DNA of 64,000 nucleotides from Gemmata palustris (GTDB lineage Bacteria; Planctomycetota; Planctomycetia; Gemmatales; Gemmataceae). How positions within the stretch are numbered: the first letter of the stretch is position 1; each line of letters opens with the position of its first letter. A program made the translations under genes and the position numbers. The notes beneath the pieces were generated by a model. The model had not been told where the DNA came from and ran no database searches. It was given only the letters and a program-made list of their open reading frames with translations. Of the stretch, positions 1 to 64,000 are shown in pieces. The stretch spans positions 682,001-746,000 of the forward strand of contig NZ_JAGKQQ010000002.1 of assembly GCF_017939745.1 (NCBI RefSeq), read 5' to 3'.

Positions 1-1
1 C

Positions 2-859
2 CGGCCCGATTTCAACATTGATGTGGCTGTGGACCTCATGGCCCGTACCGGGCTCCGGGCGCTCGCAGCGCTCCTGCCGTTCTTCGGGCTCCTGCTCGCG
101 GTAGGGGTGGTGGCGAGCGTCGCACAGGTGGGGCTCCAGATCAACACAGAAAAGCTCGAACTCAACTTCGACAAATTGAACCCGGCCACCGGGTTAGGTC
201 GGCTGTTCTCCACCACGGCGCTGATCCGCGGGCTGCTTACCATCCTGAAAGTGATCGCGCTGGGGGTAGTCGCGTATGTGGTGCTCAACGGGCGCGGGGG
301 GCTCGTCGCCAGTTTGGGTCAGGGGCGGGTGGCGGGCGCGGCGCCGGCAGCGTGGGCCGTCGTGATGAAACTGGCCCTGTACCTCTCGGCCGCGGTCGCC
401 TTCGTTGCGATCTTCGACTACGCGCACCAGCGCCGGAAGTTCGAGATCTCCCTTCGGATGACGAAGGAAGAATTAAAACAGGAACTGAAGCAAGAAGACG
501 GCGACCCGATGGTGAAGGCCCGCATCCGGCAAATCGCGCGCGAGCGCACCAAGCAAAAGATGCTGAAGGAAGTGCCGAAGGCGACCGTCGTCGTCACGAA
601 CCCGACCCACTACGCGGTCGCACTCCGGTACGATGCGAACCGCGACAGTGCCCCCGTGGTCATCGCCAAGGGCAAGGGCGCGTTCGCGAAACGGATCACG
701 AAACTCGCCCGCGATTCAGGTGTGCCGGTACTCGAGCGCCCGCCACTCGCGCGGGCGCTCCAGTCCATCCGCGAGGGGCAACCGATCCCCAACGTGCTGT
801 TCCGGGCGGTGGCCGAGGTGCTCGCGTTCGTGATGAAGTTGCGCAGCGGAGCAGTGTAG
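2..859 (+). CDS. flhB: FlhB, flagellar export substrate-specificity switch (5' end cut off by window)
   Basis: The reading frame is open from the window edge, so the N-terminus is missing; FlhB is usually about 350-380 residues and 285 are visible. The hydrophobic segments of the inner-membrane half are followed by a charged linker (KEELKQELKQEDGDP) and the cytoplasmic domain with the self-cleavage motif NPTH at 599-610, where family members cut between Asn and Pro to switch export from hook to filament substrates. The C-terminal part (PVVIAKGKG, PVLERPPLARAL) is typical of the FlhB/YscU family. It lies upstream of flhA in the same direction. I am very sure of the family; only the start is unknown. 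Confidence 0.97.
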   Translation, partial: RPDFNIDVAVDLMARTGLRALAALLPFFGLLLAVGVVASVAQVGLQINTEKLELNFDKLNPATGLGRLFSTTALIRGLLTILKVIALGVVAYVVLNGRGGLVASLGQGRVAGAAPAAWAVVMKLALYLSAAVAFVAIFDYAHQRRKFEISLRMTKEELKQELKQEDGDPMVKARIRQIARERTKQKMLKEVPKATVVVTNPTHYAVALRYDANRDSAPVVIAKGKGAFAKRITKLARDSGVPVLERPPLARALQSIREGQPIPNVLFRAVAEVLAFVMKLRSGAV

Positions 860-1323
860 GGCGCGAGCGGAGCGGGGTCGCGGGTGTGCATGCCCGTTTT
901 CCCGCGGGTGGCGCGGACGTTCTTGTCTGTGTGTGGTATTTGGCGGCCCGAGCGGAGCCGGAAATCGGTTCGCGGCTCTCGCTGGAGGGTTGGCGCACGG
1001 ACCGGAACAGTCTGTGCGACACAGCAACTAACGGGCACGCGCGTGTAAATCGGGCGGCTCATCGGCAGCGCCGAGAGTTGCGTCAAACGACGACGGATTG
1101 AGTGTTCGCGCCCTTACGGAGTGGCGCGGGAGCGTAGTTTTCAGGATCGGCGCAAAACCGGGCGCGGTATAACCCGAACGGGATTTTCGCCGGGGCCGAA
1201 TCCTGAGAGTGTGACAGGAAGAAAACTTCAGAAACGCTGCGTCTTCAGTGACTTCCGCGCGCCGGAAATCGGCTGCGTTCTAAATCATGGTGTCGCCGGA
1301 AACGGTGGCCGAATGGACTCCCG
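860..1323. other. flhB-flhA intergenic gap
   Basis: There are 464 bases between the flhB stop and the flhA start. Frames crossing the gap have amino-acid composition typical of shadow frames (Arg/Pro/Ala-rich, no recognisable domain). I see no strong hairpin and no RNA gene. A promoter for flhA could lie here, but I could not identify one. Confidence 0.5.
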
Positions 1324-3459
1324 ATGGCGAACGAAATCAAACCCGTGTCCGGCTCGCCCCTGCTGCGGAGCGAACTGCTCCTCTCGGTGGCCCTGCTCGG
1401 GTTACTCGTGATCTTCCTGGTCCCGCTCCCCACGCTGGTGCTGGACCTGCTGCTCGCGTTCAACATCAGCGCGACCATCCTGCTGTTGTTGGTCACGCTG
1501 ACCGTGAAGCAGCCACTGGAATTCTCGACGTTCCCGTCGCTACTTTTGCTCTTTACGCTTTTTCGGCTCGCACTGAACGTGGCGACGACCCGGCTCATCC
1601 TGCTGAACGCCGACGCCGGGGAGATCGTGGCGGCGTTCGGAAAGTTCGTCGTCGGCGGCAGCCTGATCGTCGGGTTGGTGATCTTCCTGATCCTGATCGT
1701 GATCCAGTTCGTGGTGATTACCAAGGGGGCCGGGCGGGTGTCGGAGGTCGCGGCGCGGTTCACCCTGGACTCGATGCCCGGCAAGCAGATGGCGATCGAC
1801 GCCGAGATGAACGCGGGGATGATCGACGAGGTCGAGGCCAAGAAGCGCCGAACGGCCCTGATGCGGGAGAGCGAGTTCTACGGCACGATGGACGGGGCCA
1901 GTCGGTTCGTCCGCGGGGACGCGGTGGCCGCGATCATCATCACGGCCGTGAACCTCGTGGGCGGCTTCATTATCGGTCTGACGAAGGGCATGCCGTTGAC
2001 CCAGGCGATCCGGACGTACTCGATTCTGACGGTCGGCGACGGGCTGGTGACCCAGATCCCGGCGCTCATCACCGCCACCGCGTCCGCCATGCTGGTGACG
2101 AAGGCGACGTCCGGTACCAGTTTGGGTGAGGAACTGAACGACCAGTTCCAGACCGCGTCGGCCCCGTTCCGGTTGGGCTCGTACATCCTGATCGCGCTCT
2201 CGCTGGTCCCCGGAATGCCGACGGTCCCGTTCCTCGCACTGGGCGGGGCGCTGTTCTACCTGTCGCGCCGCGGGGCGAAGCCGGCCGTACCGGTCCCCGC
2301 GACCGCGGGCGGCGAAGGGGCCGCGGCCCAGGCGGGCGCCGCGGGTGCGGCCCCGAAGTCCCCGGTCGAAGGGTACCTCGACGACTTCCTCCAAACGGAC
2401 CGCATCAGCCTCGAAATCGGCGCGGCGCTCATTCCGCTGGTGTCGGCCCGGCGCGGACCGGGGCTCCTGGACCGGATCGGCGGGTTGCGGCGCGACCTCG
2501 CGAAACAGAGCGGGTTGTGGGTACCGGCCGTCCGCGTCCGCGACAACATTCAGCTCGATCCGCCCTCGTACCGTGTCCTCTTAGGGGGGCGCGAAGTGGC
2601 CCGCGGCGAGGTGCGCCCGGACTTCTGGCTGGCGATCGACCCGGGCGGCGCGAGCCGGATCTCGCTCGCGGGCGAAGAGGCCCGCGAACCGGCCTTCGGC
2701 CTCCCGGCCAAGTGGATCACCGACGCGGACCGCAACCGCGCCGAGGCCGCCGGGTTCACCGTGGTGGACCCGCCGAACGTGATTATTACGCACCTGGGCG
2801 AAGTGGTCCGCCGGCACGCGGGCGAACTGCTGGGCCGCGACGACCTGAAGTCGATGGTGGACCGGGTGCGCGAAACGACCCCGGCCGTGGTGGACGACCT
2901 GATCCCGAACGTCATGAGCATGGGCACGCTGCACCGCGTCCTGATTCTGCTGCTCGAGGACCGGGTGCCGATCTCGAACTTGCCGCGCATCCTCGAGAGC
3001 CTCGCGGCCCACGCGCCGACCGTGAAGGACCCGAACGAACTGACCGAACGGGTGCGGGCCGACATCGGGCGCTCGGTCGTGGACCGGTTCCGCGACCCGT
3101 CCGGCCGAATTCGTGCTATCGTTCTCGACCCGCGCCTCGAACTCGAGCTGCGCCGCTCGGTCCAGGGGCACCAGTTGGTCCTCGACCCGAGCCGGCTGGA
3201 GCAGCTCACGATGCGGGTGGCGGGCGAGTTGCGGAAAGCGAGCGCCCGCGGCTACGAGGTCGCGCTGCTGTGCGACGGGAGCCTCCGCCGGGCCGTCCGG
3301 CACTCCCTGGCCCGCGCCCTGCACGACCTGAGCGTGATCTCGTACCAGGAAATTCCGACCGACCTGTTGATGGAACCGGTGGCGGTGATCCGCCCCGAGG
3401 AGCTGACCGGCGAGGCCTCCGCCGCCGTGAGCAACTTGTTCGAGTCGTCCCGAACTTAA
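1324..3459 (+). CDS. flhA: FlhA, flagellar type III export gate protein
   Basis: This 711-residue protein has the normal FlhA length. The first ~330 residues carry about eight membrane segments, then a ~350-residue cytoplasmic domain follows a Gly/Ala-rich linker near residues 325-345. The FHIPEP signature is visible as LFRLALNVATTRLILL near residues 75-95 and EVAARFTLDSMPGKQMAID near 140-160. FlhA forms the nonameric ring that channels proton motive force into export of rod, hook and filament subunits. It sits between flhB and the sigma factor gene; fliA starts 32 bases after its stop, suggesting cotranscription. Confidence 0.98.
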   Translation: MANEIKPVSGSPLLRSELLLSVALLGLLVIFLVPLPTLVLDLLLAFNISATILLLLVTLTVKQPLEFSTFPSLLLLFTLFRLALNVATTRLILLNADAGEIVAAFGKFVVGGSLIVGLVIFLILIVIQFVVITKGAGRVSEVAARFTLDSMPGKQMAIDAEMNAGMIDEVEAKKRRTALMRESEFYGTMDGASRFVRGDAVAAIIITAVNLVGGFIIGLTKGMPLTQAIRTYSILTVGDGLVTQIPALITATASAMLVTKATSGTSLGEELNDQFQTASAPFRLGSYILIALSLVPGMPTVPFLALGGALFYLSRRGAKPAVPVPATAGGEGAAAQAGAAGAAPKSPVEGYLDDFLQTDRISLEIGAALIPLVSARRGPGLLDRIGGLRRDLAKQSGLWVPAVRVRDNIQLDPPSYRVLLGGREVARGEVRPDFWLAIDPGGASRISLAGEEAREPAFGLPAKWITDADRNRAEAAGFTVVDPPNVIITHLGEVVRRHAGELLGRDDLKSMVDRVRETTPAVVDDLIPNVMSMGTLHRVLILLLEDRVPISNLPRILESLAAHAPTVKDPNELTERVRADIGRSVVDRFRDPSGRIRAIVLDPRLELELRRSVQGHQLVLDPSRLEQLTMRVAGELRKASARGYEVALLCDGSLRRAVRHSLARALHDLSVISYQEIPTDLLMEPVAVIRPEELTGEASAAVSNLFESSRT

Positions 3460-3491
3460 TCGTCCCGTAGTTCGCCCGAGTCATACACACC

Positions 3492-4223
3492 ATGAGTGGC
3501 AACATTCAAGCGTACCAACGACAGGCCGACCAGCAGCGCCGCGACGAACTCATCGTGTCGCACCTCCCCCTGGTCAAACACGTTATTGGAAGACTCATCG
3601 GCGATACGCCGCCCGGCGTGGACGTCGAGAACCTCGAATCGGCGGGCGTCCTGGGGCTCGTCGAAGCGGCCTCGAAGTTCGACCCGACCCGCAACGCCCA
3701 GTTCAAGACGTTCGCGTACCTGCGCATCCGCGGCGCGATCGTGGACGAGATGCGCCGGAACAGCCCGCTCCCGCAGCACGTTCACACGCGCCTCACGGCG
3801 GTCCGGCGCGCGTGCCGCACCCTGCCCCACCCGATCACCGTCGAAGCCATCGCCACCGCGACCGGCCTGACCGAAGACGAAGTTACCGATACACTCGCGG
3901 CCGAACGGGTCGCTAAAACGACGTCCTGGGAACAGACCGCCGATGCGAACGGCCTGGAACCGGCGATCGCGTCCGAGGAGCCGTCGGCCGAGATGGAGCG
4001 CTGGGAAACGATCCAGCAGCTCACCGACGCGATCGAGGGCCTGGACTCGAAGGAGCGGATCGCGGTCACGCTGTACTACCGCGAGGACCTACGGCTGAAG
4101 GAAATCGCCGAGGTGATGAAGCTCTCCGTGTCGCGCGTCTCGCGCCTGCTGAGCAAGGCGACGTTCGAGCTGGGCGAGCGCCTGAAGGCACTCAAGGCCG
4201 GCGGCGCGCTCGCGGCCGGGTGA
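3492..4223 (+). CDS. fliA: FliA-type flagellar sigma factor (sigma-28 group)
   Basis: A 243-residue sigma-70-family protein with the FliA/WhiG layout. Region 2 is near residues 20-75 (LVKHVIGRLIGD, then KFDPTRNAQFKTFAYLRIRG), region 3 near 80-140, and region 4 near 180-235 with a helix-turn-helix (LKEIAEVMKLSVSRVSRLLS). The motif GAIVDEMRRNSPLP after region 2 is characteristic of the FliA branch. It probably directs late flagellar genes. The start ATG follows flhA closely. A 26-bp perfect hairpin 14 bases after the stop ends the operon. Confidence 0.95.
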   Translation: MSGNIQAYQRQADQQRRDELIVSHLPLVKHVIGRLIGDTPPGVDVENLESAGVLGLVEAASKFDPTRNAQFKTFAYLRIRGAIVDEMRRNSPLPQHVHTRLTAVRRACRTLPHPITVEAIATATGLTEDEVTDTLAAERVAKTTSWEQTADANGLEPAIASEEPSAEMERWETIQQLTDAIEGLDSKERIAVTLYYREDLRLKEIAEVMKLSVSRVSRLLSKATFELGERLKALKAGGALAAG

Positions 4224-4237
4224 CTCCACGCACAACG

Positions 4238-4295
4238 GACGCACAGAACACAAACGCACAGGGCAGGAACCCTGTGCGTTTGTGTTCTGTGCGTC
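4238..4295. terminator. 26-bp perfect hairpin between convergent genes
   Basis: The arms 4238-4263 and 4270-4295 are exact reverse complements with a 6-base loop; T-rich sequence follows on the plus side. It lies between the fliA stop (plus) and the HEAT-repeat gene stop (minus, 4299), so it can act as a bidirectional terminator. The stem is much longer and more AT-rich than a usual intrinsic terminator. Confidence 0.85.
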
Positions 4296-4298
4296 TTT

Positions 4299-5120
4299 CT
4301 ACGGGTTCGTTACCGTCATCCCCCCGGGCAGCGGCGGGATGGGGATGCGGTTCAGCGCATCGACCGCGGCCCGGCGCACGTCGGGATCGGGGTCGCCGCG
4401 GAGCGCATCAATTTCCGGAACGGCGGGCGCCGCGGGCGCCCCGAGCCGACCGAGCGCGCGGACCGCGAGCAGCCGGTAGTTCGCGTCCGGGTCGCGCAGA
4501 TCCACCGCAAGCGCACGCACGTACCCCTCGGTCGGCTTCGCGTTCGGTTGGACGCGGTTCAGCGCGTTAATGGCCCCGCGGCGCACGTCCCCGTCGGCAT
4601 CCCCGAGGACCACCTCGAGTACGGTGACCGCAGCGCGGGCGGTCGGGCCGAGGTCCGCGAGGGCCTTGGTCGCCCGCACGCGCGTGCTCGCGTCGCGGCT
4701 CAACAACTGCCGGATGAGCACATCGACTTCCAGGGAATCCGAGGTGTTCAGGATCGCTTCCCGGGACTGTTTCAGCGCGAGGTCGAGGTCGATGGTCCGG
4801 CCGGCGAGCCGGGTGAACACGGGCAGCGCCGCCTTCGCGGGCGCCCCGAGTTGCCCCAGGGCCTCGACGACGGCTTCCTGGAGCGGCTCCTGCTCGGTTC
4901 CCCGTAGGCGATCGAGGACCGCGATCAAGTCGCCGGCCGCGGCCCCCGCGCGGGGGCCGATCCTGCCGATCATGACCGCCGCCTCCACGCGCCCCTGTAG
5001 GGACTGGCGCGGGTCGCGGACAATCCCCCCGAGCTTCTTCGCGAGCGCGTCGTCGGCCTCGTCCGCGCGCGCCACGAGCGGGAGCGCGAAGAGCGCCACG
5101 AGAACCAGTCCACAGCGCAT
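4299..5120 (-). CDS. Exported HEAT-repeat protein
   Basis: The chosen start gives 273 residues beginning MRCGLVLVALFALPLVARA, a clear signal peptide with an Ala-x-Ala cleavage site. The ATG at 5120 is preceded by a G-rich run. The frame extends to an ATG at 5222, but those extra residues would bury the signal peptide. Repeated helical units with the HEAT pattern follow (DPDANYRLLAVRALGRLG, DPDVRRAAVDALNRI). Such proteins are protein-binding scaffolds; no catalytic motif is visible. It is transcribed against the flagellar genes, and a flagellar role cannot be inferred. Confidence 0.8.
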   Translation of the reverse strand: MRCGLVLVALFALPLVARADEADDALAKKLGGIVRDPRQSLQGRVEAAVMIGRIGPRAGAAAGDLIAVLDRLRGTEQEPLQEAVVEALGQLGAPAKAALPVFTRLAGRTIDLDLALKQSREAILNTSDSLEVDVLIRQLLSRDASTRVRATKALADLGPTARAAVTVLEVVLGDADGDVRRGAINALNRVQPNAKPTEGYVRALAVDLRDPDANYRLLAVRALGRLGAPAAPAVPEIDALRGDPDPDVRRAAVDALNRIPIPPLPGGMTVTNP

Positions 5121-5329
5121 GACAACCCCCCGGCAGGTGCGGAACACTCTGTCCATCGGCCCCGGCCCTGGCGCGACTTCGGCCCGTACATTGTCCCGCG
5201 CGCCCGGGGCGAAATCCGACACGATCCGCCCGGAACAACCTGTTTTTCTCGCGCGATGGCAAAAATCGGCACGCGGCTTCGATCATCCCAATACTCGGTT
5301 CGCAACTTCCCCCTAACTAACGGTGACCG

Positions 5330-6175
5330 GTGGTCGTAATCGTTGGCGCAATGATCGTCCTCGTTTCCGTCCTCGTCGGGTTCTCGATGGCGGGGGGCAA
5401 GGTCATGTCCCTCATTCACCTGTCCGAGTTCGTCACGATCGGCGGCGCCTCGTTCGGCGCGCTGATCCTGATGTCCCCGGTAAAGGTCATCAAGGACCTG
5501 GTCAAGGGCGTGATCCAAACGATCAAGGGCTCGGCGTTCGGCAAGGCCGCGTGCGTCGACCTGCTCAAACTCCAGTACGCCCTCGCGCGCCTCGTGCGCC
5601 AGGAGGGGTTGCTCGCGCTCGACACGCACGTGACGAACCCGGAATCGAGCGCGCTCCTGCGGGAGCACCCCAAGTTGAACGGCAACCACCACGCCCGCGC
5701 GTTCCTGTGCGACTCGCTCGCCATGATCCTCGACGGCACCGTGGAGAGCGCCCAGTTGGGCGAGTGGCTCGAGGAAGAAATTTCGGTGGTCGAGCGCGAG
5801 CACCACGCGGCCTCGGACGCCCTGGCGAAGAGCGCCGACGCGCTGCCCGGGTTCGGGATCGTGGCCGCCGTGCTCGGGATCGTGGTGACGATGCAGTCGA
5901 TCGGCGGCCCGGTGGACGAGATCGGCTACAAGGTCGGTGCGGCCCTCGTCGGGACGTTCCTCGGGATTCTGGCGGCCTACGGCTTCGTGGCCCCGCTCGC
6001 GGCGCGCATGCAGTCGCTCGGCGACCAAGAGATCCTGTTCTTCCGGGCGATGGCCGTGGGCGTGATCGCGATGAACGACGGGGCCAGCCCGAAGGACGTG
6101 GTGACCCGCGCGCGCCGCGTGATGTCGACGGACTGCCGGCCCAACCAGGCGGAACTCAAGGACATGTTCAACTAA
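5330..6175 (+). CDS. motA: MotA, flagellar stator proton-channel subunit
   Basis: This 281-residue protein has the MotA layout: two N-terminal membrane segments (VVVIVGAMIVLVSVLVGF; FVTIGGASFGALILM), a cytoplasmic loop, and two further segments (LPGFGIVAAVLGIVVTM; VGAALVGTFLGILAAYGFVAP). The conserved Pro-Gly-Phe-Gly at the third segment, near residues 176-179, is typical. MotA with MotB forms the ion-driven stator. The start is a GTG at 5330; starting at the ATG 21 bases on would trim the first membrane helix. motB follows 66 bases later. Confidence 0.95.
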   Translation: MVVIVGAMIVLVSVLVGFSMAGGKVMSLIHLSEFVTIGGASFGALILMSPVKVIKDLVKGVIQTIKGSAFGKAACVDLLKLQYALARLVRQEGLLALDTHVTNPESSALLREHPKLNGNHHARAFLCDSLAMILDGTVESAQLGEWLEEEISVVEREHHAASDALAKSADALPGFGIVAAVLGIVVTMQSIGGPVDEIGYKVGAALVGTFLGILAAYGFVAPLAARMQSLGDQEILFFRAMAVGVIAMNDGASPKDVVTRARRVMSTDCRPNQAELKDMFN

Positions 6176-6241
6176 CCGGGTCTCGAGTTTCGAGTTTCGG
6201 ATCTCGTACTTCTTTTCCGGTCCCACCGGGTGGAGTGGATC

Positions 6242-6796
6242 GTGGCAAAGGGCGGCGGCGGTTCGTGGAAAGTGGCCTACGCGGACTTCGTGACCGCGAT
6301 GATGGCGTTCTTCCTCGTGATGTGGATCGGGGCGCAGGACGTCAAGGTGCGCCAGTCGGTCGCGAACTACTTCGTCGACCCGTCCGGGGTGAGCAAGAAG
6401 CCCGCGAACGCGGGGGCCGTTCTCGACTCCCCGGTTTCCGGCCCGGTACCGGAAAACGTGAAGGTCGAGGGCGGGCGCGGGTCGCGCTCGCCGGGCGGCG
6501 ACGTTCCCAGCCCGAGTACGGCCGCGGTCATCAACTGGATCAAAGGCGATCCCAAGCGGTACCAGCACTGGAAGTCCGAGGCCCAGCGGTGCCGCGTGGC
6601 CGCGAACTCGCAGAAGGCCGTTAACCAGACACAGTCGCCCGAAGAAGTGGCGAGCAACCAACTGACCAGTTTGCTCTCGACCGAAGTCGCCGGGAGCATT
6701 CCGAAGGACACGCCGGACGTTTACAAGGATTTGTTGTTCGGTTCGTTCAAAGAGATAAACTGGAAGCAGGCCGCAGAGGTTCTCCTCTCGGAGTAA
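6242..6796 (+). CDS. motB: MotB-like stator protein without the OmpA peptidoglycan-binding domain
   Basis: I chose the GTG at 6242 because GGAG lies 6 bases upstream and the product (VAKGGGGSWKVAYADF) aligns with MotB N-termini; an in-frame GTG at 6230 is also possible. The conserved membrane helix AYADFVTAMMAFFLVMW contains the ion-binding Asp. MotB is normally 250-330 residues with a C-terminal OmpA-like domain, but this product has about 184 and stops after a low-complexity and helical region with no OmpA motif. No frameshifted continuation is visible, as the next gene begins 90 bases later. It may be anchored by another protein. Confidence 0.9.
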   Translation: MAKGGGGSWKVAYADFVTAMMAFFLVMWIGAQDVKVRQSVANYFVDPSGVSKKPANAGAVLDSPVSGPVPENVKVEGGRGSRSPGGDVPSPSTAAVINWIKGDPKRYQHWKSEAQRCRVAANSQKAVNQTQSPEEVASNQLTSLLSTEVAGSIPKDTPDVYKDLLFGSFKEINWKQAAEVLLSE

Positions 6797-6885
6797 CTGG
6801 TTCGAGTGACCGGCGAACGAACTTGTTCCCGAAAAAGGTTTGCGGTATAGCCGCCCAGACAACGTTCCCCGATGAGGGCAGGCTC

Positions 6886-7500
6886 ATGCGATTCGCGATG
6901 TACCGCGTGCTCGTGCTCGGCGCGTTCCTGATCCCGTGCGTGGCCGCCGGAGTGACGGCGCAACCACCGTCCGTGGCCGACAAACTGAAAACCGATACGG
7001 CCGCACTCGCCGGCGAACGGGCCGCCGCCGAATCGACCAGTACGGAGCGGGCCAAGCTGCAGGCCGATTTGCGGCGGTTGATCGACCGGCTCGAAAAGAA
7101 CCCTCCCGGACCGGGGCCGGTGGTGCCCCCGGGGCCGATCAGCCCCCCGAAGACGAAAGACAAAGAACCCGGCGCCGGCGGGGCCGCAGTTGATAAGTTG
7201 CGGTACGCAATGAACCTGGTGCTGAATAACGAGATCGAAGCGGCCCTGAACGGCTTCCGCCAGATCGATCTCCAGTCGCTGGCACCCGAAGACCGGGCGT
7301 TCGCGCGGTTCATGACGGCCTCCTGCCTGCGGCGCCAGGGCCGAACGGCCGAAGCGCTGCCCATTTACCGCGAGGTGGGCGACGGCGGAGAAGACTCATT
7401 TATTGCGTCGTCTGCAGTTTCACAGGTATCCCTCATTCGCACGGGTGAAGAACTTCAGGCCCAACTCGCACAACTTCGCGCCCGGCCGAAATCGCGCTGA
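6886..7500 (+). CDS. Exported TPR-like protein in the flagellar cluster
   Basis: The start at 6886 is preceded by GAGGGCAGG and begins a signal peptide (MRFAMYRVLVLGAFLIPCVAAG). A helical segment near residues 30-70 is followed by a Pro/Gly-rich linker and a C-terminal TPR-like pair of helices (EIEAALNGFRQIDLQSLAPEDRAFARF). The length is 204 residues. It lies directly after the truncated motB, so it could be a periplasmic partner of the stator, but that is inference from position only. No enzymatic motif is seen. Confidence 0.7.
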   Translation: MRFAMYRVLVLGAFLIPCVAAGVTAQPPSVADKLKTDTAALAGERAAAESTSTERAKLQADLRRLIDRLEKNPPGPGPVVPPGPISPPKTKDKEPGAGGAAVDKLRYAMNLVLNNEIEAALNGFRQIDLQSLAPEDRAFARFMTASCLRRQGRTAEALPIYREVGDGGEDSFIASSAVSQVSLIRTGEELQAQLAQLRARPKSR

Positions 7501-7582
7501 TTCTTGGCGCGGTGCGGCCCATTTTTTCGTTTCCACCCCCCATTTCCCACCGGCTCTCGTGCTACAGGAACTGCGAGTAACT

Positions 7583-7894
7583 GTGACGACCGCGACTGAA
7601 CTGGTGGCGGAAATTCGCGACCGGTTCAAACTCGGCGACGCGGCACTCGAACAAACCAGCCGACTCGTGGCCCTGGTCGCCACGATCGAGTTGGACGTAG
7701 CGCGAGCCGGAACCCTGCCCCACGATCTGCGGGCGGAAATTACAGGATTGCTCGCGCAAGTCCAAGAGACGACAATAGTTGGTGGCCGCTGGTTGGAAGC
7801 GGTCGCCGACGGCCCGGAACTTGCAAACCTCCACATGAGGATGCGCGTACAGAAGCTGTACGGCATTCCTGTGCGGGACGATTCATCCCCCTAA
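7583..7894 (+). CDS. Small flagellar-cluster protein of unknown function (FlgN/FliT-sized)
   Basis: A protein of about 103 residues starting at the GTG at 7583 (VTTATELVAEIRDRF); AGGAA lies about 12 bases upstream. A GTG at 7559 would add eight residues. The product is almost all helical and has no signal peptide, like small flagellar export chaperones (FlgN, FliT), but I cannot match it to either by motif. It sits 14 bases before fliK, which supports cotranscription and a flagellar job. Confidence 0.6.
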   Translation: MTTATELVAEIRDRFKLGDAALEQTSRLVALVATIELDVARAGTLPHDLRAEITGLLAQVQETTIVGGRWLEAVADGPELANLHMRMRVQKLYGIPVRDDSSP

Positions 7895-7908
7895 GACGAG
7901 CACAACAC

Positions 7909-9537
7909 ATGGCGTCGACCGTCGCAAATGTGACCACCGCCTTCCCGCTCGTTCAAACGAGTACCACCTCGACTACGACCCGTCAAACGTCGCGCACGGC
8001 CTCTTCAGACCCGTTCCAAACTGTTCTCGCGGAAGCCACAAACGACACGCGCTCGGCGCAGGCCGCGAGCGACGCGAACAAATCCGCCGCGACCGCGCAA
8101 GCCGCCGATGCCGCGGCCGCACAAGAACTCGCCGATCAAGACGCGGCCGACAAAGACGCGGCCGATGCCCGCGCCGCGGAACTCGCCGGGGTGCTCGCCG
8201 CGACCACTCAGCTCACCACACCGACCGACTCGACGACCGATCTCGCGGTCACGGGAGCGCTCGGGGCCGGCCAAGCGACAGCCGCACTGAACGGGACGAC
8301 GGGGGAACTCGCACCCCCGAACGTTCCCACACAAACGAACCCGCTGTTCCGTCAGTTCGTGTCCGAAGCCGCGGCCCAAAACAATACTCGCATCGCGACC
8401 CCGGTGACTCGGGACACCAACACAACGAACGCGAACGCGGTTCCGACGCCGCCCGTGGTTCCGCAAACGACCGCGACCACGACCGCTCCGCAGGTTCTCG
8501 ATACGACCAACCTGACCAGTGCGGTCGCCGCGGTGCAACCCACACAGAAACAGATCGTCGTCGCACAAACGCCCATCGTCGCCGGCTTACTGCCGAACCA
8601 AACCGAAGTTGGCGCGACCCTCGTGCCGACGCCCGTGGTGGCCCCGCAAGCCCCGATCGAAACTACGGCCCTCCCCGGCGTGCAGGTGGGCAGCCGCCCG
8701 AGCACCGCGGGCGAGCAGTTTGCCGCGATCGCGTCGGCCGCGTCCACGCTGACCACAAACGCTCCGGCACCGACCACCGCGACGACGCCGTCGCCGTTCG
8801 CGACGACGCTTGCGGCGACCCCGGTCACGACCGACACACTCACCGACACGGCCGCGGCCAAAACGGTGATCCCGGTCGCGACCAATGCGGTCGCAACTGC
8901 GGCGGCTAACGCGCTCACGGCCAACGCACTCACGAGTACCACTGCAACGACGGCCGCGTCCGCGACCCGCGTACCCACGCAACTCGCGGAACTCGGGGAA
9001 CTCACGAAGAAAGAAAGTAGTTTCGGCGACGCGGCCCCCTCCGCGGCGGCCGCGGGTGGGTTCGCACACGTGCTGACACCCCAAGCCCCCACCGCTCCCC
9101 AACCGACCGCGACCGTCCAGACCCCGGCCCCGGTCGCGCAAGTCGCGGACGGGATCATTACCCACGCTCACGTGATCGCACGCGGCGGAAAGACCGAGTT
9201 CCAGATCCGGCTCGACCCGCCCGAACTCGGCACGGTCCGCATCCGGCTCACGTCCGATGGTGACGGAATTAACGGACAAGTGGTGGTGGCGAGCGACTCC
9301 GTTCGCCGAATGATTGAAAGTCAGTTGCCCGAGCTGCGCCAGCGCCTCGAAGCGACCGGCGTGACGGTCCAGAACTTGAGCGTCGCAACGGACTCCGGGA
9401 CTGGTGCGGACACCGGCTCCCGCGGGTTCCGCTCGGACGGCCCGGCGGACTTCGCCCGGCAAGCCCCCGTCGCGACCGGCCCGCCGCCCCGCCCGCCGAC
9501 GGTCCGCCGCCCCGGTGTGCTCGACGTGATGGCCTGA
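7909..9537 (+). CDS. fliK: FliK-like flagellar hook-length control protein
   Basis: This 542-residue protein has a long low-complexity Ala/Thr/Pro-rich N-terminal part (about residues 1-410), as expected for the secreted ruler part of FliK. The conserved C-terminal hook-length domain is near residues 415-495 (TEFQIRLDPPELGTVRIRL and LPELRQRLEATGVTVQNLSV). The LxPxxLGxVxIxL pattern is the family hallmark. FliK measures the growing hook and triggers the FlhB switch. It is followed 42 bases later by flgD and then flgE. Confidence 0.92.
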   Translation: MASTVANVTTAFPLVQTSTTSTTTRQTSRTASSDPFQTVLAEATNDTRSAQAASDANKSAATAQAADAAAAQELADQDAADKDAADARAAELAGVLAATTQLTTPTDSTTDLAVTGALGAGQATAALNGTTGELAPPNVPTQTNPLFRQFVSEAAAQNNTRIATPVTRDTNTTNANAVPTPPVVPQTTATTTAPQVLDTTNLTSAVAAVQPTQKQIVVAQTPIVAGLLPNQTEVGATLVPTPVVAPQAPIETTALPGVQVGSRPSTAGEQFAAIASAASTLTTNAPAPTTATTPSPFATTLAATPVTTDTLTDTAAAKTVIPVATNAVATAAANALTANALTSTTATTAASATRVPTQLAELGELTKKESSFGDAAPSAAAAGGFAHVLTPQAPTAPQPTATVQTPAPVAQVADGIITHAHVIARGGKTEFQIRLDPPELGTVRIRLTSDGDGINGQVVVASDSVRRMIESQLPELRQRLEATGVTVQNLSVATDSGTGADTGSRGFRSDGPADFARQAPVATGPPPRPPTVRRPGVLDVMA

Positions 9538-9579
9538 ACTCGAACCCCCTCAATCGAAGACTTTTAGGAGAGCATTGCA

Positions 9580-9942
9580 ATGGCCACAACCAGCAGCGTA
9601 GCCAGCATCGGGCAGGACCAGTTCCTCCAACTGCTCATCGCCCAGCTCAAGAACCAGGACCCGCTGTCGCCCGTTGACAATAGCCAGTTCATCACCCAGC
9701 TCGCGTCCCTCAATACGGTTCAGGGGCTCCAGGACCTGAACGCCAGCTTCGCGCAGCAACTCAAGCTGCAACAGCTCACCCAGGGCGCGGACCTGATCGG
9801 AAAAACGATCGAGTACCTCCCGGCCGGTGCGTCCGAAACGAGGACCGGCAAGGTCAGCTCGGTTGAAGCGCAGAGCGGCTCGTTCGTGCTCCAGGTCGGG
9901 AGCGACGCGGTGACCCTCGACCAGATTCAGTCCGTCCGCTAG
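9580..9942 (+). CDS. flgD: FlgD-like hook-cap protein, short form
   Basis: A 120-residue protein whose first ~65 residues match the FlgD N-terminal domain (QDQFLQLLIAQLKNQDPLSP, then NSQFITQLASLNTVQGLQ). FlgD caps the growing hook. Most FlgD proteins are 200 residues or more with Tudor-like and Ig-like domains. Here only a short C-terminal beta-rich part (GKVSSVEAQSGSFVLQV) follows, so the Ig-like insertion is absent. An AGGAG ribosome site lies about 10 bases upstream. It lies between fliK and flgE, the usual neighbours. Confidence 0.92.
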   Translation: MATTSSVASIGQDQFLQLLIAQLKNQDPLSPVDNSQFITQLASLNTVQGLQDLNASFAQQLKLQQLTQGADLIGKTIEYLPAGASETRTGKVSSVEAQSGSFVLQVGSDAVTLDQIQSVR

Positions 9943-10026
9943 GCCCTAAATCGAACGATTTTTCACAACTTTAATCCTAACTCGTACTAGTTTCGCAACA
10001 CTCGCACACACCAGGAGTTTCTCGCA

Positions 10027-11283
10027 ATGTCCTTGAACGCACTCTTCATCGGTTCCAGCGGTTTGGGCGCGAACTCGGCCGCTCTCGACGTGATCGGTAA
10101 CAACCTGGCGAACATCAACACGACCGGTTTCAAGAACCAGCGGATGCTGTTCAAGGACGTTGTGTACCAGACGCTCAGCAGCGGTTCGAGCTCGTCCGCG
10201 TCGGTCGGCGGGACGAACCCGACCCAGCTCGGGTTCGGTGTGGGAACGGGCTCGATCGGTACGATGTTCGCCCAAGGCGACCTGAACCCGACCGGGCGGA
10301 ACCTCGACGTCGGCATCCAGGGGAACGGGTTCTTCGTGCTGAAGAACGCCAACAGCGTCGCGTACTCGCGGGCCGGCGGGTTCGACGTGGACTCGTCCGG
10401 TTACTTGGTCGACCCGAGCACCGGGTTCCGCGTTCAGCGCTTCGGAGCGGCCGGCGAAGGTAACGCGACCACCCCGGCGTTCCAGGTTCCGGGCAACCTC
10501 GACATCAAGATCCCGTTCGGCACCGGCGTCGAGGGCGTCGCGACGACGGCCGTCCAGTACCAGGGGAACCTGAGCAGTTCGCTCCAGGTCGGCGAGGTCG
10601 CCACGACCGCGATCCAGATGTACGACTCGCAGAGCACGCCCCGCGCACTGACGGTGACGTTCACCAAGACCGCGTCCAACACGTTCACCGCCACCGCGAC
10701 CGTCAGCGGCGGGACCGCGACGGTCACCGGTGGGCCGATCACGTTCGACACGGCCGGTCTGCTCGTGAGCCCGACGACCCTGAGCGTCGCCGTCACCGGT
10801 ATCCCCGGGGCCGCGGCGTCGCAGACCGTCACGCTGAACCTCGGGACGGCGGGGACGGCGGACGGGCTGTCACAGTTCGGTGGGGCCACGACCGCGAGTG
10901 CGATCAACCAGGACGGTGCGGGCTTCGGCACCCTGACGGACGTGTCGGTCGATTCGACGGGCGTGCTCTCGGGCAAGTTCTCGAACGGGCGCACCCTCAG
11001 CCTGGCCCAACTCGCGATCGCCGGGTTCAACAACGAGGGCGGCCTGATCCGGACCGGTAACAACTACTTCCAGTCCTCGGTCTCGTCGGGCGAGGCGCTG
11101 GTCGGCGTGTCCGGACAGGGCGGCCGCGGGACGATGGTGGGCGGGTCGCTCGAACGGTCCAACGTGGACATCGCGAGCGAGTTCGCGAAACTCATCATCG
11201 CCCAGCGCGGGTTCGAGGTGAACGCCAAGACGATCTCCACGACGAGCGACACGCTCCAGTCGCTGGTGCAGATCATCCGCTAA
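10027..11283 (+). CDS. flgE: FlgE, flagellar hook protein
   Basis: This 418-residue protein starts with the flagellar rod/hook N-terminus (GLGANSAALDVIGNNLANINTT) and ends with the matching C-terminal helix (EFAKLIIAQRGFEVNAKTIS). These two ends form the coiled-coil D0 domain of the hook subunit. The middle holds FlgE-type domains, including TLTDVSVDSTGVLSGKFSNG. AGGAG is about 10 bases upstream. The 3' end overlaps the convergent fliO gene by four bases. Confidence 0.96.
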   Translation: MSLNALFIGSSGLGANSAALDVIGNNLANINTTGFKNQRMLFKDVVYQTLSSGSSSSASVGGTNPTQLGFGVGTGSIGTMFAQGDLNPTGRNLDVGIQGNGFFVLKNANSVAYSRAGGFDVDSSGYLVDPSTGFRVQRFGAAGEGNATTPAFQVPGNLDIKIPFGTGVEGVATTAVQYQGNLSSSLQVGEVATTAIQMYDSQSTPRALTVTFTKTASNTFTATATVSGGTATVTGGPITFDTAGLLVSPTTLSVAVTGIPGAAASQTVTLNLGTAGTADGLSQFGGATTASAINQDGAGFGTLTDVSVDSTGVLSGKFSNGRTLSLAQLAIAGFNNEGGLIRTGNNYFQSSVSSGEALVGVSGQGGRGTMVGGSLERSNVDIASEFAKLIIAQRGFEVNAKTISTTSDTLQSLVQIIR

Positions 11284-11819
11284 CGGAGGCCGGCTCCTTG
11301 AACCGGGCCGTCGGTCCGACTCACGAGGCGCTGGAGGAGCTGGTGAACATCGTTCGGTGACCACTTCGGCACCGCCGGCGCAACGGGCGCGGGTGGTGCC
11401 GGTTCCGTTTCCACGTCCGGCTCGGTCGCCGCATTTAGTGCGGCGTCAAAGGGTTCCGCCAGAACAACCATCGAGCGGAGCCCGGTCGCGTCGGTAGTAA
11501 CCGCGACCGTCTGGCCGTCCACCGTGAGCATGTGGACGGCGCACACGCGATCGAGCGCGAGCGTCCCCTCGTGCTTCACCCGCCCGCCCCCGTCGCCCGT
11601 CCCGCCGGCCGGCCGGTTGGCCCGCCGCGCGAGCCCCAACACGAGCACGCACAGTCCGACGAGTACCACCGTCATCAGAACCAGACGGAGTACCAGCGCG
11701 CCGAAGTCCGGCGCCGCGGGCGTAGTAGGCGCAGTGTACTCGAACCCGCTCGTCGGACCCGCGAACAGCGGTGCGGCGGTACCGAGCGACACCGCGAGTG
11801 CGACGAACGTCCGTGTCAC
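11280..11819 (-). CDS. fliO: FliO-like flagellar export membrane protein
   Basis: A 179-residue protein with an N-terminal signal-like segment, one strong membrane helix (ALVLRLVLMTVVLVGLCVL, about residues 42-60), a charged segment, and a small cytoplasmic domain with the FliO pattern (LALDRVCAVHMLTVDGQTVAV). FliO helps assemble the FliP pore of the export apparatus. It overlaps the fliN stop by four bases and ends head-to-head with flgE. fliP, fliQ and fliR are not in this window. Confidence 0.85.
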   Translation of the reverse strand: MTRTFVALAVSLGTAAPLFAGPTSGFEYTAPTTPAAPDFGALVLRLVLMTVVLVGLCVLVLGLARRANRPAGGTGDGGGRVKHEGTLALDRVCAVHMLTVDGQTVAVTTDATGLRSMVVLAEPFDAALNAATEPDVETEPAPPAPVAPAVPKWSPNDVHQLLQRLVSRTDGPVQGAGLR

Positions 11820-12178
11820 AAGTCGGTCCTTCCGGTGCGGGGCGGGAGCAGGTTCTTGATGCGCACGGCGAAGTGGTCGTTGACCACCACCACCTCGCCG
11901 ACGGCGAACGGCACGCCGCGGACGGTCAACTCGACCGGCGCGCTAATGATTTCTTCCAGTTCCACCACGGACCCGGGGCCGAGCGTGAGGATCTCCGCGA
12001 TCGGCATGATCGTGTGTCCGAGCCGGGCGGTGACGGTGATGGGTACGTCGCGCAGCGAGTCCAGGGTGGCGCCGGCGCCGGTAGCGGCGCGCGGGTCCAG
12101 TTGCGGGAACTCGGCGTGTTTGGCGACCACCGCGGGGCCAGCCTCGGCGGGGTCGGTCGGGGTCGTCGGGTCGGCCAT
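11816..12178 (-). CDS. fliN: FliN, flagellar C-ring switch protein
   Basis: This 120-residue protein has an acidic/Ala-rich N-terminus and a SpoA (SPOA/FliN) domain near residues 40-110, with LRDVPITVTARLGHTIMP, LGPGSVVELEE and GVPFAVGEVVVVNDHFAVRI typical of FliN. FliN makes the base of the rotor C-ring and binds export ATPase partners. It is cotranscribed with fliM (33 bases upstream) and fliO (4-base overlap). Confidence 0.95.
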   Translation of the reverse strand: MADPTTPTDPAEAGPAVVAKHAEFPQLDPRAATGAGATLDSLRDVPITVTARLGHTIMPIAEILTLGPGSVVELEEIISAPVELTVRGVPFAVGEVVVVNDHFAVRIKNLLPPRTGRTDL

Positions 12179-12211
12179 AGATCGCGTCTCGCTCGCTCGC
12201 GGGTCGGTCGG

Positions 12212-13066
12212 TCAGTCTCCGGTTATGGTATCGACTACGACCGCGGTCCGGTCGCCGACGACCCCCGGCCAGACGCGGAACTTCCGCGCCCCGGACACCA
12301 GGCCGTCGAGCGGCTGGGTCACTTTCTGATCGAATACGACTAAATCACCGGGCGTCAGGCTCGTGACGTCGTGCATTGTGAGATCGGCTTTTCCGAGCAC
12401 GACCGTCATTTCCACATTCATTTCGCGCACTAAAGACTCGATCACCTCGCGCGGCACCGGCGCAACCTGTTCGACCGGTGCGGCCCCGAGTTCTTCCCAC
12501 GGGCCGGTGCGCGCGAGGAACAGGTAGACCGGGTGGTCGCCGAACGGCGCGGACGCGGTGAGCGTCCCGACCATCACGCGCTCGTTCCCGGCGCGCCAAA
12601 CGGCCGACGGGAGCGACGGGGCGCCCACACTGAACTTGGGCGGCGCGCTGGTGGGCCAGCTCTTCGTCAGCGGGCTAATGAACAATTCGCGGACCAGGTG
12701 GGGGACGAGCGAGAGCTCCAGCGGGGTCGGTTCGCGCCCGACCGGGAGCTCGGCCGGCGCCTCACCGACGAGGCCGGAGAGCAGCGCGAGAAAGAGCGGA
12801 TTGGGGAACACGAGAAGTGCGGCGCCGGTGCCGATGACGTCGGGGGCGGCGAGCTGGATGCCCACGGCCCCCTCCGGGAGGGCCAGGATGCTGGCCGTCG
12901 CGGTCGGGGTGTCGAGGCCCGCGAACTGGAACGTCACGGGGTACGGGAGCGCGCCCGCGGCGGCTTCGGTGGCCCACCGGCAGGCGCTCGCGAGCCACGC
13001 CGAAACGTTGCGCTCGATCTGCCCCGGGGGGGGCTTTCGGAAGTCGAACTCGGCCGGCGGGGTCAT
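12212..13066 (-). CDS. fliM: FliM, flagellar motor switch protein with shortened N-terminus
   Basis: A 284-residue protein with the FliM middle domain (about residues 15-185) and a C-terminal SpoA domain (about 205-280; VLGKADLTMHDVTSLTPGDL). Most FliM proteins are 320-350 residues and begin with a conserved segment (LSQSEIDALL-type) that binds phosphorylated CheY. Here the protein starts MTPPAEFDFRKPPPG and no such motif is present. The central GGxG motif is also not obvious. The start overlaps the fliL stop by four bases (ATGA). Confidence 0.9.
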   Translation of the reverse strand: MTPPAEFDFRKPPPGQIERNVSAWLASACRWATEAAAGALPYPVTFQFAGLDTPTATASILALPEGAVGIQLAAPDVIGTGAALLVFPNPLFLALLSGLVGEAPAELPVGREPTPLELSLVPHLVRELFISPLTKSWPTSAPPKFSVGAPSLPSAVWRAGNERVMVGTLTASAPFGDHPVYLFLARTGPWEELGAAPVEQVAPVPREVIESLVREMNVEMTVVLGKADLTMHDVTSLTPGDLVVFDQKVTQPLDGLVSGARKFRVWPGVVGDRTAVVVDTITGD

Positions 13067-13563
13067 TGGACTACGTACTCTTCGAACAAGACGGCCCGGA
13101 TGCGGCTGTTGCCGTCGGGGTAGAGAACTTCCTCGATCCGTTCGAGCAGTTCCCGCTGCATCCGCTGAACACCAACCGATCCGCTCACGTCCTTCGTGTT
13201 CTTGCCGGCCAGGTGCCCGATCATGGCGCTCTTCACGGCGGCCTTCTTCTTGGTCACCAGGTCGGTCGCCTCTTTCTCGGCCTCGGCCTCGACCAGGATC
13301 GCGATCTTCAACCGCAGGTAGCGCTGCTGGCGCTCCTCGACCAGGTTCACGGTCACCTCGCCGAACGGCACGATCGCGGTCTTGCTCTCCTTGCTCTTGC
13401 TGCTCTTACCCTTTTCCTTCTCCGCCGCGGGCTTCCCGAACGGGAGCGCCCCGCCCATCGCCATCGGCACCACGGCGCCGCCGACAATGGCGGCGAGGCA
13501 CACGACGATCAGGACCAGTTTACGGCTTTTCTTGCGCGGGGCTCCGGCGGCGGGCGTTGACAC
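13063..13563 (-). CDS. fliL: FliL-like stator-associated protein
   Basis: A 166-residue protein with a basic N-terminus, one membrane helix (KLVLIVVCLAAIVGGAVV), a Lys/Ser-rich linker and a FliL domain (GEVTVNLVEERQQRYLRLKI and a final EVLYPDGNSRIRAVLFEEYVVQ). FliL surrounds MotAB stators and supports torque. It is the first gene of the minus-strand fliL-fliM-fliN-fliO operon. Its start is about 270 bases from the well-defined stop of the preceding lipoprotein gene end, so a promoter probably lies in 13564-13732. Confidence 0.9.
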   Translation of the reverse strand: MSTPAAGAPRKKSRKLVLIVVCLAAIVGGAVVPMAMGGALPFGKPAAEKEKGKSSKSKESKTAIVPFGEVTVNLVEERQQRYLRLKIAILVEAEAEKEATDLVTKKKAAVKSAMIGHLAGKNTKDVSGSVGVQRMQRELLERIEEVLYPDGNSRIRAVLFEEYVVQ

Positions 13564-13732
13564 GGTACGAACTCCTCGGTGAGTGTTGGCTCATAGGGTC
13601 GCGTCCGTGCGAGTAAAAATATTGCGGGGCTTGAAACGCCCCCGAAGCTTCCATACTTCGCGTAGCTCCAAATATCTCTTAGGACACCGATCTCCGAACC
13701 GGCGGCATTAAAACCGCCCTTTACGAGCCCGT

Positions 13733-14548
13733 TTATCTCACAGTTCCTGCGGCGGGCACAACTGGCGCGCCGGGCGCGAGTACCGGGGCGCACCCGACCC
13801 GACAGTTCCCCGCCGGACCCGCGTCCGCACCCGCCGCGCCCATCACGACGCCGGGCACCGGGAGCCCCAGCAGCGTCAGCACGGCCTCGCGCCCCACGAA
13901 CCGGCGGAACAGTATCGGCGAATCCAGCGCGAGTTCGGACGCGAAGCTGTCGTCGGCCGCGATCACGTGGTTGCGGACCCACGGCGGGCGCTCGCGGGCG
14001 CGCTCGCGGTAGTGAATGCGGACCCGTTCCGCGATCGCCAGATCGGTCGAGTCCCACAGCCCGTCCACCGACGCGACGACCTTCCCCTCCTGCGACCCGA
14101 CGGCCTGAATCACGAGCCCCAGGCGCGGGCGCGGGTACGGCGAGTAGTTCGACACGGTGGCGTGGACCACGACGTCCGCGTTGGTGGCCAGGGCGATCTC
14201 GTACAGCAGCACCTCGTCGAAGCGCCCGCCGCACCGCACCTGGGCCGCGAGTAGAGCACGATCATCAACCGGGGTCGAGATCACTTCAAAGCGCCCGGCC
14301 CGCTGCAGCTCCGCGGTAAATGCGTCCCGGGCCTCTTCGCCGGCCCGCGTGTACCCCGATTCGTTGCGGAACGGGAGCACGACCACCCGGCGCACGTTTT
14401 CCCACTGCCACCCCTCAAGGTGGTACTGGCTGAACGTCGGCGGGGCGGGCGGGGGGCGGTCCTTGTCCCGCACCCGGTCGAGCAGCCCGCACCCCGCGAG
14501 GGCCACGGTCGCGAGCACCGCGGCCGGTCCCATCAAGCGCGTTGTCAT
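13733..14548 (-). CDS. Lipoprotein with CsgG/TolB-N-like fold
   Basis: This 271-residue protein has a lipoprotein signal peptide ending LATVALAGC. The segment RRVVVLPFRNESGYTRAGEEARDAF followed by ELQRAGRFEVI resembles the nucleotide-like fold of CsgG, LpoB and flagellar FlgT-type proteins (first strand, helix, then -RFxVI-). The C-terminus is Pro/Gly-rich. It overlaps the upstream lipoprotein gene by four bases, so the two are coupled. A role at the outer-membrane end of the flagellum is possible from context but unproven. Confidence 0.7.
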   Translation of the reverse strand: MTTRLMGPAAVLATVALAGCGLLDRVRDKDRPPPAPPTFSQYHLEGWQWENVRRVVVLPFRNESGYTRAGEEARDAFTAELQRAGRFEVISTPVDDRALLAAQVRCGGRFDEVLLYEIALATNADVVVHATVSNYSPYPRPRLGLVIQAVGSQEGKVVASVDGLWDSTDLAIAERVRIHYRERARERPPWVRNHVIAADDSFASELALDSPILFRRFVGREAVLTLLGLPVPGVVMGAAGADAGPAGNCRVGCAPVLAPGAPVVPAAGTVR

Positions 14549-15312
14549 GGCTCCCTCCGGGCCGGGAGCAATTTTTCGAGCGCCCCGATCATGAGCTTCA
14601 GCATCTCGATGTCCTCGCGCTCCAGTTGGCGGATCTTCTCCTGGAGGGCGGAGATGTCGGACCGCTGCGTCGAGATGATGCCGCGCGTCTTGTCGACCTC
14701 GGCCTGGGCCGCTTCGACCTCGCGCATCGCTTCGATAAGGGCCTGCTCGCGCTTGATGCCCTGGTTCTCGAGCTCCCTGATGCGGGTCACGAGTTCGCGG
14801 TTCTGCGCGAAGACCAGTTCCAACTGGCGCGTCAACTCGACGACGCGGTCCGTGGGCACCTCGTTGGGTCCGAGGTTCCAGTTCTTGCCGTACACGGTCG
14901 GGACGGGCAGCACGTTCGGGTTCGGCGCGCCCGGAGTACCGGGGAGCGGGGCTCCGGCACCGGGCGCCCCCGGCGCGCCGCTCCCCGGAACTGGGGGGGC
15001 GGTTCCGACCGGGGGCAACTGGGTCGGGCGCGGTTGGGCGAGCGGCTGGCCCGAAGGCCCCGACTGGTACCCCACCGGCTGGCCGGTCAGTTCAAATTTG
15101 TTCGCGCCGATCGGCTCGCCGGCGGGCTCGAGCCCGCCGGCCGGGACCACGCCGCCGGGACCGCCCGGCGACCGATCGGTGTTCACGGGGTTGGGCTTGC
15201 CGTAGGGCTGCGGGACCGACACATCGGGTCGGGAACCGCTAAGCGGGGTGCAGCCCGCCGCCCCCACGGCGAGCGCAAACAAGCCCGACAGGATGACGTA
15301 CCGTCGGTTCAC
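14545..15312 (-). CDS. Lipoprotein with Pro/Gly-rich linker and C-terminal coiled coil
   Basis: I start at the GTG at 15312, which has GGGAGGGAG just upstream and begins a lipoprotein signal peptide with the lipobox LAVGAAGC; an upstream ATG at 15402 would place 30 residues before it. Residues about 30-150 are Pro/Gly-rich and unstructured, and about 160-255 form a heptad-rich coiled coil (ELTRQLELVFAQNRELVTRI). It may be an outer-membrane-anchored spacer protein. It is translated together with the CsgG-like lipoprotein downstream. Confidence 0.75.
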   Translation of the reverse strand: MNRRYVILSGLFALAVGAAGCTPLSGSRPDVSVPQPYGKPNPVNTDRSPGGPGGVVPAGGLEPAGEPIGANKFELTGQPVGYQSGPSGQPLAQPRPTQLPPVGTAPPVPGSGAPGAPGAGAPLPGTPGAPNPNVLPVPTVYGKNWNLGPNEVPTDRVVELTRQLELVFAQNRELVTRIRELENQGIKREQALIEAMREVEAAQAEVDKTRGIISTQRSDISALQEKIRQLEREDIEMLKLMIGALEKLLPARREP

Positions 15313-15367
15313 CGCTCCCTCCCTGGAGCCAGAGGCATGATCGTCAACCGGCCGCGCGGCCGGTCCC

Positions 15368-15577
15368 CTAGTATTCGCACCGAATCCGGACCCGCTCCCC
15401 ACAGGAACAGGTCACTTCGAGCGCCTGAATCACATCGCCTTCGCGGATGATCCGAACCGTCGGTTCCCCCGAGGCCCCGGGTGGGACCGGGGCGCCGATC
15501 CGAACCGCTTCCTCGGAGACCCGCACGCGAGTGGCGCGCACGACCGGGCTGCCGGCCCCGGCTCGTCCCTCGTCCAT
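15368..15577 (-). CDS. Small protein with CxC and basic C-terminus
   Basis: A 69-residue protein starting at the ATG at 15577, with a perfect AGGAGG eight bases upstream. The C-terminus holds CSCGERVRIRC, three cysteines that could bind a metal. It precedes the two lipoprotein genes on the same strand by about 55 bases. I recognise no family. It was kept because of its ribosome site and position. Confidence 0.6.
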   Translation of the reverse strand: MDEGRAGAGSPVVRATRVRVSEEAVRIGAPVPPGASGEPTVRIIREGDVIQALEVTCSCGERVRIRCEY

Positions 15578-15675
15578 GCCCCGCCTCCTGCAAGCACTGA
15601 CGCAATTCAAATTTGAAAGTAGGCCCACGCTATACCGTCTTTGGGCGCCGTGTCAACACACGCTGTGCAAAGCCC

Positions 15676-15773
15676 AGGGCCGTTCAGTTCTCACGCAAAT
15701 TCAATGCGGAAGGCCCGAATATCGGGACTGCCTGGCTGAAGAAGAACGACTTACGCGAGAACTAAACGGCCCT
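15676..15773. repeat. 17-bp inverted repeat with 64-base spacer
   Basis: The arms 15676-15692 and 15757-15773 are reverse complements with one mismatch. They lie in the gap between the divergent small CxC gene (minus) and the acyltransferase-like gene (plus). It is too widely spaced for a simple terminator. It could be a folded leader RNA or a remnant of a short palindromic element. Confidence 0.5.
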
Positions 15774-15857
15774 GTGGCGCGCGCGATCCGGCCTTGACCA
15801 ACCTACGCGGTCCGCCTTATAAGCTCACGCCTACGCATTTGCACATGAGGGGCGGTG

Positions 15858-16625
15858 ATGGCGAGCAGTCCGCGCGGGAAAGTGATTCCGCTTTCACCCG
15901 CCCGGCGGATGGTGGACGAACTACTGCACCACGCCAAACAGGTTCCATCACTCCCACTGGCGCGCGACTGTCGCATTGACGTGCTCGCCGACGCCCGCAA
16001 GCGGGCCGGCACGGGCGTGTCGTGGACCAGCATGTTTATGAAGGCCTACGGCCTCGTGGCCCTGCGCCACCCGGTGCTGCGCCGCGCGTACATCCCCTAC
16101 CCCACGGCCAAACTCTACGAGCACCCGCGCAGCGATTGTGCCGTGCTGATCGAGCGCGAGTGGCAGGGCGAACCGGTCGTGCTGGGCGCGAAGGTCATTT
16201 CGCCCGAAACGACGCCACTTACTCTCATTGATGAGCACCTGCGCCGGTTCCGCGAGGACGATGTTCTCTCGGTGTCGCCGTTCCGCCAGGTGCTCCGGCT
16301 CGGGCGGCAACCGTGGCTCCTGCGCCGGTTCGTGTTCTGGTCGTCGCTCTATTTTTCCGGCTACAAGCGCGCCAAGCGGTTCGGCACGTTCATGATGTCG
16401 AGCCTGGGCGCGCAGGGCGTGGAGCAGATGCACCCGCTCACGCCGCTCACCACGTACCTGACCTTCGGCCCGGTGCAACCCGACGGGCGCGTGACGATCA
16501 AGGTCGTATACGACCACCGCGTCATGGACGGGCGCCACGTCGCGCGCGTGCTCGTCGATCTCGAACACGTCCTGAACACCACGCTGGCCGAAGAGGTGCG
16601 CGAGGCTCACGCGCGCGCGGCCTGA
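15858..16625 (+). CDS. 2-oxoacid dehydrogenase acyltransferase-fold protein
   Basis: A 255-residue protein that matches the catalytic domain of E2 acyltransferases and chloramphenicol acetyltransferase. The C-terminal active-site motif appears as YDHRVMDGRH (H-x-x-x-D-G). There is no lipoyl domain or peripheral-subunit-binding domain, so it is not a full E2 component and the acyl substrate is unknown. The ATG at 15858 has GAGGGGCGG upstream; the GTG just before it is less likely. A methyltransferase gene follows 21 bases later. Confidence 0.8.
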   Translation: MASSPRGKVIPLSPARRMVDELLHHAKQVPSLPLARDCRIDVLADARKRAGTGVSWTSMFMKAYGLVALRHPVLRRAYIPYPTAKLYEHPRSDCAVLIEREWQGEPVVLGAKVISPETTPLTLIDEHLRRFREDDVLSVSPFRQVLRLGRQPWLLRRFVFWSSLYFSGYKRAKRFGTFMMSSLGAQGVEQMHPLTPLTTYLTFGPVQPDGRVTIKVVYDHRVMDGRHVARVLVDLEHVLNTTLAEEVREAHARAA

Positions 16626-16646
16626 CCCATCGGAGGAGCAACACCC

Positions 16647-17414
16647 GTGACGAAGACGCAACCCCGGAACTACTGGCGCGACGACCGCTGCGCGAAGGCG
16701 TTCTGGAGCCAGTACGAGATGCCGGCGTACCAGCAGCTCCTGGCCGACACCACCGAGTGGATGAACCCCGCCCCCGGCGGGCACTGGCTCGATCTCGGGT
16801 GCGGGTCCGGGCGCCTGTGCCGCGCGCTGTGGACCAAGAGCGGCGGGCAGCTCGCGGAGCTGGTCGGCCTCGACGTCGCGGCCTTCAACGCGAAGTCATT
16901 TGCCAAGCTGCGAGAATCCCTCACACCGCCCCCGGGCGACAAGCTGCGGTTCGAGGCGGTGGACTTCAGCGCCGGGCTCCCGTGGGACGGCGAGAACCTG
17001 TTCGACGGCGCGGTGAGCGGGCTGGCGATCCAGTACGCCGAATCGTACTCGGAGGCCGAGCAGCGCTGGACCACGGACGCTTATGACCAGTTGCTGCGCG
17101 ACGTCCACCGCGTGCTGAAGCCGGGCGCGCGGTTCGTGTTCTCGATGAACGTGCCCGAGCCCTCATGGGGGCGCGTGGGGTGGAACGCGATGCGCGCGTT
17201 CTGGTCGGCGAAGCGCAAGCTCCGGTTCCTGGGCAAGCTCTACGGCATGTGGAGCTACGGCGGGTGGCTGAAGCGCGAGGCCCGCAAGGGGCGGTTCCAC
17301 TACCTCCCGGCCGAAACCATCACCGCCAAGCTCACGGCCGCCGGGTTCACCGACGTCGAGCACCGGCTCAGTTTCGCGAACCAGGCGTTCCTCTTCCGCG
17401 CGACGAAGCGCTGA
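16647..17414 (+). CDS. Class I SAM-dependent methyltransferase
   Basis: This 255-residue protein has motif I HWLDLGCGSGRLCRAL, a second strand with an acidic residue (ELVGLDVAA), and a later VLKPGARFVFSMNVPEP motif typical of class I methyltransferases. The C-terminus resembles class-11-type enzymes that act on small molecules. The GTG start has GGAGGAGC nine bases upstream. It probably forms an operon with the acyltransferase-like gene. The substrate is unknown. Confidence 0.85.
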   Translation: MTKTQPRNYWRDDRCAKAFWSQYEMPAYQQLLADTTEWMNPAPGGHWLDLGCGSGRLCRALWTKSGGQLAELVGLDVAAFNAKSFAKLRESLTPPPGDKLRFEAVDFSAGLPWDGENLFDGAVSGLAIQYAESYSEAEQRWTTDAYDQLLRDVHRVLKPGARFVFSMNVPEPSWGRVGWNAMRAFWSAKRKLRFLGKLYGMWSYGGWLKREARKGRFHYLPAETITAKLTAAGFTDVEHRLSFANQAFLFRATKR

Positions 17415-17510
17415 GTGTGTATTTGTGGGTGGGTCCAGGCTCAGTACAGGCCCACCACCTTACCCTACGGGCTACGACCGATGCCGAGGAGCGGCCTCTG
17501 ATCGAGGGCT

Positions 17511-17648
17511 GTGGAGTTGGACGAGGCCTACTTCGGAGGCAAGCGGGGCGGGCGGGAAGGTATCCGTGTTCGACATCCCCGGAGCGCCGGGCGGGTGTAC
17601 ACGATGGCCGTGCCGATCTGCAGTAAGGAGCACCGGATGACCGCCTGA
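17511..17648 (+). pseudogene. IS1595-type transposase fragment
   Basis: An open stretch without a start reads VELDEAYFGGKRGGREG, which matches the first catalytic Asp region of IS1595/ISXO2-type DDE transposases. It continues RVYTMAVPICSKEHRMTA and then stops. The remaining catalytic domain is absent, and I see no clear terminal inverted repeats, so this is a short relic. Confidence 0.5.
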
Positions 17649-17693
17649 TCCGGACCGGCGCACCAACCCAGCCCTAGAATTTTGCTCACCACC

Positions 17694-17750
17694 AAAGAGA
17701 ACAGGTAAGAACGAAGCCAAACGAGGGCTTCGTTCTTACCTGTTCTCTTT
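17694..17750. terminator. 25-bp perfect hairpin terminator
   Basis: The arms 17694-17718 and 17726-17750 are exact reverse complements with a 7-base loop, followed by a T-rich stretch on the plus side. It lies just beyond the stop of the minus-strand cyclophilin gene. It is AT-rich compared with its surroundings. Confidence 0.85.
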
Positions 17751-17771
17751 TTACTTTTGCCTTCTCGCTAC

Positions 17772-18353
17772 TTATTTCTTCTCTTCCTTCACGACCTTCA
17801 CCGACTTGATGACGACGTCCTTGGAGGGCACGTTCTCGTGGCCCTTCACGGTTTCGGTCTCCACGCCCTTGATCTTGTCGACCACGTCCATGCCATCGAT
17901 CACGCGGCCGAACACGCAGTAGCCGACGCCGTCGCCAGCCTTGGCCTTGTCGAGGAACGTGTTGTCCTTGAGGTTGATGTACCACTGGGCGCTGGCGCTG
18001 TTCGGCTCGCTGGTGCGGGCCATCGCGAGCGTGCCCTTGAGGTTCGACAGCCCGTTGCCCGATTCGTTCTTGATCGGGTCGCGGGTCTTCTTCTCCTTCA
18101 TCCCCGACTCGAACCCGCCGCCCTGGATCATGAAATCGCTGATGACCCGGTGGAAAATGGTGCCGTCGTAGTGCTTGTCCTCGACGTACTGCAGGAAGTT
18201 CTTCACCGTGACCGGCGCCTTGTCCTCGAACAACTCGATCTTGACGCTCCCCGCACTCGTTTCGACGAGGACGACCGGGTTGGCCGCCCGCGCGGAACCG
18301 GCCACCACGCCGAGAACCACGAAGCACATCACCATCACTTTGACCGAAATCAT
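17772..18353 (-). CDS. ppiA: Exported cyclophilin-type peptidyl-prolyl isomerase
   Basis: A 193-residue protein with a signal peptide (MISVKVMVMCFVVLGVVAGSARA) and a complete cyclophilin domain: DGTIFHRVISDFMIQGG holds the catalytic Arg, and SAQWYINLKDN and GYCVFGRVIDGMDVVDKI are conserved. It would catalyse proline cis-trans isomerisation in the periplasm. GGAGG lies eight bases before the ATG. The gene stands alone, with a strong hairpin after the stop. Confidence 0.93.
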   Translation of the reverse strand: MISVKVMVMCFVVLGVVAGSARAANPVVLVETSAGSVKIELFEDKAPVTVKNFLQYVEDKHYDGTIFHRVISDFMIQGGGFESGMKEKKTRDPIKNESGNGLSNLKGTLAMARTSEPNSASAQWYINLKDNTFLDKAKAGDGVGYCVFGRVIDGMDVVDKIKGVETETVKGHENVPSKDVVIKSVKVVKEEKK

Positions 18354-18586
18354 GGTTGACCTCCGCGTGCGTCCGTCGGGTGCGGGCGCGACCCCTGCCG
18401 CGCGCCCCGAACCGGCCCGTCTCGCATTTCGATTCTAGCAAGTTTCAGGTTCCCGAGGTCCAAGTTCCAAACTGAAAACCGACACCCGAACGACGGCGCA
18501 CCGGCCCCCCCTCTCTTTTGGATTCGGAACCCTGGAACGCGCAACCGGGAACTGGTAGTGTGCTGGTCCCGCCCGGAGGCTCACAC

Positions 18587-20590
18587 ATGCGCTTGTTTCT
18601 CGCCATCGGTCTGTTCACCGGCATCGGGGCTACGGTCGGGGTGTCGCAACCCGACACGGCCGCGGCCCAAGAGAAGAAGGACGACAAGAAGGTGGCGCAG
18701 CCGAAGTTCGATCCGCCGAAGCCCACCAAGCCCGACGAAGCAACGCTCAAGCAAATCACGGAGAAAACGGAACAACTCCGCAGAGCGGTGGCGGCACTGA
18801 AAGAGAAGAAGATCCCCGGTGACGTGCTGGTCGAGGTCGAAATCTACCTGAAGGCGGCAGAGAACATTGTCCGGTTTGAAGAGTGGTACCACGCGAACAG
18901 TGGGAAGTGGGCGCTGACCACGCTCGACCAGGGCCTCGCCCGGGCGAAGCAGGCCGAAGGCGGCAAGGCCGTCTGGCGCGACGCCCCGGGCAGATGGGTG
19001 TTGCGCGCGTACCGGTCGCACGTCGACGACTCGATTCAGCCCTACGCGGTGCTGTTACCCCACGACTACGGCAAAGACCCGAACAAGAAATGGCGGCTCG
19101 ACGTTGTCCTGCATGGGCGCGACTCGTCGCTGACCGAAGCGAAGTTCATCGCGACCCACGGCGGCGCGGCACCGAAGGATTTGGCGTACATCCAACTCGA
19201 AGTGTACGGGCGGGGAAACAACGCATACCGCTGGGCCGGCGAGACGGATGTGTTCGAGGCCATGCGCGCATTTGAAGGTTCTTCCGGGGCTGGATCGGTT
19301 AACCAGAACCGCGTTGTGCTTCGCGGGTTCTCGATGGGCGGTGCGGGCGCCTGGCACATCGGGCTGCGACACCCCTCCTCGTTCTGCGTTATCGGTCCCG
19401 GCGCCGGCTTTACGACCACACACGGCTACATCGCGAACTTGCCGAAGCACCTGCCCGAACATCAGGAGAAGTGCCTGCGTATCTACGACGCGATCGGGTA
19501 CGCCGAGAATGCCTTCAACATTCCGGTGGTCGCGTACAGCGGAGAGAAAGACGCGCAGAAGAAGGCCGCGGACAACATCGAGAACGCGCTGAAGGGCTTC
19601 AAAGAGCCGCACGAGTTCAAGCACCTCGTTGCGCCGGGGTTGGAACACCAGATGCCGAAGGAGTGGCAGGGGAAGGCCGAGGTCGAGTACCGCAAGTTCG
19701 CGGACAAGGGCCGCAACCGCGATCCGGAGCGTATCAGGTTCGTGACGTACACCGCCGGTCTGTGCGACTGGATCGATGTCCGCGCGCTCGCCGTTCCCTA
19801 CGAGAAAGCGGTCGTGGACGCGAGCTATAAGGGCGGGGTGTTTACGATTGCGACGACGAACGTTCGCACCATCTGTGTCAACAACCCCGACCTCCGACAG
19901 AAGGCCGTTGTTAACGTGGACGGGCAGCGGGTGGAAACCGTGGCGGGCAAGGACACGTTAGGAATGTTTGCAGTCGAGAAGGTGGGGCAAAAGTGGGCGG
20001 ACGTGAGTGCCGATGCGCCTTTCAGCACGCGGTGCGTCCCGGCGATCAAGGAGTCCGGTCTGGAAGGCCCGATCGACGACGCCTTCCGGTCGCATTTTGT
20101 TGTCGTCGGCCCGGCTGCTGGTGGCTACCCGGCTGCGGCCCTGGAGCAGTTTGCCGCGCTCTGGGACCGCTATTTTCGTGGTACTCTGTTCGTAACCACT
20201 GAGGGAAAATACGATCCCGATCGCGGGCAAAACCTCGTCCTCTTCGGCGATCCACAAAGCAACCCGCTCATCGCAAAGGTGCTCCCGAAACTGCCCATCA
20301 CCTGGACGAAAGACAAGCTCGTGGTGAACGGCACCGAGTACGATCCGAAAATACACGTTCCCGTACTCATCTACCCGAACCCACTGACCGACAAATTCTC
20401 TTACGTCGTCATCAACAGCGGGCACACGTTCAAGGAAGCCGACCTGAAGGGCACCAACGCGCTCTTGTACCCGCGCCTCGGTGATTGGGCCGTAATCAAG
20501 CCGGCGCCGACCGAGAAAGACCCGGCCGCGTATGAGGTCGTTGCCGCCGGGCTGTTCGATGAGAACTGGCAGTTTCCCAAGAAGAAATGA
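18587..20590 (+). CDS. Exported alpha/beta-hydrolase (prolyl-oligopeptidase/esterase-like)
   Basis: The start at 18587 has GGAGG upstream and begins a signal peptide (MRLFLAIGLFTGIGATVG), giving 667 residues. A helical N-terminal region is followed by an alpha/beta-hydrolase domain with the nucleophile elbow GFSMGGAGA near residue 250, an Asp in the SGEKDAQK region and a His in PGLEHQMP. The C-terminal third is beta-rich. The family includes periplasmic esterases and oligopeptidases; the substrate is unknown. It is monocistronic and closed by a hairpin. Confidence 0.8.
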   Translation: MRLFLAIGLFTGIGATVGVSQPDTAAAQEKKDDKKVAQPKFDPPKPTKPDEATLKQITEKTEQLRRAVAALKEKKIPGDVLVEVEIYLKAAENIVRFEEWYHANSGKWALTTLDQGLARAKQAEGGKAVWRDAPGRWVLRAYRSHVDDSIQPYAVLLPHDYGKDPNKKWRLDVVLHGRDSSLTEAKFIATHGGAAPKDLAYIQLEVYGRGNNAYRWAGETDVFEAMRAFEGSSGAGSVNQNRVVLRGFSMGGAGAWHIGLRHPSSFCVIGPGAGFTTTHGYIANLPKHLPEHQEKCLRIYDAIGYAENAFNIPVVAYSGEKDAQKKAADNIENALKGFKEPHEFKHLVAPGLEHQMPKEWQGKAEVEYRKFADKGRNRDPERIRFVTYTAGLCDWIDVRALAVPYEKAVVDASYKGGVFTIATTNVRTICVNNPDLRQKAVVNVDGQRVETVAGKDTLGMFAVEKVGQKWADVSADAPFSTRCVPAIKESGLEGPIDDAFRSHFVVVGPAAGGYPAAALEQFAALWDRYFRGTLFVTTEGKYDPDRGQNLVLFGDPQSNPLIAKVLPKLPITWTKDKLVVNGTEYDPKIHVPVLIYPNPLTDKFSYVVINSGHTFKEADLKGTNALLYPRLGDWAVIKPAPTEKDPAAYEVVAAGLFDENWQFPKKK

Positions 20591-20600
20591 CCACGGTTCC

Positions 20601-20630
20601 GCGCGGCGCTCCCACTTGAGAGCGCCGCGC
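20601..20630. terminator. 11-bp GC-rich hairpin
   Basis: The arms 20601-20611 and 20620-20630 are exact reverse complements with an 8-base loop. They lie between the stop of the hydrolase (plus) and the stop of the membrane rhodanese (minus), consistent with a shared terminator. Confidence 0.7.
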
Positions 20631-20641
20631 CCTCGTTAGCG

Positions 20642-21187
20642 TCACGAAGCGCAAGTTGGGCCGGCGGGCTTCGCTTTCCGCCGGTTCCACGGCATTCGGG
20701 CCAAGAGCAGCCCCATTCCGCAGGTGTCGGTCACGCCCGCGAACACCAGGCCCGCACCGACGAACGCCGAGATGCCGAAGAACCCGGGGTGAACGAACCC
20801 GAGGGCGACACCGAGGAGCACCAGCGCCCCGGCCGCGATGCGCACCTGGCGCTCCAGCGCGATCGTTTTCCGCCCGCGGACCACGGGCACCCCCGCCTCG
20901 ACACACGCGAGCGTGCCGCCGGCCACGTTCGTCACGTTCGTGAACCCGGCCGCGAGTAATTGCGCGCACACTTTCTCGCCGCGGCTCCCGCGCTGGCACA
21001 CCACGAACAGCGGCGCGGCGGGATCAGTACCCACCGTGCTCGGGTCGAGCCGGTCGAGCGGCACGTTGTGCGCGAACGCGACGTGAACGTCCTCGAACTC
21101 CGCCGGCGTGCGCACGTCGATCAGCGCGACCGGGCCGGCTTTCGCCAATTCCGCGAGTTGCGTCGGGGTGATGGTGGGAGCGGACAT
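20642..21187 (-). CDS. Membrane-anchored rhodanese (YgaP-like)
   Basis: A 181-residue protein. Residues about 5-105 form a rhodanese domain with the active-site loop CQRGSRG, whose Cys carries the persulfide. Residues about 110-175 form a hydrophobic DUF2892-like hairpin (ALVLLGVALGFVHPGFFGIS), as in the inner-membrane sulfurtransferase YgaP. It is 31 bases downstream of the CoA-disulfide reductase gene on the same strand and has AGGAGG upstream. Sulfur transfer from persulfides is the likely role. Confidence 0.88.
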   Translation of the reverse strand: MSAPTITPTQLAELAKAGPVALIDVRTPAEFEDVHVAFAHNVPLDRLDPSTVGTDPAAPLFVVCQRGSRGEKVCAQLLAAGFTNVTNVAGGTLACVEAGVPVVRGRKTIALERQVRIAAGALVLLGVALGFVHPGFFGISAFVGAGLVFAGVTDTCGMGLLLARMPWNRRKAKPAGPTCAS

Positions 21188-21218
21188 TGTGAACCTCCTG
21201 GATTTGGCGGAGAAGCGT

Positions 21219-22898
21219 TTATTGGGGCGTAAGGCCGTCTCGTGCGGCCTTCCACGTCTTGAACGAGCCGGCGAGGTTCCGGCACCGGAACCCGTGCTGC
21301 ATCAGTACGCGGCAGGCGGTGTACGAGCGCTGCCCGCTCGCGCAGTGCGCGACGATCTCCCGATCGCGGGGCAACTCGCTCAGTCGGGCGCGGAGTTCCC
21401 CGAGCGGGATGTGGACGGAGTCGGGGATCGCTCCGCCCGCCCGCTCCGGGGCGTCGCGCACGTCGAGAACGAGTACGTGCGAACGGTCCAGTGCCGCGAC
21501 CTCGTCCCACTGGATCGTTCGCACGCGCCCGGCGCGGACGTTCTGCGCGACCATCCCGGCCAGGTTCACCGGGTCTTTCGCGGAGCCGAACGGCGGGGCG
21601 TAGCAGAGCTCCAGGTCCGCCACGTCATCGACCGTCAGGCCCGCGCGGAGCGCGGTAGCGAGCACATCAACGCGCTTGTCCACACCGTCGGGGCCAACCG
21701 CTTGTGCGCCGAGTAATTTCCCCGAATCCGGGGCGAAGAGGATTTTCAGCGCGAGCGCCCTGGCACCGGGGTAGTAGCCCGCGTGCGAATTCGGGTGCAG
21801 GTGGACCGCCTCGAACGCGATCCCGGCGGCCCTCAGTTGAGCTTCGTTCGCCCCCGTGACCGCGGCCGTGAGGCCGAAGACGCGCACGATCGCGGTGCCG
21901 AGCGCGCCGGGGCACGCGCTCGCGGTACCGAAGATGTTGTCGGCCGCGGTGCGCCCCTGGCGGTTCGCGGGGCCGCCCAGCGGTATGAGGGCGGGCGCGC
22001 CCGTGACCGCGTGCGTCACTTCGATCGCGTCGCCGACCGCGTAGATGTTCGGGTCGCTCGTGCGCAGGTGCTCGTCGACTTTGATGCCGCCGGTTCGACC
22101 GAGATCCAGGCCCGCCGCGACCGCGAGCGTCGATTCCGGGCGCACGCCCAAACCCGTCACGACCACGTCGGCCGGGAGGCGCGTGCCGTCGGCGAGCACC
22201 ACGACCGAGGCGCTCGCCGACTCGTCGGCTCGCGGGTCATCGAACTCTTTCAGCCCGTTATTGAGGTGCAGGGCGACGCCGCGCCCGCGGAGTTCGAGGT
22301 GCAGGTGCGCGGCCATCTCCGGGTCGAACGGCTTCAAAACCTGCGGGTTCCGCTCGACGACGGCCACCCGCAGCCCGCGCGCGTGGAACTGTTCTGCGAC
22401 CTCCAAGCCGATGAACCCGCCGCCCACGACGACGGCCGTTTTCGCGCCCCGGTCCCGGACCCAGGCGTCGATCCGGTCCATGTCTTCGAGCGTGCGCAGC
22501 GCGAAGTGCCCGGCGCGCGCCGCGCCCGGTACGCGCGGGACGATCGGCGCCGCCCCCGTGGACAGGATGAGGGCGTCGTACCGTTCGGTGGTCGCGTGCC
22601 CCGAAACGAGGTCGCGCACGTCGATTTCCCGGCGCCCGCGGTGAATCGCGGTGACCTCGGACCGCGTGCGCACCTCGATGTTGAAGACCGCTTTCAGGCG
22701 CTCGGGGGTCTGCACTAGCAACTTCTTGCGGTCGGCAATTTCCCCGCCCAAGAAGTACGGCAGCCCGCAGTTCGCATACGACACGTCCGGTCCGCGCTCG
22801 AACACGATGATTTCCGCGCTCTCGGACAGCCGCCGGGCGCGGGCGGCCGCGCTCATCCCGCCGGCCACACCCCCCACAATTAGCACGCGCTTGCTCAT
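21219..22898 (-). CDS. CoA-disulfide reductase-rhodanese fusion (CoADR-RHD)
   Basis: A 559-residue protein. Residues about 1-445 are an FAD/NAD(P)H pyridine-nucleotide-disulfide oxidoreductase: FAD motif VLIVGGVAGGMSAA, redox Cys in SYANCGLPYFLGG, NADH motif VVVGGGFIGLEVAE and FAD-binding IYAVGDAIE. Residues about 460-555 are a rhodanese domain with catalytic loop CASGQRS. Such fusions reduce CoA disulfides or persulfides. It is divergent from an ArsR-type regulator, with an operator-like palindrome between them. Confidence 0.94.
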   Translation of the reverse strand: MSKRVLIVGGVAGGMSAAARARRLSESAEIIVFERGPDVSYANCGLPYFLGGEIADRKKLLVQTPERLKAVFNIEVRTRSEVTAIHRGRREIDVRDLVSGHATTERYDALILSTGAAPIVPRVPGAARAGHFALRTLEDMDRIDAWVRDRGAKTAVVVGGGFIGLEVAEQFHARGLRVAVVERNPQVLKPFDPEMAAHLHLELRGRGVALHLNNGLKEFDDPRADESASASVVVLADGTRLPADVVVTGLGVRPESTLAVAAGLDLGRTGGIKVDEHLRTSDPNIYAVGDAIEVTHAVTGAPALIPLGGPANRQGRTAADNIFGTASACPGALGTAIVRVFGLTAAVTGANEAQLRAAGIAFEAVHLHPNSHAGYYPGARALALKILFAPDSGKLLGAQAVGPDGVDKRVDVLATALRAGLTVDDVADLELCYAPPFGSAKDPVNLAGMVAQNVRAGRVRTIQWDEVAALDRSHVLVLDVRDAPERAGGAIPDSVHIPLGELRARLSELPRDREIVAHCASGQRSYTACRVLMQHGFRCRNLAGSFKTWKAARDGLTPQ

Positions 22899-22971
22899 GA
22901 TCTTCTCCGCGGGCCTTCACCTGCGCCTTCAATGACGGTAGAATTACCGCGATGGAATTTGCGATTGGGCG

Positions 22972-22991
22972 ATATTGCTATTTGGCAATAT
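22972..22991. promoter_or_regulatory. ArsR-type operator palindrome
   Basis: ATATTGC (22972-22978) and GCAATAT (22985-22991) form a perfect inverted repeat with a 6-base spacer, a classic arrangement for ArsR/SqrR-type repressors. It lies between the divergent CoADR-rhodanese gene and the regulator, 16 bases before the regulator's chosen start. Confidence 0.75.
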
Positions 22992-23006
22992 AGTGTGGAG
23001 TGTGAC

Positions 23007-23354
23007 GTGGAGTCAAGTCCTCTCGACCGGAACGCCCTTGAAGCAGTGGCTCGGCTGTTCGCGGTGCTCGCGGAGCCGACGCGACTGGCGATTCTTCAGT
23101 GCTTAAAGGGCGGGCCGAGGGCGGTTTCGGAGCTGGTGAACGAACTCGAAGCGAAACAGGCCAATGTTTCCAAGCAGCTCGGTATCCTCTACGCGGCCGG
23201 GCTGCTCGCGCGAGAGAGGGACGGGAATTTGGTGCGGTATTCGATTGCCGAATCGATGATTTTCGAGCTGTGCGAACTGGTGTGTGGCAAGCTCCGGCGC
23301 GACGCGGAGCGCCGACTTGAGGCGCTGGGCGGGGAGGACAAACCGCGAAAGTGA
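23007..23354 (+). CDS. ArsR-family regulator, possible persulfide sensor
   Basis: The GTG at 23007 is chosen because GGAG lies six bases upstream and because the frame's earlier ATG at 22932 would put the operator palindrome inside the gene. The 115-residue product is a winged helix (LFAVLAEPTRLAILQCL; SELVNELEAKQANVSKQLGIL). Cys 32, Cys 89 and Cys 93 are present; Cys 32 and one of the C-terminal pair sit near the two redox cysteines of SqrR/BigR sulfide sensors. It is divergent from the sulfur genes it probably represses. Confidence 0.85.
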   Translation: MESSPLDRNALEAVARLFAVLAEPTRLAILQCLKGGPRAVSELVNELEAKQANVSKQLGILYAAGLLARERDGNLVRYSIAESMIFELCELVCGKLRRDAERRLEALGGEDKPRK

Positions 23355-23543
23355 TCCGCGGTTCTATCGCCAAACCAGAACACGTCCGATCGCGCGACCG
23401 GTCTCGGCGCCGGGACCGCGGACGATCCGACGAGTGCGAGGCGCGCGGCCGGTATTCGGGCGGAGTGTTTTGTCGAGCGGGTCAGCGTGTGCCCGCGTGA
23501 CGTTGTGGAGAGGAGCGCTCGACGAGCCGCGTCGAGCGGGCCG

Positions 23544-23741
23544 TTAGTCGAGCGGGGGCCACTGGTTAGCCATGCCCTCGCGCTCGACGTCGCGCACCTG
23601 GTCCTCGCTCACCGCGAACTGGCGCGCCACCGCGGTGCGCGACGCGGCCACGCCCGCTCCGCCGTCCTGGGCCTCGACCAGCGCCTTGAAAATCGCGCGG
23701 CGCTGTTCGACGGTGATTTGGCCTGATTGTTCTTCGGACAT
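23544..23741 (-). CDS. Small helical protein, unknown function
   Basis: A 65-residue protein starting at the ATG at 23741 (MSEEQSGQITVEQRRAIFKAL). It is acidic and helical, and ends with a QFAVSEDQVRDVEREGM segment that could be half of a helix-turn-helix. An AGG is eight bases upstream. I recognise no family. Confidence 0.55.
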   Translation of the reverse strand: MSEEQSGQITVEQRRAIFKALVEAQDGGAGVAASRTAVARQFAVSEDQVRDVEREGMANQWPPLD

Positions 23742-23856
23742 GTCGAACCTCGCGGCACGGGTGCAATACAACACCCATATATCCTACGACCCGTTTCGGT
23801 TCGGGCACGAAATTCGCGCACAGTTACCGGAACCGTTCCCAATAGTGCCGCTCCAA

Positions 23857-24504
23857 ATGTCACTTCGAGAACTACTCGTACCGATCACCGACACCGACCC
23901 ACCGGCCGACGTGCGCCGGTTCCTCCGCGACGCCGAGCGCCGGATCGACCGGTTCCAGACCGCGTGCCGGGTGCCCGCGTTCGTCCCGTGCGATTACACC
24001 ACCGCGTACAAGGTGCTCCGGGCGCTGGCCGGCGGGGAGTTCACGCGCGGGTCGCGCTTCTGCGAGTGGGGGTGCGGGTTCGGCGTGGTCGTGGGGCTGG
24101 CCGCGATGCTCGACTTCGATGCGTGCGGGATCGAGATCGAGGGCACGCTGGTCGACGAGGGGCGCCAGCTCGCCGAGGACTACGATTTGCCGGTGGAGCT
24201 GATCCACGGGAGCTTCGTCCCGCCCGGCGCGGAGGACCGCGTGTACAAGGGCGGCACGTACTCGTGGCTCACGACCGAGGGCGACCAGGCGTATGAAGAC
24301 CTGGACCTGGAAATCAGCGACCTGGACGTGATTTTCGCGTACCCGTGGCCGGACGAGGAGGCGGTGGTGTACGACCTGTTCGACTCCTACGCGGGCGTCG
24401 GGGCGGTGCTGGCGACGTACCACGGCAGCGCCGACTTCCGGCTCCGGCGGAAGGTGAGCGACCGACAAAAGGGACCGAAGCGAAAAAAGCCCCGTGACCG
24501 TTGA
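23857..24504 (+). CDS. SAM-methyltransferase-like protein
   Basis: I start at the ATG at 23857; the frame is open far upstream but that part overlaps the small minus-strand gene and looks like shadow sequence. The 215-residue product has FCEWGCGFGVVVGLAAML followed by CGIEIEGTLVDEG, a good class I methyltransferase motif I and acidic strand 2. DLDVIFAYPWPDEEAVVYDLF resembles motif IV. The C-terminus is strongly basic. The substrate is unknown. Confidence 0.7.
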   Translation: MSLRELLVPITDTDPPADVRRFLRDAERRIDRFQTACRVPAFVPCDYTTAYKVLRALAGGEFTRGSRFCEWGCGFGVVVGLAAMLDFDACGIEIEGTLVDEGRQLAEDYDLPVELIHGSFVPPGAEDRVYKGGTYSWLTTEGDQAYEDLDLEISDLDVIFAYPWPDEEAVVYDLFDSYAGVGAVLATYHGSADFRLRRKVSDRQKGPKRKKPRDR

Positions 24505-24645
24505 CGCGCGCGTTCCATAGCCTAGATGTGCCGAAAATAGTTTCCAAAGCAGGAACTTCCGAACCGATATCGGGTCGTTTATATTAGGGAAGGCGTTTTT
24601 TCACTCAGAACCCACCACAATGGGTCCGATTCACGGGGACATCGA

Positions 24646-24846
24646 ATGGGCTTGCGGATGCGTGTTCACGAGCGGGAGCCGATCGGCGCCGCTCTCCGGC
24701 GGTTCAAAAAACTGATCGAGCGCAGCGGGATGAAGGGTGAACTCCGCTCCCACGAGTATTACGAGAAGCCGTGCGAGGCCCGGCGCCGCAAGGAAGCCCG
24801 CCGCATGAACGCGATCCGCAAGGCCGCGAGCACGCCCCGCACCTGA
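24646..24846 (+). CDS. rpsU: Ribosomal protein S21
   Basis: A 66-residue basic protein with the S21 signature: EPIGAALRRFKKLIERSG followed by ELRSHEYYEKPCEARRRKEA. S21 binds the 30S platform near the anti-Shine-Dalgarno. The length and the basic C-terminal tail fit the family. GGGGAC precedes the ATG. The next gene starts about 360 bases later. Confidence 0.95.
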   Translation: MGLRMRVHEREPIGAALRRFKKLIERSGMKGELRSHEYYEKPCEARRRKEARRMNAIRKAASTPRT

Positions 24847-25021
24847 ACCGCCCACGTCCGAACTCTCGGCACTCGGTGAACCGTAGGCCCGTGAGGGCGG
24901 CGGGGCCGTATCAATTTTCTATTTTTCGCGCACCAAAATCATTCCGCGCTCCAGTGCGTGCCGCTCGCGTCGCGAGCGGTGCTGGACAAATTCGTTCGGT
25001 TCGGGCTCGTGCCCGCGAGTC

Positions 25022-25055
25022 GAACGAGCCGCGACCGCGAGGGAGCGGGAGGCGC
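25022..25055 (+). repeat. Dispersed intergenic repeat, copy 1
   Basis: The segment contains GAGCCGCGACCGCGAGGGAG followed by CGGGAGGCG. Nearly the same string occurs at 26289-26316, and a related one lies in inverted orientation at 26357-26396. It lies in the 359-base gap between rpsU and the next exported-protein gene, which otherwise shows nothing I can name. Confidence 0.6.
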
Positions 25056-25205
25056 CACCGCGAGAAACCGGAAACGACCAAGCTCTGCGTTCAACGCCAA
25101 TCCCTGCAAATCCTTCCGCCCTCATTAGCCCTTCCTCTTGCTATGGGTATCGTGGGCGCCAATCGCGTTACTGCCAATCCATCAATGGCTCGTGCGGAGG
25201 CGCTC

Positions 25206-26267
25206 GTGACACCGTTTCGATTCGCGCTGACTGTTGGCTGTTTGCTGGCGATCGTACCCACTGCGTGGGGCGCGCCGGTCGTGGGGCAGGCCCAACCCGA
25301 CCACCTCCCCTTCGGAACCGTGTGCGTGGGCGGGATCGCTGAAGGGAGTTTCCTGGTGTACGCTTCGGCCGACGACCCGAAACCGGTAGTAAAGGTCGAG
25401 GCCCCGAAGTTCGTGAAGGTACTCGGTACCGAGACCTACGCCCGACAAGCGGGTCTGGGGAACAACTTTACGTGTGTTGCGGTCGAGGTCGCGATCGAGA
25501 CGGCCCGCGCGGGCGAATTTGAAGGCGAGATCAAGGTTACCGTTGGGGAGGTCACAACCAAGGTGCCGGTCTCGGCCGCTGTGAAGGCACGGAAGGTCGG
25601 GCAGACGCGGCTCCTGGTTGCCGGAACGCCGTTCGAGCGGGACTCGGCGGACAACGGGAAAATGTATAAGGCCTGGACCGACCTCGTTCGGGGCGCGGAT
25701 CTGGACGCGAGTTACCTGCTCGTTCGCGCCAAGCAGCCGGTTCTCCGCGGTCTTGATTTGAGCAAGTACAACTGCGTCCTGTTGGACGCTCGTGCCCTCT
25801 TGGTGAAGACCGCGGACGATGTGCAACAGGTTCGGGCTTTTGCTAAAGCGGGCGGCCGCGTGGTCGTCACGACGAGCGCGTTCTTTGCGGGATCGGTTCC
25901 CGCGGCGAACGAGGTGCTAGACGGGACCGGCTTGGAACTCCTCGATCAAGAAGCACCGCGCGGACTGAAGAATGCGACCCCGAAGGCCGACGATTTCTCC
26001 GCCGAAGTGGTTAAGGCCGGCATCAAATCGACGACGTTCTTTCGGGCTTCACCGATCCGTGTGGAGAACGCCGGTCGGGTTCTCGTGAACGCGGTCGGTT
26101 TCGAGAAAGCGGGCTTGGGGTTCGTGGCAACAGCGAAAGTCGGAAAGGGAGAGATCACCGCCGTTGGTGTGCCGCTGTGGTGGTGGTGGGCCGCCGGGGA
26201 ACGCGGGGAGGGCGCCGATAACGCGAAGTTGCTCCGCTGGCTCCTCGCCCCGCCGCTCGCCGGTTAG
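25206..26267 (+). CDS. Exported protein with DUF1573-like N-terminal domain
   Basis: The GTG at 25206 has GCGGAGG six bases upstream and starts a signal peptide (VTPFRFALTVGCLLAIVPTAWGA); the frame upstream is open but lacks coding character. The 353-residue product has a beta-rich domain near residues 30-125 (HLPFGTVCVGGIAEGSF, EVTTKVPVSAAVKA) resembling DUF1573/HYDIN-like domains. A second alpha/beta domain near 130-345 (VRAFAKAGGRVVVTTSAFFAG) resembles a glutamine-amidotransferase-like fold. No catalytic residues are assigned. Confidence 0.65.
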   Translation: MTPFRFALTVGCLLAIVPTAWGAPVVGQAQPDHLPFGTVCVGGIAEGSFLVYASADDPKPVVKVEAPKFVKVLGTETYARQAGLGNNFTCVAVEVAIETARAGEFEGEIKVTVGEVTTKVPVSAAVKARKVGQTRLLVAGTPFERDSADNGKMYKAWTDLVRGADLDASYLLVRAKQPVLRGLDLSKYNCVLLDARALLVKTADDVQQVRAFAKAGGRVVVTTSAFFAGSVPAANEVLDGTGLELLDQEAPRGLKNATPKADDFSAEVVKAGIKSTTFFRASPIRVENAGRVLVNAVGFEKAGLGFVATAKVGKGEITAVGVPLWWWWAAGERGEGADNAKLLRWLLAPPLAG

Positions 26268-26288
26268 TTGGTTTCGCGCTCTGCACGG

Positions 26289-26396
26289 CGAGCCGCGACC
26301 GCAAGGAGCGGGAGGCGGCGGCTTGATGATTCCAGTTCAGTACACGGGGAGCCTAACCCCGCTCCCTTGCAGTCGCGGCTCGTTCGCGCTCCGCGA
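26289..26396. repeat. Dispersed intergenic repeat, inverted pair (copies 2 and 3)
   Basis: A copy at 26289-26316 on the plus strand and one at 26357-26396 on the minus strand (both containing GAGCCGCGAC) form an imperfect inverted pair. It lies just after the stop of the exported-protein gene and before the convergent feoB stop. It may fold into a terminator-like hairpin. Confidence 0.6.
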
Positions 26397-26461
26397 CGAT
26401 CACGGAATGAATTCGGGCGAGTTCACTTCGGATGCGCCTCCTCGTCAATCGGAGGAGGCTC

Positions 26462-28771
26462 TCACCCCACGATCAGCCGACCCACCTGGAACGTGACGAA
26501 CGCCCCGCAGTACGCCAGGACCGTCATGTAGACGAAGGTGAACGCGGGCCAGAGCCAGCTCTTCGTTTCGCGCTGGATGACGGCGAGGGTCGCTGCGCAC
26601 TGGCAGCACAGTGCGAAGAACACCATCAGCGACAGCGCGACCGGTACGCCGTACTTGCCGCGGACCGGGTCTTTCGACCAGTCGTCTTGCACGGCCTTCG
26701 TCAGCCCGGCGACCTTTTCCTTCGCTTCGTCGTCGGCGCCCGCGTCGCCGATCGCCTTCGTGTCCACTTCGCCCACGTCGTAGAGCAGCCCGAACGTGCC
26801 GACGATCACCTCGCGCGCCGGGAAGCTCGCCATCGCCGCGACGCCGATCTTCCAGTCCCACCCCAGCGGCTCGAATACGGGTTCCATCCACAACCCGGCC
26901 CGACCGAGGTAACTGCTCCGCTTCCACTCGCCGTTGAGTTTGTCGGGAGCCCCCGTCGCGCTTTCGAGCTTCTCCAGTTCCGCCTTTTCGCCCTCGGTCA
27001 GTTGAGCGGGCGCGGGTTCGTTTGCTTCGGGTTCCTTCTTGCTCGCCTCGTCCTTCTCCTTGAGTTCCTTGAGCCGGTCCGCGCTCTCCTTGACGGCGTC
27101 TTCGGCTTTCTCGATACGGTCCGGGTACGATTCGCCCTGTGCGTCGATGTACGGGAAATAGAGCAAGGCCCACACGAGCACCATCGCGGCCAGGATGATC
27201 GTGCCGGCGCGCAGGGTGAACGCCCAGCCCGCGCCCCCCATGCGCCGCAGTATCGAGGTGAATTTGGGGCGCCGGTAGCTCGGCAGTTCCATCACAAAAA
27301 CCGGCGGCGCGCCGCGGAGGAGCGTCCGCTTGAGCGCGAGCGCGACCAGCGGCGCGATCGTGAAGCCGACCATGTACATCGCGAACAGCACCAGTCCCGG
27401 TAACCACCCCGGCGAACCCGGGCGCGCGACAAACGCCCCGATGAGCAGGATGTACACCGGGAGCCGGGCGGAACAGCTCATGAGGGGTGACACCAGGATC
27501 GTGGCGAGCCGGTCGCGCCGGTTCTCGATCACCCGCGTGGCCATGATCCCGGGCACCGCACACGCCACGCTCGACAGCATCGGGATGAATGACTTCCCGC
27601 TCAATCCGCACCGGCTCATGATGCGGTCCATGAGGAACGCGGCGCGGGCCATGTACCCGCAGTCTTCGAGGACCGCGATGAAGCCGAACAGGATCATGAT
27701 TTGCGGCAGGAACACCAGTACGCTGCCGACGCCCTTGATGATCCCATCGACCAACAGCGCCCGGAGCGGGCCGGAGGGCAGCGCCGAGTCCGCGGCCTTC
27801 GCGACCGCGTCCTGCCCGCTGCTAATCAGGTCCATGAGCGGTTTCGCCCACAGGAAGATCGACTGGAACATCAGGAACATGACGACCAGGAACACGAGCG
27901 TGCCCCAGAGCCGGTGCGTGAGGACCGAGTCGATGCGGTCGGTCCACGTGACCGGGCGCGTAGCGGGCTTGCTCACGGCCGCGGTCACGGCCGCACGCAC
28001 CCACGCGAACCGCGTGCGGGCTTCCACGCCCGGGACCGCGTGCCCGAGGGCGGTGAGTTTGTCCCGGGCGCCGACGAGCGCGGACTTGAACCGGTCGCCG
28101 TACCGCTCGACGAGCCACTGTTCCGTGTACCCGCCGATGTCGATGACCGCGCGCCGAAGGAGGACCGGCGGAACCTCGTCGCTGAGTTCCTTCCGCAACT
28201 GTTCCACAACCTCATCGAACGCGGGCGGGAACGCGGGGCCGCTCGGCGCGATTGCGCGTTCCCCCGCGGCGCGAATGGTCGCGGCGAGTTCGGTGAGCCC
28301 GGTGCCGTTGTTCGCCTGGATCGGTACGACGGGGGCACCGATCGCTTCGGACAGTTTCGCGTAATCGAACTTCAGCCCCTGCGCCGCGGCCGCGTCGATC
28401 ATGTTGACCGCGACGACGACCGGAACCCCCAAGTCGAGCAACTGGCTCGTGAGGTAGAGGTGCCGGTCGAGGTTCGTCGCATCAACGATCGAGAGCACCA
28501 CCGACGGCTTGGGCTCTTCCGGCCTGCGACCCAAAAGCAGGTCCACCGCGACCATCTCGTCCGGGCTGCGTGCGGCGAGGCTGTACGTGCCCGGGAGGTC
28601 GATGAGGTCCACCGTTGTACCGTCGGCGGTGAACTGCCCCTTCTTCATCTCGACGGTGACGCCGGGGTAGTTACCGATGCGCTGGCGCAGCCCGGAGAGC
28701 GCGTTGAACAGCGTCGATTTCCCCGCGTTCGGGTTCCCGACGAGAGCGACGGTGAGCGTGGGGGTGAGCAT
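26462..28771 (-). CDS. feoB: FeoB, ferrous iron transporter
   Basis: The ATG at 28771 gives 769 residues. The N-terminal G domain shows G1 GNPNAGKST, G3 DLPGTY and G4 VNMID, followed by the helical GDI-like spacer. The membrane part has two Gate regions (GFIAVLEDCGYMARAAFLMD; CSARLPVYILLIGAF). A charged Glu/Lys-rich insertion of about 80 residues near 545-625 separates membrane segments. The transporter imports Fe2+ across the inner membrane. It lies downstream of two FeoA genes on the same strand. Confidence 0.96.
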   Translation of the reverse strand: MLTPTLTVALVGNPNAGKSTLFNALSGLRQRIGNYPGVTVEMKKGQFTADGTTVDLIDLPGTYSLAARSPDEMVAVDLLLGRRPEEPKPSVVLSIVDATNLDRHLYLTSQLLDLGVPVVVAVNMIDAAAAQGLKFDYAKLSEAIGAPVVPIQANNGTGLTELAATIRAAGERAIAPSGPAFPPAFDEVVEQLRKELSDEVPPVLLRRAVIDIGGYTEQWLVERYGDRFKSALVGARDKLTALGHAVPGVEARTRFAWVRAAVTAAVSKPATRPVTWTDRIDSVLTHRLWGTLVFLVVMFLMFQSIFLWAKPLMDLISSGQDAVAKAADSALPSGPLRALLVDGIIKGVGSVLVFLPQIMILFGFIAVLEDCGYMARAAFLMDRIMSRCGLSGKSFIPMLSSVACAVPGIMATRVIENRRDRLATILVSPLMSCSARLPVYILLIGAFVARPGSPGWLPGLVLFAMYMVGFTIAPLVALALKRTLLRGAPPVFVMELPSYRRPKFTSILRRMGGAGWAFTLRAGTIILAAMVLVWALLYFPYIDAQGESYPDRIEKAEDAVKESADRLKELKEKDEASKKEPEANEPAPAQLTEGEKAELEKLESATGAPDKLNGEWKRSSYLGRAGLWMEPVFEPLGWDWKIGVAAMASFPAREVIVGTFGLLYDVGEVDTKAIGDAGADDEAKEKVAGLTKAVQDDWSKDPVRGKYGVPVALSLMVFFALCCQCAATLAVIQRETKSWLWPAFTFVYMTVLAYCGAFVTFQVGRLIVG

Positions 28772-28778
28772 AAGTCGT

Positions 28779-28881
28779 GCGGAGTTCGGAACGCGGAATT
28801 TGGAACGAAAACCAACCGGAGCGGGCACGAAACGGGCGCTGGTCCTGGACTCAGTTCCGCGCTCCGCGTTCCGAACTCCGC
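28779..28881. repeat. 18-bp inverted repeat between feoA and feoB
   Basis: The arms 28779-28796 and 28864-28881 are exact reverse complements separated by 67 bases. They fill the gap between feoA2 and feoB. This could attenuate feoB relative to feoA or be a small palindromic element. Confidence 0.6.
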
Positions 28882-28885
28882 GATT

Positions 28886-29113
28886 CTAAAGTGGGCGCAC
28901 GCCGATACCGGCGGCTTCGGACTTGCGAAGACTCAGGCGGGAGTTGCCGATGCCGATTTCGAGCGGGTCGCCGAGCGGCGCGCGCGCGAGAACCTCCACG
29001 GGCTCGCCCTCGAGCAGCCCGAATTCGTAGAGGCGCTGGACCAGAGCGGGGGGGCCGGTTACGGACAGCACTTCGGCCCGTTGGCCCGGTGCGAGATCGG
29101 CGAGAGTGGGCAT
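28886..29113 (-). CDS. feoA: FeoA-domain protein (second copy)
   Basis: A 75-residue SH3-like FeoA protein: MPTLADLAPGQRAEVLSV, then RLYEFGLLEGEPVEVL and GNSRLSLRKSEAAGIGV. FeoA proteins modulate FeoB. The frame is open far upstream, but the ATG at 29113 overlaps the stop of the first feoA copy and gives the family length. Confidence 0.9.
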   Translation of the reverse strand: MPTLADLAPGQRAEVLSVTGPPALVQRLYEFGLLEGEPVEVLARAPLGDPLEIGIGNSRLSLRKSEAAGIGVRPL

Positions 29114-29352
29114 CAGCCGGCGTGCCCCACGGTGACGGGTCGAACGAGGATCTGGGCGCACTCGCACCCGCGCAGGCCGAGCTTTCCCCCGGCCACCTTC
29201 AGGAGGCAGGTCGACCCGGGCTGAACCACTTGGACGCGGCAGCCCTGACGGATTCCGAGTTCGGCGAGGCGCCCGACCCAATCGGCCTGGCCGGTCACCT
29301 CTTCGACATCGGCCCATTCGCCGGCGCGCACCATATCGAGGGGCATCAGCAT
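29113..29352 (-). CDS. feoA: FeoA-domain protein (first copy)
   Basis: A 79-residue FeoA-like protein: MPLDMVRAGEWADVEEV, RLAELGIRQGCRVQVVQPG and LRGCECAQILV. It differs clearly from the second copy and carries extra cysteines (CLL, CEC). Translation is coupled to the next feoA by an overlapping stop and start. It is the first gene of the feoA-feoA-feoB operon. Confidence 0.88.
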   Translation of the reverse strand: MLMPLDMVRAGEWADVEEVTGQADWVGRLAELGIRQGCRVQVVQPGSTCLLKVAGGKLGLRGCECAQILVRPVTVGHAG

Positions 29353-29366
29353 GACGGCTCACTTGT

Positions 29367-29381
29367 TGAGATTTCGTCTCA
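29367..29381. promoter_or_regulatory. Palindrome upstream of feoA
   Basis: TGAGA (29367-29371) and TCTCA (29377-29381) are separated by five bases, directly upstream of the feoA start at 29352. It could be the binding site of an iron regulator, but it does not match the classic Fur box. Confidence 0.4.
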
Positions 29382-29641
29382 TTACAGTTTCGCTCTTTAC
29401 CGTGCACGAGTCAAGGGCGCGACGCGGGATTTAACCGAACGGTTGGCGTGAACCGATCGGCGCGGAGGCGGGAATGCGTGGTCGTTACGAGATTTGGGCG
29501 AACGGCCGGCGTGAGCCGGCTGGTGAAACGGAGGGCGGCTGTTTTGATTGATATGGAGAATGGGGTCATTCTCACGGCGGCTCGCACCGGCCACAGGTGT
29601 AGACGTAAGTCATTTTGCCCGTGACACTTTCACCATTCGGC

Positions 29642-30505
29642 TCACGCCGGTCGTTCGCCAAGATAGGCCGCGAGTGCTTCGGTCCACGGGCGCAGAGCCG
29701 GCACGCCGTGCGCTGTGAGCTTTGCCGTGGAGAGCACGCTGTACGGCGGGCGCTTCGCGGGGGCGTTGAACTCGGCGCTCGTGATCGGCGTGAGATCGGC
29801 TCGCAATCCCGCCTGGCGGAAGATCTCCGCCGCGAGCTGGTACCAGGTGGACGTGCCGCTGTTAGTGACGTGGAAGAGACCCGTCGCGTTGTGTTCGAGG
29901 AGCTGGACGGTTGCGGCCGCCACGTCCGCGGTGTAACTCGGCGTGCAGTGCTGGTCGTTCACCACCCGCAGAGGCTTTCCCTGCTTCGCGATTCGCAACA
30001 TCGTCTCAACAAAGTTGCCGCCCTTTCCGCCACTGCCCCACACGCCGTACAGCCCACAGGTGCGGATCACGAGATTGCCCGGCGCCGCAGCCCGCGCAAC
30101 GAACTCGCCCGTGAGTTTGCTCAGCCCGTAGGCGCTGACCGGCCCCGGGGCATCGTCTTCGCTGAACGGTACGGTTCGAGCCGCATCGAGGCCGAACACG
30201 TAGTCGGTGCTGAAATGAACCAGTTTCGCGCCGACCGTGCGGCACGCGGTGGCTAACTCCCGGACGCCCCACACATTGACCGCGAACGCCGATTCCGGCT
30301 CGGTCTCGGCCTTATCCACCAAATTGTAAGCCGCGCAGTTCACGAACACATCCGGCCGCAGATCGGCGACAACGGCGGCGATCGCGTCGGGACGCGCGAG
30401 GTCGATCTCGACGCGCGACAGCGGAACGACTTCACCGAGTGCCGAAAGGCGCGGGCACAGGTCGCGCCCGAGTTGTCCGGCCGCACCCAGAACGGCAATT
30501 TTCAT
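29642..30505 (-). CDS. rmlD: RmlD-like dTDP-4-dehydrorhamnose reductase
   Basis: An extended short-chain reductase of 287 residues from the ATG at 30505. The N-terminal nucleotide motif is VLGAAGQLGRDL, with NCAAYNLVDKAE, the STDYVFGL strand and the catalytic YGLSK (Tyr-x-x-x-Lys). This family makes dTDP-L-rhamnose for cell-surface glycans. No rmlA, rmlB or rmlC lies beside it, so its pathway partners are elsewhere. Confidence 0.9.
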   Translation of the reverse strand: MKIAVLGAAGQLGRDLCPRLSALGEVVPLSRVEIDLARPDAIAAVVADLRPDVFVNCAAYNLVDKAETEPESAFAVNVWGVRELATACRTVGAKLVHFSTDYVFGLDAARTVPFSEDDAPGPVSAYGLSKLTGEFVARAAAPGNLVIRTCGLYGVWGSGGKGGNFVETMLRIAKQGKPLRVVNDQHCTPSYTADVAAATVQLLEHNATGLFHVTNSGTSTWYQLAAEIFRQAGLRADLTPITSAEFNAPAKRPPYSVLSTAKLTAHGVPALRPWTEALAAYLGERPA

Positions 30506-30541
30506 TGAGGAAACTCCCATGAAAACAAGAGTACAAAGAGC

Positions 30542-30724
30542 GCACAGGGCTTCCGCCCTGTGCTACGAACGCCGGCCCCTCCGGGGCGGAAAGGCATTGA
30601 GAGCATTGACCTTCGCCCCGATGAGGGCGGCTTGGCGTTGCGCACCGGCTCTGTGGCGGAAGATGGTTCGGCGTCTTCGCCCCGGAGGGGCCGTCTTCCG
30701 TAGCACCGGGCGGAAGCCCTGTGC
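30542..30724. repeat. Palindromic element with 47-bp inverted repeats
   Basis: The arms 30542-30588 and 30678-30724 are reverse complements at 43 of 47 positions, around an 89-base core. Each arm also contains its own small hairpin (GCACAGGGCTTCCGCCCTGT in the left arm). No reading frame is supported. It occupies most of the 307-base gap between the rmlD start and the next gene and looks like a MITE-like or REP-type element. Confidence 0.7.
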
Positions 30725-30761
30725 TTGCTGTTGACTGGTGCGCTCTCTCAAGGATGAAACG

Positions 30762-30791
30762 AAACCGCCCGGCGCGGTGGCCGGGCGGTTT
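30762..30791. terminator. 12-bp hairpin after the DUF6263-like gene
   Basis: The arms 30762-30773 and 30780-30791 are exact reverse complements with a 6-base loop. Read on the minus strand the stem is followed by a T-rich run, and it lies 21 bases beyond the stop of the minus-strand gene at 30813. Confidence 0.8.
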
Positions 30792-30812
30792 GCGGTCGCG
30801 TTCGAGCGAATG

Positions 30813-31841
30813 TTACTTGCCCGGTACCGGCGGCGTGACGGGCGCCGGGGCCTTTTCGAGGTAGCTCTTGTCCTGCGTCTTGATGATCGTCTTCTGCTCT
30901 TGGGTCAGTTCGACCCGCGTGTCGGTACCACCGATCACCACGATCAGGTCGCCCTTCAGGGTGATGTTGATCTCGGCGGACTCGATGCGCTTGGTCTTCG
31001 GGTCGTAGATCACCGTGCCCTTGCTCTTGGCCGGGTCGCTGGTCAGCTTGCTGCCCTCCTTAATGCGGAACAGCAGGCCTTCCGGGTTCTCCTTCGGCGC
31101 GGTGTAGGTGATCGCGGTCTCGACCTCGATCTTGTCCTTTTCCTTCTCCACGGCCGCGTACTTCAGCTTGTAAAGGAGCTCGTAGCTGCCGATCGGCCCG
31201 AGGTTCAGGCTGGTCTTCTTTTCCCACGATTCGCCGACCTTCTTCGGGCCGTCCGGGAACAGCTTGGAGGTCGGGTCCACCATCTCCTTAAGGGCGTCGT
31301 CGGTCATCACCTTCTTGAGGAGGGCGTCCATCTGGGCGCTGCCGGCGCCGAGCTTCTTGATGAAGTCTTCCTTGCCCTCGACCTTCTCGACCTTGTAGTT
31401 CTTGCCCAGGGTCACGGTGAACTCGCTGTCCTTCAGCCCCTTGAAGAACTCGACCAGGCCGGGGTTGCCCGCGCTGCCCGGGGTCTCGGTCTTCGAGGAG
31501 TAATTGATCGGGTTACCGGAGATGTCGATGTTCATCTCCAGCCCTTCGATCTTCTGCTTCACCGTCCACTTGGTGACGTCCTCGGCCCCTTCCTTGACCT
31601 TGTCTTCCTTGATCGGGGTCCACTGGTACCAGAAGACGCTCTTCTGCTTCTGGGTGAGATCCTGGCCCTGCACCTTGATGACCTGGGTGACTTCGGTCGT
31701 CACTTCCTGGTAGTACGGGGTGTATTTACCGTCCTTGTCCTTGGTGCCGAAGTTCAGATCGAACTTGCGGTCTTGCGCGCCGGCGAGGGCGGCAACGGCG
31801 ACGCCCAGGAGCGCGGCAACGGCGAAGCGGGTGCGAAGCAC
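30813..31841 (-). CDS. Exported DUF6263-like protein
   Basis: The GTG at 31841 has GGAG seven bases upstream and begins a signal peptide (VLRTRFAVAALLGVAVAALAGA), giving 342 residues. The mature part is Lys/Glu-rich and beta-strand-rich, with a conserved-looking WQWTPIK-type strand (FWYQWTPIKED) and PDGPKKVGESWEKK, as in DUF6263 secreted proteins. The function is unknown. It is abundant in charged residues and probably periplasmic. Confidence 0.65.
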   Translation of the reverse strand: MLRTRFAVAALLGVAVAALAGAQDRKFDLNFGTKDKDGKYTPYYQEVTTEVTQVIKVQGQDLTQKQKSVFWYQWTPIKEDKVKEGAEDVTKWTVKQKIEGLEMNIDISGNPINYSSKTETPGSAGNPGLVEFFKGLKDSEFTVTLGKNYKVEKVEGKEDFIKKLGAGSAQMDALLKKVMTDDALKEMVDPTSKLFPDGPKKVGESWEKKTSLNLGPIGSYELLYKLKYAAVEKEKDKIEVETAITYTAPKENPEGLLFRIKEGSKLTSDPAKSKGTVIYDPKTKRIESAEINITLKGDLIVVIGGTDTRVELTQEQKTIIKTQDKSYLEKAPAPVTPPVPGK

Positions 31842-32176
31842 GGATGGATCTCCTACGGGCCGGAATCCCCGGCACGGCCGGGACAACGGGTTGACGTTCC
31901 GGTTGTTCTACCCGCACCGTCGGGGGAAGCAAGAGCGTTGGGGAAAACGGTGTTGCCGATCGTGGACCGCTCGCGCGCGGGCCGCGAACTCGCCTTCCAC
32001 GGCCCCCGGGATTGTGTCACACTTTTGCCTTTCGACCTCCGCAGACCACGGTCGGCCGTGGTACCCGCCCACGTCACTGCGCCCCGCAACACGGGGGCGC
32101 GAAGCGCTGCGCAGGCCCGCTCCCGTCATTTGGTACAGTGAACGTGGTTCGCATCTCGTCCCAGGAGGCGCTCGAC
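31842..32176. other. Divergent intergenic region
   Basis: There are 335 bases between the divergent DUF6263-like gene and the solute-binding-like gene. Plus- and minus-strand promoters are expected here. I did not find convincing -35/-10 pairs, and no small gene or RNA is supported. Confidence 0.4.
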
Positions 32177-33808
32177 ATGCAACGGCGCTGGCCGGTAATC
32201 GTGGGCGCCCTGATGGTCGCCCTGATCGCCGCGTGGGTACTCGCCCGGTCCGGGTGGTTCGACACGACGGCCGCGGACCCGCGCCCGGTGCCGAGCGGCG
32301 ACCAGGAGATCGCGTGGCTGCACATCCCCACGTCCACCGATACGTGGGAGAACTTCGTGTGGGGGATGAAGCGCGCGGAGATGAGCACGGCCCCGTCCGG
32401 GCTGCACGTGGACGACTCCCACGCCTTCCCCACGCGCACCACCGCGGTGCCGGAAGTGGTTCTGTCGCGCGACGGGTTCGCGGGGAAGATCCGCGTGCGC
32501 TGGTACAAGGTCACCAACGACGCTTCGACCGCGGCGTGGGTGAAGGCACTGGCGGCCCGCACCCCGATCCCGCTCGCGGTCGTCGGCGGGTGGTCCAGCG
32601 ACCGCGCGCGCGAACTCGCCGAGGCGATGGCCGGGGTCGAGTGGCCCGGCCAGAAACCGCTTCTACTACTCGCCACCGCGACCGCCGATTTCGTGTACCC
32701 CGATAAGGAGCACGAGAACTACCAGGCCGATTACCAGCCGCCGAAACTCGTCGAACTCTACGACCGTTCGTACCGGTTCTGCTTCACGAACAAGCAGATG
32801 GCCGAGGCGGTCACGGACTTTGTGTTCAGCGACGCGACGCTCCGGCCCGGCCCCGCGGTGTGGCCCGGTCTGCGTGCGGTTCCCGGCGCATCGGGGGGCG
32901 GGTGGGGGATGCTCCCCTGGCTGGCGGAACTCGCGAGCGAACCCCCGCGAAGTCAGGCGTTCGCGGTCTCGTGGAAGGACGACCCGTACTCGCTCGACCT
33001 GTCGCTCCAGTTCCGCGAAGCGATCGCGGAGCAGGGCGCGATCGCCGGGCGCCCGCGGCTCGGGGTCGAATCGAACCTGGTGCCGTTCAGTGCCGGCCGG
33101 TTCGCGCGCCCGAACCCCTACGAAGCGCAGATCGTCGATCACATCCTCGCGCACCCGCACTTCCCGAAGCGCGGCGAGCGCACGGTTCTGGTGATCCCCA
33201 CCGTAACGGCGCCCGCGCGCCGCGTGCTCGGGGCACTGGCACAGGGGAACCCCGGGGCCGCCCGGCGCCTCGTCGCGGTGACCGGCGACGGTATCCCGGT
33301 GAACGCGCTGTTCCGCGACGGCGAATTCGCGTGGCCCGTGCGAACGGTGCCGATCCCGCTGGTCCTGTTCACGCACACCAACCCGTTCGATTGGGACGAA
33401 CCGGGCGACCCGCCGGCGCCACCGGGGTACGAACTCGCCCCGCCCACGAAGCCCGGCGAAGTGAAGAACAGCACCGAAGACATCCAATTATTTTCGACGC
33501 TCGTCCGCACGGTCGCCCGCAGCGCGTACCCCGACGGGGCCGATCACCTGATCGATGGCCCCGACGCACTCGCCAAAGGGTTCCGGGCGCTGGCCCCGAC
33601 GTTCTTCGACCCGTCCGGCAATCGACTCAGCGGGTCCGGGGAGCACGTGGTTGTGCTCCGCCCGACGGCGCGGGTCGAGGGCGTGGTCACGTACCCGGAC
33701 GCGGAACTCGAAGTGTGGACGCGGAAGCCGGGGGCGGGCTGGGACCGCATCCGCGTGCGCCCGGTCGTGCAAACCGTGCGGCCGAACGCCGGGGGACCGG
33801 GCGAGTGA
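32177..33808 (+). CDS. Membrane-anchored, solute-binding-like exported protein
   Basis: The start ATG at 32177 has GGAGG eight bases upstream. The 543-residue product begins with a basic N-terminus and a membrane or signal segment (VIVGALMVALIAAWVLA). The rest has alternating strand-helix segments (TPIPLAVVGGWSSDRARELAE, KPLLLLATATADFVY, RTVLVIPTVTAPARRVLGAL) that resemble a type I periplasmic-binding fold. The next gene, 57 bases on, is a sensor histidine kinase, so it may present a ligand to the kinase. This is inference from context. Confidence 0.6.
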   Translation: MQRRWPVIVGALMVALIAAWVLARSGWFDTTAADPRPVPSGDQEIAWLHIPTSTDTWENFVWGMKRAEMSTAPSGLHVDDSHAFPTRTTAVPEVVLSRDGFAGKIRVRWYKVTNDASTAAWVKALAARTPIPLAVVGGWSSDRARELAEAMAGVEWPGQKPLLLLATATADFVYPDKEHENYQADYQPPKLVELYDRSYRFCFTNKQMAEAVTDFVFSDATLRPGPAVWPGLRAVPGASGGGWGMLPWLAELASEPPRSQAFAVSWKDDPYSLDLSLQFREAIAEQGAIAGRPRLGVESNLVPFSAGRFARPNPYEAQIVDHILAHPHFPKRGERTVLVIPTVTAPARRVLGALAQGNPGAARRLVAVTGDGIPVNALFRDGEFAWPVRTVPIPLVLFTHTNPFDWDEPGDPPAPPGYELAPPTKPGEVKNSTEDIQLFSTLVRTVARSAYPDGADHLIDGPDALAKGFRALAPTFFDPSGNRLSGSGEHVVVLRPTARVEGVVTYPDAELEVWTRKPGAGWDRIRVRPVVQTVRPNAGGPGE

Positions 33809-33865
33809 CGCCGGGCACCGTTCGACACGCGATAGGCACCAAGGAATCCATCCACGGAATTCGGT

Positions 33866-35569
33866 ATGAGTTCATCCGCGCTTGATGCGCCGCGGTTCCC
33901 GGTCTGGCGGTACGCGGGGCGGCTCGTGCCGCTCGCGGTGCTGTGGGCCGTGCTGGTCGGGCTGCTCGCGTGGCTCCTCGCGACGCGCGCGAATTGGGGC
34001 GAAGAGTCCGACCGCGCGGACGTGCGCGAGTGGATCGACAACACCCGCGTGTTCCGCAAGACGCTCGCCGAACTGGTGAAGGAGTACGTCGACCTGCTCC
34101 ACGTCGAGAACCGCGGACCGGACCACGGCGACCGGGTGAAGAACAAGCGCGCCGAGATCGAAGAGCACATGCGCGCGATGGTCGAGCCGACGCGCATGTA
34201 CGCGGGGCAGCTCCCGCTGTTCCCGAACGTGTACTCGCTCGAAATCGAGTTCGCCGGGGTCACGGGGGGTGACGCGCGGCCCGTTGAGCCGGTCGTGTGG
34301 ACGTCGCCCAAGCCGCGCCCCGGCGGGTCCGCGAAGGCGCAGCTCCGCACGCTCGAATTCGCCCCTCCCCTGGACCGCCCGAGTGCCCGCGCGCGCGTCC
34401 GCTGCGTGTACCAGCTCCACTCGTTCAACCGGATGCAGAAGCAGCAGGACGAGTTCCGCTTCTGGCAGACGATCGCGACCGGCGTGCTCGTCCCCACGAC
34501 GCTGCTCGCGGTGTTCGTCGTGGGGCGCTTCGTGCGGCGCGAGCAGGCGCGCGAACTGGAGAAGTGGCGCGCGGCGGCCGAGGCCGAGCACCGTGAGCGG
34601 GATCTGCTCGCCGCCCAGGTGGAGCGCGAACTCATCGAGCGCAGCCTGCTCGAGGCCCGCGTGAAACAGCAAGAGCTGGAGCGCTCGAGCGAGGAACTCG
34701 GACGCAAGTTACTCGAACAGGAACTCGCGGCCGCGAAGCTCACCAACCGCGCGGCCGAGGCCGAGCGCGAGGCGCTGGAGATGAAGTCGCAGCTCTACGC
34801 GAGCATCGGCATCATGGCCGGGAGCTACGCGCACAACATCAAGAACCTGCTCGTGCGGCCCAACGACCTCATCACGCGCTGCATGGAGGCGGCCGGCAAC
34901 ACCGAACAGCACGGCATGTTGGAAGAGGTGAAGTCCACGCTCGGCACGGTCACGGAGCGCCTGCAACAGATCCTGCGCACGGTGCGGCGCGACCCGGCGA
35001 ACGCCGAGGTCACCCAGGTGGACGTGTACGCGCTGTTCCGCGAGACCCAGCGCACCTGGACCGAGATGGGCCGCGACAAGTGGAAACTCGCGGTGACGGC
35101 CGTCGTGCCGCCCGGGGCCGCGCTGGTGACGGGCGACTTGTCGCACATGCAGCAGGCCGTGGAGAACCTCGTGTTCAACGCGCGCGACGCGACCTTCGAG
35201 ATGCGGAACTACCTGCGCGACGAGGCCAAGCGCGAGACCGACCCGACCGCGCGCCGGCACAAGCTCCTCGCCGCCGCGAGTTGGAAGGGCGAGATCCACC
35301 TAGCCGCGCACCGCGACGGCGAGTACGTCGTTCTGGAGGTTCGCGATAACGGCATCGGGATGACGGACGAAGTGCGGCGGAACTGCTTGAAAACGCACTT
35401 CACCACGAAGCGCGACAACGCGCTCTATGAGGGGTACAGCGCCGGCATGGGGCTCGGGCTGTCGTTCGTGGCGATGGTGCTCGAGCACCACGGCGGTTCA
35501 CTGGAGATCGAATCCGCGCCGCTCCGCGGAACGACCTTCCACGTGCGGTTCCCTTGTGTCGAGTCGTAA
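33866..35569 (+). CDS. Sensor histidine kinase
   Basis: A 567-residue protein with a membrane helix near residues 16-37, an extracytoplasmic domain to about 205, a second membrane helix (TGVLVPTTLLAVFVVGRFV), a long coiled coil (about 225-310), and a kinase core. The H-box has GSYAHNIKNLL (His near 333). ATP-binding boxes are NLVFNARDA (N), VRDNGIGM (G1) and GMGLGLSFVAMVLEHHGG (G2). There is no receiver domain and no response regulator gene adjacent, so the partner is elsewhere. Confidence 0.9.
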   Translation: MSSSALDAPRFPVWRYAGRLVPLAVLWAVLVGLLAWLLATRANWGEESDRADVREWIDNTRVFRKTLAELVKEYVDLLHVENRGPDHGDRVKNKRAEIEEHMRAMVEPTRMYAGQLPLFPNVYSLEIEFAGVTGGDARPVEPVVWTSPKPRPGGSAKAQLRTLEFAPPLDRPSARARVRCVYQLHSFNRMQKQQDEFRFWQTIATGVLVPTTLLAVFVVGRFVRREQARELEKWRAAAEAEHRERDLLAAQVERELIERSLLEARVKQQELERSSEELGRKLLEQELAAAKLTNRAAEAEREALEMKSQLYASIGIMAGSYAHNIKNLLVRPNDLITRCMEAAGNTEQHGMLEEVKSTLGTVTERLQQILRTVRRDPANAEVTQVDVYALFRETQRTWTEMGRDKWKLAVTAVVPPGAALVTGDLSHMQQAVENLVFNARDATFEMRNYLRDEAKRETDPTARRHKLLAAASWKGEIHLAAHRDGEYVVLEVRDNGIGMTDEVRRNCLKTHFTTKRDNALYEGYSAGMGLGLSFVAMVLEHHGGSLEIESAPLRGTTFHVRFPCVES

Positions 35570-35570
35570 C

Positions 35571-35647
35571 GTCGTAAGGTCACAAGTCGTAAAGTCAAAG
35601 GCTTCAATGGTGACAGCCTTTGACTTTACAACTTGTGACCTTACGAC
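35571..35647. terminator. 33-bp hairpin between convergent genes
   Basis: The arms 35571-35603 and 35615-35647 pair with a single mismatch (a possible G-U) and an 11-base loop. The element starts one base after the kinase stop and ends six bases before the ung stop. It is AT-rich in a high-GC setting, like the hairpins at 4238 and 17694. Confidence 0.85.
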
Positions 35648-35653
35648 TATTTC

Positions 35654-36502
35654 TCACGACGCTTCTTCCACCTTCTCCGGCAGGCGCCAGTCGACCGGTT
35701 CTTCGCCGGCGGCTTCGAGGGCGGTGTTGACCTTTGAGAACGGTTTGGTGCCGAAGAACTTCAGTTCGGAGAACGGCGACGGGTGCGCCGACTTCACGAC
35801 CACGTGCCGCTTCGGGTCGATGAGCGGGAGCTTCTTCCCCGCATACGCGCCCCACAGCAGGAACACGACGGTCCGCTTCTGGTCGTTGACCGCGCGAATG
35901 GCCGCGTCGGTGAACTGCTCCCACCCCTTGCCGGCGTGCGAGTTGGCTTCCCCCTTCCGCACGGTCATGCAGGCGTTCAGCATCAGCACGCCGCGCTGCG
36001 CCCAGGTGACCAGGTAGCCGTGTTTCACCGGCGGGATGCCGAGGTCGCTATCGAGTTCCTTGTAGATGTTGCGCAGGGAGGGCGGGGGCGTTACACCGGG
36101 CCGAACGGAGAAGCACAGCCCGTGTGCCTGGCCCGGCCCGTGGTACGGGTCTTGGCCGAGGATGAGCACCTTCACTTTGTCGAGTGGGGTGTAGCGGAAG
36201 GCGTTGAACACGTCGGCGGCGGGCGGGAAAACCGTGTGGGCCTTGCGCTCCTCGACGATGAACTTCGCGAGCGCGGCCCAGTACGGTTTCCGCGTTTCCG
36301 GGTCGAGGGCCGCGCGCCAGGACGGGTCGAGGTCGGCCGGCAATCCGGGGACGCCGGGCGGGAGCGGTGGGAGCTCTTCGACCTTCGGTTCCGCGAGTGG
36401 TTCATCCTTCGCAACGGACGGTGAGCCTTCGGTCGGTGGGGCAGCCGGCTTCTCTTCATCGAACAGGGACGCGGATTCGGCGTCTTTCTTCTTCTTGCCC
36501 AT
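35654..36502 (-). CDS. ung: Uracil-DNA glycosylase, family 1, with N-terminal extension
   Basis: The ATG at 36502 gives 282 residues. The catalytic motif GQDPYHGPGQAHGLCFSV and the HPSPFS motif identify family 1 Ung, which excises uracil from DNA. Residues about 1-60 form a low-complexity extension (a Lys run after MG, then Pro/Glu-rich) not usual in bacterial enzymes of about 225 residues. It ends in a shared hairpin with the convergent kinase gene. Confidence 0.95.
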   Translation of the reverse strand: MGKKKKDAESASLFDEEKPAAPPTEGSPSVAKDEPLAEPKVEELPPLPPGVPGLPADLDPSWRAALDPETRKPYWAALAKFIVEERKAHTVFPPAADVFNAFRYTPLDKVKVLILGQDPYHGPGQAHGLCFSVRPGVTPPPSLRNIYKELDSDLGIPPVKHGYLVTWAQRGVLMLNACMTVRKGEANSHAGKGWEQFTDAAIRAVNDQKRTVVFLLWGAYAGKKLPLIDPKRHVVVKSAHPSPFSELKFFGTKPFSKVNTALEAAGEEPVDWRLPEKVEEAS

Positions 36503-36587
36503 GTGTCGGCCTCGTTGGGGGGGTGTTGGGCATACTTTACCCACCATCGAGCGCCCGTGCATCCCACGTTGTGCAATCGCGCGAAGT

Positions 36588-36986
36588 TCAGCCCTTGCTC
36601 AATAAGCTATTCTGAATCTGAATGGCCGCCGGCCCGATCAAACACACGAACGCGACCGGGGCACAGAACACCACGACCCACGCGGCGACAAGTCCGATTT
36701 GCGCCACGGTCGCCCCCTTCCCCCACCGCGATCGAGCCGTGAATCGATTTAGCAACGCGCACCCGCCGAGGTACAGCCCGGCACCTACGAGTAGCAGCCC
36801 TACCGACCCGGTGAGCATCCTCACGCCCATCGGGTCGCGCCAGAGCACGGCCATGTAATCGGGCTTCCGGAACCAGAGGCTCAGGACCAGTGCGGCGAGC
36901 GCCAGGAGCGGGAGCCCGAGGAGCGTGAACTGCCACAACTTCGGCCACGCGCTCGGCTTCGTCTCGGCGGGCGCACCAGTCGTCAT
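36588..36986 (-). CDS. Small membrane protein, about four hydrophobic segments
   Basis: A 132-residue protein with hydrophobic stretches (FTLLGLPLLALAALVLSLWF; MLTGSVGLLLVGAGLYLGGCALL; VAQIGLVAAWVVVFCAPVAFVCLI). A GAGG lies about eight bases before the ATG. I recognise no family. It lies upstream of ung on the same strand with an 85-base gap. Confidence 0.6.
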   Translation of the reverse strand: MTTGAPAETKPSAWPKLWQFTLLGLPLLALAALVLSLWFRKPDYMAVLWRDPMGVRMLTGSVGLLLVGAGLYLGGCALLNRFTARSRWGKGATVAQIGLVAAWVVVFCAPVAFVCLIGPAAIQIQNSLLSKG

Positions 36987-37678
36987 CGTGGTATCCTCGT
37001 TGGGGAGCAGTCGGACAGCGAAATGTAGTTCGCGTTCGCGCGGGGTGTTGTGGTGTTGAAAACGAGTACGGCGCGCGAATACGGATCTCCTGGCGGGTTG
37101 AAGCCCAGTCTGATGATCTTGCAGTTCAGGCTAATGCGATTCACCGCTTTGCTGAGCCCGCCTTTAAGAGCGTTCAACCCATCCTGTGGAGTCACAGAAT
37201 CGTTCTGCTAGGTGGACTAACTTTTCGAGCCTCCGTCGCGCATCTTCCTGGAATTCTTGAACTTCAGGACGATCGACTTAGGGAGATACAGAAGCATCGA
37301 GCACCACCAAGCGATAAGAGACCCAGTTACGTAACCGCTCAAGATGCTCAAGAGCCTCTGGCATTGGTTCCTCATACTTCAGAGTGGCCGCGCCGGTGGC
37401 CTCGGGCGGGCGGGTACGAGTCCGCCGTTCCTCGGCTGCCGCATTCACCCGGGTAGCTACTCCCGGTGGTGCGGTGGTCGCACAGTTTACACTGCGTGCA
37501 AAAATAGCAGGAAATCGGGATGAGGGTTGTTTGACTTGTTCGCGGGCGCCGGCGCGATAGAATTGCCATTAGACATGGCGGCCCTTCAAGGGGGGGCAAT
37601 TGTTGTGAGCGCAACCACATCGGGAATTAACGAAAGAAGCGAACGAAGGCACAGAAAACACCAAGATTTGCAGTACAC
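36987..37678. other. Gene-poor stretch before tRNA-Arg
   Basis: There are 692 bases without a supportable gene. The local base composition is less GC-rich than the surroundings. Short open frames on the minus strand (36983-37195, 37372-37620) show no domain, no good ribosome site and atypical codon use. A promoter for the tRNA should be near the right end. Confidence 0.5.
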
Positions 37679-37752
37679 GCACCCGTAGCTCAACTGGATA
37701 GAGCATCGGTCTTCGGAACCGAGGGTTAGAGGTTCAAATCCTCTCGGGTGTA
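37679..37752 (+). tRNA. tRNA-Arg (anticodon TCG)
   Basis: A complete cloverleaf: acceptor GCACCCG / CGGGTGT with a G-U first pair, D-arm GCTC...GAGC, anticodon stem TCGGT/ACCGA around loop CTTCGGA, which places TCG at the anticodon positions, and T-arm AGAGG TTCAAAT CCTCT. The discriminator base is A and no CCA is encoded. It is the integration target of the downstream element: its 3' half is copied at 62779. Confidence 0.95.
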
Positions 37753-37755
37753 CTC
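37711..37755 (+). other. attL: left direct repeat in tRNA-Arg
   Basis: The 45 bases from the first base of the anticodon loop to three bases past the tRNA are identical to 62779-62823. This is the standard result of integration into the 3' half of a tRNA gene by a tyrosine recombinase. The integrase gene begins 115 bases to the right. Confidence 0.93.
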
Positions 37756-37869
37756 TCAGTAAGTCCTGCTCGGCGAAGCACTTAAAGCTTACCCATCGGC
37801 GTTCGATGGTGCGGCCAGAGACAAGGGTCACTTCCGTAGACTACGGAAGCTCCTCGCTCCACCGCACCT

Positions 37870-39156
37870 ATGAACCACACTCCGAAACTCTGCCACCACA
37901 AGGCAGCCCAGCAAGGCTACGTTACCCTCAACGGCAAAGAGCACTACCTCGGCCACTGGTCGCGCGACCAGAGGAAGGCCCCACCGTCCGTCCGCGCCGA
38001 GTACGACGTCCTCATTTCTCGCTGGCTCGCCAACGGCCGCAAACTCCCCGACGAATCCACTCCGGCTCGGCCCGTCGTCACCGTGAACGCGGTGATCCTG
38101 GCGTTCGTGGAGCACGCGACCGGGCACCACGTCCAGCGTGAGAAGGGATCGAACTCCGAGGTCGAGGCGATCAAGGCCGCGTGCCGGGTGGTCGCGGGTC
38201 TGTTCGGCCGGATTCCCGCGGCCGAGTTCGGGCCGAAGGCGTTGAAGCAGGTCCGGCAAAAGATGCTCTCGCTGGACTGGTCCCGGGCTTACACGAACCG
38301 GCAGGTGAACCGGGTCAAGCGGATGTTCCGGTTCGCGGTCGCGGAGGAGCTGGTCCCGCCGTCCGTCAACTGGGGGTTGTCCGCGGTCGCGGCGATCCGC
38401 AAAGGCGAGCCCGGAGTTCGAGAAACGGAGCCCGTGAAACCGGTCCCGGAAGAATGGATCGAAGCCGCCCTACTCTTCATGTCGGCCCAGGTCGCGGCAC
38501 TGGTGAAGCTCCAGATGTTCACCGGTGCCCGGCCCGGGGAGATTGTTACCATTCGCGGTTGCGACATCGACCGTTCGGGGAAAGTATGGGTGTTCAAACC
38601 GGAACACCACAAGACGGAGCACCGGGGGCACTCACGGGAAGTGTACATCGGGCCGCGGGCTCAGGCCGTGCTGCTACCGTGGCTCAAGGATGATCCGAAC
38701 GCCTACCTGTTCTCGCCGGCGGAAGCGGAAGCCCAGCGGCACGAGGAGCGATCACAGAACCGTGCCACGCCCCGGTGGGCATCGCACATGAAGAGGAACG
38801 CCACCAAGAAGAAGGCGACTCGCCGTAAGAAGGCCGGGGACCGGTACACCCCGAGCAGCTACCGCCGGGCCATTGCTTATGCGTGCGAGCAGGCGGACGC
38901 GGCCGCACGGGAGCGGGCCGTTGAGCGAGCCCGAGAGCAGAACCCGGGGGCGGACGTGTCAGGGCTCGCGGAAAAAGTGTTCGTTCCGAAGTGGGCACCG
39001 AATCGGCTCCGGCACAACGCGGCGACCGCGATGCGGAAAGAGTTCGGGATCGAGCTGGCTCAATTGGCGTTGGGTCACACGACCTTGACGACGACGCTCG
39101 TGTACGCCGAGCGGGACCGCGACAAGGTCATGGGAGCGTTCGAGCGGATCGGGTGA
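37870..39156 (+). CDS. Tyrosine recombinase/integrase 1, beside the tRNA
   Basis: A 428-residue protein. The N-terminal part (LCHHKAAQQGYVTLNGKEHYLGHW) resembles an Arm-DNA-binding domain, followed by a SAM-like core-binding domain and the catalytic domain. Catalytic residues visible are Arg in TGARPGEI, the Arg-His region PNRLRHNAAT, LGHTTLTTT and Tyr in LVYAERDRDK. An insertion of about 60 Lys/Arg/Ala-rich residues lies before the Arg-His box. Its position next to attL makes it the likely integrase of the element. A 14-bp core of the dispersed palindrome lies inside the gene at 37957-37970. Confidence 0.93.
   Translation: MNHTPKLCHHKAAQQGYVTLNGKEHYLGHWSRDQRKAPPSVRAEYDVLISRWLANGRKLPDESTPARPVVTVNAVILAFVEHATGHHVQREKGSNSEVEAIKAACRVVAGLFGRIPAAEFGPKALKQVRQKMLSLDWSRAYTNRQVNRVKRMFRFAVAEELVPPSVNWGLSAVAAIRKGEPGVRETEPVKPVPEEWIEAALLFMSAQVAALVKLQMFTGARPGEIVTIRGCDIDRSGKVWVFKPEHHKTEHRGHSREVYIGPRAQAVLLPWLKDDPNAYLFSPAEAEAQRHEERSQNRATPRWASHMKRNATKKKATRRKKAGDRYTPSSYRRAIAYACEQADAAARERAVERAREQNPGADVSGLAEKVFVPKWAPNRLRHNAATAMRKEFGIELAQLALGHTTLTTTLVYAERDRDKVMGAFERIG
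37957..37970. promoter_or_regulatory. Core of the dispersed palindrome inside integrase 1
   Basis: TGGTCGCGCGACCA is the central 14 bases of the repeated 20-bp palindrome, here flanked by different bases and encoding part of HWSRDQ. It could be an autoregulatory or recombination-control site, or chance; the exact identity makes chance unlikely. Confidence 0.45.
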
Positions 39157-39189
39157 GCGGCCGTCACTTGGCGGTGTAGGAAACGGCCG

Positions 39190-39471
39190 TCACGCCGTCC
39201 CCGATGCGATGTCGTCGGTCAGGACCGTGACGACCCATTCGTCGGTCAGTTTCTGATCGGGCGACAGGCCGACCGACGGGACCACGCGGAGCGTGTGCCA
39301 CGCCCGCCCGCTGGGAGAATTGGGTTCGGGGCAGCCGATCATGATGCGGTCCGGCGCCCGGGGCAGGGCCGGCTTCGGCGATGACTGCTGTCGCGATGGG
39401 GCGGCGTTGACCACCCAGCCGACCGCGGTTCCGATTGCGAACGTGAGTATGAGTGGGGCGTACCGACGCAT
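39190..39471 (-). CDS. Small exported or membrane-anchored protein
   Basis: A 93-residue protein from the ATG at 39471 with a hydrophobic N-terminal helix (YAPLILTFAIGTAVGWVV) and a short hydrophilic domain (GRAWHTLRVVPSVGLSPDQK). An upstream ATG at 39588 exists, but the product from it is not better supported. Unknown function. It ends 34 bases from the convergent integrase stop. Confidence 0.5.
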   Translation of the reverse strand: MRRYAPLILTFAIGTAVGWVVNAAPSRQQSSPKPALPRAPDRIMIGCPEPNSPSGRAWHTLRVVPSVGLSPDQKLTDEWVVTVLTDDIASGTA

Positions 39472-39814
39472 GTGCGATCCCCGGACGAAGGGGAGGAGAA
39501 GAAACGCCGCGAGTCTAACCCCGAACCTGCTCGGAGCAATAGTCGATTTTTTGGGCGGCGGCGCCGGAATCTTCCGGTCCGGTACCATTTTCAGAGCAGC
39601 TCATTCGCACGCAGTTGCATCCGGGGCCGGTGGATCCCACCCGCCTGTTGTGCTTTCTGGGCGATTGCAACAAATCTGCGAAAAGTTCAACCTGCTCGAC
39701 GACACGCTTCGCTTATCCCTTCCGTAGCAAACGCATCCGAGTTTCGGGTTGTCAGGCGGGTGGATACGCTGCCCCCGGCTTGACAAATTAAATTCAGCGG
39801 TTCGGAGATGTGGG

Positions 39815-40138
39815 ATGGCGGAAGTCAAAAAGAACGAGGGAAATCCGTTCGAGGTGCTTGAGGCGACTTTGGCGGGGGTAAGGATCACCGACCTCGCAGC
39901 CATCGGCCATAGGCCGGATACGTACTACTTCATGGTAATTACTGAGGGAGGCCGGGTGGCGTGGGCCGAATTGGAAGGCGACAACGATCAGAAGGCGCGG
40001 ACGTGGGCCGCGGCCTGTGCAGCGTGGGCGGCGATCCGGGCAAGAGCTCAGGTCACGGTGACCATGCACTACCGTCGGTACACAGAAAACGGAGATTGGC
40101 GCGTCTTCGAGGGGGTGTCGCGGATCCAACTGAGTTAG
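39815..40138 (+). CDS. Hypothetical protein of the element
   Basis: A 107-residue protein starting MAEVKKNEGNPFEVLEA, with GGAG about nine bases upstream. It has alternating strands and one helix (ARTWAAACAAWAAIRARA). No signal peptide, no recognised domain. Confidence 0.5.
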   Translation: MAEVKKNEGNPFEVLEATLAGVRITDLAAIGHRPDTYYFMVITEGGRVAWAELEGDNDQKARTWAAACAAWAAIRARAQVTVTMHYRRYTENGDWRVFEGVSRIQLS

Positions 40139-40324
40139 GCCCTCGGACCGATCATCGAACCCGACCAGGGTTACGAGAGTTTCTCTTGGACTTGGCAGTT
40201 GTGCGAACAGATTGACGGGTACTTTTCGTCGCTTCGGGCGGGAGGTCGACCGTCGACCCGCCGGCTTGTCGGACCGGCGGCGAATTACGGGGGCTTGTTG
40301 ACAGTGTGAACAGAGGGTAGACTC

Positions 40325-40972
40325 GTGCCCACGTCCATCGTCCGTGTTCGCCCACCGGCTGTTGCCAATATGTGGATCCGAGATTCGTCACCATCGCTTC
40401 ATCTGCTATTTGAGAGACTGAAGGTCGGTGATTCCGAAGCGCTTAATGACATTTTTGCCCACTGTCAGGAGCGACTGAAAACCCACATCCGTCGCATGCT
40501 CCGCGGGTTCCGTGCGGTGCGTGTGCACGGTTCCACCAACGACGTCTTTCAGGAGGCCGCGATGCGGCTCGTTAAGGCGCTCAAAACGGTGCCAATCGAT
40601 AGCCCGACCGATTTCCTTTTATTCGCGGCCTGCCAGATCCGGCGGACACTTCTCGACATGGCCAAGCGGAAGAAGCTCGGCCATGTACCGGCCGTCGGGG
40701 GCGATCGCGGGGACGAACTCGGCCCGGCGGATCTCGTGACCGATGACTCGAACGACCCGGTGACGCTGGCGATCTGGCAAGAAGTTCATGCCCGGATCGG
40801 GGCGATGCAGGTCGAGGACCGCACGCTCTTCGATCTGCTTTATTACCAGGGACTTAGCCAACCGGCCGCCGCGGAACTCCTCGACGTCCCGCTCTCGACG
40901 CTCAAAAAGCGTTGGCAGAACGCGCGACTCGAGCTCATGCTCCAGTTCGAGAACCTGACTCCGTTTTCGTGA
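40325..40972 (+). CDS. ECF-type sigma factor
   Basis: A 215-residue protein from a GTG with GAGGGT upstream (an ATG at 40370 is the alternative). Region 2 is near residues 35-105 (STNDVFQEAAMRLVKAL) and region 4 near 155-205 (LFDLLYYQGLSQPAAAELLDVPLSTLKKRW). It belongs to the ECF-like planctomycete type commonly paired with Ser/Thr kinases. The kinase gene starts 59 bases downstream. No anti-sigma gene is present, so phosphorylation may control it. Confidence 0.88.
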   Translation: MPTSIVRVRPPAVANMWIRDSSPSLHLLFERLKVGDSEALNDIFAHCQERLKTHIRRMLRGFRAVRVHGSTNDVFQEAAMRLVKALKTVPIDSPTDFLLFAACQIRRTLLDMAKRKKLGHVPAVGGDRGDELGPADLVTDDSNDPVTLAIWQEVHARIGAMQVEDRTLFDLLYYQGLSQPAAAELLDVPLSTLKKRWQNARLELMLQFENLTPFS

Positions 40973-41031
40973 CATCGGGTCAGCACGTTCGGCTTGCTGT
41001 AACCCGAGAAGGTAACGGAGGTAGAGCTGTG

Positions 41032-42894
41032 ATGGCGCTCTTGAACGAGTTACTCTTCGAGTGGGAAGAGAGACGGAAACGTGGCGAGATTGTGACGCCC
41101 GAACAGTTGTGCCCACATGATCCCGCGACACGTGCGGAACTGGCAAAGCGTATCCTGCTACTCGAACAGTTCGATCAGACCTTTTGTGTCGATGAGCCGA
41201 TTCCAGAGAAGATAGGGAAATATGAGATCCGGGGAGTGCTCGGCGAGGGTGGGATGGGCGTTGTCTATCTCGGCTTCGATCCGACACTGAAGCGGCTCGC
41301 CGCGGTAAAAACAATTTCTTCCGGGCACCTTTTGATAACCGATGCCGTTGCTGAACAGCGGTTCGCTCTTGAGGGCCAAGTGCTCGCCCGGCTCACCCAC
41401 CCGAACATCGTGACGGTGTACGAGGGCGGGTCGGATGAAGGATGCTCATATCTAGCAATGGAGCACATATCCGGTGGGAGCGTGGCCGCCGCGCGGGAAC
41501 GCATTACGAACAGCAGTCCGCTGGAGATTGCTTCTCTCATGACGAAGGTCGCACGTGCGGTGCATTACGCGCATGCGCAAAAGTCGCCAATCTACCACCG
41601 CGATCTGAAGCCGTCGAACATTCTGCTCACGGAGGATGGCGAGCCCAAGGTTGCGGACTTCGGATTGGCGAAACTGTTCGAGCCTGACCCGCCGCCCGAG
41701 CCCACAGCAAACACCCTGACGGGTACGTTCGATACCCCCCGAGCCCACGCCCTAACGACAGTCGGAGGGCGGCAGTCCGGCACCCCCGGCTACATGGCCC
41801 CCGAACAGGTCGGCGAGCCGATCACCGCTGCGACCGACGTGTGGGCACTCGGTGTAATTCTGCACGAGTTACTCACCGGGGAGCCACCCACCCCCGTGCA
41901 TCCGCCCGACCCAGGCGCGGTCGTAACGGCCGTCCCAGGTCACCTCGGCCGACAGTTGGCGGCAATCATTCGACGCTGCCTGCAACGGTCGCCGAGTGAG
42001 CGGTACGTAACTGCGGGCGAACTGGCCGACGCTCTCCGCGCCTTGGGTCAACCGTCCCGCCGGAAGGTTCTCCGAGCGGGACTCGCGGCCGGGGTTGTTG
42101 CCCTGGCTGGTGGAGTTCCGGTGGGATTCTTCGCGGCCGACCCATATCGCCGGTTCTGTTGGCGCACACGGGGGGTGAACCGGCGACTGGAACGTGGAGA
42201 GACGGTCGAGTTGATCGACCCGGACGCCAAGCGTGAGCCGGATTATTTTCTTCTCGTTGGGCACGGTGCAACAGATACCGAGTACCGGGAAGAAAATTGG
42301 GTCGTCCGCTCGACGGCCTTCTCGCTCCTCGAACTCGTTCCGCGTCTACCTCCAGGGTGCCGGATTCAGGTCGAGCTTCGGCACCAACACAGCAATTTCG
42401 GAGCGAACCTGTTCTTGCGCGTAGGGATCGTGTTCGGAATCTCGAGCGTTCTGCACAACGGGGAAACGGTACAGTTTGTTTCCCATGTGTCGTTTGATGA
42501 TGTGGGTGGATTGGGATGGGTACAGGTCGGAGCGATATGGCCGGTCGGAAGGCGTGGGGTCATGGAACCGAAGCAATATTACCCAAATAATGCTTCGCAG
42601 AACTCTCAAGTACCTGTCCCCACTCCGACCCCGTTTCGCGTTGTGGAACTCACGCTCCCTCCAATCAACGACCCGATTTCTTGGTCCGGTCCTCCGCCGC
42701 TCTCGTTGATACCCGTTCGCGACGCGCGCGCTCGAGGTATGCCAGGATTTGCTAATGATTACCCAAATGAATTGATCGACCAGATCGAGGCCCGGTACAG
42801 CCACCGGATCGGACTGATCGTTTCGGGAGGGGCAATCAAGGTGCGGTCGGTCCGCATCATCCCTCCTCAAACACGCCAAGGGGATAACCGATGA
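41032..42894 (+). CDS. Membrane Ser/Thr protein kinase (PknB type)
   Basis: The ATG at 41032 has CGGAGG about ten bases upstream; the GTG just before is also possible. The 620-residue protein has a short N-terminal helical region and a full Hanks-type kinase domain near residues 62-335: P-loop GVLGEGGMGVVYLG, AVKTIS Lys, catalytic HRDLKPSN, DFGLAKL and APEQ. A membrane segment near 345-370 (AGLAAGVVALAGGVPVGFFA) precedes a beta-rich extracytoplasmic domain without WD40 or TPR repeats. It overlaps the next gene by four bases. Confidence 0.92.
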   Translation: MALLNELLFEWEERRKRGEIVTPEQLCPHDPATRAELAKRILLLEQFDQTFCVDEPIPEKIGKYEIRGVLGEGGMGVVYLGFDPTLKRLAAVKTISSGHLLITDAVAEQRFALEGQVLARLTHPNIVTVYEGGSDEGCSYLAMEHISGGSVAAARERITNSSPLEIASLMTKVARAVHYAHAQKSPIYHRDLKPSNILLTEDGEPKVADFGLAKLFEPDPPPEPTANTLTGTFDTPRAHALTTVGGRQSGTPGYMAPEQVGEPITAATDVWALGVILHELLTGEPPTPVHPPDPGAVVTAVPGHLGRQLAAIIRRCLQRSPSERYVTAGELADALRALGQPSRRKVLRAGLAAGVVALAGGVPVGFFAADPYRRFCWRTRGVNRRLERGETVELIDPDAKREPDYFLLVGHGATDTEYREENWVVRSTAFSLLELVPRLPPGCRIQVELRHQHSNFGANLFLRVGIVFGISSVLHNGETVQFVSHVSFDDVGGLGWVQVGAIWPVGRRGVMEPKQYYPNNASQNSQVPVPTPTPFRVVELTLPPINDPISWSGPPPLSLIPVRDARARGMPGFANDYPNELIDQIEARYSHRIGLIVSGGAIKVRSVRIIPPQTRQGDNR

Positions 42895-43205
42895 CAAACG
42901 AAGATTCGCAGCACACTGCGCCTACAGCGGCCTCAGCGACGGCCGCAACCACGCCCGCTGGGAAAATTGCCGTTCCAACAGTTACCGGGAGTAAAGTAAC
43001 GGTCACGTTGCATGGTCCGAACGGTGAATCGTATAAGGTTGATATTAAGAACTCGGCCGGGGTGGTTGTTGAAACCAAATCAGGCGCTCTCGATGCCAGC
43101 GGCAATCGAACGGTATCGTTCGACACCACACTGGGGGCTGGTGCCTACACTGCCGTGACCGAATTCGGTGGTAAGCCTGCTATAACGCACGGCTTTACCG
43201 TGTAA
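42891..43205 (+). CDS. Small Ig-like/beta-sandwich protein coupled to the kinase
   Basis: A 104-residue protein with a Thr/Ala-rich N-terminus and one beta-sandwich domain (KVTVTLHGPNGESYKVDI, GAYTAVTEFGGKPAITHGF). Its start overlaps the kinase stop (ATGA). The Thr-rich N-terminus could be a phosphorylation target of the kinase; this is inference. No signal peptide is evident. Confidence 0.65.
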   Translation: MTNEDSQHTAPTAASATAATTPAGKIAVPTVTGSKVTVTLHGPNGESYKVDIKNSAGVVVETKSGALDASGNRTVSFDTTLGAGAYTAVTEFGGKPAITHGFTV

Positions 43206-43208
43206 GTA

Positions 43209-43246
43209 CGCCCGGTCCGGTGAGCCTCGGCTCACCGGACCGGGCG
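43209..43246. terminator. 17-18-bp GC-rich hairpin
   Basis: CGCCCGGTCCGGTGAGCC (43209-43226) and its exact reverse complement (43229-43246) are nearly contiguous, leaving a tight loop. It follows the ECF/kinase/Ig-like operon stop by four bases. Confidence 0.85.
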
Positions 43247-43446
43247 TGGTGGTTGTGATGAAGTCGCGGGGAGCAGATTGGGTTATTCCGATCACTAAAG
43301 TGGCCGCGTGTCCGCTCCCTTGCTTTAAGAGGTGGGTACCGCGGCACAGGTCGTCACGCCGCGGTGTTCTCGCATGTAATTCATCGCATATTTGTGGAAG
43401 ACGAAGAGCCGCGGCCTTCTGACTCGTCAGCATGTTTTGTTCGCCA

Positions 43447-43466
43447 AAGTGGTCACGCGACCACTT
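43447..43466. promoter_or_regulatory. Dispersed palindrome, site 1
   Basis: AAGTGGTCACGCGACCACTT, four bases downstream of the stop of the minus-strand winged-helix gene. It carries the same A variant at position 9 as site 2 on the other side of that gene. Confidence 0.75.
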
Positions 43467-43469
43467 TTA

Positions 43470-43892
43470 TCACGGGGATGGTAACGCTGGGTTGGTGCTC
43501 GCTGCGACTGCCAACGGCTTCCGGCACTTCAAAACCTGTGTGGCGATCGTCCCGTGATGCACCCACACGTAAACACTCGCCGCCCGCCGCCGCTCGTCCC
43601 CCTTCCGAATGCACACGATCAGTCGGAGTGACTCGAACTCGCGGAGCCAATTGGAAATCGTTCCCTGATGTACGCCCGCGAGCACGCCGGCTTGTGTCCC
43701 GCTGAGCAGGAACTGCCCGCCCCAGGCACGCCCCGAAAGTTCGTAGCACAACGCGGCCAGCCGCCGCTTCTTGTTGAGCAGCCCCAATCCCGGAATCGAT
43801 TGCGTGAACTCTGGGAGCGGCTCAACATCGAGCCGCTCCCAGATCTCCACGAGCTTCGGCGGTACCGGTCGGGTTGTACGCTCGGTCGGCAC
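43470..43892 (-). CDS. Winged-helix DNA-binding protein bracketed by the palindrome
   Basis: A 140-residue protein from a GTG at 43892. Residues about 55-120 form a winged helix: FLLSGTQAGVLAGVHQGTIS as the helix-turn-helix, then ESLRLIVCIRKG and ASVYVWV as wing strands. Similar domains are found at the C-termini of phage primase or initiator proteins and in some MarR-like regulators. Copies of the dispersed palindrome lie 3 bases after the stop and 18 bases before the start, so it is one of two candidate proteins for binding that site. Confidence 0.7.
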   Translation of the reverse strand: MPTERTTRPVPPKLVEIWERLDVEPLPEFTQSIPGLGLLNKKRRLAALCYELSGRAWGGQFLLSGTQAGVLAGVHQGTISNWLREFESLRLIVCIRKGDERRRAASVYVWVHHGTIATQVLKCRKPLAVAASTNPALPSP

Positions 43893-43910
43893 GGGACACC
43901 TCGTATGGGG

Positions 43911-43930
43911 GAGTGGTCACGCGACCACTT
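43911..43930. promoter_or_regulatory. Dispersed palindrome, site 2
   Basis: GAGTGGTCACGCGACCACTT, 18 bases upstream of the winged-helix gene start and overlapping the stop region of the 631-residue protein gene upstream on the same strand. Confidence 0.75.
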
Positions 43931-45824
43931 ACGGGTACACGACCGGGTTCCCGCCCAGGATGCCGCCGGAGCCGGAACCGAGACCGGGGAGGCCACCGCT
44001 GCCCGGATCTTGTTGTAGACCAGAACCCGGCACGGCCGGTCTCGCTCCGCCACTGAGCGGGTCTTGTGGCTGGCCCCCGCCGGTGAGTATCCCGTCGCCC
44101 GTGAACGGCGTCTGCCCCCGGTTGACGGGCGCCCCGGCCCACAGGATCTCGTCTGAGAAGTTCCGGGTCGTGCTCAGCGACACGTCCTGCAGTTGCGGGG
44201 ACAGGAACGGCGGGATCGGGGCCGCGAGCGAGACGATTGTCGGGTCGATAACGCCATAACTGTAGTGTCCGGCGACTTTGTGGACCGGCATCACCCCGTC
44301 CGGGGACAGTTCGACGTTGGACACCGTCACCCCGCCGCGAAGGGGCACGAAGTTCGGGTCTTTTGACTCGAACGTGGGGAGCACCGGCGGGGCACCGGTT
44401 CGCATCGCCACCCAATCGACTTCGAGCGTCATGGCCCCGCCGTGTACCGTCACGGCTTTGGCCTTCTTCCCGTTCGGCCCGACGCCAGTCGCGGGCATCA
44501 TCACCACGCCCGTATCGAAGGCGTAGGACGAGGTGAGCTCGTAGGTTTCGTAGGGGGCCGTGTCGGTGTACGCGGTGGCCCCGCGGGTCGATAACGTGGT
44601 GTCACCAATGGTCAACTCGAACCCGGCGGCCCGGGTTTCGGCGTCCGCCAGCATCTCCCGGTTGGGTTGGTCGCCACCCTTCGCGGACCGCAACTCGGTC
44701 ACGATCACTTCGGCCGCGGCACACGGGTCTTTAAACACCGCGGCGACCAGTGCCGTGAGCCGCTTGCGGATCGGCGGGGCGAGCCCGGGGCGCCCCTCCT
44801 GGATGCCGGGCATCTGCCCGACCGACGGCATGACGGCCGGACCGGGTGGCTTGCCCAACGCCGCAATTGCGGCCCCCGCCGCCGCACCTATGAGCCCGGC
44901 CGTGAACCCGCCGACGGGCGAGAGTTGTGCTTGCATCGCGACCTGCACGGACGGCGACTTGAGGTCTTCGCTGAACGAGCCCCACGCCATTGGCACGCTC
45001 TCGAACCGTTCGCTCCGAAGCTTGCTGTAACACATCGACATCGCGACGTTGAGCAGATCCTTGCGGCTCGTCCCCTTCTGGCCGGTGAGCGTCAGTTCGA
45101 CCCGCCCGGTCCGCCGGAACCCGGGCTTCGGGCACTCGATCGTAAACCGCCCGTTCCAGTCGAGGGCCGGGAACGGGGGCATGTAAGCCTGCTCCATGTC
45201 GTCGAACGAGAACGCCAGCTCGGTCCCGTTCGGGTGCAACGTGTACTTCGCGGATTTGCGCTTGTAGTCCGGGAGAATGGGCGGCGTCACTTGGTCACGG
45301 AAGTTGTCCGCGGACTGGAGCAAATCGCCCCGGACGACCAGCTTCCCGTGCGTGCTGATGTGCGAGTAGTTGAGCTCGTCGAACGATTCGCTCTGCTCCC
45401 ATCGCAGACTCACTACCGGATCAGTCAGGGCGTTGTTTCCGCAGTCGTAAGTCGAGATTTTGTACCCCACGTCGATGAAGAACGTGCCGGGGTTGATTTC
45501 GGTGATCGTGGCCGGCTGGATCGGGTTCGGCCCCAGATCTGCGTCGGGCCGCCCGTCGATCGGTTGCCACTGGATGATCGGGACGCCGTTCACTTCGTAG
45601 TAGATCGACCGCCGGGGCATGTTCAGCATGTGGCGGATGTCGGCCAGCAACAGGGCCGAGTTCGTCGGGATGGTGCTCTGAAGTGACGCGATGCCCCGAG
45701 CCCGGATCGTGCTCGTATTGCAGACCACGTCGGTGCCGCCGACCGAGTCACGCTTGGTGTCGAACTGTACCGAAGCGCTTTTGAGGAGATGGAACCGGAT
45801 GCCGTTAACGGTGAGTACGCTCAT
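43929..45824 (-). CDS. Large element protein, possible tail or baseplate-type structural protein
   Basis: A 631-residue protein starting MSVLTVNGIRFHLLKSASVQF. The first ~280 residues are beta-rich (KISTYDCGNNALTDPVVSLRW, NGRFTIECPKPGFRRTGRVEL). A small hydrophobic Gly/Ala segment is near 310-330 (GGFTAGLIGAAAGAAIAAL), and the C-terminus after about 575 is Gly/Pro-rich. There is no signal peptide and no enzyme motif. It is divergent from the tail-tube-like gene with palindromes between, so it may be part of the same structure. The family is not recognised. Confidence 0.6.
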   Translation of the reverse strand: MSVLTVNGIRFHLLKSASVQFDTKRDSVGGTDVVCNTSTIRARGIASLQSTIPTNSALLLADIRHMLNMPRRSIYYEVNGVPIIQWQPIDGRPDADLGPNPIQPATITEINPGTFFIDVGYKISTYDCGNNALTDPVVSLRWEQSESFDELNYSHISTHGKLVVRGDLLQSADNFRDQVTPPILPDYKRKSAKYTLHPNGTELAFSFDDMEQAYMPPFPALDWNGRFTIECPKPGFRRTGRVELTLTGQKGTSRKDLLNVAMSMCYSKLRSERFESVPMAWGSFSEDLKSPSVQVAMQAQLSPVGGFTAGLIGAAAGAAIAALGKPPGPAVMPSVGQMPGIQEGRPGLAPPIRKRLTALVAAVFKDPCAAAEVIVTELRSAKGGDQPNREMLADAETRAAGFELTIGDTTLSTRGATAYTDTAPYETYELTSSYAFDTGVVMMPATGVGPNGKKAKAVTVHGGAMTLEVDWVAMRTGAPPVLPTFESKDPNFVPLRGGVTVSNVELSPDGVMPVHKVAGHYSYGVIDPTIVSLAAPIPPFLSPQLQDVSLSTTRNFSDEILWAGAPVNRGQTPFTGDGILTGGGQPQDPLSGGARPAVPGSGLQQDPGSGGLPGLGSGSGGILGGNPVVYP

Positions 45825-45863
45825 GAGATATAGTACGCGACCGTCTGCGTACTATATCTCATG
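45822..45863. promoter_or_regulatory. 17-bp inverted repeat overlapping the start codon of the 631-residue gene
   Basis: The arms 45822-45838 and 45847-45863 are exact reverse complements with an 8-base centre. The left arm contains the ATG of the minus-strand gene, and the right arm contains a mirror ATG on the plus strand with no reading frame behind it. It could be an operator or an mRNA hairpin hiding the start codon. Confidence 0.65.
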
Positions 45864-45869
45864 GCGACC

Positions 45870-45889
45870 GAGTGGTCGCGCGACCACTT
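45870..45889. promoter_or_regulatory. Dispersed palindrome, site 3
   Basis: GAGTGGTCGCGCGACCACTT in the divergent promoter region between the 631-residue gene and the tail-tube-like gene, ending 13 bases before the latter's ATG. Confidence 0.8.
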
Positions 45890-45902
45890 TTGAGGGGCGA
45901 TC

Positions 45903-46412
45903 ATGGCCGTTGACGGGTACTGCGTGAACGGTGCGGCCCGGGTCCAGGTCGGGACCGGGAGCGCTGGGGCGTTGGAGTTGCTGGGGTACACCGACCGCGG
46001 TGTGCAGATCGACATCACCGAGTTGAAGAAGGACATCGTCACGGACATCTCGGGTGAAGCCCCGCAGGACGTGCAGGATATGAGCATGACGGCCCGAATC
46101 GTGGTCAACCTGATCGCGATGGACCGTGCCGTGTTCAAGAAGCTGCAAGGGCGTGGCGACCGGACCACGCCCGGGTTGGCGAACACGGCCGGTCTGGTGC
46201 TCGGTGCCGGCGGGTACCTGTTCCGCGTCGGGATCGAGTCGCCGTTCGACGAACCGTGGTCGTTCAACAAGTGCTTCATCCGCCCCGGGTACGGCACGAC
46301 GCTCGCGAGTGCCGCCAACCCGTTCCGCATCGAGTTCCAGGCGATCCCGTGGGCGGCTGCCACCGCCGTTACCAACAAGGACACGCCGCTCTGGACCCGA
46401 TCCCTTTCCTGA
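45903..46412 (+). CDS. Phage tail-tube-like protein
   Basis: A 169-residue protein, all beta except one helix. The layout is that of tail-tube proteins: LLGYTDRGVQIDITELKKDIVTD, then SMTARIVVNLIAMDRAVFKKL, then a strand region ending RIEFQAIPWAAA. The pattern of a reference plane, a changed-sequence strand pair and a helix with DRAVFKKL is typical. The next two genes fit the tail gene order chaperone then tape measure. I infer the family by pattern, not by a search. Confidence 0.6.
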   Translation: MAVDGYCVNGAARVQVGTGSAGALELLGYTDRGVQIDITELKKDIVTDISGEAPQDVQDMSMTARIVVNLIAMDRAVFKKLQGRGDRTTPGLANTAGLVLGAGGYLFRVGIESPFDEPWSFNKCFIRPGYGTTLASAANPFRIEFQAIPWAAATAVTNKDTPLWTRSLS

Positions 46413-46423
46413 GTTTAATCCCC

Positions 46424-46894
46424 ATGCTCAACTGGATTCGCCGCCTGTGGCCCCGGGGCCATAGGACGGTCTACTGCTTCCACGACGGTACCAAGACGCG
46501 GTACGCCGATCCGCTCGTCATCGCCCGGGAAGTCGAGCGGCTGTGCCCCGAGTACACGACGCTGCTCGGGTTCCTGGCGGAAGATCACAGTTTCGCGGGC
46601 GACTCCGGCCCGGTGGTGGACGACCTGCGACAGCAACAGAAGGACACGCTGGCCAAACTCGTGAAGGTGGCCCGTGAGGTATTCGGGGTTCAGAAGTCGC
46701 CCGACCCACTCATGGGGTTCGTGCTCACCGAAGCGGCGAGCTTCAAGTTGCTCGGGGACTGGCTCGTGTGGATGAGCACCGCCGCGGAAGACGCCCGCCC
46801 TTTCTCGAACTGGCCGTCGCGGGCCTCACCTTCGATGCCGCCCGACTCCCCTACCGGCTCCTCTGCGGGCTCTGGTTCTATCGAGAAGACGTAG
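46424..46894 (+). CDS. Tail assembly chaperone-like protein, unshifted product (gpG-like)
   Basis: A 156-residue zero-frame product starting 11 bases after the tail-tube-like stop (MLNWIRRLWPRGHRTVYCF). The first ~127 residues are helical. After the slippery site at 46798 the zero frame turns into a Ser/Pro-rich tail (SNWPSRASPSMPPDSPTGSS) with poor codon use, and stops at 46894. Tail chaperones in siphophages and myophages are commonly made in short and frameshifted forms. Confidence 0.7.
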   Translation: MLNWIRRLWPRGHRTVYCFHDGTKTRYADPLVIAREVERLCPEYTTLLGFLAEDHSFAGDSGPVVDDLRQQQKDTLAKLVKVAREVFGVQKSPDPLMGFVLTEAASFKLLGDWLVWMSTAAEDARPFSNWPSRASPSMPPDSPTGSSAGSGSIEKT

Positions 46895-46965
46895 AGCGGC
46901 AGTACGAGAAGCGGGCGAACAAGATCGCCGGCCGGATCGCGACCGAAATTGCCCGGGCACTGTGA
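46424..46965 (+). CDS. Tail assembly chaperone-like protein, -1 frameshift product (gpGT-like)
   Basis: Reading the zero frame to the TTC at 46802-46804 and slipping back one base gives about 180 residues. The -1 part continues LELAVAGLTFDAARLPYRLL and ends with RIATEIARAL, rich in G/C third positions and hydrophobic residues, as expected for real coding sequence. The stop at 46965 is nine bases before the tape-measure-like gene. The gene position between tube and tape measure is the classical place for such a frameshift. No independent ribosome site is seen for the -1 part. Confidence 0.7.
46798..46804 (+). other. -1 slippery heptamer C CCT TTC
   Basis: In the zero frame the codons are CGC CCT TTC. 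Slipping one base gives CCC TTT, so both tRNAs (Pro, Phe) can re-pair, satisfying X-XXY-YYZ. It lies exactly where the coding signal passes from the zero to the -1 frame. Confidence 0.75.
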
Positions 46966-46974
46966 GGTAACGAA

Positions 46975-47976
46975 ATGGCCGCGACTCTCGACGACGTGCT
47001 GGACGAGCTGAAGAAGCAGGTCAAGTTGGCGACCGTCGCCAACACGATCGCGGCCGGCACGCAGCAACTCATGACGCAGGCGATGCCCGCCGGTCTCGTG
47101 GCCACGCCCCAAGCGGCACCGGCACAACCGCCCGCCGGTACTCCTTTACGTCAACCGCAACCCGGAACCGCCCCGGCCCCGCACCACAACCCCCAACAGC
47201 AGAACCAGCAGCAACAGGGCGGTCAAGGGCAGCAGCAGAACACCACCCGAAAGCGGCGGGGCAAGAAGTCCTCTCAGAGCTTCTGGAGCCGCGTGAGGGG
47301 CGGGATCGGCAACAAGATCAAGGGCGGGCGGCTGGGGCGAGCGTACAAGGGCGGGCAGAAGGGCGTCGGTTCGTTCCTCGGGGGCAAGGGGCCGTCCGGT
47401 ATGGGCGGGCTCGGCGGGGTGTCCGGTGCCGCGGCCCGACTCGCAGGCCCGGTCGCGGTTGTGGCCGGCGTTGTTCAGGGGTTGAATGAGTTTAGGAAGG
47501 CGATCGTGCAGGCCACCGACGAGCAGCTCTCCGCGGCACGGAAGCTCCGCGACGTGAGCGGCCAGATGGATGTGATTTTTGCCCAGGCGGACATCAAGGA
47601 CGCGATGCGGGGCATGCGGCAGGGCCGAGCACAGGCGGCCAGCACGGAGGCACTGTCGAACGCGGACCAGCGTCGCAAGGACGCAATGGAGCCGTTGGAA
47701 AATGCCGTCACGAACATCAAGAACGATGTGCTCGCGAAGCTGAACGACGCGATCATTCCCGCGATCGAAGTGTGTGCCGACATCGCCAAGTTCATCCAGC
47801 GGAATTGGCCGTGGTCGGTCAAAGAGGAAGAGAAGAAGAAAGAGGAACTCGGCTTGGCTGGCTCCATGCAAGCCGCTGAAGCAGAAGCGGCCCGAATTGC
47901 TGCGGAAGGGCGGCGGCTGATGGATCGGGCCAGAGCCGCGGGCGGAACATCGCGTCCAGGCGGGCGACTCCTCTAA
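46975..47976 (+). CDS. Tape-measure-like protein (short)
   Basis: A 333-residue protein: a helical N-terminus (LDDVLDELKKQVKLATVANTI), a Gln/Pro/Gly-rich linker with basic run (RKRRGKK), a Gly-rich region, one membrane-like helix (AARLAGPVAVVAGVVQGL), and a long helical C-terminus (EFRKAIVQATDEQLSAARKL). The sequence and gene order fit a tape-measure protein, but it is short, implying a stubby tail. GAGG lies seven bases before the ATG. The stop overlaps the convergent next gene by four bases. Confidence 0.55.
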   Translation: MAATLDDVLDELKKQVKLATVANTIAAGTQQLMTQAMPAGLVATPQAAPAQPPAGTPLRQPQPGTAPAPHHNPQQQNQQQQGGQGQQQNTTRKRRGKKSSQSFWSRVRGGIGNKIKGGRLGRAYKGGQKGVGSFLGGKGPSGMGGLGGVSGAAARLAGPVAVVAGVVQGLNEFRKAIVQATDEQLSAARKLRDVSGQMDVIFAQADIKDAMRGMRQGRAQAASTEALSNADQRRKDAMEPLENAVTNIKNDVLAKLNDAIIPAIEVCADIAKFIQRNWPWSVKEEEKKKEELGLAGSMQAAEAEAARIAAEGRRLMDRARAAGGTSRPGGRLL

Positions 47977-48464
47977 CCCTTCAACACGCCGCGGATCTTT
48001 TTGGTTGTGGCCCTCGCTTCGGCAGTGGAGTCAAACGAGCCGATCGCGAACCGGCCGACGGTGAAACCGTCCTCGATAGTGCCCGCCGCCTCTTCAGCTC
48101 GTGCCGCGTCCTTGCACAGATACACCACAACTCGCGTTCCGGCCCGTCCGTCGCCGATCCAGAAGTGTGCGGCAGGGCGGTCGGGTCGATCGACCACACT
48201 TGCTGTCGCGAATTCGACCGGCACGCCTTGCTGACGCAGATGTGCGGCGAGATCCTTGTGGCTGGCCCATTCCCTGTCTGTAGTGGGCACCCGTTTGCTG
48301 TGCGTCGCATCGCGGCCCGAGGTGGCGACGATCACGACCACTACGGTAGCGACCGAAAGAACCAGTAACGCCACCATTCCCAGAACGGCGGTCCGTCGGG
48401 CCTTCCGTTGCCGCGCGAAGCGGCGTCGCTCGATCAACTCCTCGTACTCTTCGTCCGCGTCCAC
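47973..48464 (-). CDS. Single-pass membrane protein with SPOR-like C-terminal domain
   Basis: The GTG at 48464 follows AGGAGGG by seven bases, giving 163 residues. A charged N-terminal segment, one membrane helix (AVLGMVALLVLSVATVVVVIV), then a small domain (FWIGDGRAGTRVVVYLCKDA; FAIGSFDSTAEARATTKKIR) resembling SPOR/sporulation-type repeats. It might anchor element proteins at the envelope. It is divergent from the DUF1580-like gene with palindrome site 4 upstream. Confidence 0.6.
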   Translation of the reverse strand: MDADEEYEELIERRRFARQRKARRTAVLGMVALLVLSVATVVVVIVATSGRDATHSKRVPTTDREWASHKDLAAHLRQQGVPVEFATASVVDRPDRPAAHFWIGDGRAGTRVVVYLCKDAARAEEAAGTIEDGFTVGRFAIGSFDSTAEARATTKKIRGVLKG

Positions 48465-48567
48465 TCTGAGCCCTCCTGAGATGCCCACAGTGTCTCCATT
48501 CGCCCGCCGATCTGCAATCTGAACGCCTTTTCACACCTCTGGCGATTGTCATTTCGCTCCTTAGAGC

Positions 48568-48587
48568 AAGTGGTCGCGCGACCACTC
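48568..48587. promoter_or_regulatory. Dispersed palindrome, site 4
   Basis: AAGTGGTCGCGCGACCACTC in the divergent gap between the SPOR-like gene (minus) and the DUF1580-like gene (plus). Confidence 0.75.
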
Positions 48588-48763
48588 TGTTGGCATCACA
48601 CCTGTCTCTCGGCGTGACGGCCAACGTGCCGTGTGTGGCACTGCGTGCCGTGTGTGTCAAACGTGTTGAAGAATTTACAGATTTCTACAGTCGGGAGCGA
48701 ATTGGCGGTGCGTATCATTCAGTATACGTGCGTACAAGACAATCGCCAACTCGGAGCCTTGCA

Positions 48764-49096
48764 ATGGGTACCGTGACACTCGCCAATCGCGTGCTGCAGG
48801 AGTCACTGTTGTCGCTGAGTGCGGCAGCTCGACTGTTTCCGCCCTTGCGGAAAAACTCAGCCGTCAAATCCTCCACGATCTGGCGGTGGGTCAGGGAAGG
48901 CGTAGCGACTCCTGGCGGGCGGGTGAAGCTCGAGGCGGTCCGGTGTGGCTGCTCGTGGATCACGTCGCGTGAGGCCGTAGAGCGGTTCGTCGCAGCCCAA
49001 AACCAATCCGCAAAGACGGCGGACTCCGTTGTGCAGGTCGCTGATACGAATGCCGATCGCGAGGCGGCCGAAGTCGCTTCGTTGCTCGGGATGTGA
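48764..49096 (+). CDS. DUF1580-like helix-turn-helix protein
   Basis: A 110-residue protein with GGAG seven bases upstream. The pattern SLSAAARLFPPLRKNSAV, SSTIWRWVREGV and WITSREAVERFVAAQNQ is that of DUF1580 proteins, which are frequent in planctomycete mobile elements and resemble excisionase-like winged helices. A hairpin terminator follows at 49107. Confidence 0.75.
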   Translation: MGTVTLANRVLQESLLSLSAAARLFPPLRKNSAVKSSTIWRWVREGVATPGGRVKLEAVRCGCSWITSREAVERFVAAQNQSAKTADSVVQVADTNADREAAEVASLLGM

Positions 49097-49106
49097 TCGA
49101 AAAAGC

Positions 49107-49138
49107 GAGCCGGCCGGGTCGCCAAACCCGGCCGGCTC
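49107..49138. terminator. 13-bp GC-rich hairpin
   Basis: GAGCCGGCCGGGT (49107-49119) and its exact reverse complement (49126-49138) enclose a 6-base loop, 11 bases after the DUF1580-like gene stop. Confidence 0.8.
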
Positions 49139-49180
49139 AATGTTCCCGGAGCCGACCAAAGCACCAAGGAAGTCAATTTC

Positions 49181-50353
49181 ATGTTACGCTCGCACCTCCG
49201 TGGTCGGAGGCATTTTCCAGATCCGTTCGCAAGATTTGGTCTCTTCGCCGGCCCGCCCGAGAACACCACGTCGAAAAGGTGTGTTCCTTCGTACCCCGGC
49301 GGTGCCGATGCGGTCGTCGCCGCGGCGTTCGCGTCGCGGCACGGACGTAGGCTCATTGAACTGTACAACGGCCGCCACTCATACCGTCACCCAGAACACG
49401 CGATGCTGGCACTGGCCCGAGGGCTGGCGTTCTGGGCGGGCAGCGACGAACGGCTGCTGGAGCTGCTCGTCATGAGGTCGCCTCTGGCTGGCGTCACTTC
49501 GATGGCCGCAAAGTGGTTCTCGGGTCGGCGATCGCGACATTATGGGCTGGAACGGGTCGTCCGGCCAGCGATCGCATCTCGCAGGTCATTTTGGGCCGCG
49601 CGTAACTTTCGGTCATCGACTCGTACCCCGCCCGAATCCTGTGGTGTTAACGCGAGCGGCTCGCACGCGGCTCAGGCGACGAGTCCCTCTTTAAAAGGGC
49701 AAAAAGAAAGCTGCAAGCCCTGCTGGTTCGAGCGAGCCGTGAGGCTTGCCGGATCAGAAGAGTGGCCCGCCGAATTGCTGAAACTTAGAGCGGCGACGCC
49801 GGCAGTTACGGCACGCCGTCGGATGGTCGCGGAGATCTGCCGCCATCTCGCAGACAGTACCCCTGGGGCCGAGTTCACAATCGGCTTGAAGCAACTCGCC
49901 GAAGCGTTGGGCGTGTGCGAGCGGACCGCCTGTGGAGACCGCCTCGCACTGGAAAAGCTCGGCATTATCAAACGTCTGGAAACCGGATCAAATCTCACGG
50001 GGCGTGTTTCACGCTTTGTGTGGATCGGGTTGAGCAGTCGAGATCAAGAGATCACGCCTACCACTAATCAGGAACCCCATGAACAACACGAGCCCACCCG
50101 AAGTAGCCAACGTGCCGCTGGCGGATATCGATTTTGGCCCCGCGAAGAAGGGCCGGGCCGCTCTCAACGCGGAGGCCGTGGAGCGGTATGCCGAGACCGA
50201 ATCGGAGTGGTCGAACTCGAAGCCGATCGACCTGTTCTACGGCCACGTTCCCGACGGCGGGCGGTACTACTTTGCGGGCGACGGCTGGCACCGTGGAGAA
50301 GCCATGCTCAAGCTGAAACGCCAAACGATCAAGGCGACCATTACCCGCTGTGA
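49181..50353 (+). CDS. Primase-associated helix-bundle domain plus winged helix
   Basis: A 390-residue frame from an ATG with AAGGAAG upstream. Residues about 45-130 match the helix-bundle domain found in NrS-1-type and other phage primase-polymerases (LIELYNGRHSYRHPEHAML, LARGLAFWAGSDERLLELL, then AKWFSGRRSRHYGLERVV). Residues about 215-290 form a winged helix (FTIGLKQLAEALGVCERTA; LEKLGIIKRLETGS). The polymerase part itself is missing. The last ~90 residues overlap the ParB-like gene by 275 bases and look like shadow sequence, so the true C-terminus probably ends near 50070 and a frameshift is possible. Confidence 0.6.
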   Translation: MLRSHLRGRRHFPDPFARFGLFAGPPENTTSKRCVPSYPGGADAVVAAAFASRHGRRLIELYNGRHSYRHPEHAMLALARGLAFWAGSDERLLELLVMRSPLAGVTSMAAKWFSGRRSRHYGLERVVRPAIASRRSFWAARNFRSSTRTPPESCGVNASGSHAAQATSPSLKGQKESCKPCWFERAVRLAGSEEWPAELLKLRAATPAVTARRRMVAEICRHLADSTPGAEFTIGLKQLAEALGVCERTACGDRLALEKLGIIKRLETGSNLTGRVSRFVWIGLSSRDQEITPTTNQEPHEQHEPTRSSQRAAGGYRFWPREEGPGRSQRGGRGAVCRDRIGVVELEADRPVLRPRSRRRAVLLCGRRLAPWRSHAQAETPNDQGDHYPL

Positions 50354-51374
50354 GTCCGCCGCAGAAGCCGAACGGCAGGCCACGCTGTTCGCCTTGTCAG
50401 GGCGTGCGAACCGGGTCCACGGCGTGCCCCGCTCCAACGAAGACAAGCGGGCTGCGATTCGTAACGCCCTTCTGATGCGTGAGAACGAGGGCATGAGCGA
50501 CCGGCGGATCGCGGACCTGTGCGGCGTGAGCCACGTCATCGTTGGGAGCGTCCGCCATGAGATGACTTCGGCCGGGGAGCTCATCGGCAAAGCGTCGGCC
50601 GAAAACCCGGGCCGCGGTTACAAGGAGGGAGCAAACATCCGCGGTGGGTGCCACCGCGAGAGTAACGGCCGAATCGTCGTAACCGCCGCGACCGAAGTTC
50701 GGGAGCGGGAACAAAAGAGGACAGAATTGTCCGCTGGTAATTTAACCAGCGATGTGGACTCGAATCCGGTGACCGCGAGCCAAGCCGCTCCATCTGCTGG
50801 AGAAGTTCCCGCTCCTCAACCGGTACCCGAGACAGAGAAGCTCGGTACCTCCCGGGACGTTCAGGATCGGTACGGCCGTATCGTTCCTGAGTCACTGGCG
50901 AAGGTGTTCGCGGCCGCTTCTGACGCCCGCCGCGAGTGGTCGAGGAAGATCCGCGAGCTACGTGAGTTGCAGCAGTCTCTTCGCAAAGAGCACTTCGGCC
51001 TGATCCCGGATGAAGGGACGCTCCAGAGTATCGAAAAGACAATCGACAGTTTACGCAGCTTGGTCATCAACAGCCTGCCCGAGTCCGTGTGCCCGTCGGT
51101 AGGTCAGGGCGGGCAGCACGACGCCGAGACCGTGCTGAACAACCTCAAACAGTGCCACCTGTGCAACAGCCGAAAGTGGCTAACGAGCGATCAGATCGAC
51201 CGCCACGACAAGCTGCATAACGTCAAGGATCGCTGCACTCGGTGGGCGTCCGAACCGACCAAGCCCGCGACGAAAGTAACGGCCACCGAACGCAGTGAGC
51301 AAGAGGAACCTGCGAAGGCGAAGGAAGACGATGGGAATTACGACTACAAGTTGGGAACGGGGGCCGGACTATGA
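50079..51374 (+). CDS. ParB-like DNA-binding protein
   Basis: A 431-residue protein. Residues about 10-95 form a ParB/sulfiredoxin-type domain (VPLADIDFGPAKKGRAALN, IDLFYGHVPDGGRYYFAGD, WHRGEAML). A helix-turn-helix follows near 130-170 (MSDRRIADLCGVSHVIVGSV). A low-complexity linker leads to a coiled coil (ARREWSRKIRELRELQQSL) and a C-terminal zinc-finger-like CHLCNSRKWLTSDQIDRHDK with more Cys. Its DNA site may be the dispersed palindrome. It overlaps the next gene by four bases. Confidence 0.85.
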   Translation: MNNTSPPEVANVPLADIDFGPAKKGRAALNAEAVERYAETESEWSNSKPIDLFYGHVPDGGRYYFAGDGWHRGEAMLKLKRQTIKATITRCESAAEAERQATLFALSGRANRVHGVPRSNEDKRAAIRNALLMRENEGMSDRRIADLCGVSHVIVGSVRHEMTSAGELIGKASAENPGRGYKEGANIRGGCHRESNGRIVVTAATEVREREQKRTELSAGNLTSDVDSNPVTASQAAPSAGEVPAPQPVPETEKLGTSRDVQDRYGRIVPESLAKVFAAASDARREWSRKIRELRELQQSLRKEHFGLIPDEGTLQSIEKTIDSLRSLVINSLPESVCPSVGQGGQHDAETVLNNLKQCHLCNSRKWLTSDQIDRHDKLHNVKDRCTRWASEPTKPATKVTATERSEQEEPAKAKEDDGNYDYKLGTGAGL

Positions 51375-51766
51375 CCGCTCGCCAGTTGCTCGAAACGCTC
51401 CGCACCCAAAAGGTGGCGGTGAGTGTGGAGGGGTTGATTCTAAAGTGTCGGAGCACGATCCCGGAGGAACTCAAAGCCCCGCTCCGTGTCCTGCACACGG
51501 GCATGCGGGCCGTCCTCACGGGCCGTCAGTGGCTCGGCTTGAACGGCACCGGCCACACGATCGAACTGAGTACCGAGCAGGTCATTCCGGCGGAAATCAA
51601 TTACTTGTGCTGCCTGGGCGACGGGTCGATCGGCGGGCAGTGGCTGAAGATTTCCCGCAACGATCGTAGAGAGTGTGAAAAGCTGTTCGCTGGGTCGGAG
51701 GTCGAAGCGATCAAGCAGACCCAATGGGAGGAGCCGACAGCGGCCGAGGACACGACCGCGGCATAA
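51371..51766 (+). CDS. TubC_N-like docking-domain protein
   Basis: A 131-residue protein whose N-terminus (ARQLLETLRTQKVAVSVEGL, CRSTIPEELKAPLRV) matches the TubC N-terminal docking domain, a small module also found fused or adjacent to phage primase proteins. The rest is of unknown fold. The start overlaps the ParB-like stop, so the two are made together. Confidence 0.65.
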   Translation: MTARQLLETLRTQKVAVSVEGLILKCRSTIPEELKAPLRVLHTGMRAVLTGRQWLGLNGTGHTIELSTEQVIPAEINYLCCLGDGSIGGQWLKISRNDRRECEKLFAGSEVEAIKQTQWEEPTAAEDTTAA

Positions 51767-51861
51767 GTCCCGCTCGATGATATTGGCACGGTGAAACGCC
51801 ACAAAGTGTGGGAACGACCGAAATAGCCTCGTGGTTCTCAGCAAAGGCGGGAACCACGAGG

Positions 51862-52662
51862 CTAATCGCTTTCGGAATACACGACGACCTTTGCTGTTCG
51901 TCGAATCACGTTGAGTAAGGAATCGAGTTCCTCAGCTCGGTAGAACTCGGCGTGCTTCTCGCGAAGCAATTTCTCCACGATTTGAGGGGTTTCCGTCTCA
52001 CCTGGAGGGAATTCCCCGACGATGACCAGTTGATTACCGACCGTGTGGATCAACTCGCTTTCCAGTTGATAGCGGCCTGCACGAGAGATCAGCTCAGTTG
52101 CCGTGTCGCGGGGAAATTGAACCGGTTGAATGAGCGTCAGCTTGCCATTCTGATACCCGTAAGGCAACATCAGGCTGCTTCGGATCTTCGGCAAATGCAC
52201 CTCAACATCGTGCATCACCAGCGGCTTGAATTCGGGCTTCGAGAACTCCTCTTCGAGAACCTCTTTCAGCCCACGTTTGCGGTTTGGAGCGGGCTGCGGC
52301 TCCACGAGTTCCTCAAACAACTGAAAAAATTGGACCCCCGGGACGCTCACCGACACCTTACGCGGGTCCGTGATGAGTAGATCGTTAGCTTCTTGACCAA
52401 TGAATTTGCGTAGATCCGCAACATCGCGGAAGCTCTTCGACGCTTGTCGGATGCGTGTCTCAAAGGAGGACACGAGCCGAGTGTACTGTTTCAGCGAGAT
52501 GTGGTTCTTGCCGAAAAACCTGTGAATTCGGCCAACGCGACGATTCGTTTTGACGTCAAAATAACCCGTGGCAGGGCAATACAGGAGCACCCCGACATTG
52601 GCGCCCTCAAGACGCCCGAAATCGGGGCAGTATTGGATCACGGAGTAGTAGCCGGGAATCAC
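51862..52662 (-). CDS. DUF3037-like partner of HipA-family kinase
   Basis: A 266-residue protein (GTG start) beginning MIPGYYSVIQYCPDFGRLEG and continuing ANVGVLLYCPATGYFDVK, the hallmark of DUF3037. The function is unknown, but the family is regularly encoded with a small HipA-like kinase, as here: the start overlaps the stop of the kinase gene by four bases. It may act as antitoxin or adaptor. Confidence 0.8.
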   Translation of the reverse strand: MIPGYYSVIQYCPDFGRLEGANVGVLLYCPATGYFDVKTNRRVGRIHRFFGKNHISLKQYTRLVSSFETRIRQASKSFRDVADLRKFIGQEANDLLITDPRKVSVSVPGVQFFQLFEELVEPQPAPNRKRGLKEVLEEEFSKPEFKPLVMHDVEVHLPKIRSSLMLPYGYQNGKLTLIQPVQFPRDTATELISRAGRYQLESELIHTVGNQLVIVGEFPPGETETPQIVEKLLREKHAEFYRAEELDSLLNVIRRTAKVVVYSESD

Positions 52663-53507
52663 GGGTTATCCCCCGACCGTTGTTGGTCATCAAAGAGATC
52701 CGCTGCCGGGAAATCGACACGAATAATTCGCTCAAGCAAATGTATACGACCGTATATCATGTCGCCCAAAGCATTTCGATGCCCGTTGGCCAACCACGCC
52801 TCGGGCACTCGCTCGATGATCGCATCGATTTGTGCCCTCGAACATGATTGTACTGCACGAACCGCTTGAAGGGCGTGTTCGCGACGGGCCAACCCAGCAA
52901 ATTCAGGGAAGTAGCCGTACAGTGTGTCTGCGGTCGCCGCGCGTCTGAGGTAGGCGGGAGTCAAATCCGCTAGGCACTTGAAACAGCACCCGTGGTCGAG
53001 AGACGTTAGGTAGTATTGATCATCGAAATCGGCAGCACGTTCAAGAAACACGTTTCTCGCGGCACGCCACTCGGGGGCGGTTTCTGTCCTCGGTCGAAAG
53101 CGGTCACAGTTCAGTGTCCAGGTATCAAAGACAACAAGGCGTGCCAAGTCGATCGGGTTGAGTACGCGGGTAAGCACTGACCGGCTACCGGACCAGTCCA
53201 TCCCGTCAAGTTTTCGAGTAATAAAGCCGTGGCCGGGCACAAACTCATTTCCGTCTGCGAGTTCGATGGGGGCATGAAGCGGTATTTCGATTACTGCGTA
53301 TTCTGGTGTGCGGAGCCCGACGATACGGGCTAGCTCGATCCCCACCAGTTCGCACGCTAAATCGTGAGGACAGCCTTTTTGGGACAGCACCTTCAAAAAT
53401 CCCTCACCAACATCTGTTTCAACAACGACTGGTAGGGAATTACTGGATAGCCTGCGTTTTTGATAGCGAAGGGCGGTCGGCGACCGCGAGGGAGTGCTTG
53501 ATGACAT
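52659..53507 (-). CDS. HipA-family kinase-like protein
   Basis: A 282-residue protein with kinase features of the HipA_2 type: FLKVLSQKG with the ATP-binding Lys, DTWTLNCDRF carrying the catalytic Asn-x-Asp-Arg, and SLDHGCCF as the metal-binding Asp motif. Typical HipA (about 440 residues) has an N-terminal domain that is absent here. HipA kinases phosphorylate translation factors or other proteins. It is the first gene of a two-gene unit with the DUF3037-like protein. Confidence 0.8.
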   Translation of the reverse strand: MSSSTPSRSPTALRYQKRRLSSNSLPVVVETDVGEGFLKVLSQKGCPHDLACELVGIELARIVGLRTPEYAVIEIPLHAPIELADGNEFVPGHGFITRKLDGMDWSGSRSVLTRVLNPIDLARLVVFDTWTLNCDRFRPRTETAPEWRAARNVFLERAADFDDQYYLTSLDHGCCFKCLADLTPAYLRRAATADTLYGYFPEFAGLARREHALQAVRAVQSCSRAQIDAIIERVPEAWLANGHRNALGDMIYGRIHLLERIIRVDFPAADLFDDQQRSGDNP

Positions 53508-53860
53508 TGGACGCCGAGCTCACACAGAGAGGCAGTGCGATGGAGGCCGTCTGACCACATCATTTGCTCGTGTCATTACTAGTGCGACTATTAACAAAGT
53601 CGAGACGAGGATTCAATTCGCAACAGTACGCCGCGCCCGCCGCGATGCTGAATTGCCGTGGGAGGGTCGCCATGAGGTGCCAAAATGAGTCACGGCCGCT
53701 TCCTTAGCGGAGGCAATTGCGGCAATGGTTCGTGTCTCGGTTGCACTTCGGCCAATGGCACCACGGCCCGAAATTGCCGATAACAAGCCGTCAATGCCTT
53801 CCGCCTCGTGAACGGCGACCGTCTCTTGACGCATCTACCAAGACAGGCTAAATAGATGGG
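53508..53860. other. Gap between HipA-like and PadR genes
   Basis: There are 353 bases without a supportable gene. The part near 53472-53490, at the gene start, contains a stretch like the dispersed GCGACCGCGAGGGAG repeat. It should contain the divergent promoters of the hipA-like and padR genes; I could not place them. Confidence 0.4.
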
Positions 53861-54205
53861 ATGGAACCCATCAGCGGTGATGCACTCCGGGGGCACCTGG
53901 AGACGATGGCACTGGCGTCGCTCGAGAAGGGCGAGGCGCACGGGTTCGAGATCCTGCGCCGCTTGACCGAGGCCGGGAGCGGGGCGTTGCGGCTCAAGGA
54001 AGGGTCGCTGTACCCCGCGCTCTACCGGCTCGAGAAGGCCGGGCTCATCACGAGCGCGTGGGAAGACGAGTCGGCCCCGCGGCGCGGTCCGCGGAAGCGT
54101 GTGTACCGCCTTACGAAGCAGGGCGTGAAGCGTCTGGTAGCGGGGCGGGCGGAGTGGCAACAGTTCGTGCGTGTCGTCGGAACGATACTGGGGGCACCGG
54201 CATGA
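53861..54205 (+). CDS. PadR-family transcriptional regulator
   Basis: A 114-residue winged-helix protein with the PadR pattern: ALASLEKGEAHGFEILRRL, RLKEGSLYPALYRLEKAGLI and KRVYRLTKQGVKRL. PadR proteins usually repress a linked membrane protein gene, and the next gene overlaps by four bases and encodes one. It has no cognate DNA site I can see. Confidence 0.9.
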   Translation: MEPISGDALRGHLETMALASLEKGEAHGFEILRRLTEAGSGALRLKEGSLYPALYRLEKAGLITSAWEDESAPRRGPRKRVYRLTKQGVKRLVAGRAEWQQFVRVVGTILGAPA

Positions 54206-55005
54206 ACGAGTTCATGGTGCTGGTCGAGCGGGCGGTGCGTCCGGTGCAAGCCGGCCCGAAGAAGTTGACCCGGATGCGTGAGGAACTGCTCGCCCACCTG
54301 ATGGCGATCCACGAGGAAGAACTGGCCCGCCTCGGCGACGAGTCCGCGGCGCGGGCCGAGGCGATCCGGCGGTTCGGCGACCCGGAGTCGCTGACGGCCG
54401 AGTTGCAGCAATCGGTCAAGTGGAACGACCGCATCGACGCTCGGCTGAACCGCATGTACGGGTGGCGTCCGGGCGAGTCGGCGACGCGGTACTCGGCGCG
54501 GCTGGCGCTCCTCCTCACGCTCGTTATCCTGCCGTGGCTACCGTTCGCGTTGGTGACGGCGGGACTGCGTCGGCCGCACGACGAGACGGTGCCGACGACC
54601 GCGGCGATCCTACGCTTGTTCGGCGGCGTGCTGGTGTTCGCACCGCTCTGCGTGTTCGTGCTCAGTATGCTCTCGATCCGCATCCGGGACGCGATGTTCG
54701 GCGCGTTCGGCACGCCGCGGTCGTGGCGGCGGGTCGCGGGCCTCGCGGGGCTGTCGCTGCTGGCGTTCCCGGTCCTCGGGTTGCTGTTCTTCCAGGTCAG
54801 CTTGGGCAACATCGACGTGATGGCGGATCAGTTGACGACGCCCACTTCCCTCGTGGCGTCGGCCGTCGGGTACCTGTTCGTGCCTCTGTACTTGGTGTGG
54901 TTCGTGTGGAAAGCCGGCCCGGGCCAAATCCGGTACGTCGAGTGGGCCTCCCTCGACATCGGACCGCAGCTCCCGAGCGGTGTGGATGGCGAGACCGCGG
55001 CGTGA
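54202..55005 (+). CDS. Membrane protein paired with PadR (permease-prefix type)
   Basis: A 267-residue protein. The soluble N-terminal helical part (about 1-75: VRPVQAGPKKLTRMREELL, AEAIRRFGDPESLTAELQ) resembles the permease-prefix domain found before FtsX-like permeases. About four membrane segments follow (LALLLTLVILPWLPFALV; GGVLVFAPLCVFVLSML; LSLLAFPVLGLLFFQVSL; YLFVPLYLVWFVW). No permease core is present. Overlap with padR shows coupling. Confidence 0.8.
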   Translation: MNEFMVLVERAVRPVQAGPKKLTRMREELLAHLMAIHEEELARLGDESAARAEAIRRFGDPESLTAELQQSVKWNDRIDARLNRMYGWRPGESATRYSARLALLLTLVILPWLPFALVTAGLRRPHDETVPTTAAILRLFGGVLVFAPLCVFVLSMLSIRIRDAMFGAFGTPRSWRRVAGLAGLSLLAFPVLGLLFFQVSLGNIDVMADQLTTPTSLVASAVGYLFVPLYLVWFVWKAGPGQIRYVEWASLDIGPQLPSGVDGETAA

Positions 55006-55324
55006 TACCCGGGTCGGCTCGTTCCGGTCTGTTTTCGACCGGCTTCCAGGCCGCACAGGAAGCCGCGTACTGCTTCCCGTCCAACCCCTTCACCTTCGGC
55101 GGATCGGGATCGGGCTCCGGCTCTGGCTCAGGTGGTGCAGTTGCACCACCTGCCTTTAGGTCTCGCACAACGGTGGAGTGGTCCACCCCCACCACGTCCG
55201 CGATCGCCCGCGTGCTCAGCCCCTTCTCACGCAACCGCCGCACACGCTCGGCACGCTGCATCCGATCCTCGTGTCGGCGGTCGTCGTTGAGCAGCTGAGC
55301 GAGAATGTTGTAGCGCGGCGGCAA
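55006..55324 (-). pseudogene. ParB-like/HTH gene remnant
   Basis: An open frame without a start reads YNILAQLLNDDRRHEDRMQR, RVRRLREKGLSTRAIADVVG, DHSTVVRDL and ends in a VKGLDGKQYAA motif, as in ParB-type phage and plasmid proteins with a HTH. A TAA precedes the first possible start and the 3' end runs into the convergent membrane-protein gene. Both ends are therefore missing. It is a broken relative of the ParB-like family. Confidence 0.6.
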
Positions 55325-55657
55325 TTACGGCAATCGGGGGTGTAGATGATCTGCAACTGCTTCCCGTTCCTCGCCAGAGCCGCTTCACTGTCACGTAGAT
55401 GTCAGTACCGAGCCGTGTGCCCCTTACCCCACTCCCTGTCTCACTGAAGTCGTCACTTCAGTAGCCGCACGCATCCACTTAAACCACCGGGAATCGTGTA
55501 GCCCCCGGTCCCGGTGAGGACCGCTCGCAACGTTGATCCACGCGGTCCAAAAATCCAGATTATTTGGAAACCGGGTGGTGCTCGCCCCTCCCGGATTTTT
55601 CAGGTTCATCCCGACAACGTCACGAGCCCACCCCTTAACCCCCACGGCTTCGCGGCC

Positions 55658-55690
55658 GGCTCATTTTCTGGACAGTCCAGAAAATGAGCC
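55658..55690. repeat. Variable-core hairpin, unit B
   Basis: The arms 55658-55673 and 55675-55690 are exact reverse complements around one central base. The flanks match those of the unit at 55805, but the stem sequence is different. Confidence 0.75.
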
Positions 55691-55804
55691 CGATCAGCCC
55701 CATCCCCGTCGTAGCAGCGTAGCGAAGCCACGTCGTCGCGGCTATTTCGTGTCTATCCCGAAAACGTCGCCGAACCGCCCCTTACCCCACCCCCGTCGCT
55801 CACG

Positions 55805-55843
55805 CCCGACTGTTTCTTGCGTTGAACGCAAGAAACAGTCGGG
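55805..55843. repeat. Variable-core hairpin, unit C
   Basis: The arms 55805-55823 and 55825-55843 are exact reverse complements around one central base. The left flank ends in GTCGCTCACG and the right flank continues GATCGGCCCCATCCCC, parallel to unit B. Confidence 0.75.
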
Positions 55844-55927
55844 ATCGGCCCCATCCCCACTGTCGCAGCGGGACGGAATTTCTAGGGACTGTCGCAAATG
55901 CTTCAGTGGAGCACCACCTGCCCCAGC

Positions 55928-55943
55928 GTGGTCGCGTGACTAC
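55928..55943. promoter_or_regulatory. Dispersed palindrome, degenerate site 5
   Basis: GTGGTCGCGTGACTAC differs from the palindrome core at two positions. It overlaps the stop region of the minus-strand sigma-like gene. Confidence 0.4.
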
Positions 55944-56491
55944 AGGCCGAGTGTGGCCATTGCTCGCTCGCGGGCGGTTTTGACCTGATGAATGGAAAGC
56001 CCAACCAGTTTCCCAATTTTACTCGGCTCGTCGGGTGTACCGTCCAAACCAAACGACCTCTCAACGACGATGCGTTCCACGACGGACAGTTCGCCGACCC
56101 ACTCGCTGACGCCTGGGGGCAACTCAACGGGCTCGCGGGCCGGAACGAGAACGAGCGTGTCGTCGCCGTCCTCGTCCACTTGAACCGGCTGCCGATCAAG
56201 TTGGCGTTTCTGCTGACCCGCTTCCCGAAAGATCGCTCGCTGGACCGCGGTCCAAGCGTAGGTGCGGAAGATCGCGCCGCCGTTCGGGGACCACGCCAGT
56301 ACGCACCGCCACAGCGTGTACAACCCGACACTCGCCACGTCATCCGGTTCGACGCCCGCGGGCATCTTCACCTTCCAGACCTGTCGCCACACTTGAACCT
56401 TGTATCTGGTCACCAGTTGGTCGGCCGCGTCACGGTCGCCGGCCTGGGCACGCAGAGCCAGTTCCGCATCGGATGGTTGGGGAGCACGCAT
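55940..56491 (-). CDS. Sigma-70-like factor of the element
   Basis: A 183-residue protein with sigma region 2-like sequence (ADQLVTRYKVQVWRQVWKV; DDVASVGLYTLWRCVLAW; FRTYAWTAVQRAIFREAG) and a C-terminal region 4-like HTH (EPSKIGKLVGLSIHQVKTAR). It resembles ECF or phage-type sigma factors. Palindrome site 6 lies about 97 bases upstream of its ATG, so it may drive element genes under the control of the site-binding protein. Confidence 0.75.
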   Translation of the reverse strand: MRAPQPSDAELALRAQAGDRDAADQLVTRYKVQVWRQVWKVKMPAGVEPDDVASVGLYTLWRCVLAWSPNGGAIFRTYAWTAVQRAIFREAGQQKRQLDRQPVQVDEDGDDTLVLVPAREPVELPPGVSEWVGELSVVERIVVERSFGLDGTPDEPSKIGKLVGLSIHQVKTARERAMATLGL

Positions 56492-56587
56492 GGGATGAGC
56501 CGGGGAGGTGGGGTGGCTGTGGGAGCCATTTTACACGGCGTGTGGACTGGCGTTCAATGCGAGCCGAGTGGAAATGTGGGAGCCGGG

Positions 56588-56607
56588 AAGTGGTCGCGCG
56601 ACCACTT
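56588..56607. promoter_or_regulatory. Dispersed palindrome, site 6
   Basis: A perfect AAGTGGTCGCGCGACCACTT between the excisionase-like gene stop (56685) and the sigma-like gene start (56491), both on the minus strand. Confidence 0.8.
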
Positions 56608-56684
56608 GGTCGAAAAAGAGGAGGAGGTCGAGGGAGGGTATTCGGAAAGAGAAGTGACGGACTCATGTGCGTCGAACTGGTGGT

Positions 56685-56897
56685 TCAGATGTTCGGTAGG
56701 CCGCGGGACGTGAGGAGCTTGTTAACGTCTGACTTCATGTAGTACGTCATCTTCTTCGTGGGCTTGTAGCCCGTGATCTCGCCGTCCACCGTCCAGCGGC
56801 GGATTGTGTTCCGCTGCACGCCGAACAGCCGGGCCACTTTGCGAATGTCCATCCAGCGGTCGCCTTTGGGTAGCGGGATCAGGGGTAATGTCGGCAT
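56685..56897 (-). CDS. xis: Excisionase-like helix-turn-helix protein
   Basis: The ATG at 56897 has GGAGGG seven bases upstream. The 70-residue product is a MerR-type winged helix (MDIRKVARLFGVQRNTIRRW, then GYKPTKKMTYYMKSDVNKLL), matching small excisionases/AlpA-like proteins. It could direct excision by either integrase. It lies upstream of the sigma-like gene on the same strand. The gene symbol is by type only. Confidence 0.7.
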   Translation of the reverse strand: MPTLPLIPLPKGDRWMDIRKVARLFGVQRNTIRRWTVDGEITGYKPTKKMTYYMKSDVNKLLTSRGLPNI

Positions 56898-57132
56898 GTC
56901 GAACCCTCCAACGTGGTAACAGGAAACGAACGCCCCCGGGGCCACTCACTCGGTGACCCGGGCGGGCAAGAAGGTAACGCGCAGGACCGCGAAAAGGGAA
57001 GGCGCGTTGAAGTGATGGGTACAGGGGTGGGTCGGGTGAGGTGGGGATAACCCGAAAAGTGAACTCGCTCAGGCCGAGCAACGCCAGCGAAGAGTAAGGG
57101 CCGTCACGTCGTTTTGGCCCCAGTGCAGGACG

Positions 57133-57339
57133 TCACTTCTTTTCTGCCTCAACACGATCAAGGAACTCGAGGATGGCGGTGAGCCCAACGGCCGCACGGT
57201 CGGGGGTAACCCGTTGCGATTTGAGGAACCGCTGGAGCCGCTCTTCGGTTTCGTCGTCGAGCGTGATGAAGATCGTGTGCCGCTTCTTCTTCTCGGTCGC
57301 GGACGCTTTCGAGCTTGGTTTTTTTGCCATGCTGACCAT
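57133..57339 (-). CDS. Ribbon-helix-helix-like small protein
   Basis: A 68-residue protein starting at 57339 with GGAG about seven bases upstream. A basic Lys/Ser-rich N-terminus is followed by HTIFITLDDETEERLQRFL and AVGLTAILEFLDRVEAEKK, a strand-helix-helix pattern like CopG/RHH repressors. It lies 111 bases before the small plus-strand gene cluster and may repress it. Confidence 0.6.
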   Translation of the reverse strand: MVSMAKKPSSKASATEKKKRHTIFITLDDETEERLQRFLKSQRVTPDRAAVGLTAILEFLDRVEAEKK

Positions 57340-57508
57340 GCTAACGCTCCATTAAAGTCTTGCCACACAAGTATTCGCACTTCGTCTAGCAAATTCAATC
57401 TACGCTGATGAGATTTCATTGCAAGCAATATTGACATGCAAGCAATTCGACATTACATTGCCACCAGTGGTGATGGTTGTTCCGGCGGTATCGAACGGAG
57501 GGCTTGAG

Positions 57509-57760
57509 ATGACCCGCAGCGAACTGGACCGCGAGTTCCTCGGCAGCGAGTGGGAGATCGGCCACAGCTACGGCTCGGAGGGGCCGGGCTGGGTGGCCGC
57601 GGTGACCCTGATCCGCCTGAACCTGGGCCGCGACCTGACCGCCCGGGAGCGGGTACTGTTCGCCGACGGGTGGCGGGCCGGGTGCCGCGACCGGGCGGCC
57701 TGGAAGGAAGACATGCGGGTGCGGGCCGACGAACTTGCCCTCGCGGACATCCCGTTCTGA
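57509..57760 (+). CDS. Small element protein, unknown function
   Basis: An 83-residue protein from the ATG at 57509 (MTRSELDREFLGSEWEIGHS). It is acidic and helical with conserved-looking LNLGRDLTARERVLFADGWR. It opens a cluster of seven very short plus-strand genes (57509-59658) with close spacing. Confidence 0.55.
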   Translation: MTRSELDREFLGSEWEIGHSYGSEGPGWVAAVTLIRLNLGRDLTARERVLFADGWRAGCRDRAAWKEDMRVRADELALADIPF

Positions 57761-57811
57761 TCCCACACCCGGACCGGGTTCACCGCCCGGTCCATTTCGA
57801 GGAATCGCCCG

Positions 57812-58153
57812 ATGACCGCGACCTACACGGACCTGCTGCCGAAGCACGAAGGCCCGCAGATGACGCTCCTCTGGAGCCCGGGCATCATCCCCGGGTGCGG
57901 GGTGGTGGAGATCCAGGGCAGGCGGGACGCGACCACCTACGCCGTGGTGGAACTGCCGACCGACTGGAACGGCCGGGCGTTCCGGCTGGAGAAAGTTTCG
58001 GGTGTAGGCACCGACGCCACGGAAGAGGTGTACTCGGTGTTCTGCTCGAGCAACGGGCGGCAGGATCGGTGCGAGTGCCGCGGGTTCACACGCTGGGGTT
58101 TTTGCAAGCACGTCGATGCGATCAACACCATCATCCAAAACCGGTGGCTCTGA
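57812..58153 (+). CDS. SWIM zinc-finger-like small protein
   Basis: A 113-residue protein with a C-terminal CECRGFTRWGFCKHVDAI motif, which fits the SWIM pattern CxC...CxH. SWIM fingers bind nucleic acid or proteins and occur in recombination-related proteins. No other domain is visible. It is the second gene of the small-gene cluster. Confidence 0.7.
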   Translation: MTATYTDLLPKHEGPQMTLLWSPGIIPGCGVVEIQGRRDATTYAVVELPTDWNGRAFRLEKVSGVGTDATEEVYSVFCSSNGRQDRCECRGFTRWGFCKHVDAINTIIQNRWL

Positions 58154-58164
58154 GGACCACGAAC

Positions 58165-58380
58165 ATGGCAGGTCGAATTCCCCGATCCAGAACCACACGC
58201 GGAACCGACGTCAGCCGCTGGCGTCGCTGGCTCCGGCAGTCGTTCGTGGCTCGGGTCCAAGACGGACGCGGCCGGATGCTGGTGAGCCCGATCGAGGCCG
58301 AGCGGCTCATCCTATCCTCGCCCGGCCGGTACACGATCCATTTTGACGACGGTGAATTCCTCGCCGTCCCGACCAACTGA
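58165..58380 (+). CDS. Small basic element protein
   Basis: A 71-residue protein from the ATG at 58165, with GAGG upstream. The first half is very basic (RSRTTRGTDVSRWRRWLRQS), the second half is a small alpha/beta unit (YTIHFDDGEFLAV). Possible nucleic-acid binding; the family is not recognised. Confidence 0.5.
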   Translation: MAGRIPRSRTTRGTDVSRWRRWLRQSFVARVQDGRGRMLVSPIEAERLILSSPGRYTIHFDDGEFLAVPTN

Positions 58381-58411
58381 CCGAACCCTTAACCTATTCC
58401 GAGGACCGATC

Positions 58412-58624
58412 ATGAAGAACGCCACAACAACCAAGGCGACCGTGCAAAGTGGTCGCGGGACCACCCAGCGACCGAACCCGAAGACCAGCCCGAAGCGGCC
58501 CGTGATTGGGGTGGTGTTTATCTGCCCCATGTGCGGCGGCGACGCCACCGTCACGGGTACGGGGCCGAACCGCGAGTTCACCTGTCTCGACTGCACCCGG
58601 TTCACGATCGCCACGGGCGACTGA
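58412..58624 (+). CDS. Small zinc-ribbon-like protein
   Basis: A 70-residue protein with a Thr/Lys-rich N-terminus and a zinc-ribbon pair (CPMCGG and, about 18 residues later, CLDC). It probably binds one zinc. The N-terminal coding region contains a one-mismatch copy of the dispersed palindrome. Confidence 0.6.
   Translation: MKNATTTKATVQSGRGTTQRPNPKTSPKRPVIGVVFICPMCGGDATVTGTGPNREFTCLDCTRFTIATGD
58447..58466. promoter_or_regulatory. Dispersed palindrome, degenerate site 8 in coding sequence
   Basis: AAGTGGTCGCGGGACCACCC: the left arm is exact, and the right arm differs at the centre and at the end. It lies inside the zinc-ribbon gene. Confidence 0.35.
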
Positions 58625-58676
58625 ATCGCACGGCCCCGGCTCCATCCAACTTCCCCCACTCACAAGGAACTTTGCC

Positions 58677-58973
58677 ATGACGACCGAACCGGTCGCGGGG
58701 GCACCCACGCCCGTACCTACCACAACGCCGGACTACGCGAACCTGATCGCGGCCCTGAAGTCGTTCGACGCGGGCGACATTAAGCAGGCCGCCACGGACA
58801 TGATCGAGGGCCTCCAGTGCCTCATCGATCGTGGCTCAATGGGGCCGGAAGACCTCTGGTACAAGGTGGACCGCATCGCCGAGACGCTACGTTTCGCGTG
58901 GATGCTGGAGTTGGGACCGGAGCAGGCGAACGCGATCATCGACCCGCTCAACCGCAACGGGGGCCGGAGATGA
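58677..58973 (+). CDS. Small helical element protein
   Basis: A 98-residue protein from the ATG at 58677; an AAGGAA lies about ten bases upstream. A Pro/Thr-rich N-terminus is followed by helices (YANLIAALKSFDAGDIKQAA, DLWYKVDRIAETLRFAWML). No family is recognised. The stop overlaps the next start (ATGA). Confidence 0.5.
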   Translation: MTTEPVAGAPTPVPTTTPDYANLIAALKSFDAGDIKQAATDMIEGLQCLIDRGSMGPEDLWYKVDRIAETLRFAWMLELGPEQANAIIDPLNRNGGRR

Positions 58974-59248
58974 AACCCAAAGGCAAGGGGACGAACCCGC
59001 TGAAGCTGACGCCGGTCGGGTGCGAGGAAGCGCTACGCACGCTGAAACCCGACCGCCTCTGGTGGCTCGTCAACAACGGGGTCAACGCTCTCGGTGACTC
59101 ACTGGAGAACATGGGCCACGAGAACGCGGAACTGACCGAAATCGAGAACCTGCACACGGACCTACTGGCCGTCGCCGAACTGGTCCGGGTCATCTGGATG
59201 CTCCGCGATCCGCGTCAGGCGACCCGTTCCGGGAGAAATTGGGACTGA
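58970..59248 (+). CDS. Small helical element protein
   Basis: A 92-residue protein (MKPKGKGTNPLKLTPVGCEE; RLWWLVNNGVNALGDSLEN) translated by overlap with the preceding gene. Its helical second half (IENLHTDLLAVAELVRVIWM) resembles the end of the preceding protein, so the two may be diverged relatives by duplication. Function unknown. Confidence 0.5.
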   Translation: MKPKGKGTNPLKLTPVGCEEALRTLKPDRLWWLVNNGVNALGDSLENMGHENAELTEIENLHTDLLAVAELVRVIWMLRDPRQATRSGRNWD

Positions 59249-59286
59249 ACCGACTCCCTCACGCAACACCAAACCAAGAGCTCATC

Positions 59287-59658
59287 ATGGTCACGATTCT
59301 GATGAACCCGACCACGCCCAACGCCTTTGCCTCGTTCTACTCGCTCTCCCCAACCGAGCGGGTAGCCGCCGCGGTTCGGCTCGTCGCCGTGCTGAAGCGG
59401 GAACGCCGCCGGGTCCAGAAGCTCCACTCCAACGCCATCAAACGCGACATCGTGTTCGGCTGCCAGGGCGGGGAGACGGACGACATCCACTGCCACCTGC
59501 TCACCCTCACCGAGTGGGTCATGTGGCTCGAGAGACGCTACGGGTTCACGCCCGTCGAACCTCCCGGTCCACTCCTTACCCACCTCCGATCGGAACGTCG
59601 GGAACAGATCGGGCGAGACGAGCGGCCGAAGGTCGAACGCAGGCCGGGCCGGTTCTGA
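59287..59658 (+). CDS. Small element protein, last of the cluster
   Basis: A 123-residue protein from the ATG at 59287. It is helical (ASFYSLSPTERVAAAVRLVA) with a basic segment (KRERRRVQKLHSN) and a Cys/His-containing turn (DDIHCHLLTLTEWVMWLERR). Unknown function. It ends 120 bases before palindrome site 7. Confidence 0.5.
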   Translation: MVTILMNPTTPNAFASFYSLSPTERVAAAVRLVAVLKRERRRVQKLHSNAIKRDIVFGCQGGETDDIHCHLLTLTEWVMWLERRYGFTPVEPPGPLLTHLRSERREQIGRDERPKVERRPGRF

Positions 59659-59778
59659 AGCAGTGCCGAAGCGATGGGTCGGATAGCGGACTCCGAATGG
59701 CCTCGGAGCGACCCATTCCAGCTCGGTCCGAATTCGCACGGCCTGCTCGGTAAAATTCCGTTGGAGACATGGTTCCAA

Positions 59779-59798
59779 AAGTGGTCGCGCGACCACTT
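59779..59798. promoter_or_regulatory. Dispersed palindrome, site 7
   Basis: A perfect AAGTGGTCGCGCGACCACTT, 125 bases upstream of integrase 2 and 120 bases after the last small gene. Confidence 0.8.
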
Positions 59799-59923
59799 GC
59801 TTAGATGAAGGAGATCGGCTGGGCGAATAATTGTGGCCATTTACTAGATGACATGCGCACAATAATCGCTGTTTTTGGCGGCACCGATTCCGACGGTACC
59901 ACTACCACCAGCGAGGATCGACG

Positions 59924-61036
59924 ATGGCGGGTCGTAAGCGACGCAATGGAGCGGGTGAAATCGAGAACCTGCCCAGCGGCAGGTTCCGGGCGAGGAAGTC
60001 AAAAGTTATCGATGGCAAACTGGTCCGCTCGTCCCAGACCTTTGACACGCGGAGGGAAGCAGCTCATTGGCTCAAAGGCGACCAGCCAGCGGTGCGTGTT
60101 AGCACCGTGGGCGAGTGGCTCGACATGTGGCTGGAACTCATCAAGCCGGACAAGGCCGCGAAGACCTACGTCAGCGACAAATGGCGTGTAGACAAGCACC
60201 TCAAGCCCCGGATCGGGACCGTTAAGCTCCGTGATCTCACGGTCCTGATTGCGACGCAGATGCTCGCGGCGATGGCCAAGGACGGTAGGAGCGATTCGGA
60301 ACGCCACAAAGCGGGGTCGCTGCTACGGCGAGCGACCCGGTCCGCTGTGATTTACCAACAGTTACCGTCCTACCCCCTCACCGGGTTCAAGCTGCCGAAC
60401 GTGAAGCCCGAGGAAAAGCAGAGCTTGACGGCCGAGCAGGTGCGGGCGTTCGTCGCCGCGGCCGAGGACTTCGACAACCTCGGTCACGTCATCCAACTCT
60501 GGGTGGACGCGGGCTTACGGTCAGCAGAAATGCTCGCCCTGGAGTGGGGCGACTTCGATCCGGTCGCGGGGACCATCCGCGTCTGCCGATCGCTCGAGCT
60601 CATCACCAACACCGTGAAGGAGCCGAAGACACGCAAGAGCCGGCGGACGATCAAGATCTCCGCAAGTACGGTTCAGGAACTGATAAAGACGCGGCCGGCT
60701 GGGGCGAAACTTGTAGTTCCCAATTCGGACGGTGGCTATTTCTGGCAGTCGAATTTCATGAAGAAAGTGTTCGGCCCGATCCGCAAGGAAGCGAATTTGG
60801 AATGGGTAACACCGTACACGTTCCGGCACACGATGGCGACCCTGCTGTTGCGAGCGGGTGTGCCCGTCAAGGTCGTGAGCGAGCGGCTCGGCCACGAGGA
60901 CGTGATGACCACGCTCCGCACCTACACGCACGTCATGCCGGGCGATCAAGAACGGGCTGCGGCGGTGATGGAATCCGTCTTAGTGCCAATTCAAGAAAGC
61001 CCCGTAGTAGGGGAAAACACTGGGCAACGAAACTGA
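59924..61036 (+). CDS. Tyrosine recombinase/integrase 2
   Basis: A 370-residue protein with an N-terminal AP2-like arm-binding domain (ENLPSGRFRARKSKVIDGKL), a SAM-like core-binding domain, and the catalytic domain from about 165. Catalytic residues visible: Arg in DAGLRSAEML, His-x-x-Arg box TPYTFRHTMAT, LGHEDVMTT and Tyr in LRTYTHVMPG. GAGG lies upstream of the ATG. Its separate sequence from integrase 1 suggests that two elements fused or that one element carries two recombinases. Confidence 0.93.
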   Translation: MAGRKRRNGAGEIENLPSGRFRARKSKVIDGKLVRSSQTFDTRREAAHWLKGDQPAVRVSTVGEWLDMWLELIKPDKAAKTYVSDKWRVDKHLKPRIGTVKLRDLTVLIATQMLAAMAKDGRSDSERHKAGSLLRRATRSAVIYQQLPSYPLTGFKLPNVKPEEKQSLTAEQVRAFVAAAEDFDNLGHVIQLWVDAGLRSAEMLALEWGDFDPVAGTIRVCRSLELITNTVKEPKTRKSRRTIKISASTVQELIKTRPAGAKLVVPNSDGGYFWQSNFMKKVFGPIRKEANLEWVTPYTFRHTMATLLLRAGVPVKVVSERLGHEDVMTTLRTYTHVMPGDQERAAAVMESVLVPIQESPVVGENTGQRN

Positions 61037-61241
61037 GGGAGCCGGCGGAGAGAGAGGTATCGCAAGAGACGTGGGGATAGGCTGCTCGGTCTAACACGTG
61101 CGGCCGAGGTGAAACGACCGGGTCGCGGGGCGATTGGGGGAAAGGAGTTGCGGGGTGCGGGCCGGGGCCGGTATTCTGCGTGTTAGGTTGGTACGCGTAA
61201 TCATCGGTTCGGCACGCTGTCAGTTGGGCGGAGGCGGCGGT

Positions 61242-62453
61242 ATGTCCCTACCACTGTTCAACCCGTTCGACCCGCGGTACGTGGCGGACCCGCACACCTA
61301 CTACGCCCGGTTGCGGCAGACGGCCCCCGTCCAACGGGCCGTGTTGCCCGACGGGCAGGCAGTGTGGCTGCTCACCCGGTACGCCGACGTGGAGGCAGTG
61401 TTTACCGACCCGCGGATGGTTAAGGATCCGCGGAGCGCCTGCTCGCCGGAGCAACTCGCCCGGATGCCGATCCGCCCCGAGTCGACGCGGTACGCCCGCA
61501 CCAACATGCTCTCCCGCGACCCGCCCGACCACACCCGGCTCCGGCGGCTGGTGTCGAAGGCGTTCACCCCGCGGATGGTCGAGCAGTTGCGGCCGCGCGT
61601 TCAAGCGATCGCCGACGCCCTCCTGGACGCGGTCGCCGACCGCGGCGAGATGGACGTGATCGACGAGTACGCCTTCCCGCTGCCGATCACCGTCATCGCC
61701 GAGATGCTCGGCATCCCGGCGGCCGATCGCGACCAGTTCCGCGAGTGGTCCGACGCGATCCTCACGGCGATCCCGCCGCAGCCCGCGACCCCGGAGGCGG
61801 TCGCGGCGTTGGAGGGGTTGGCGCGGTACCTCGGGGACCGGTTCGAGGACCGGCGGCGGGCACCAGCGGAGGATCTGATCACCGGGCTGGTGCAGGCGGA
61901 GGAAGCGGGGGACAAGCTGAGCAAAGACGAGTTGCAGGGGATGGCGTATGTGCTGCTCGTGGCCGGGTACGAGACCACCGCGAACCTGATCGGCAGCGGG
62001 GTGCTGGCGCTGTTAGAGCACCCCGACCAACTCGCCCGGCTGCGGGCCGACCCGGCGCTCATGCCGTCCGCCGTCGAGGAGCTGCTGCGGTTCACCTCGC
62101 CAGTGAAGACGTCCACCGTGCGGTACGCGGCGGCAGACGTGAGCGTGGCCGACGTGGTCATCCCGAAGGGGGAGATGGTGCTTGTCATCATCACGGCGGC
62201 CAACCGCGACCCGGCCCGGTTCCCGTCCCCGGACACGCTCGACATCACCCGGCCGGACAACAAGCACCTCGCGTTCGGGCACGGCATCCACTACTGCCTG
62301 GGAGCACCGCTGGCCCGGCTGGAAGGCGAGATCGCGTTCGGGACACTGTTACGGCGGTTGCCCGACCTGCGGCTCGGGGTCGCGGGCGAAACCTTGACGT
62401 GGCGGCCCAGCTTCGGGCTTCGCGGCCTGGCGAAGTTGCCCGTCCGCTTCTGA
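61242..62453 (+). CDS. Cytochrome P450
   Basis: The ATG at 61242 follows a GGAGG and gives 403 residues, a normal bacterial P450 length. I-helix motif LLVAGYETTANLIG, K-helix EELLRF (Glu-x-x-Arg) and the heme loop FGHGIHYCLGAPLAR with the Cys ligand are present. It would oxidise a small substrate with redox partners encoded elsewhere. It lies between integrase 2 and attR, so it is cargo of the element. Its base use is ordinary for the window. Confidence 0.95.
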   Translation: MSLPLFNPFDPRYVADPHTYYARLRQTAPVQRAVLPDGQAVWLLTRYADVEAVFTDPRMVKDPRSACSPEQLARMPIRPESTRYARTNMLSRDPPDHTRLRRLVSKAFTPRMVEQLRPRVQAIADALLDAVADRGEMDVIDEYAFPLPITVIAEMLGIPAADRDQFREWSDAILTAIPPQPATPEAVAALEGLARYLGDRFEDRRRAPAEDLITGLVQAEEAGDKLSKDELQGMAYVLLVAGYETTANLIGSGVLALLEHPDQLARLRADPALMPSAVEELLRFTSPVKTSTVRYAAADVSVADVVIPKGEMVLVIITAANRDPARFPSPDTLDITRPDNKHLAFGHGIHYCLGAPLARLEGEIAFGTLLRRLPDLRLGVAGETLTWRPSFGLRGLAKLPVRF

Positions 62454-62778
62454 CCACGCGGCCGCCGAGACGGATGTCAAGAAGGCCGAACCACCCGCTG
62501 CTGAGCTGTGCCGTTCGTCCCGCTCAACCCACCAGCCGAAATCACTTCCGCATTTGGTGGGAGGTATGTCGGTGCGAGCTTACCAGATCAGCTACGGAAG
62601 CAGCTACGGACGTACCGCACGATCTGCCCAGCGTGCGAATGGCGAACTACGGACAATCCCTGCATTTCCTTGATGGCGTTTGTAGTCACTTGCAACGGGG
62701 CATGCGATGGGGTAAAAGGGTACGATCTGCCTTGTTTCTCTGGCCTTTGCGAGCAGTGAAAGCCCGTCCTGACGGAGC
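62454..62778. other. Gap between P450 and attR
   Basis: There are 325 bases. A frame at 62508-62759 (83 codons, four Cys) lacks a ribosome site and a recognisable domain, so it is not called. Nothing else is supported. Confidence 0.4.
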
Positions 62779-62823
62779 CTTCGGAACCGAGGGTTAGAGG
62801 TTCAAATCCTCTCGGGTGTACTC
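62779..62823 (+). other. attR: right direct repeat (3' half of tRNA-Arg)
   Basis: The 45 bases identical to 37711-37755 run from the anticodon loop of the tRNA to three bases past its end. The 5' half of a tRNA is absent here, so this is an attachment site, not a second gene. Confidence 0.93.
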
Positions 62824-62934
62824 GACTTAAATCCTTTCGCCGAAGCAGCTTCTGCTTACATCAGTGTGCCGGGCGCGGCTTCCGAATGAGGCGTTTCGTG
62901 GACTGGCCCACAAAACTCCCGAGGAACCGCACCA

Positions 62935-63021
62935 ATGACACGTCCCCGTAAACTCGTACCGCACTACCTTAAACGCACTAAAAGCGGCAAGGGCCGCTTG
63001 ATCTGGACCCATGGCCTTTAG
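62935..63021 (+). pseudogene. N-terminal remnant of another integrase
   Basis: An ATG with 28 codons (MTRPRKLVPHYLKRTKSGKG then RLIW) resembles the N-terminus of planctomycete tyrosine recombinases such as integrase 1 (MNHTPKLCHHKAAQQG). It lies 112 bases after attR; integrase 1 lies at 115 bases after attL. The sequence between repeat and start is also similar in both places (CGAAGCA followed by GCTTAC). Confidence 0.55.
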
Positions 63022-63129
63022 TTCTCGGGGGATGGGAAAGTTCCACCCCCTTGCCCACATCCACACATTACATGGCCCTGGGGCCACTACGAGAAATTAC
63101 TTCCCGGTCCGTTCGGCTCGCCCGAATCT

Positions 63130-63243
63130 CTAGTCGGCCCGCTGCTTGGCCGATTCCACGCCGAGTAGACTGCGGAAGAACGCGACCGACGTGCTCAAAT
63201 CGGCCACGTTCAGAGAGAGGTGGAAGCGGACGGGATCGCTCAT
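63130..63243 (-). pseudogene. VOC-family (glyoxalase-like) N-terminal fragment
   Basis: A 37-codon frame starting MSDPVRFHLSLNVADLSTSV and continuing AFFRSLLGVESAKQRAD then a stop. It matches the first beta-alpha-beta unit of VOC-fold proteins of the ArsI/CadI group. The rest of the roughly 130-residue protein is absent. Confidence 0.6.
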
Positions 63244-63260
63244 GGTCTCAACAGGGCGGA

Positions 63261-64000
63261 TCACTCGAAGTAGGTGTCGGTCCTCCCGTACTCGGCGTAC
63301 TTCGTCTTCAGCCACGCATGGAACTCGCGGTAGTGCGCGTCCCGCTGGTCGCCGCCATCAGAAAGGGCATTGTAACTGAGGTACAACTGGCACCGCCAGC
63401 GCGCACTGACGTTGGGAGCGGAGCAGTGCGGGGTGAACCCGCCGAACACGGCCACGCCCCCGGGCTCAAAGAGCAGCGGCACGGCCCGCGCCTCGTCCAC
63501 CGTTCCGGGCGGGAGTTCATGGTACTGGCCGTCCTCGGGCGAGAGCGGGCCGGTAGAGTAGCAGCCCGGGTACACCACCGTACACCCGTTGTCGCGATCG
63601 GCCGCATCAAAAGGGACCAGGATCGTGAGGAAGGTGCGGGGAACCCGTCCCACGCGATCCGGTCCTGGTGCAGCCCGCACCCCTTCACGCCCGGGGGCTT
63701 GTAGATCAACTTGTCTTTGAACAGGCACGCCGGCTCGTCGTGTACACTTCCCCGCGCGGTCACAAACGGAAAGCACATCAGCGCGATGTCCTGGAGCACC
63801 AGAGACGCGGTGAGCCGAGCCGAACCTTCGTGGCGAGCCACCCGGCCCCGAGGTTCACGGCCGGGCCGATGGACGAGGTGACCGAGGTACTCGTGTAGAA
63901 CACGCTGCGGTCGAACCCGCGCGCGGCCAGGAGCGACTCGTCGAACAGTGACGTGCCCGCGGTGACCGACCCGTAGAACGAGGGCGCAAGGCCGAACACC
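63261..64000 (-). pseudogene. Phytanoyl-CoA dioxygenase-family gene broken by two frameshifts
   Basis: Three frames join to one PhyH-like protein. The first (63999 to about 63820) reads FGLAPSFYGSVTAGTSLFDE; the second (about 63820 to 63640) has CGLHQDRIAWDG, whose His-x-Asp is the iron-binding motif; the third (about 63640 to 63261) has GFTPHCSAPN with the third iron ligand and RWRCQLYLSY with the 2-oxoglutarate Arg. Each change of frame lacks a slippery site. The 5' end may run past the window edge. It could be two sequencing errors rather than decay. Confidence 0.7.

Follow-up and report, generated by a model that had tools for sequence, protein, structure and literature searches.

The 64-kb stretch of DNA analysed here (the window) contains a mobile, phage-like element of 25.07 kb, designated element A, and all copies of a 20-bp palindrome found in the window lie inside it (Table 1). 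The left att repeat forms the 3' end of a tRNA-Arg(TCG) gene at 37679-37753. A 16-bp palindrome, CTGGTCGCGCGACCAG, is present at 37956-37971, within the tyrosine integrase gene.

Table 1. Features of element A, with coordinates in the window.
Feature	Position	Strand	Remarks
att repeat, left	37711-37755	+	45 bp, exact match to 62779-62823
Tyrosine integrase	37870-39156	+	Pfam Phage_integrase 9.2e-11; homologues in element B and G008
Palindrome copy, 1 mismatch	43447-43466		4 nt beyond stop codon of 43470-43892(-)
Small protein, earlier winged-helix candidate	43470-43892	-	No Pfam/PHROG match at E 0.1
Palindrome copy, 2 mismatches	43911-43930		Overlaps stop codon of 43929-45824(-)
Conserved module (631-, 169-, 156- and 333-aa proteins)	43929-47976		Also in G002 prophage
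Palindrome copy, 1 mismatch	45870-45889		Divergent intergenic region
Palindrome copy, 1 mismatch	48568-48587		Divergent region 5' of DUF1580, primase-like and ParB-like genes
ParB/KorB-fold protein, candidate binder	50079-51374	+	Homologues in 11/11 palindrome-bearing elements; Foldseek
Degenerate palindrome copy, 6 mismatches	55926-55945		At 3' end of sigma-like gene
Sigma-factor-like protein	55940-56491	-	Pfam Sigma70_r2 1.3e-6; PHROG 351 3e-14
Palindrome copy, perfect 20 bp	56588-56607		97 nt upstream of sigma-like gene
Excisionase/MerR-like HTH_17 protein	56685-56897	-	Pfam HTH_17 8.5e-8; adjoins palindrome 56588
Palindrome copy, 3 mismatches	58447-58466		Within small called ORF
Palindrome copy, perfect 20 bp	59779-59798		Upstream of second integrase gene
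Second integrase	59924-61036	+	Pfam 1.1e-21
att repeat, right	62779-62823	+	Exact 45-bp partner of left att

The initial annotation described a near-perfect palindrome dispersed at the gene borders of the element and confined to it within the window. Both statements hold: seven copies occur at ≤3 mismatches, compared with a mean of 0.01 and a maximum of 1 in 100 dinucleotide shuffles, and the window outside the element has none at ≤5 mismatches. The degenerate copy reported at 58447 is one of the seven, and that reported near 55928 is a considerably poorer match. By gene calls, every site but 58447 (6/7) is non-coding. A genome-wide scan with the pattern RRGTGGTCNCGNGACCACYY (≤2 mismatches) returns 19 places, of which 12 match perfectly, seven in element A and five in a second region, C1:1630012-1642290. 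Among the seven with 1-2 mismatches, three fall in this second region and four are isolated elsewhere; the isolated matches are within chance, since a reversed control pattern yields 10 places at the same tolerance. Perfect matches are thus confined to two regions, and an equal density along the chromosome was not found.

Comparable palindromes recur in related elements. The same genome harbors a second element, B, at another tRNA-Arg, with eight copies, and elements with 5 and about 50 copies are found in two more genomes of the genus. The richest, a complete-looking prophage in G002, spans 50 kb, bounded by 48-bp att repeats at a tRNA-Arg, and carries about 50 palindromes; its gene set includes terminase, portal, DnaN, and integrase, and the copies span replication, packaging, and other genes. 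Remoter elements have dispersed palindromes with different arms around a retained GCGC center, giving five spellings among 11 elements. As a control, 20 random stretches contained no palindrome cluster above score 10.

A profile search with the ParB-like protein gave 31 match rows, from which 17 regions beyond the known elements were examined (matches in G014, G011, and G089 and one in G067 were left out), three of the added contigs being very short (3.5-6.6 kb). Such palindromes are seen in 4 of 16 weakly ParB-positive regions, or 4 of 18 counting G026a and G026b. On one very short contig (G005 C247), the ParB-like match lies 1.1 kb from the one TCGCCC-arm palindrome present, and G010 C9 and G061 have three-copy clusters scoring below 10. 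Repeated palindromes in G031 and G056 were left uncounted because their spacing resembles, respectively, a CRISPR array and an array of hairpins, as were GC-rich repeats in G050 (score 11.3). Four further IMG/VR loci with ParB-like relatives are not palindrome-bearing (at best four copies, score 12.6), and 21 returned loci of about 2-4 kb each contain no cluster. Isolated matches were rejected as further elements, with a single copy on the returned stretch in 5 of 6 IMG/VR contigs and 2 of 2 GTDB records.

The sites are concentrated outside genes. In G002, 35 of 50 are non-coding and 15 coding (enrichment p = 3e-18), and enrichment at p<0.01 is observed in 8 of 10 elements tested, G028b being left out; these fractions are approximate because the gene caller skipped some genes, such as those at 48590 and 49181 in element A and that of the 631-aa homologue in G005. 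Twenty of the 50 G002 sites are no more than 6 nt from a stop codon, against a random mean of 0.74, and others fall between divergent or convergent genes. Part of G028a shows a run of genes, pointing either way, each with a palindrome on both sides. Orthologous sites are 93% identical and their flanks 67% (9 pairs, after exclusion of two A/B pairs that lie in a tract identical between these elements). The idea of an evenly spaced, nucleoid-type signal was discarded: G002 is not more even than random (CV 0.83; 12% of random sets are as even), and among 10 elements only G013 is (1.6%).

Taken together, prophage context, intergenic placement, footprint conservation, and phage precedent agree best with the phage regulon operator proposed in the initial annotation. 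The palindromes probably serve as docking sites for an element-encoded dimeric DNA-binding protein, in a prophage-wide operator system like that of phiC31 that would silence the whole element. With copies at promoter regions and gene borders, one protein could keep the integrated element silent; bound near promoters it would block them, and at the many intra-operon sites it would probably stop or slow RNA polymerase. Such a working mode would resemble those of phiC31, with its conserved inverted repeats (CIRs), and of mycobacteriophage L5, with its stoperators.

Dispersed operators are known from some actinobacterial phages of the phiC31, L5, and R4 types. In the Streptomyces phage phiC31, the CIRs are bound by repressor c, and this phage served as a positive control: the same scan recovered 14 exact dispersed palindromes, with 14 of 15 sites intergenic, 7 of 15 located 7-26 nt past a stop codon, and covarying flanks. 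It is the closest precedent tested. Like the CIRs, the palindromes described here extend over early and late regions, have a fixed core and a single genome-wide spelling, and are mostly intergenic. The CIRs differ from the G002 sites in their CACGTG center, their number (15 versus about 50), and their near-absence from coding DNA (1/15 versus 15/50). A blastp search with the phiC31 repressor gave no match at E ≤1 among the called proteins of the 11 elements.

Other systems share part of this pattern. In an account of Cluster A mycobacteriophages such as L5 and Bxb1, genomes have 20-30 stoperators, many not associated with promoters, and related phages have related yet distinct consensus sequences (PMC6550527). 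Sites throughout the genome and related but distinct spellings between elements are features in common. The stoperators are described there as asymmetric and oriented with transcription (PMC6550527), unlike the present palindromes, and elsewhere as bound by a monomer (PMC9283540). Phage R4 is listed as possessing stoperators (PMC10276819); in keeping with asymmetric sites, our scan of R4 detects no palindrome cluster. R4 gp29 carries an annotation of similarity to L5 gp71 and has no meaningful homologue (best E 0.19). Plasmid RK2 has about 12 O_B sites for KorB, together with KorA and a ParA partner, as against up to about 50 sites, no PF13614 ParA in the elements of five genomes, and putative KorB-like binding here. 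The O_B operators are reported to be palindromic and to mediate long-range silencing (PMC11790492), and the candidate binder of the present sites has a predicted ParB-family fold.

The geometry of the sites bears on whether DNA or RNA is recognized. In G002, exact TGGTC and GACCA arms are exactly 4 bp apart in 37 of 41 pairs, and the loop is nearly invariant in sequence as well as in length. This fixed spacing, with mostly independent outer bases, favors a dimeric DNA-binding protein over RNA hairpins between cistrons that act as processing, stability, or termination signals. Hairpins would fit the many sites that follow stop codons, and the sequence can fold into a stem of 8 bp capped by a GCGC loop, which weakens the initial annotation's argument that a palindrome without a loop is no terminator. 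Its preference for a protein site finds better support in the strict spacing, the flanks, and the placement of the sites. In GTGGTC-arm elements there is no flank covariation over +2 to +8 (p 0.62 and 0.81), with only position +2 covarying in G002 (p=0.0145), and TCGCCC-arm elements show no compensatory flank changes. At pair 2 on the G002 coding strand, A-C mismatches (9) exceed G-U pairs (2), although stop codons overlapping the left arm may skew this count. On the absent overall covariation, fixed loop, and A-C excess, a hairpin was set aside for the GTGGTC spelling, and the divergent, convergent, and coding sites also argue against one. Flanks are complementary past the core in GTGTCC-arm elements and weakly so in G013; in the GTGTCC-arm elements they covary out to +8, a behavior not expected of a simple dimer site, although phiC31 repeats covary too. 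Overall, the hairpin reading appears unlikely.

Slightly less probable still is a centromere, the second possibility raised in the initial annotation, in which parS-like sites of a ParABS-like system would maintain the element when excised in a plasmid-like form. ParB-type proteins are suited to palindromes of 14-20 bp, and the elements encode a ParB-fold candidate. The sites are, however, not clustered but spread along the whole element at gene borders, and searches for the ParA-family ATPase PF13614, the one family covered, gave no match inside the elements of G000, G002, G008, G013, and G028. This reading was therefore dropped.

Promoter elements recognized by the sigma-like protein, as activator or sigma-dependent sites, have a very small likelihood. 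A sigma-like homologue is present in 11 of 11 elements, and CTACCATAA, a possible -10 box, occurs five times in G002, always on the + strand and downstream of a palindrome or degenerate copy. Against this, CTACCATAA accompanies just 5 of about 50 sites at a variable gap of about 0 to 31 nt, the protein is found as well where palindromes are lacking (G026a, G026b, and G010), and no sigma-promoter element is known to be a 20-bp palindrome. Equally improbable are recombination borders for cassette exchange, as the flanked G028a genes might suggest: the sole recent exchange seen, a 3,951-bp tract identical between A and B (43710-47660 in A), breaks inside genes at least about 200 bp from palindromes, and modular exchange at these sites was rejected.

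If the palindromes are operators, the ParB/KorB-fold protein is the best candidate for their binder, with somewhat less than an even chance. Of the two binders proposed in the initial annotation, it alone has a homologue in all 11 palindrome-bearing elements. This distribution falls short of proof, because five of the elements were found through the ParB-like protein itself and the copy in element B is homologous to that of A in its C-terminal part only. The latter, with the same palindrome in A and B, argues against this protein setting specificity. The candidate is further weakened by the sigma-like protein, which is just as widespread among the 11 elements, and by the small share of weakly ParB-positive regions that have palindromes. 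All six full-length matches (E<1e-100) lie in palindrome-bearing elements, five having built the profile. No Pfam family scores over cut-off. The structural model has a mean pLDDT of 59, with confidence over about residues 10-170, and predicts a ParB/Srx N-domain followed by a helix-turn-helix; its best Foldseek match is a sulfiredoxin, and Noc, ParB, and KorB (8qa9/8qa8) follow at E 1.5e-5 to 7e-4 with modest TM-scores (0.31-0.48 by target). The other proposed binder, the 43470 protein, has homologues in A, B, G008, and, weakly, G013. It was rejected as sole binder on finding no homologue in the G002 prophage, which has the most sites.

A broader scheme can be offered only tentatively, in which temperate phages and phage-derived elements would use a ParB/KorB-type clamp without ParA to silence the prophage from up to about fifty gene-end palindromes, and immunity groups would arise by arm changes around the fixed GCGC. 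Binding by the ParB-like protein, if true, would add phages to the known settings of long-range ParB/KorB silencing. The operator reading itself would place the architecture of these actinobacterial phages in several elements of a single bacterial family, where genomes have more sites and a natural set of spellings opens specificity and immunity groups to arm-swap tests. It would also offer a handle on lysogeny in this bacterial group, on whose phage regulation a literature search found no paper. Among GenBank phages, 43000-49000 has no DNA match and the 631-aa protein no protein match, and the G002 portal matches only an Ochrobactrum phage present under two accessions, at 25% identity over 18%. 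Three phage records have a ParB-like homologue; two contain no palindrome cluster above score 8.2, and the third, MW202545, has eight copies of TACTAGTC(A/T)GACTAGTA.

The 20-bp palindrome, with GTGGTC-type arms around a GCGC centre, forms a real and strongly non-random array. Between 43447 and 59798 the window scan finds seven copies with up to three mismatches, where chance would give 0.01, and all seven belong to an integrated element, A. Because a tRNA 3' end is repeated exactly at both ends of A and a tyrosine integrase stands beside the tRNA, A is assigned as a tRNA-Arg-inserted mobile element (see table). Among 20 A proteins compared with PHROGs in a partial scan (one protein lay outside it), no terminase large subunit, portal or capsid turned up, and A could be the remains of a phage or a satellite. 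The initial annotation had found copies only inside this island of the window, and in the 9.23-Mb genome (window, C2:682001-746000) they are likewise concentrated: with up to two mismatches, 15 of 19 matching places fall in two elements, seven in A and eight in B, and four are isolated; the reversed control pattern finds 10 places. B, with eight sites at up to three mismatches, has homologous genes in common with A. The two are perfectly identical over 3,951 bp (window 43710-47660), with tract borders inside genes and adjoining 50-bp steps dropping to about 50-94% identity, a pattern that could reflect recent copying from one element to the other, gene conversion, or an assembly artefact.

Features of the palindrome-bearing elements and spellings of the palindrome
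Feature	Location	Detail
tRNA-Arg(TCG)	37679-37753	3' end repeated as att
att repeats of A	37711-37755 and 62779-62823	exact over 45 bp, 25,068 bp apart
Tyrosine integrase of A	37870-39156	adjoins tRNA-Arg
Apparent cargo between A att repeats	40325-42894 and 61242-62453	ECF sigma factor and Ser/Thr kinase, cytochrome P450
Inverted repeat, CATGAGATATAGTACGC / GCGTACTATATCTCATG	45822-45863	17 bp, 8-nt centre; next to palindrome 45870 in the divergent region; each strand has -10-like sequences, judged by eye
ParB-like gene	50079-51374	predicted ParB/KorB fold
DUF3037 protein beside HipA-like kinase domain protein	51862-53507	inside A; possible toxin or defence pair
Element B	C1:1630012-1643195 region	tRNA-Arg (CCG); 53-bp att repeats separated by about 17.9 kb
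G002 element		50.2 kb; 48-bp att repeats; third tRNA-Arg (ACG)
CTGGTC-GCGC-GACCAG arms		G005; also G006, there mixed with GTGGTC
CTTGTC-GCGC-GACAAG arms		G013
GTGTCCG-GCGC-CGGACAC arms		two elements of G028
TCGCCC-GCGC-GGGCGA arms		second G013 element, G009

The pattern AGTGGTCNCGNGACCACT is present in three of 149 genomes (its own included), all of the same genus, in 10, 11 and 5 copies; its reversed control has none in the 149. By a looser definition, about 50 copies fill an element of genome G002 that is a complete-looking prophage, coding for terminase large subunit, portal (PHROG 113, 1603 bits), DnaN, helicases, sigma factor and integrase and corresponding, by four 60-base probes, to IMG/VR viral contig IMGVR_UViG_2836862175_000004. 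Its module of 631-, 169-, 156- and 333-aa proteins also occurs in A, B and the element of genome G008, where the counterpart of the 631-aa gene is broken up by an ORF resembling a transposase by eye (C1:8884430-8885542). One of the five G008 copies of AGTGGTCNCGNGACCACT lies within a CRISPR array (C1:3368019-3377761, record L062; 113 repeats, 110 spacers parsed), where spacer 96 holds the whole palindrome and flanks, with up to 23 nt matching the elements examined here. Hosts have therefore probably met palindrome-bearing elements as invaders.

Scanning de novo for inverted half-sites that recur brought out further spellings, all with the central GCGC. The GTGTCCG-armed form has 50 exact copies in G028 and is absent from the 94 other genomes searched. 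The G005 element is split over two contigs with a 77-bp overlap at their ends. Only one of 20 arbitrary 20-kb control stretches from eight genomes contained any cluster (three copies, score 8.7), and none scored above 10. Seven regions with relatives of the 631-aa protein, each devoid of a full-length ParB-like gene, contain none of the listed spellings; three of them (G026a, G026b and G010) have weak ParB-like matches, and another, G050, has other GC-rich repeats scoring 11.3. Separately, the spring-water phage MW202545 (L202, L209), in which a ParB-like gene is also present, has a 17-bp palindrome, TACTAGTC(A/T)GACTAGTA, in eight copies dispersed over 57 kb.

Sites are concentrated outside genes, as called by a purpose-written codon-usage script that misses some genes and on which these counts rest. 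Across the ten elements tested (G028b was left out), non-coding sites number 35/50 in G002 (non-coding fraction 0.15; p=3e-18), 38/44 in G028a (0.37; p=2.7e-11), 12/20 in the second G013 element (0.11; p=1.6e-7), and 6/9, 12/21, 6/7, 7/8 and 5/5 in G009, G013, A, B and G008 (p<0.01 each); G005 (8/10, p=0.098) and G006 (3/6, p=0.077) fall short of 0.05. In G002, 20 of 50 sites are no more than 6 nt from a stop codon, often overlapping it, against a random mean of 0.74, commonly with the next start 12-24 nt further on; 15 of the 50 lie within called genes. Sites of A, B and G008 keep their positions, with 170 of 182 aligned motif columns identical versus 741 of 1,099 flank columns (nine pairs; the two A/B pairs that fall in the identical tract are omitted). 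The sequence CTACCATAA occurs five times in the G002 prophage (C1:3636370, 3643550, 3659510, 3661890 and 3669555; all + strand), each time following a palindrome, intact or degenerate, and 12-53 nt ahead of a start codon, with no copy in 29.7 kb of neighbouring DNA; it may serve as a -10 box of the phage, perhaps for mRNAs without leaders.

The best reading of the array is a set of operators acting across the whole prophage, in line with the phage-regulon operator initially suggested. Comparable dispersed repeats emerge when the same scan is applied to phage phiC31 (41.0 of 41.5 kb covered): 14 exact copies of TACTCACGTGAGTA and one further copy that differs at a single base. Of these 15, all but one are intergenic and seven stand 7-26 nt past a stop codon. 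These are presumably the conserved inverted repeats bound by repressor c, whose gene is named 'repressor of lytic genes' in the phiC31 record. The likeness proposed is one of way of working and implies no membership of a repressor family. The comparison with stoperators draws on PMC6550527, PMC10276819 and PMC9283540. Among the listed titles and abstract openings on Gemmata or Planctomycetes phages, none describes such palindromes.

A competing reading is an RNA hairpin. For GTGGTC-arm elements the sequence patterns favour a protein dimer on DNA, given the fixed spacing of four between exact arms (G002 37/41, A 8/8, B 8/8, G008 5/6 pairs), flank complementarity from +2 to +8 no greater than shuffling predicts (G002 p=0.62; A, B and G008 together p=0.81) and, at pair 2 in G002, nine A-C mismatches versus two G-U pairs; position +2 singly in G002 does exceed expectation (p=0.0145). 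Spacing is equally constant in G005 (4/4) and in G013 with its own arms (15/15). For GTGGTC arms this agrees with the initial preference for a dimeric protein site over a terminator. In the GTGTCC-arm elements the flanks covary to +8 (G028a p<0.001, G028b p=0.011). Covariation is weak in G013 (p=0.017) and short of 0.05 in the TCGCCC-arm elements (p=0.53 and 0.073). Since the phiC31 repeats covary as well (p=0.01), flank covariation does not cleanly separate the two readings.

Two protein families, ParB-like and sigma-like, are represented in every one of the 11 elements (single-linkage blastp, E<=0.01), with integrases linked in nine of 11. The ParB-like count is partly by construction, as five elements were found through the ParB-like profile itself; A, B, G002, G005, G008 and G013 were found by the motif or the 631-aa protein, and all have both families. 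Full-length ParB-like matches lie in palindrome-bearing elements in six of six cases, five of which built the profile. Weak matches coincide with palindromes in four of the 16 regions retrieved to test this (4/18 with G026a/b), and none of four further IMG/VR loci with ParB-like relatives has such palindromes (best, four copies, score 12.6). In the predicted ParB-like model (mean pLDDT 59), confidence is limited to about residues 10-170; its best Foldseek matches are sulfiredoxin, Noc, ParB and KorB. Against it as binder, the B protein shares only its C-terminal part with that of A (26% over 237 aa), although both elements have the same palindrome. The sigma-like protein is present in palindrome-free regions too, and the 43470 (43470-43892) and HTH_17 proteins have no detected homologue in some elements. 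Weighed together, co-occurrence, construction bias, fold matches, the C-terminal-only homology and these gaps leave the ParB-like protein a tentative candidate binder, somewhat short of an even chance. The array raises a ParB/KorB-type silencer as a testable question, the KorB comparison being drawn from PMC11790492.

A CTGGTC-GCG(C/G)-GACCAG palindrome lies in the integrase genes of four elements (window 37956-37971; G008 8878696; G006 7557; B 1645849) and may be a coding coincidence or an extra site. Single exact 20-bp copies also occur in unrelated genomes, a gammaproteobacterial MAG (L097) and Carboxylicivirga (L096), the latter next to an apparent integrase ORF.
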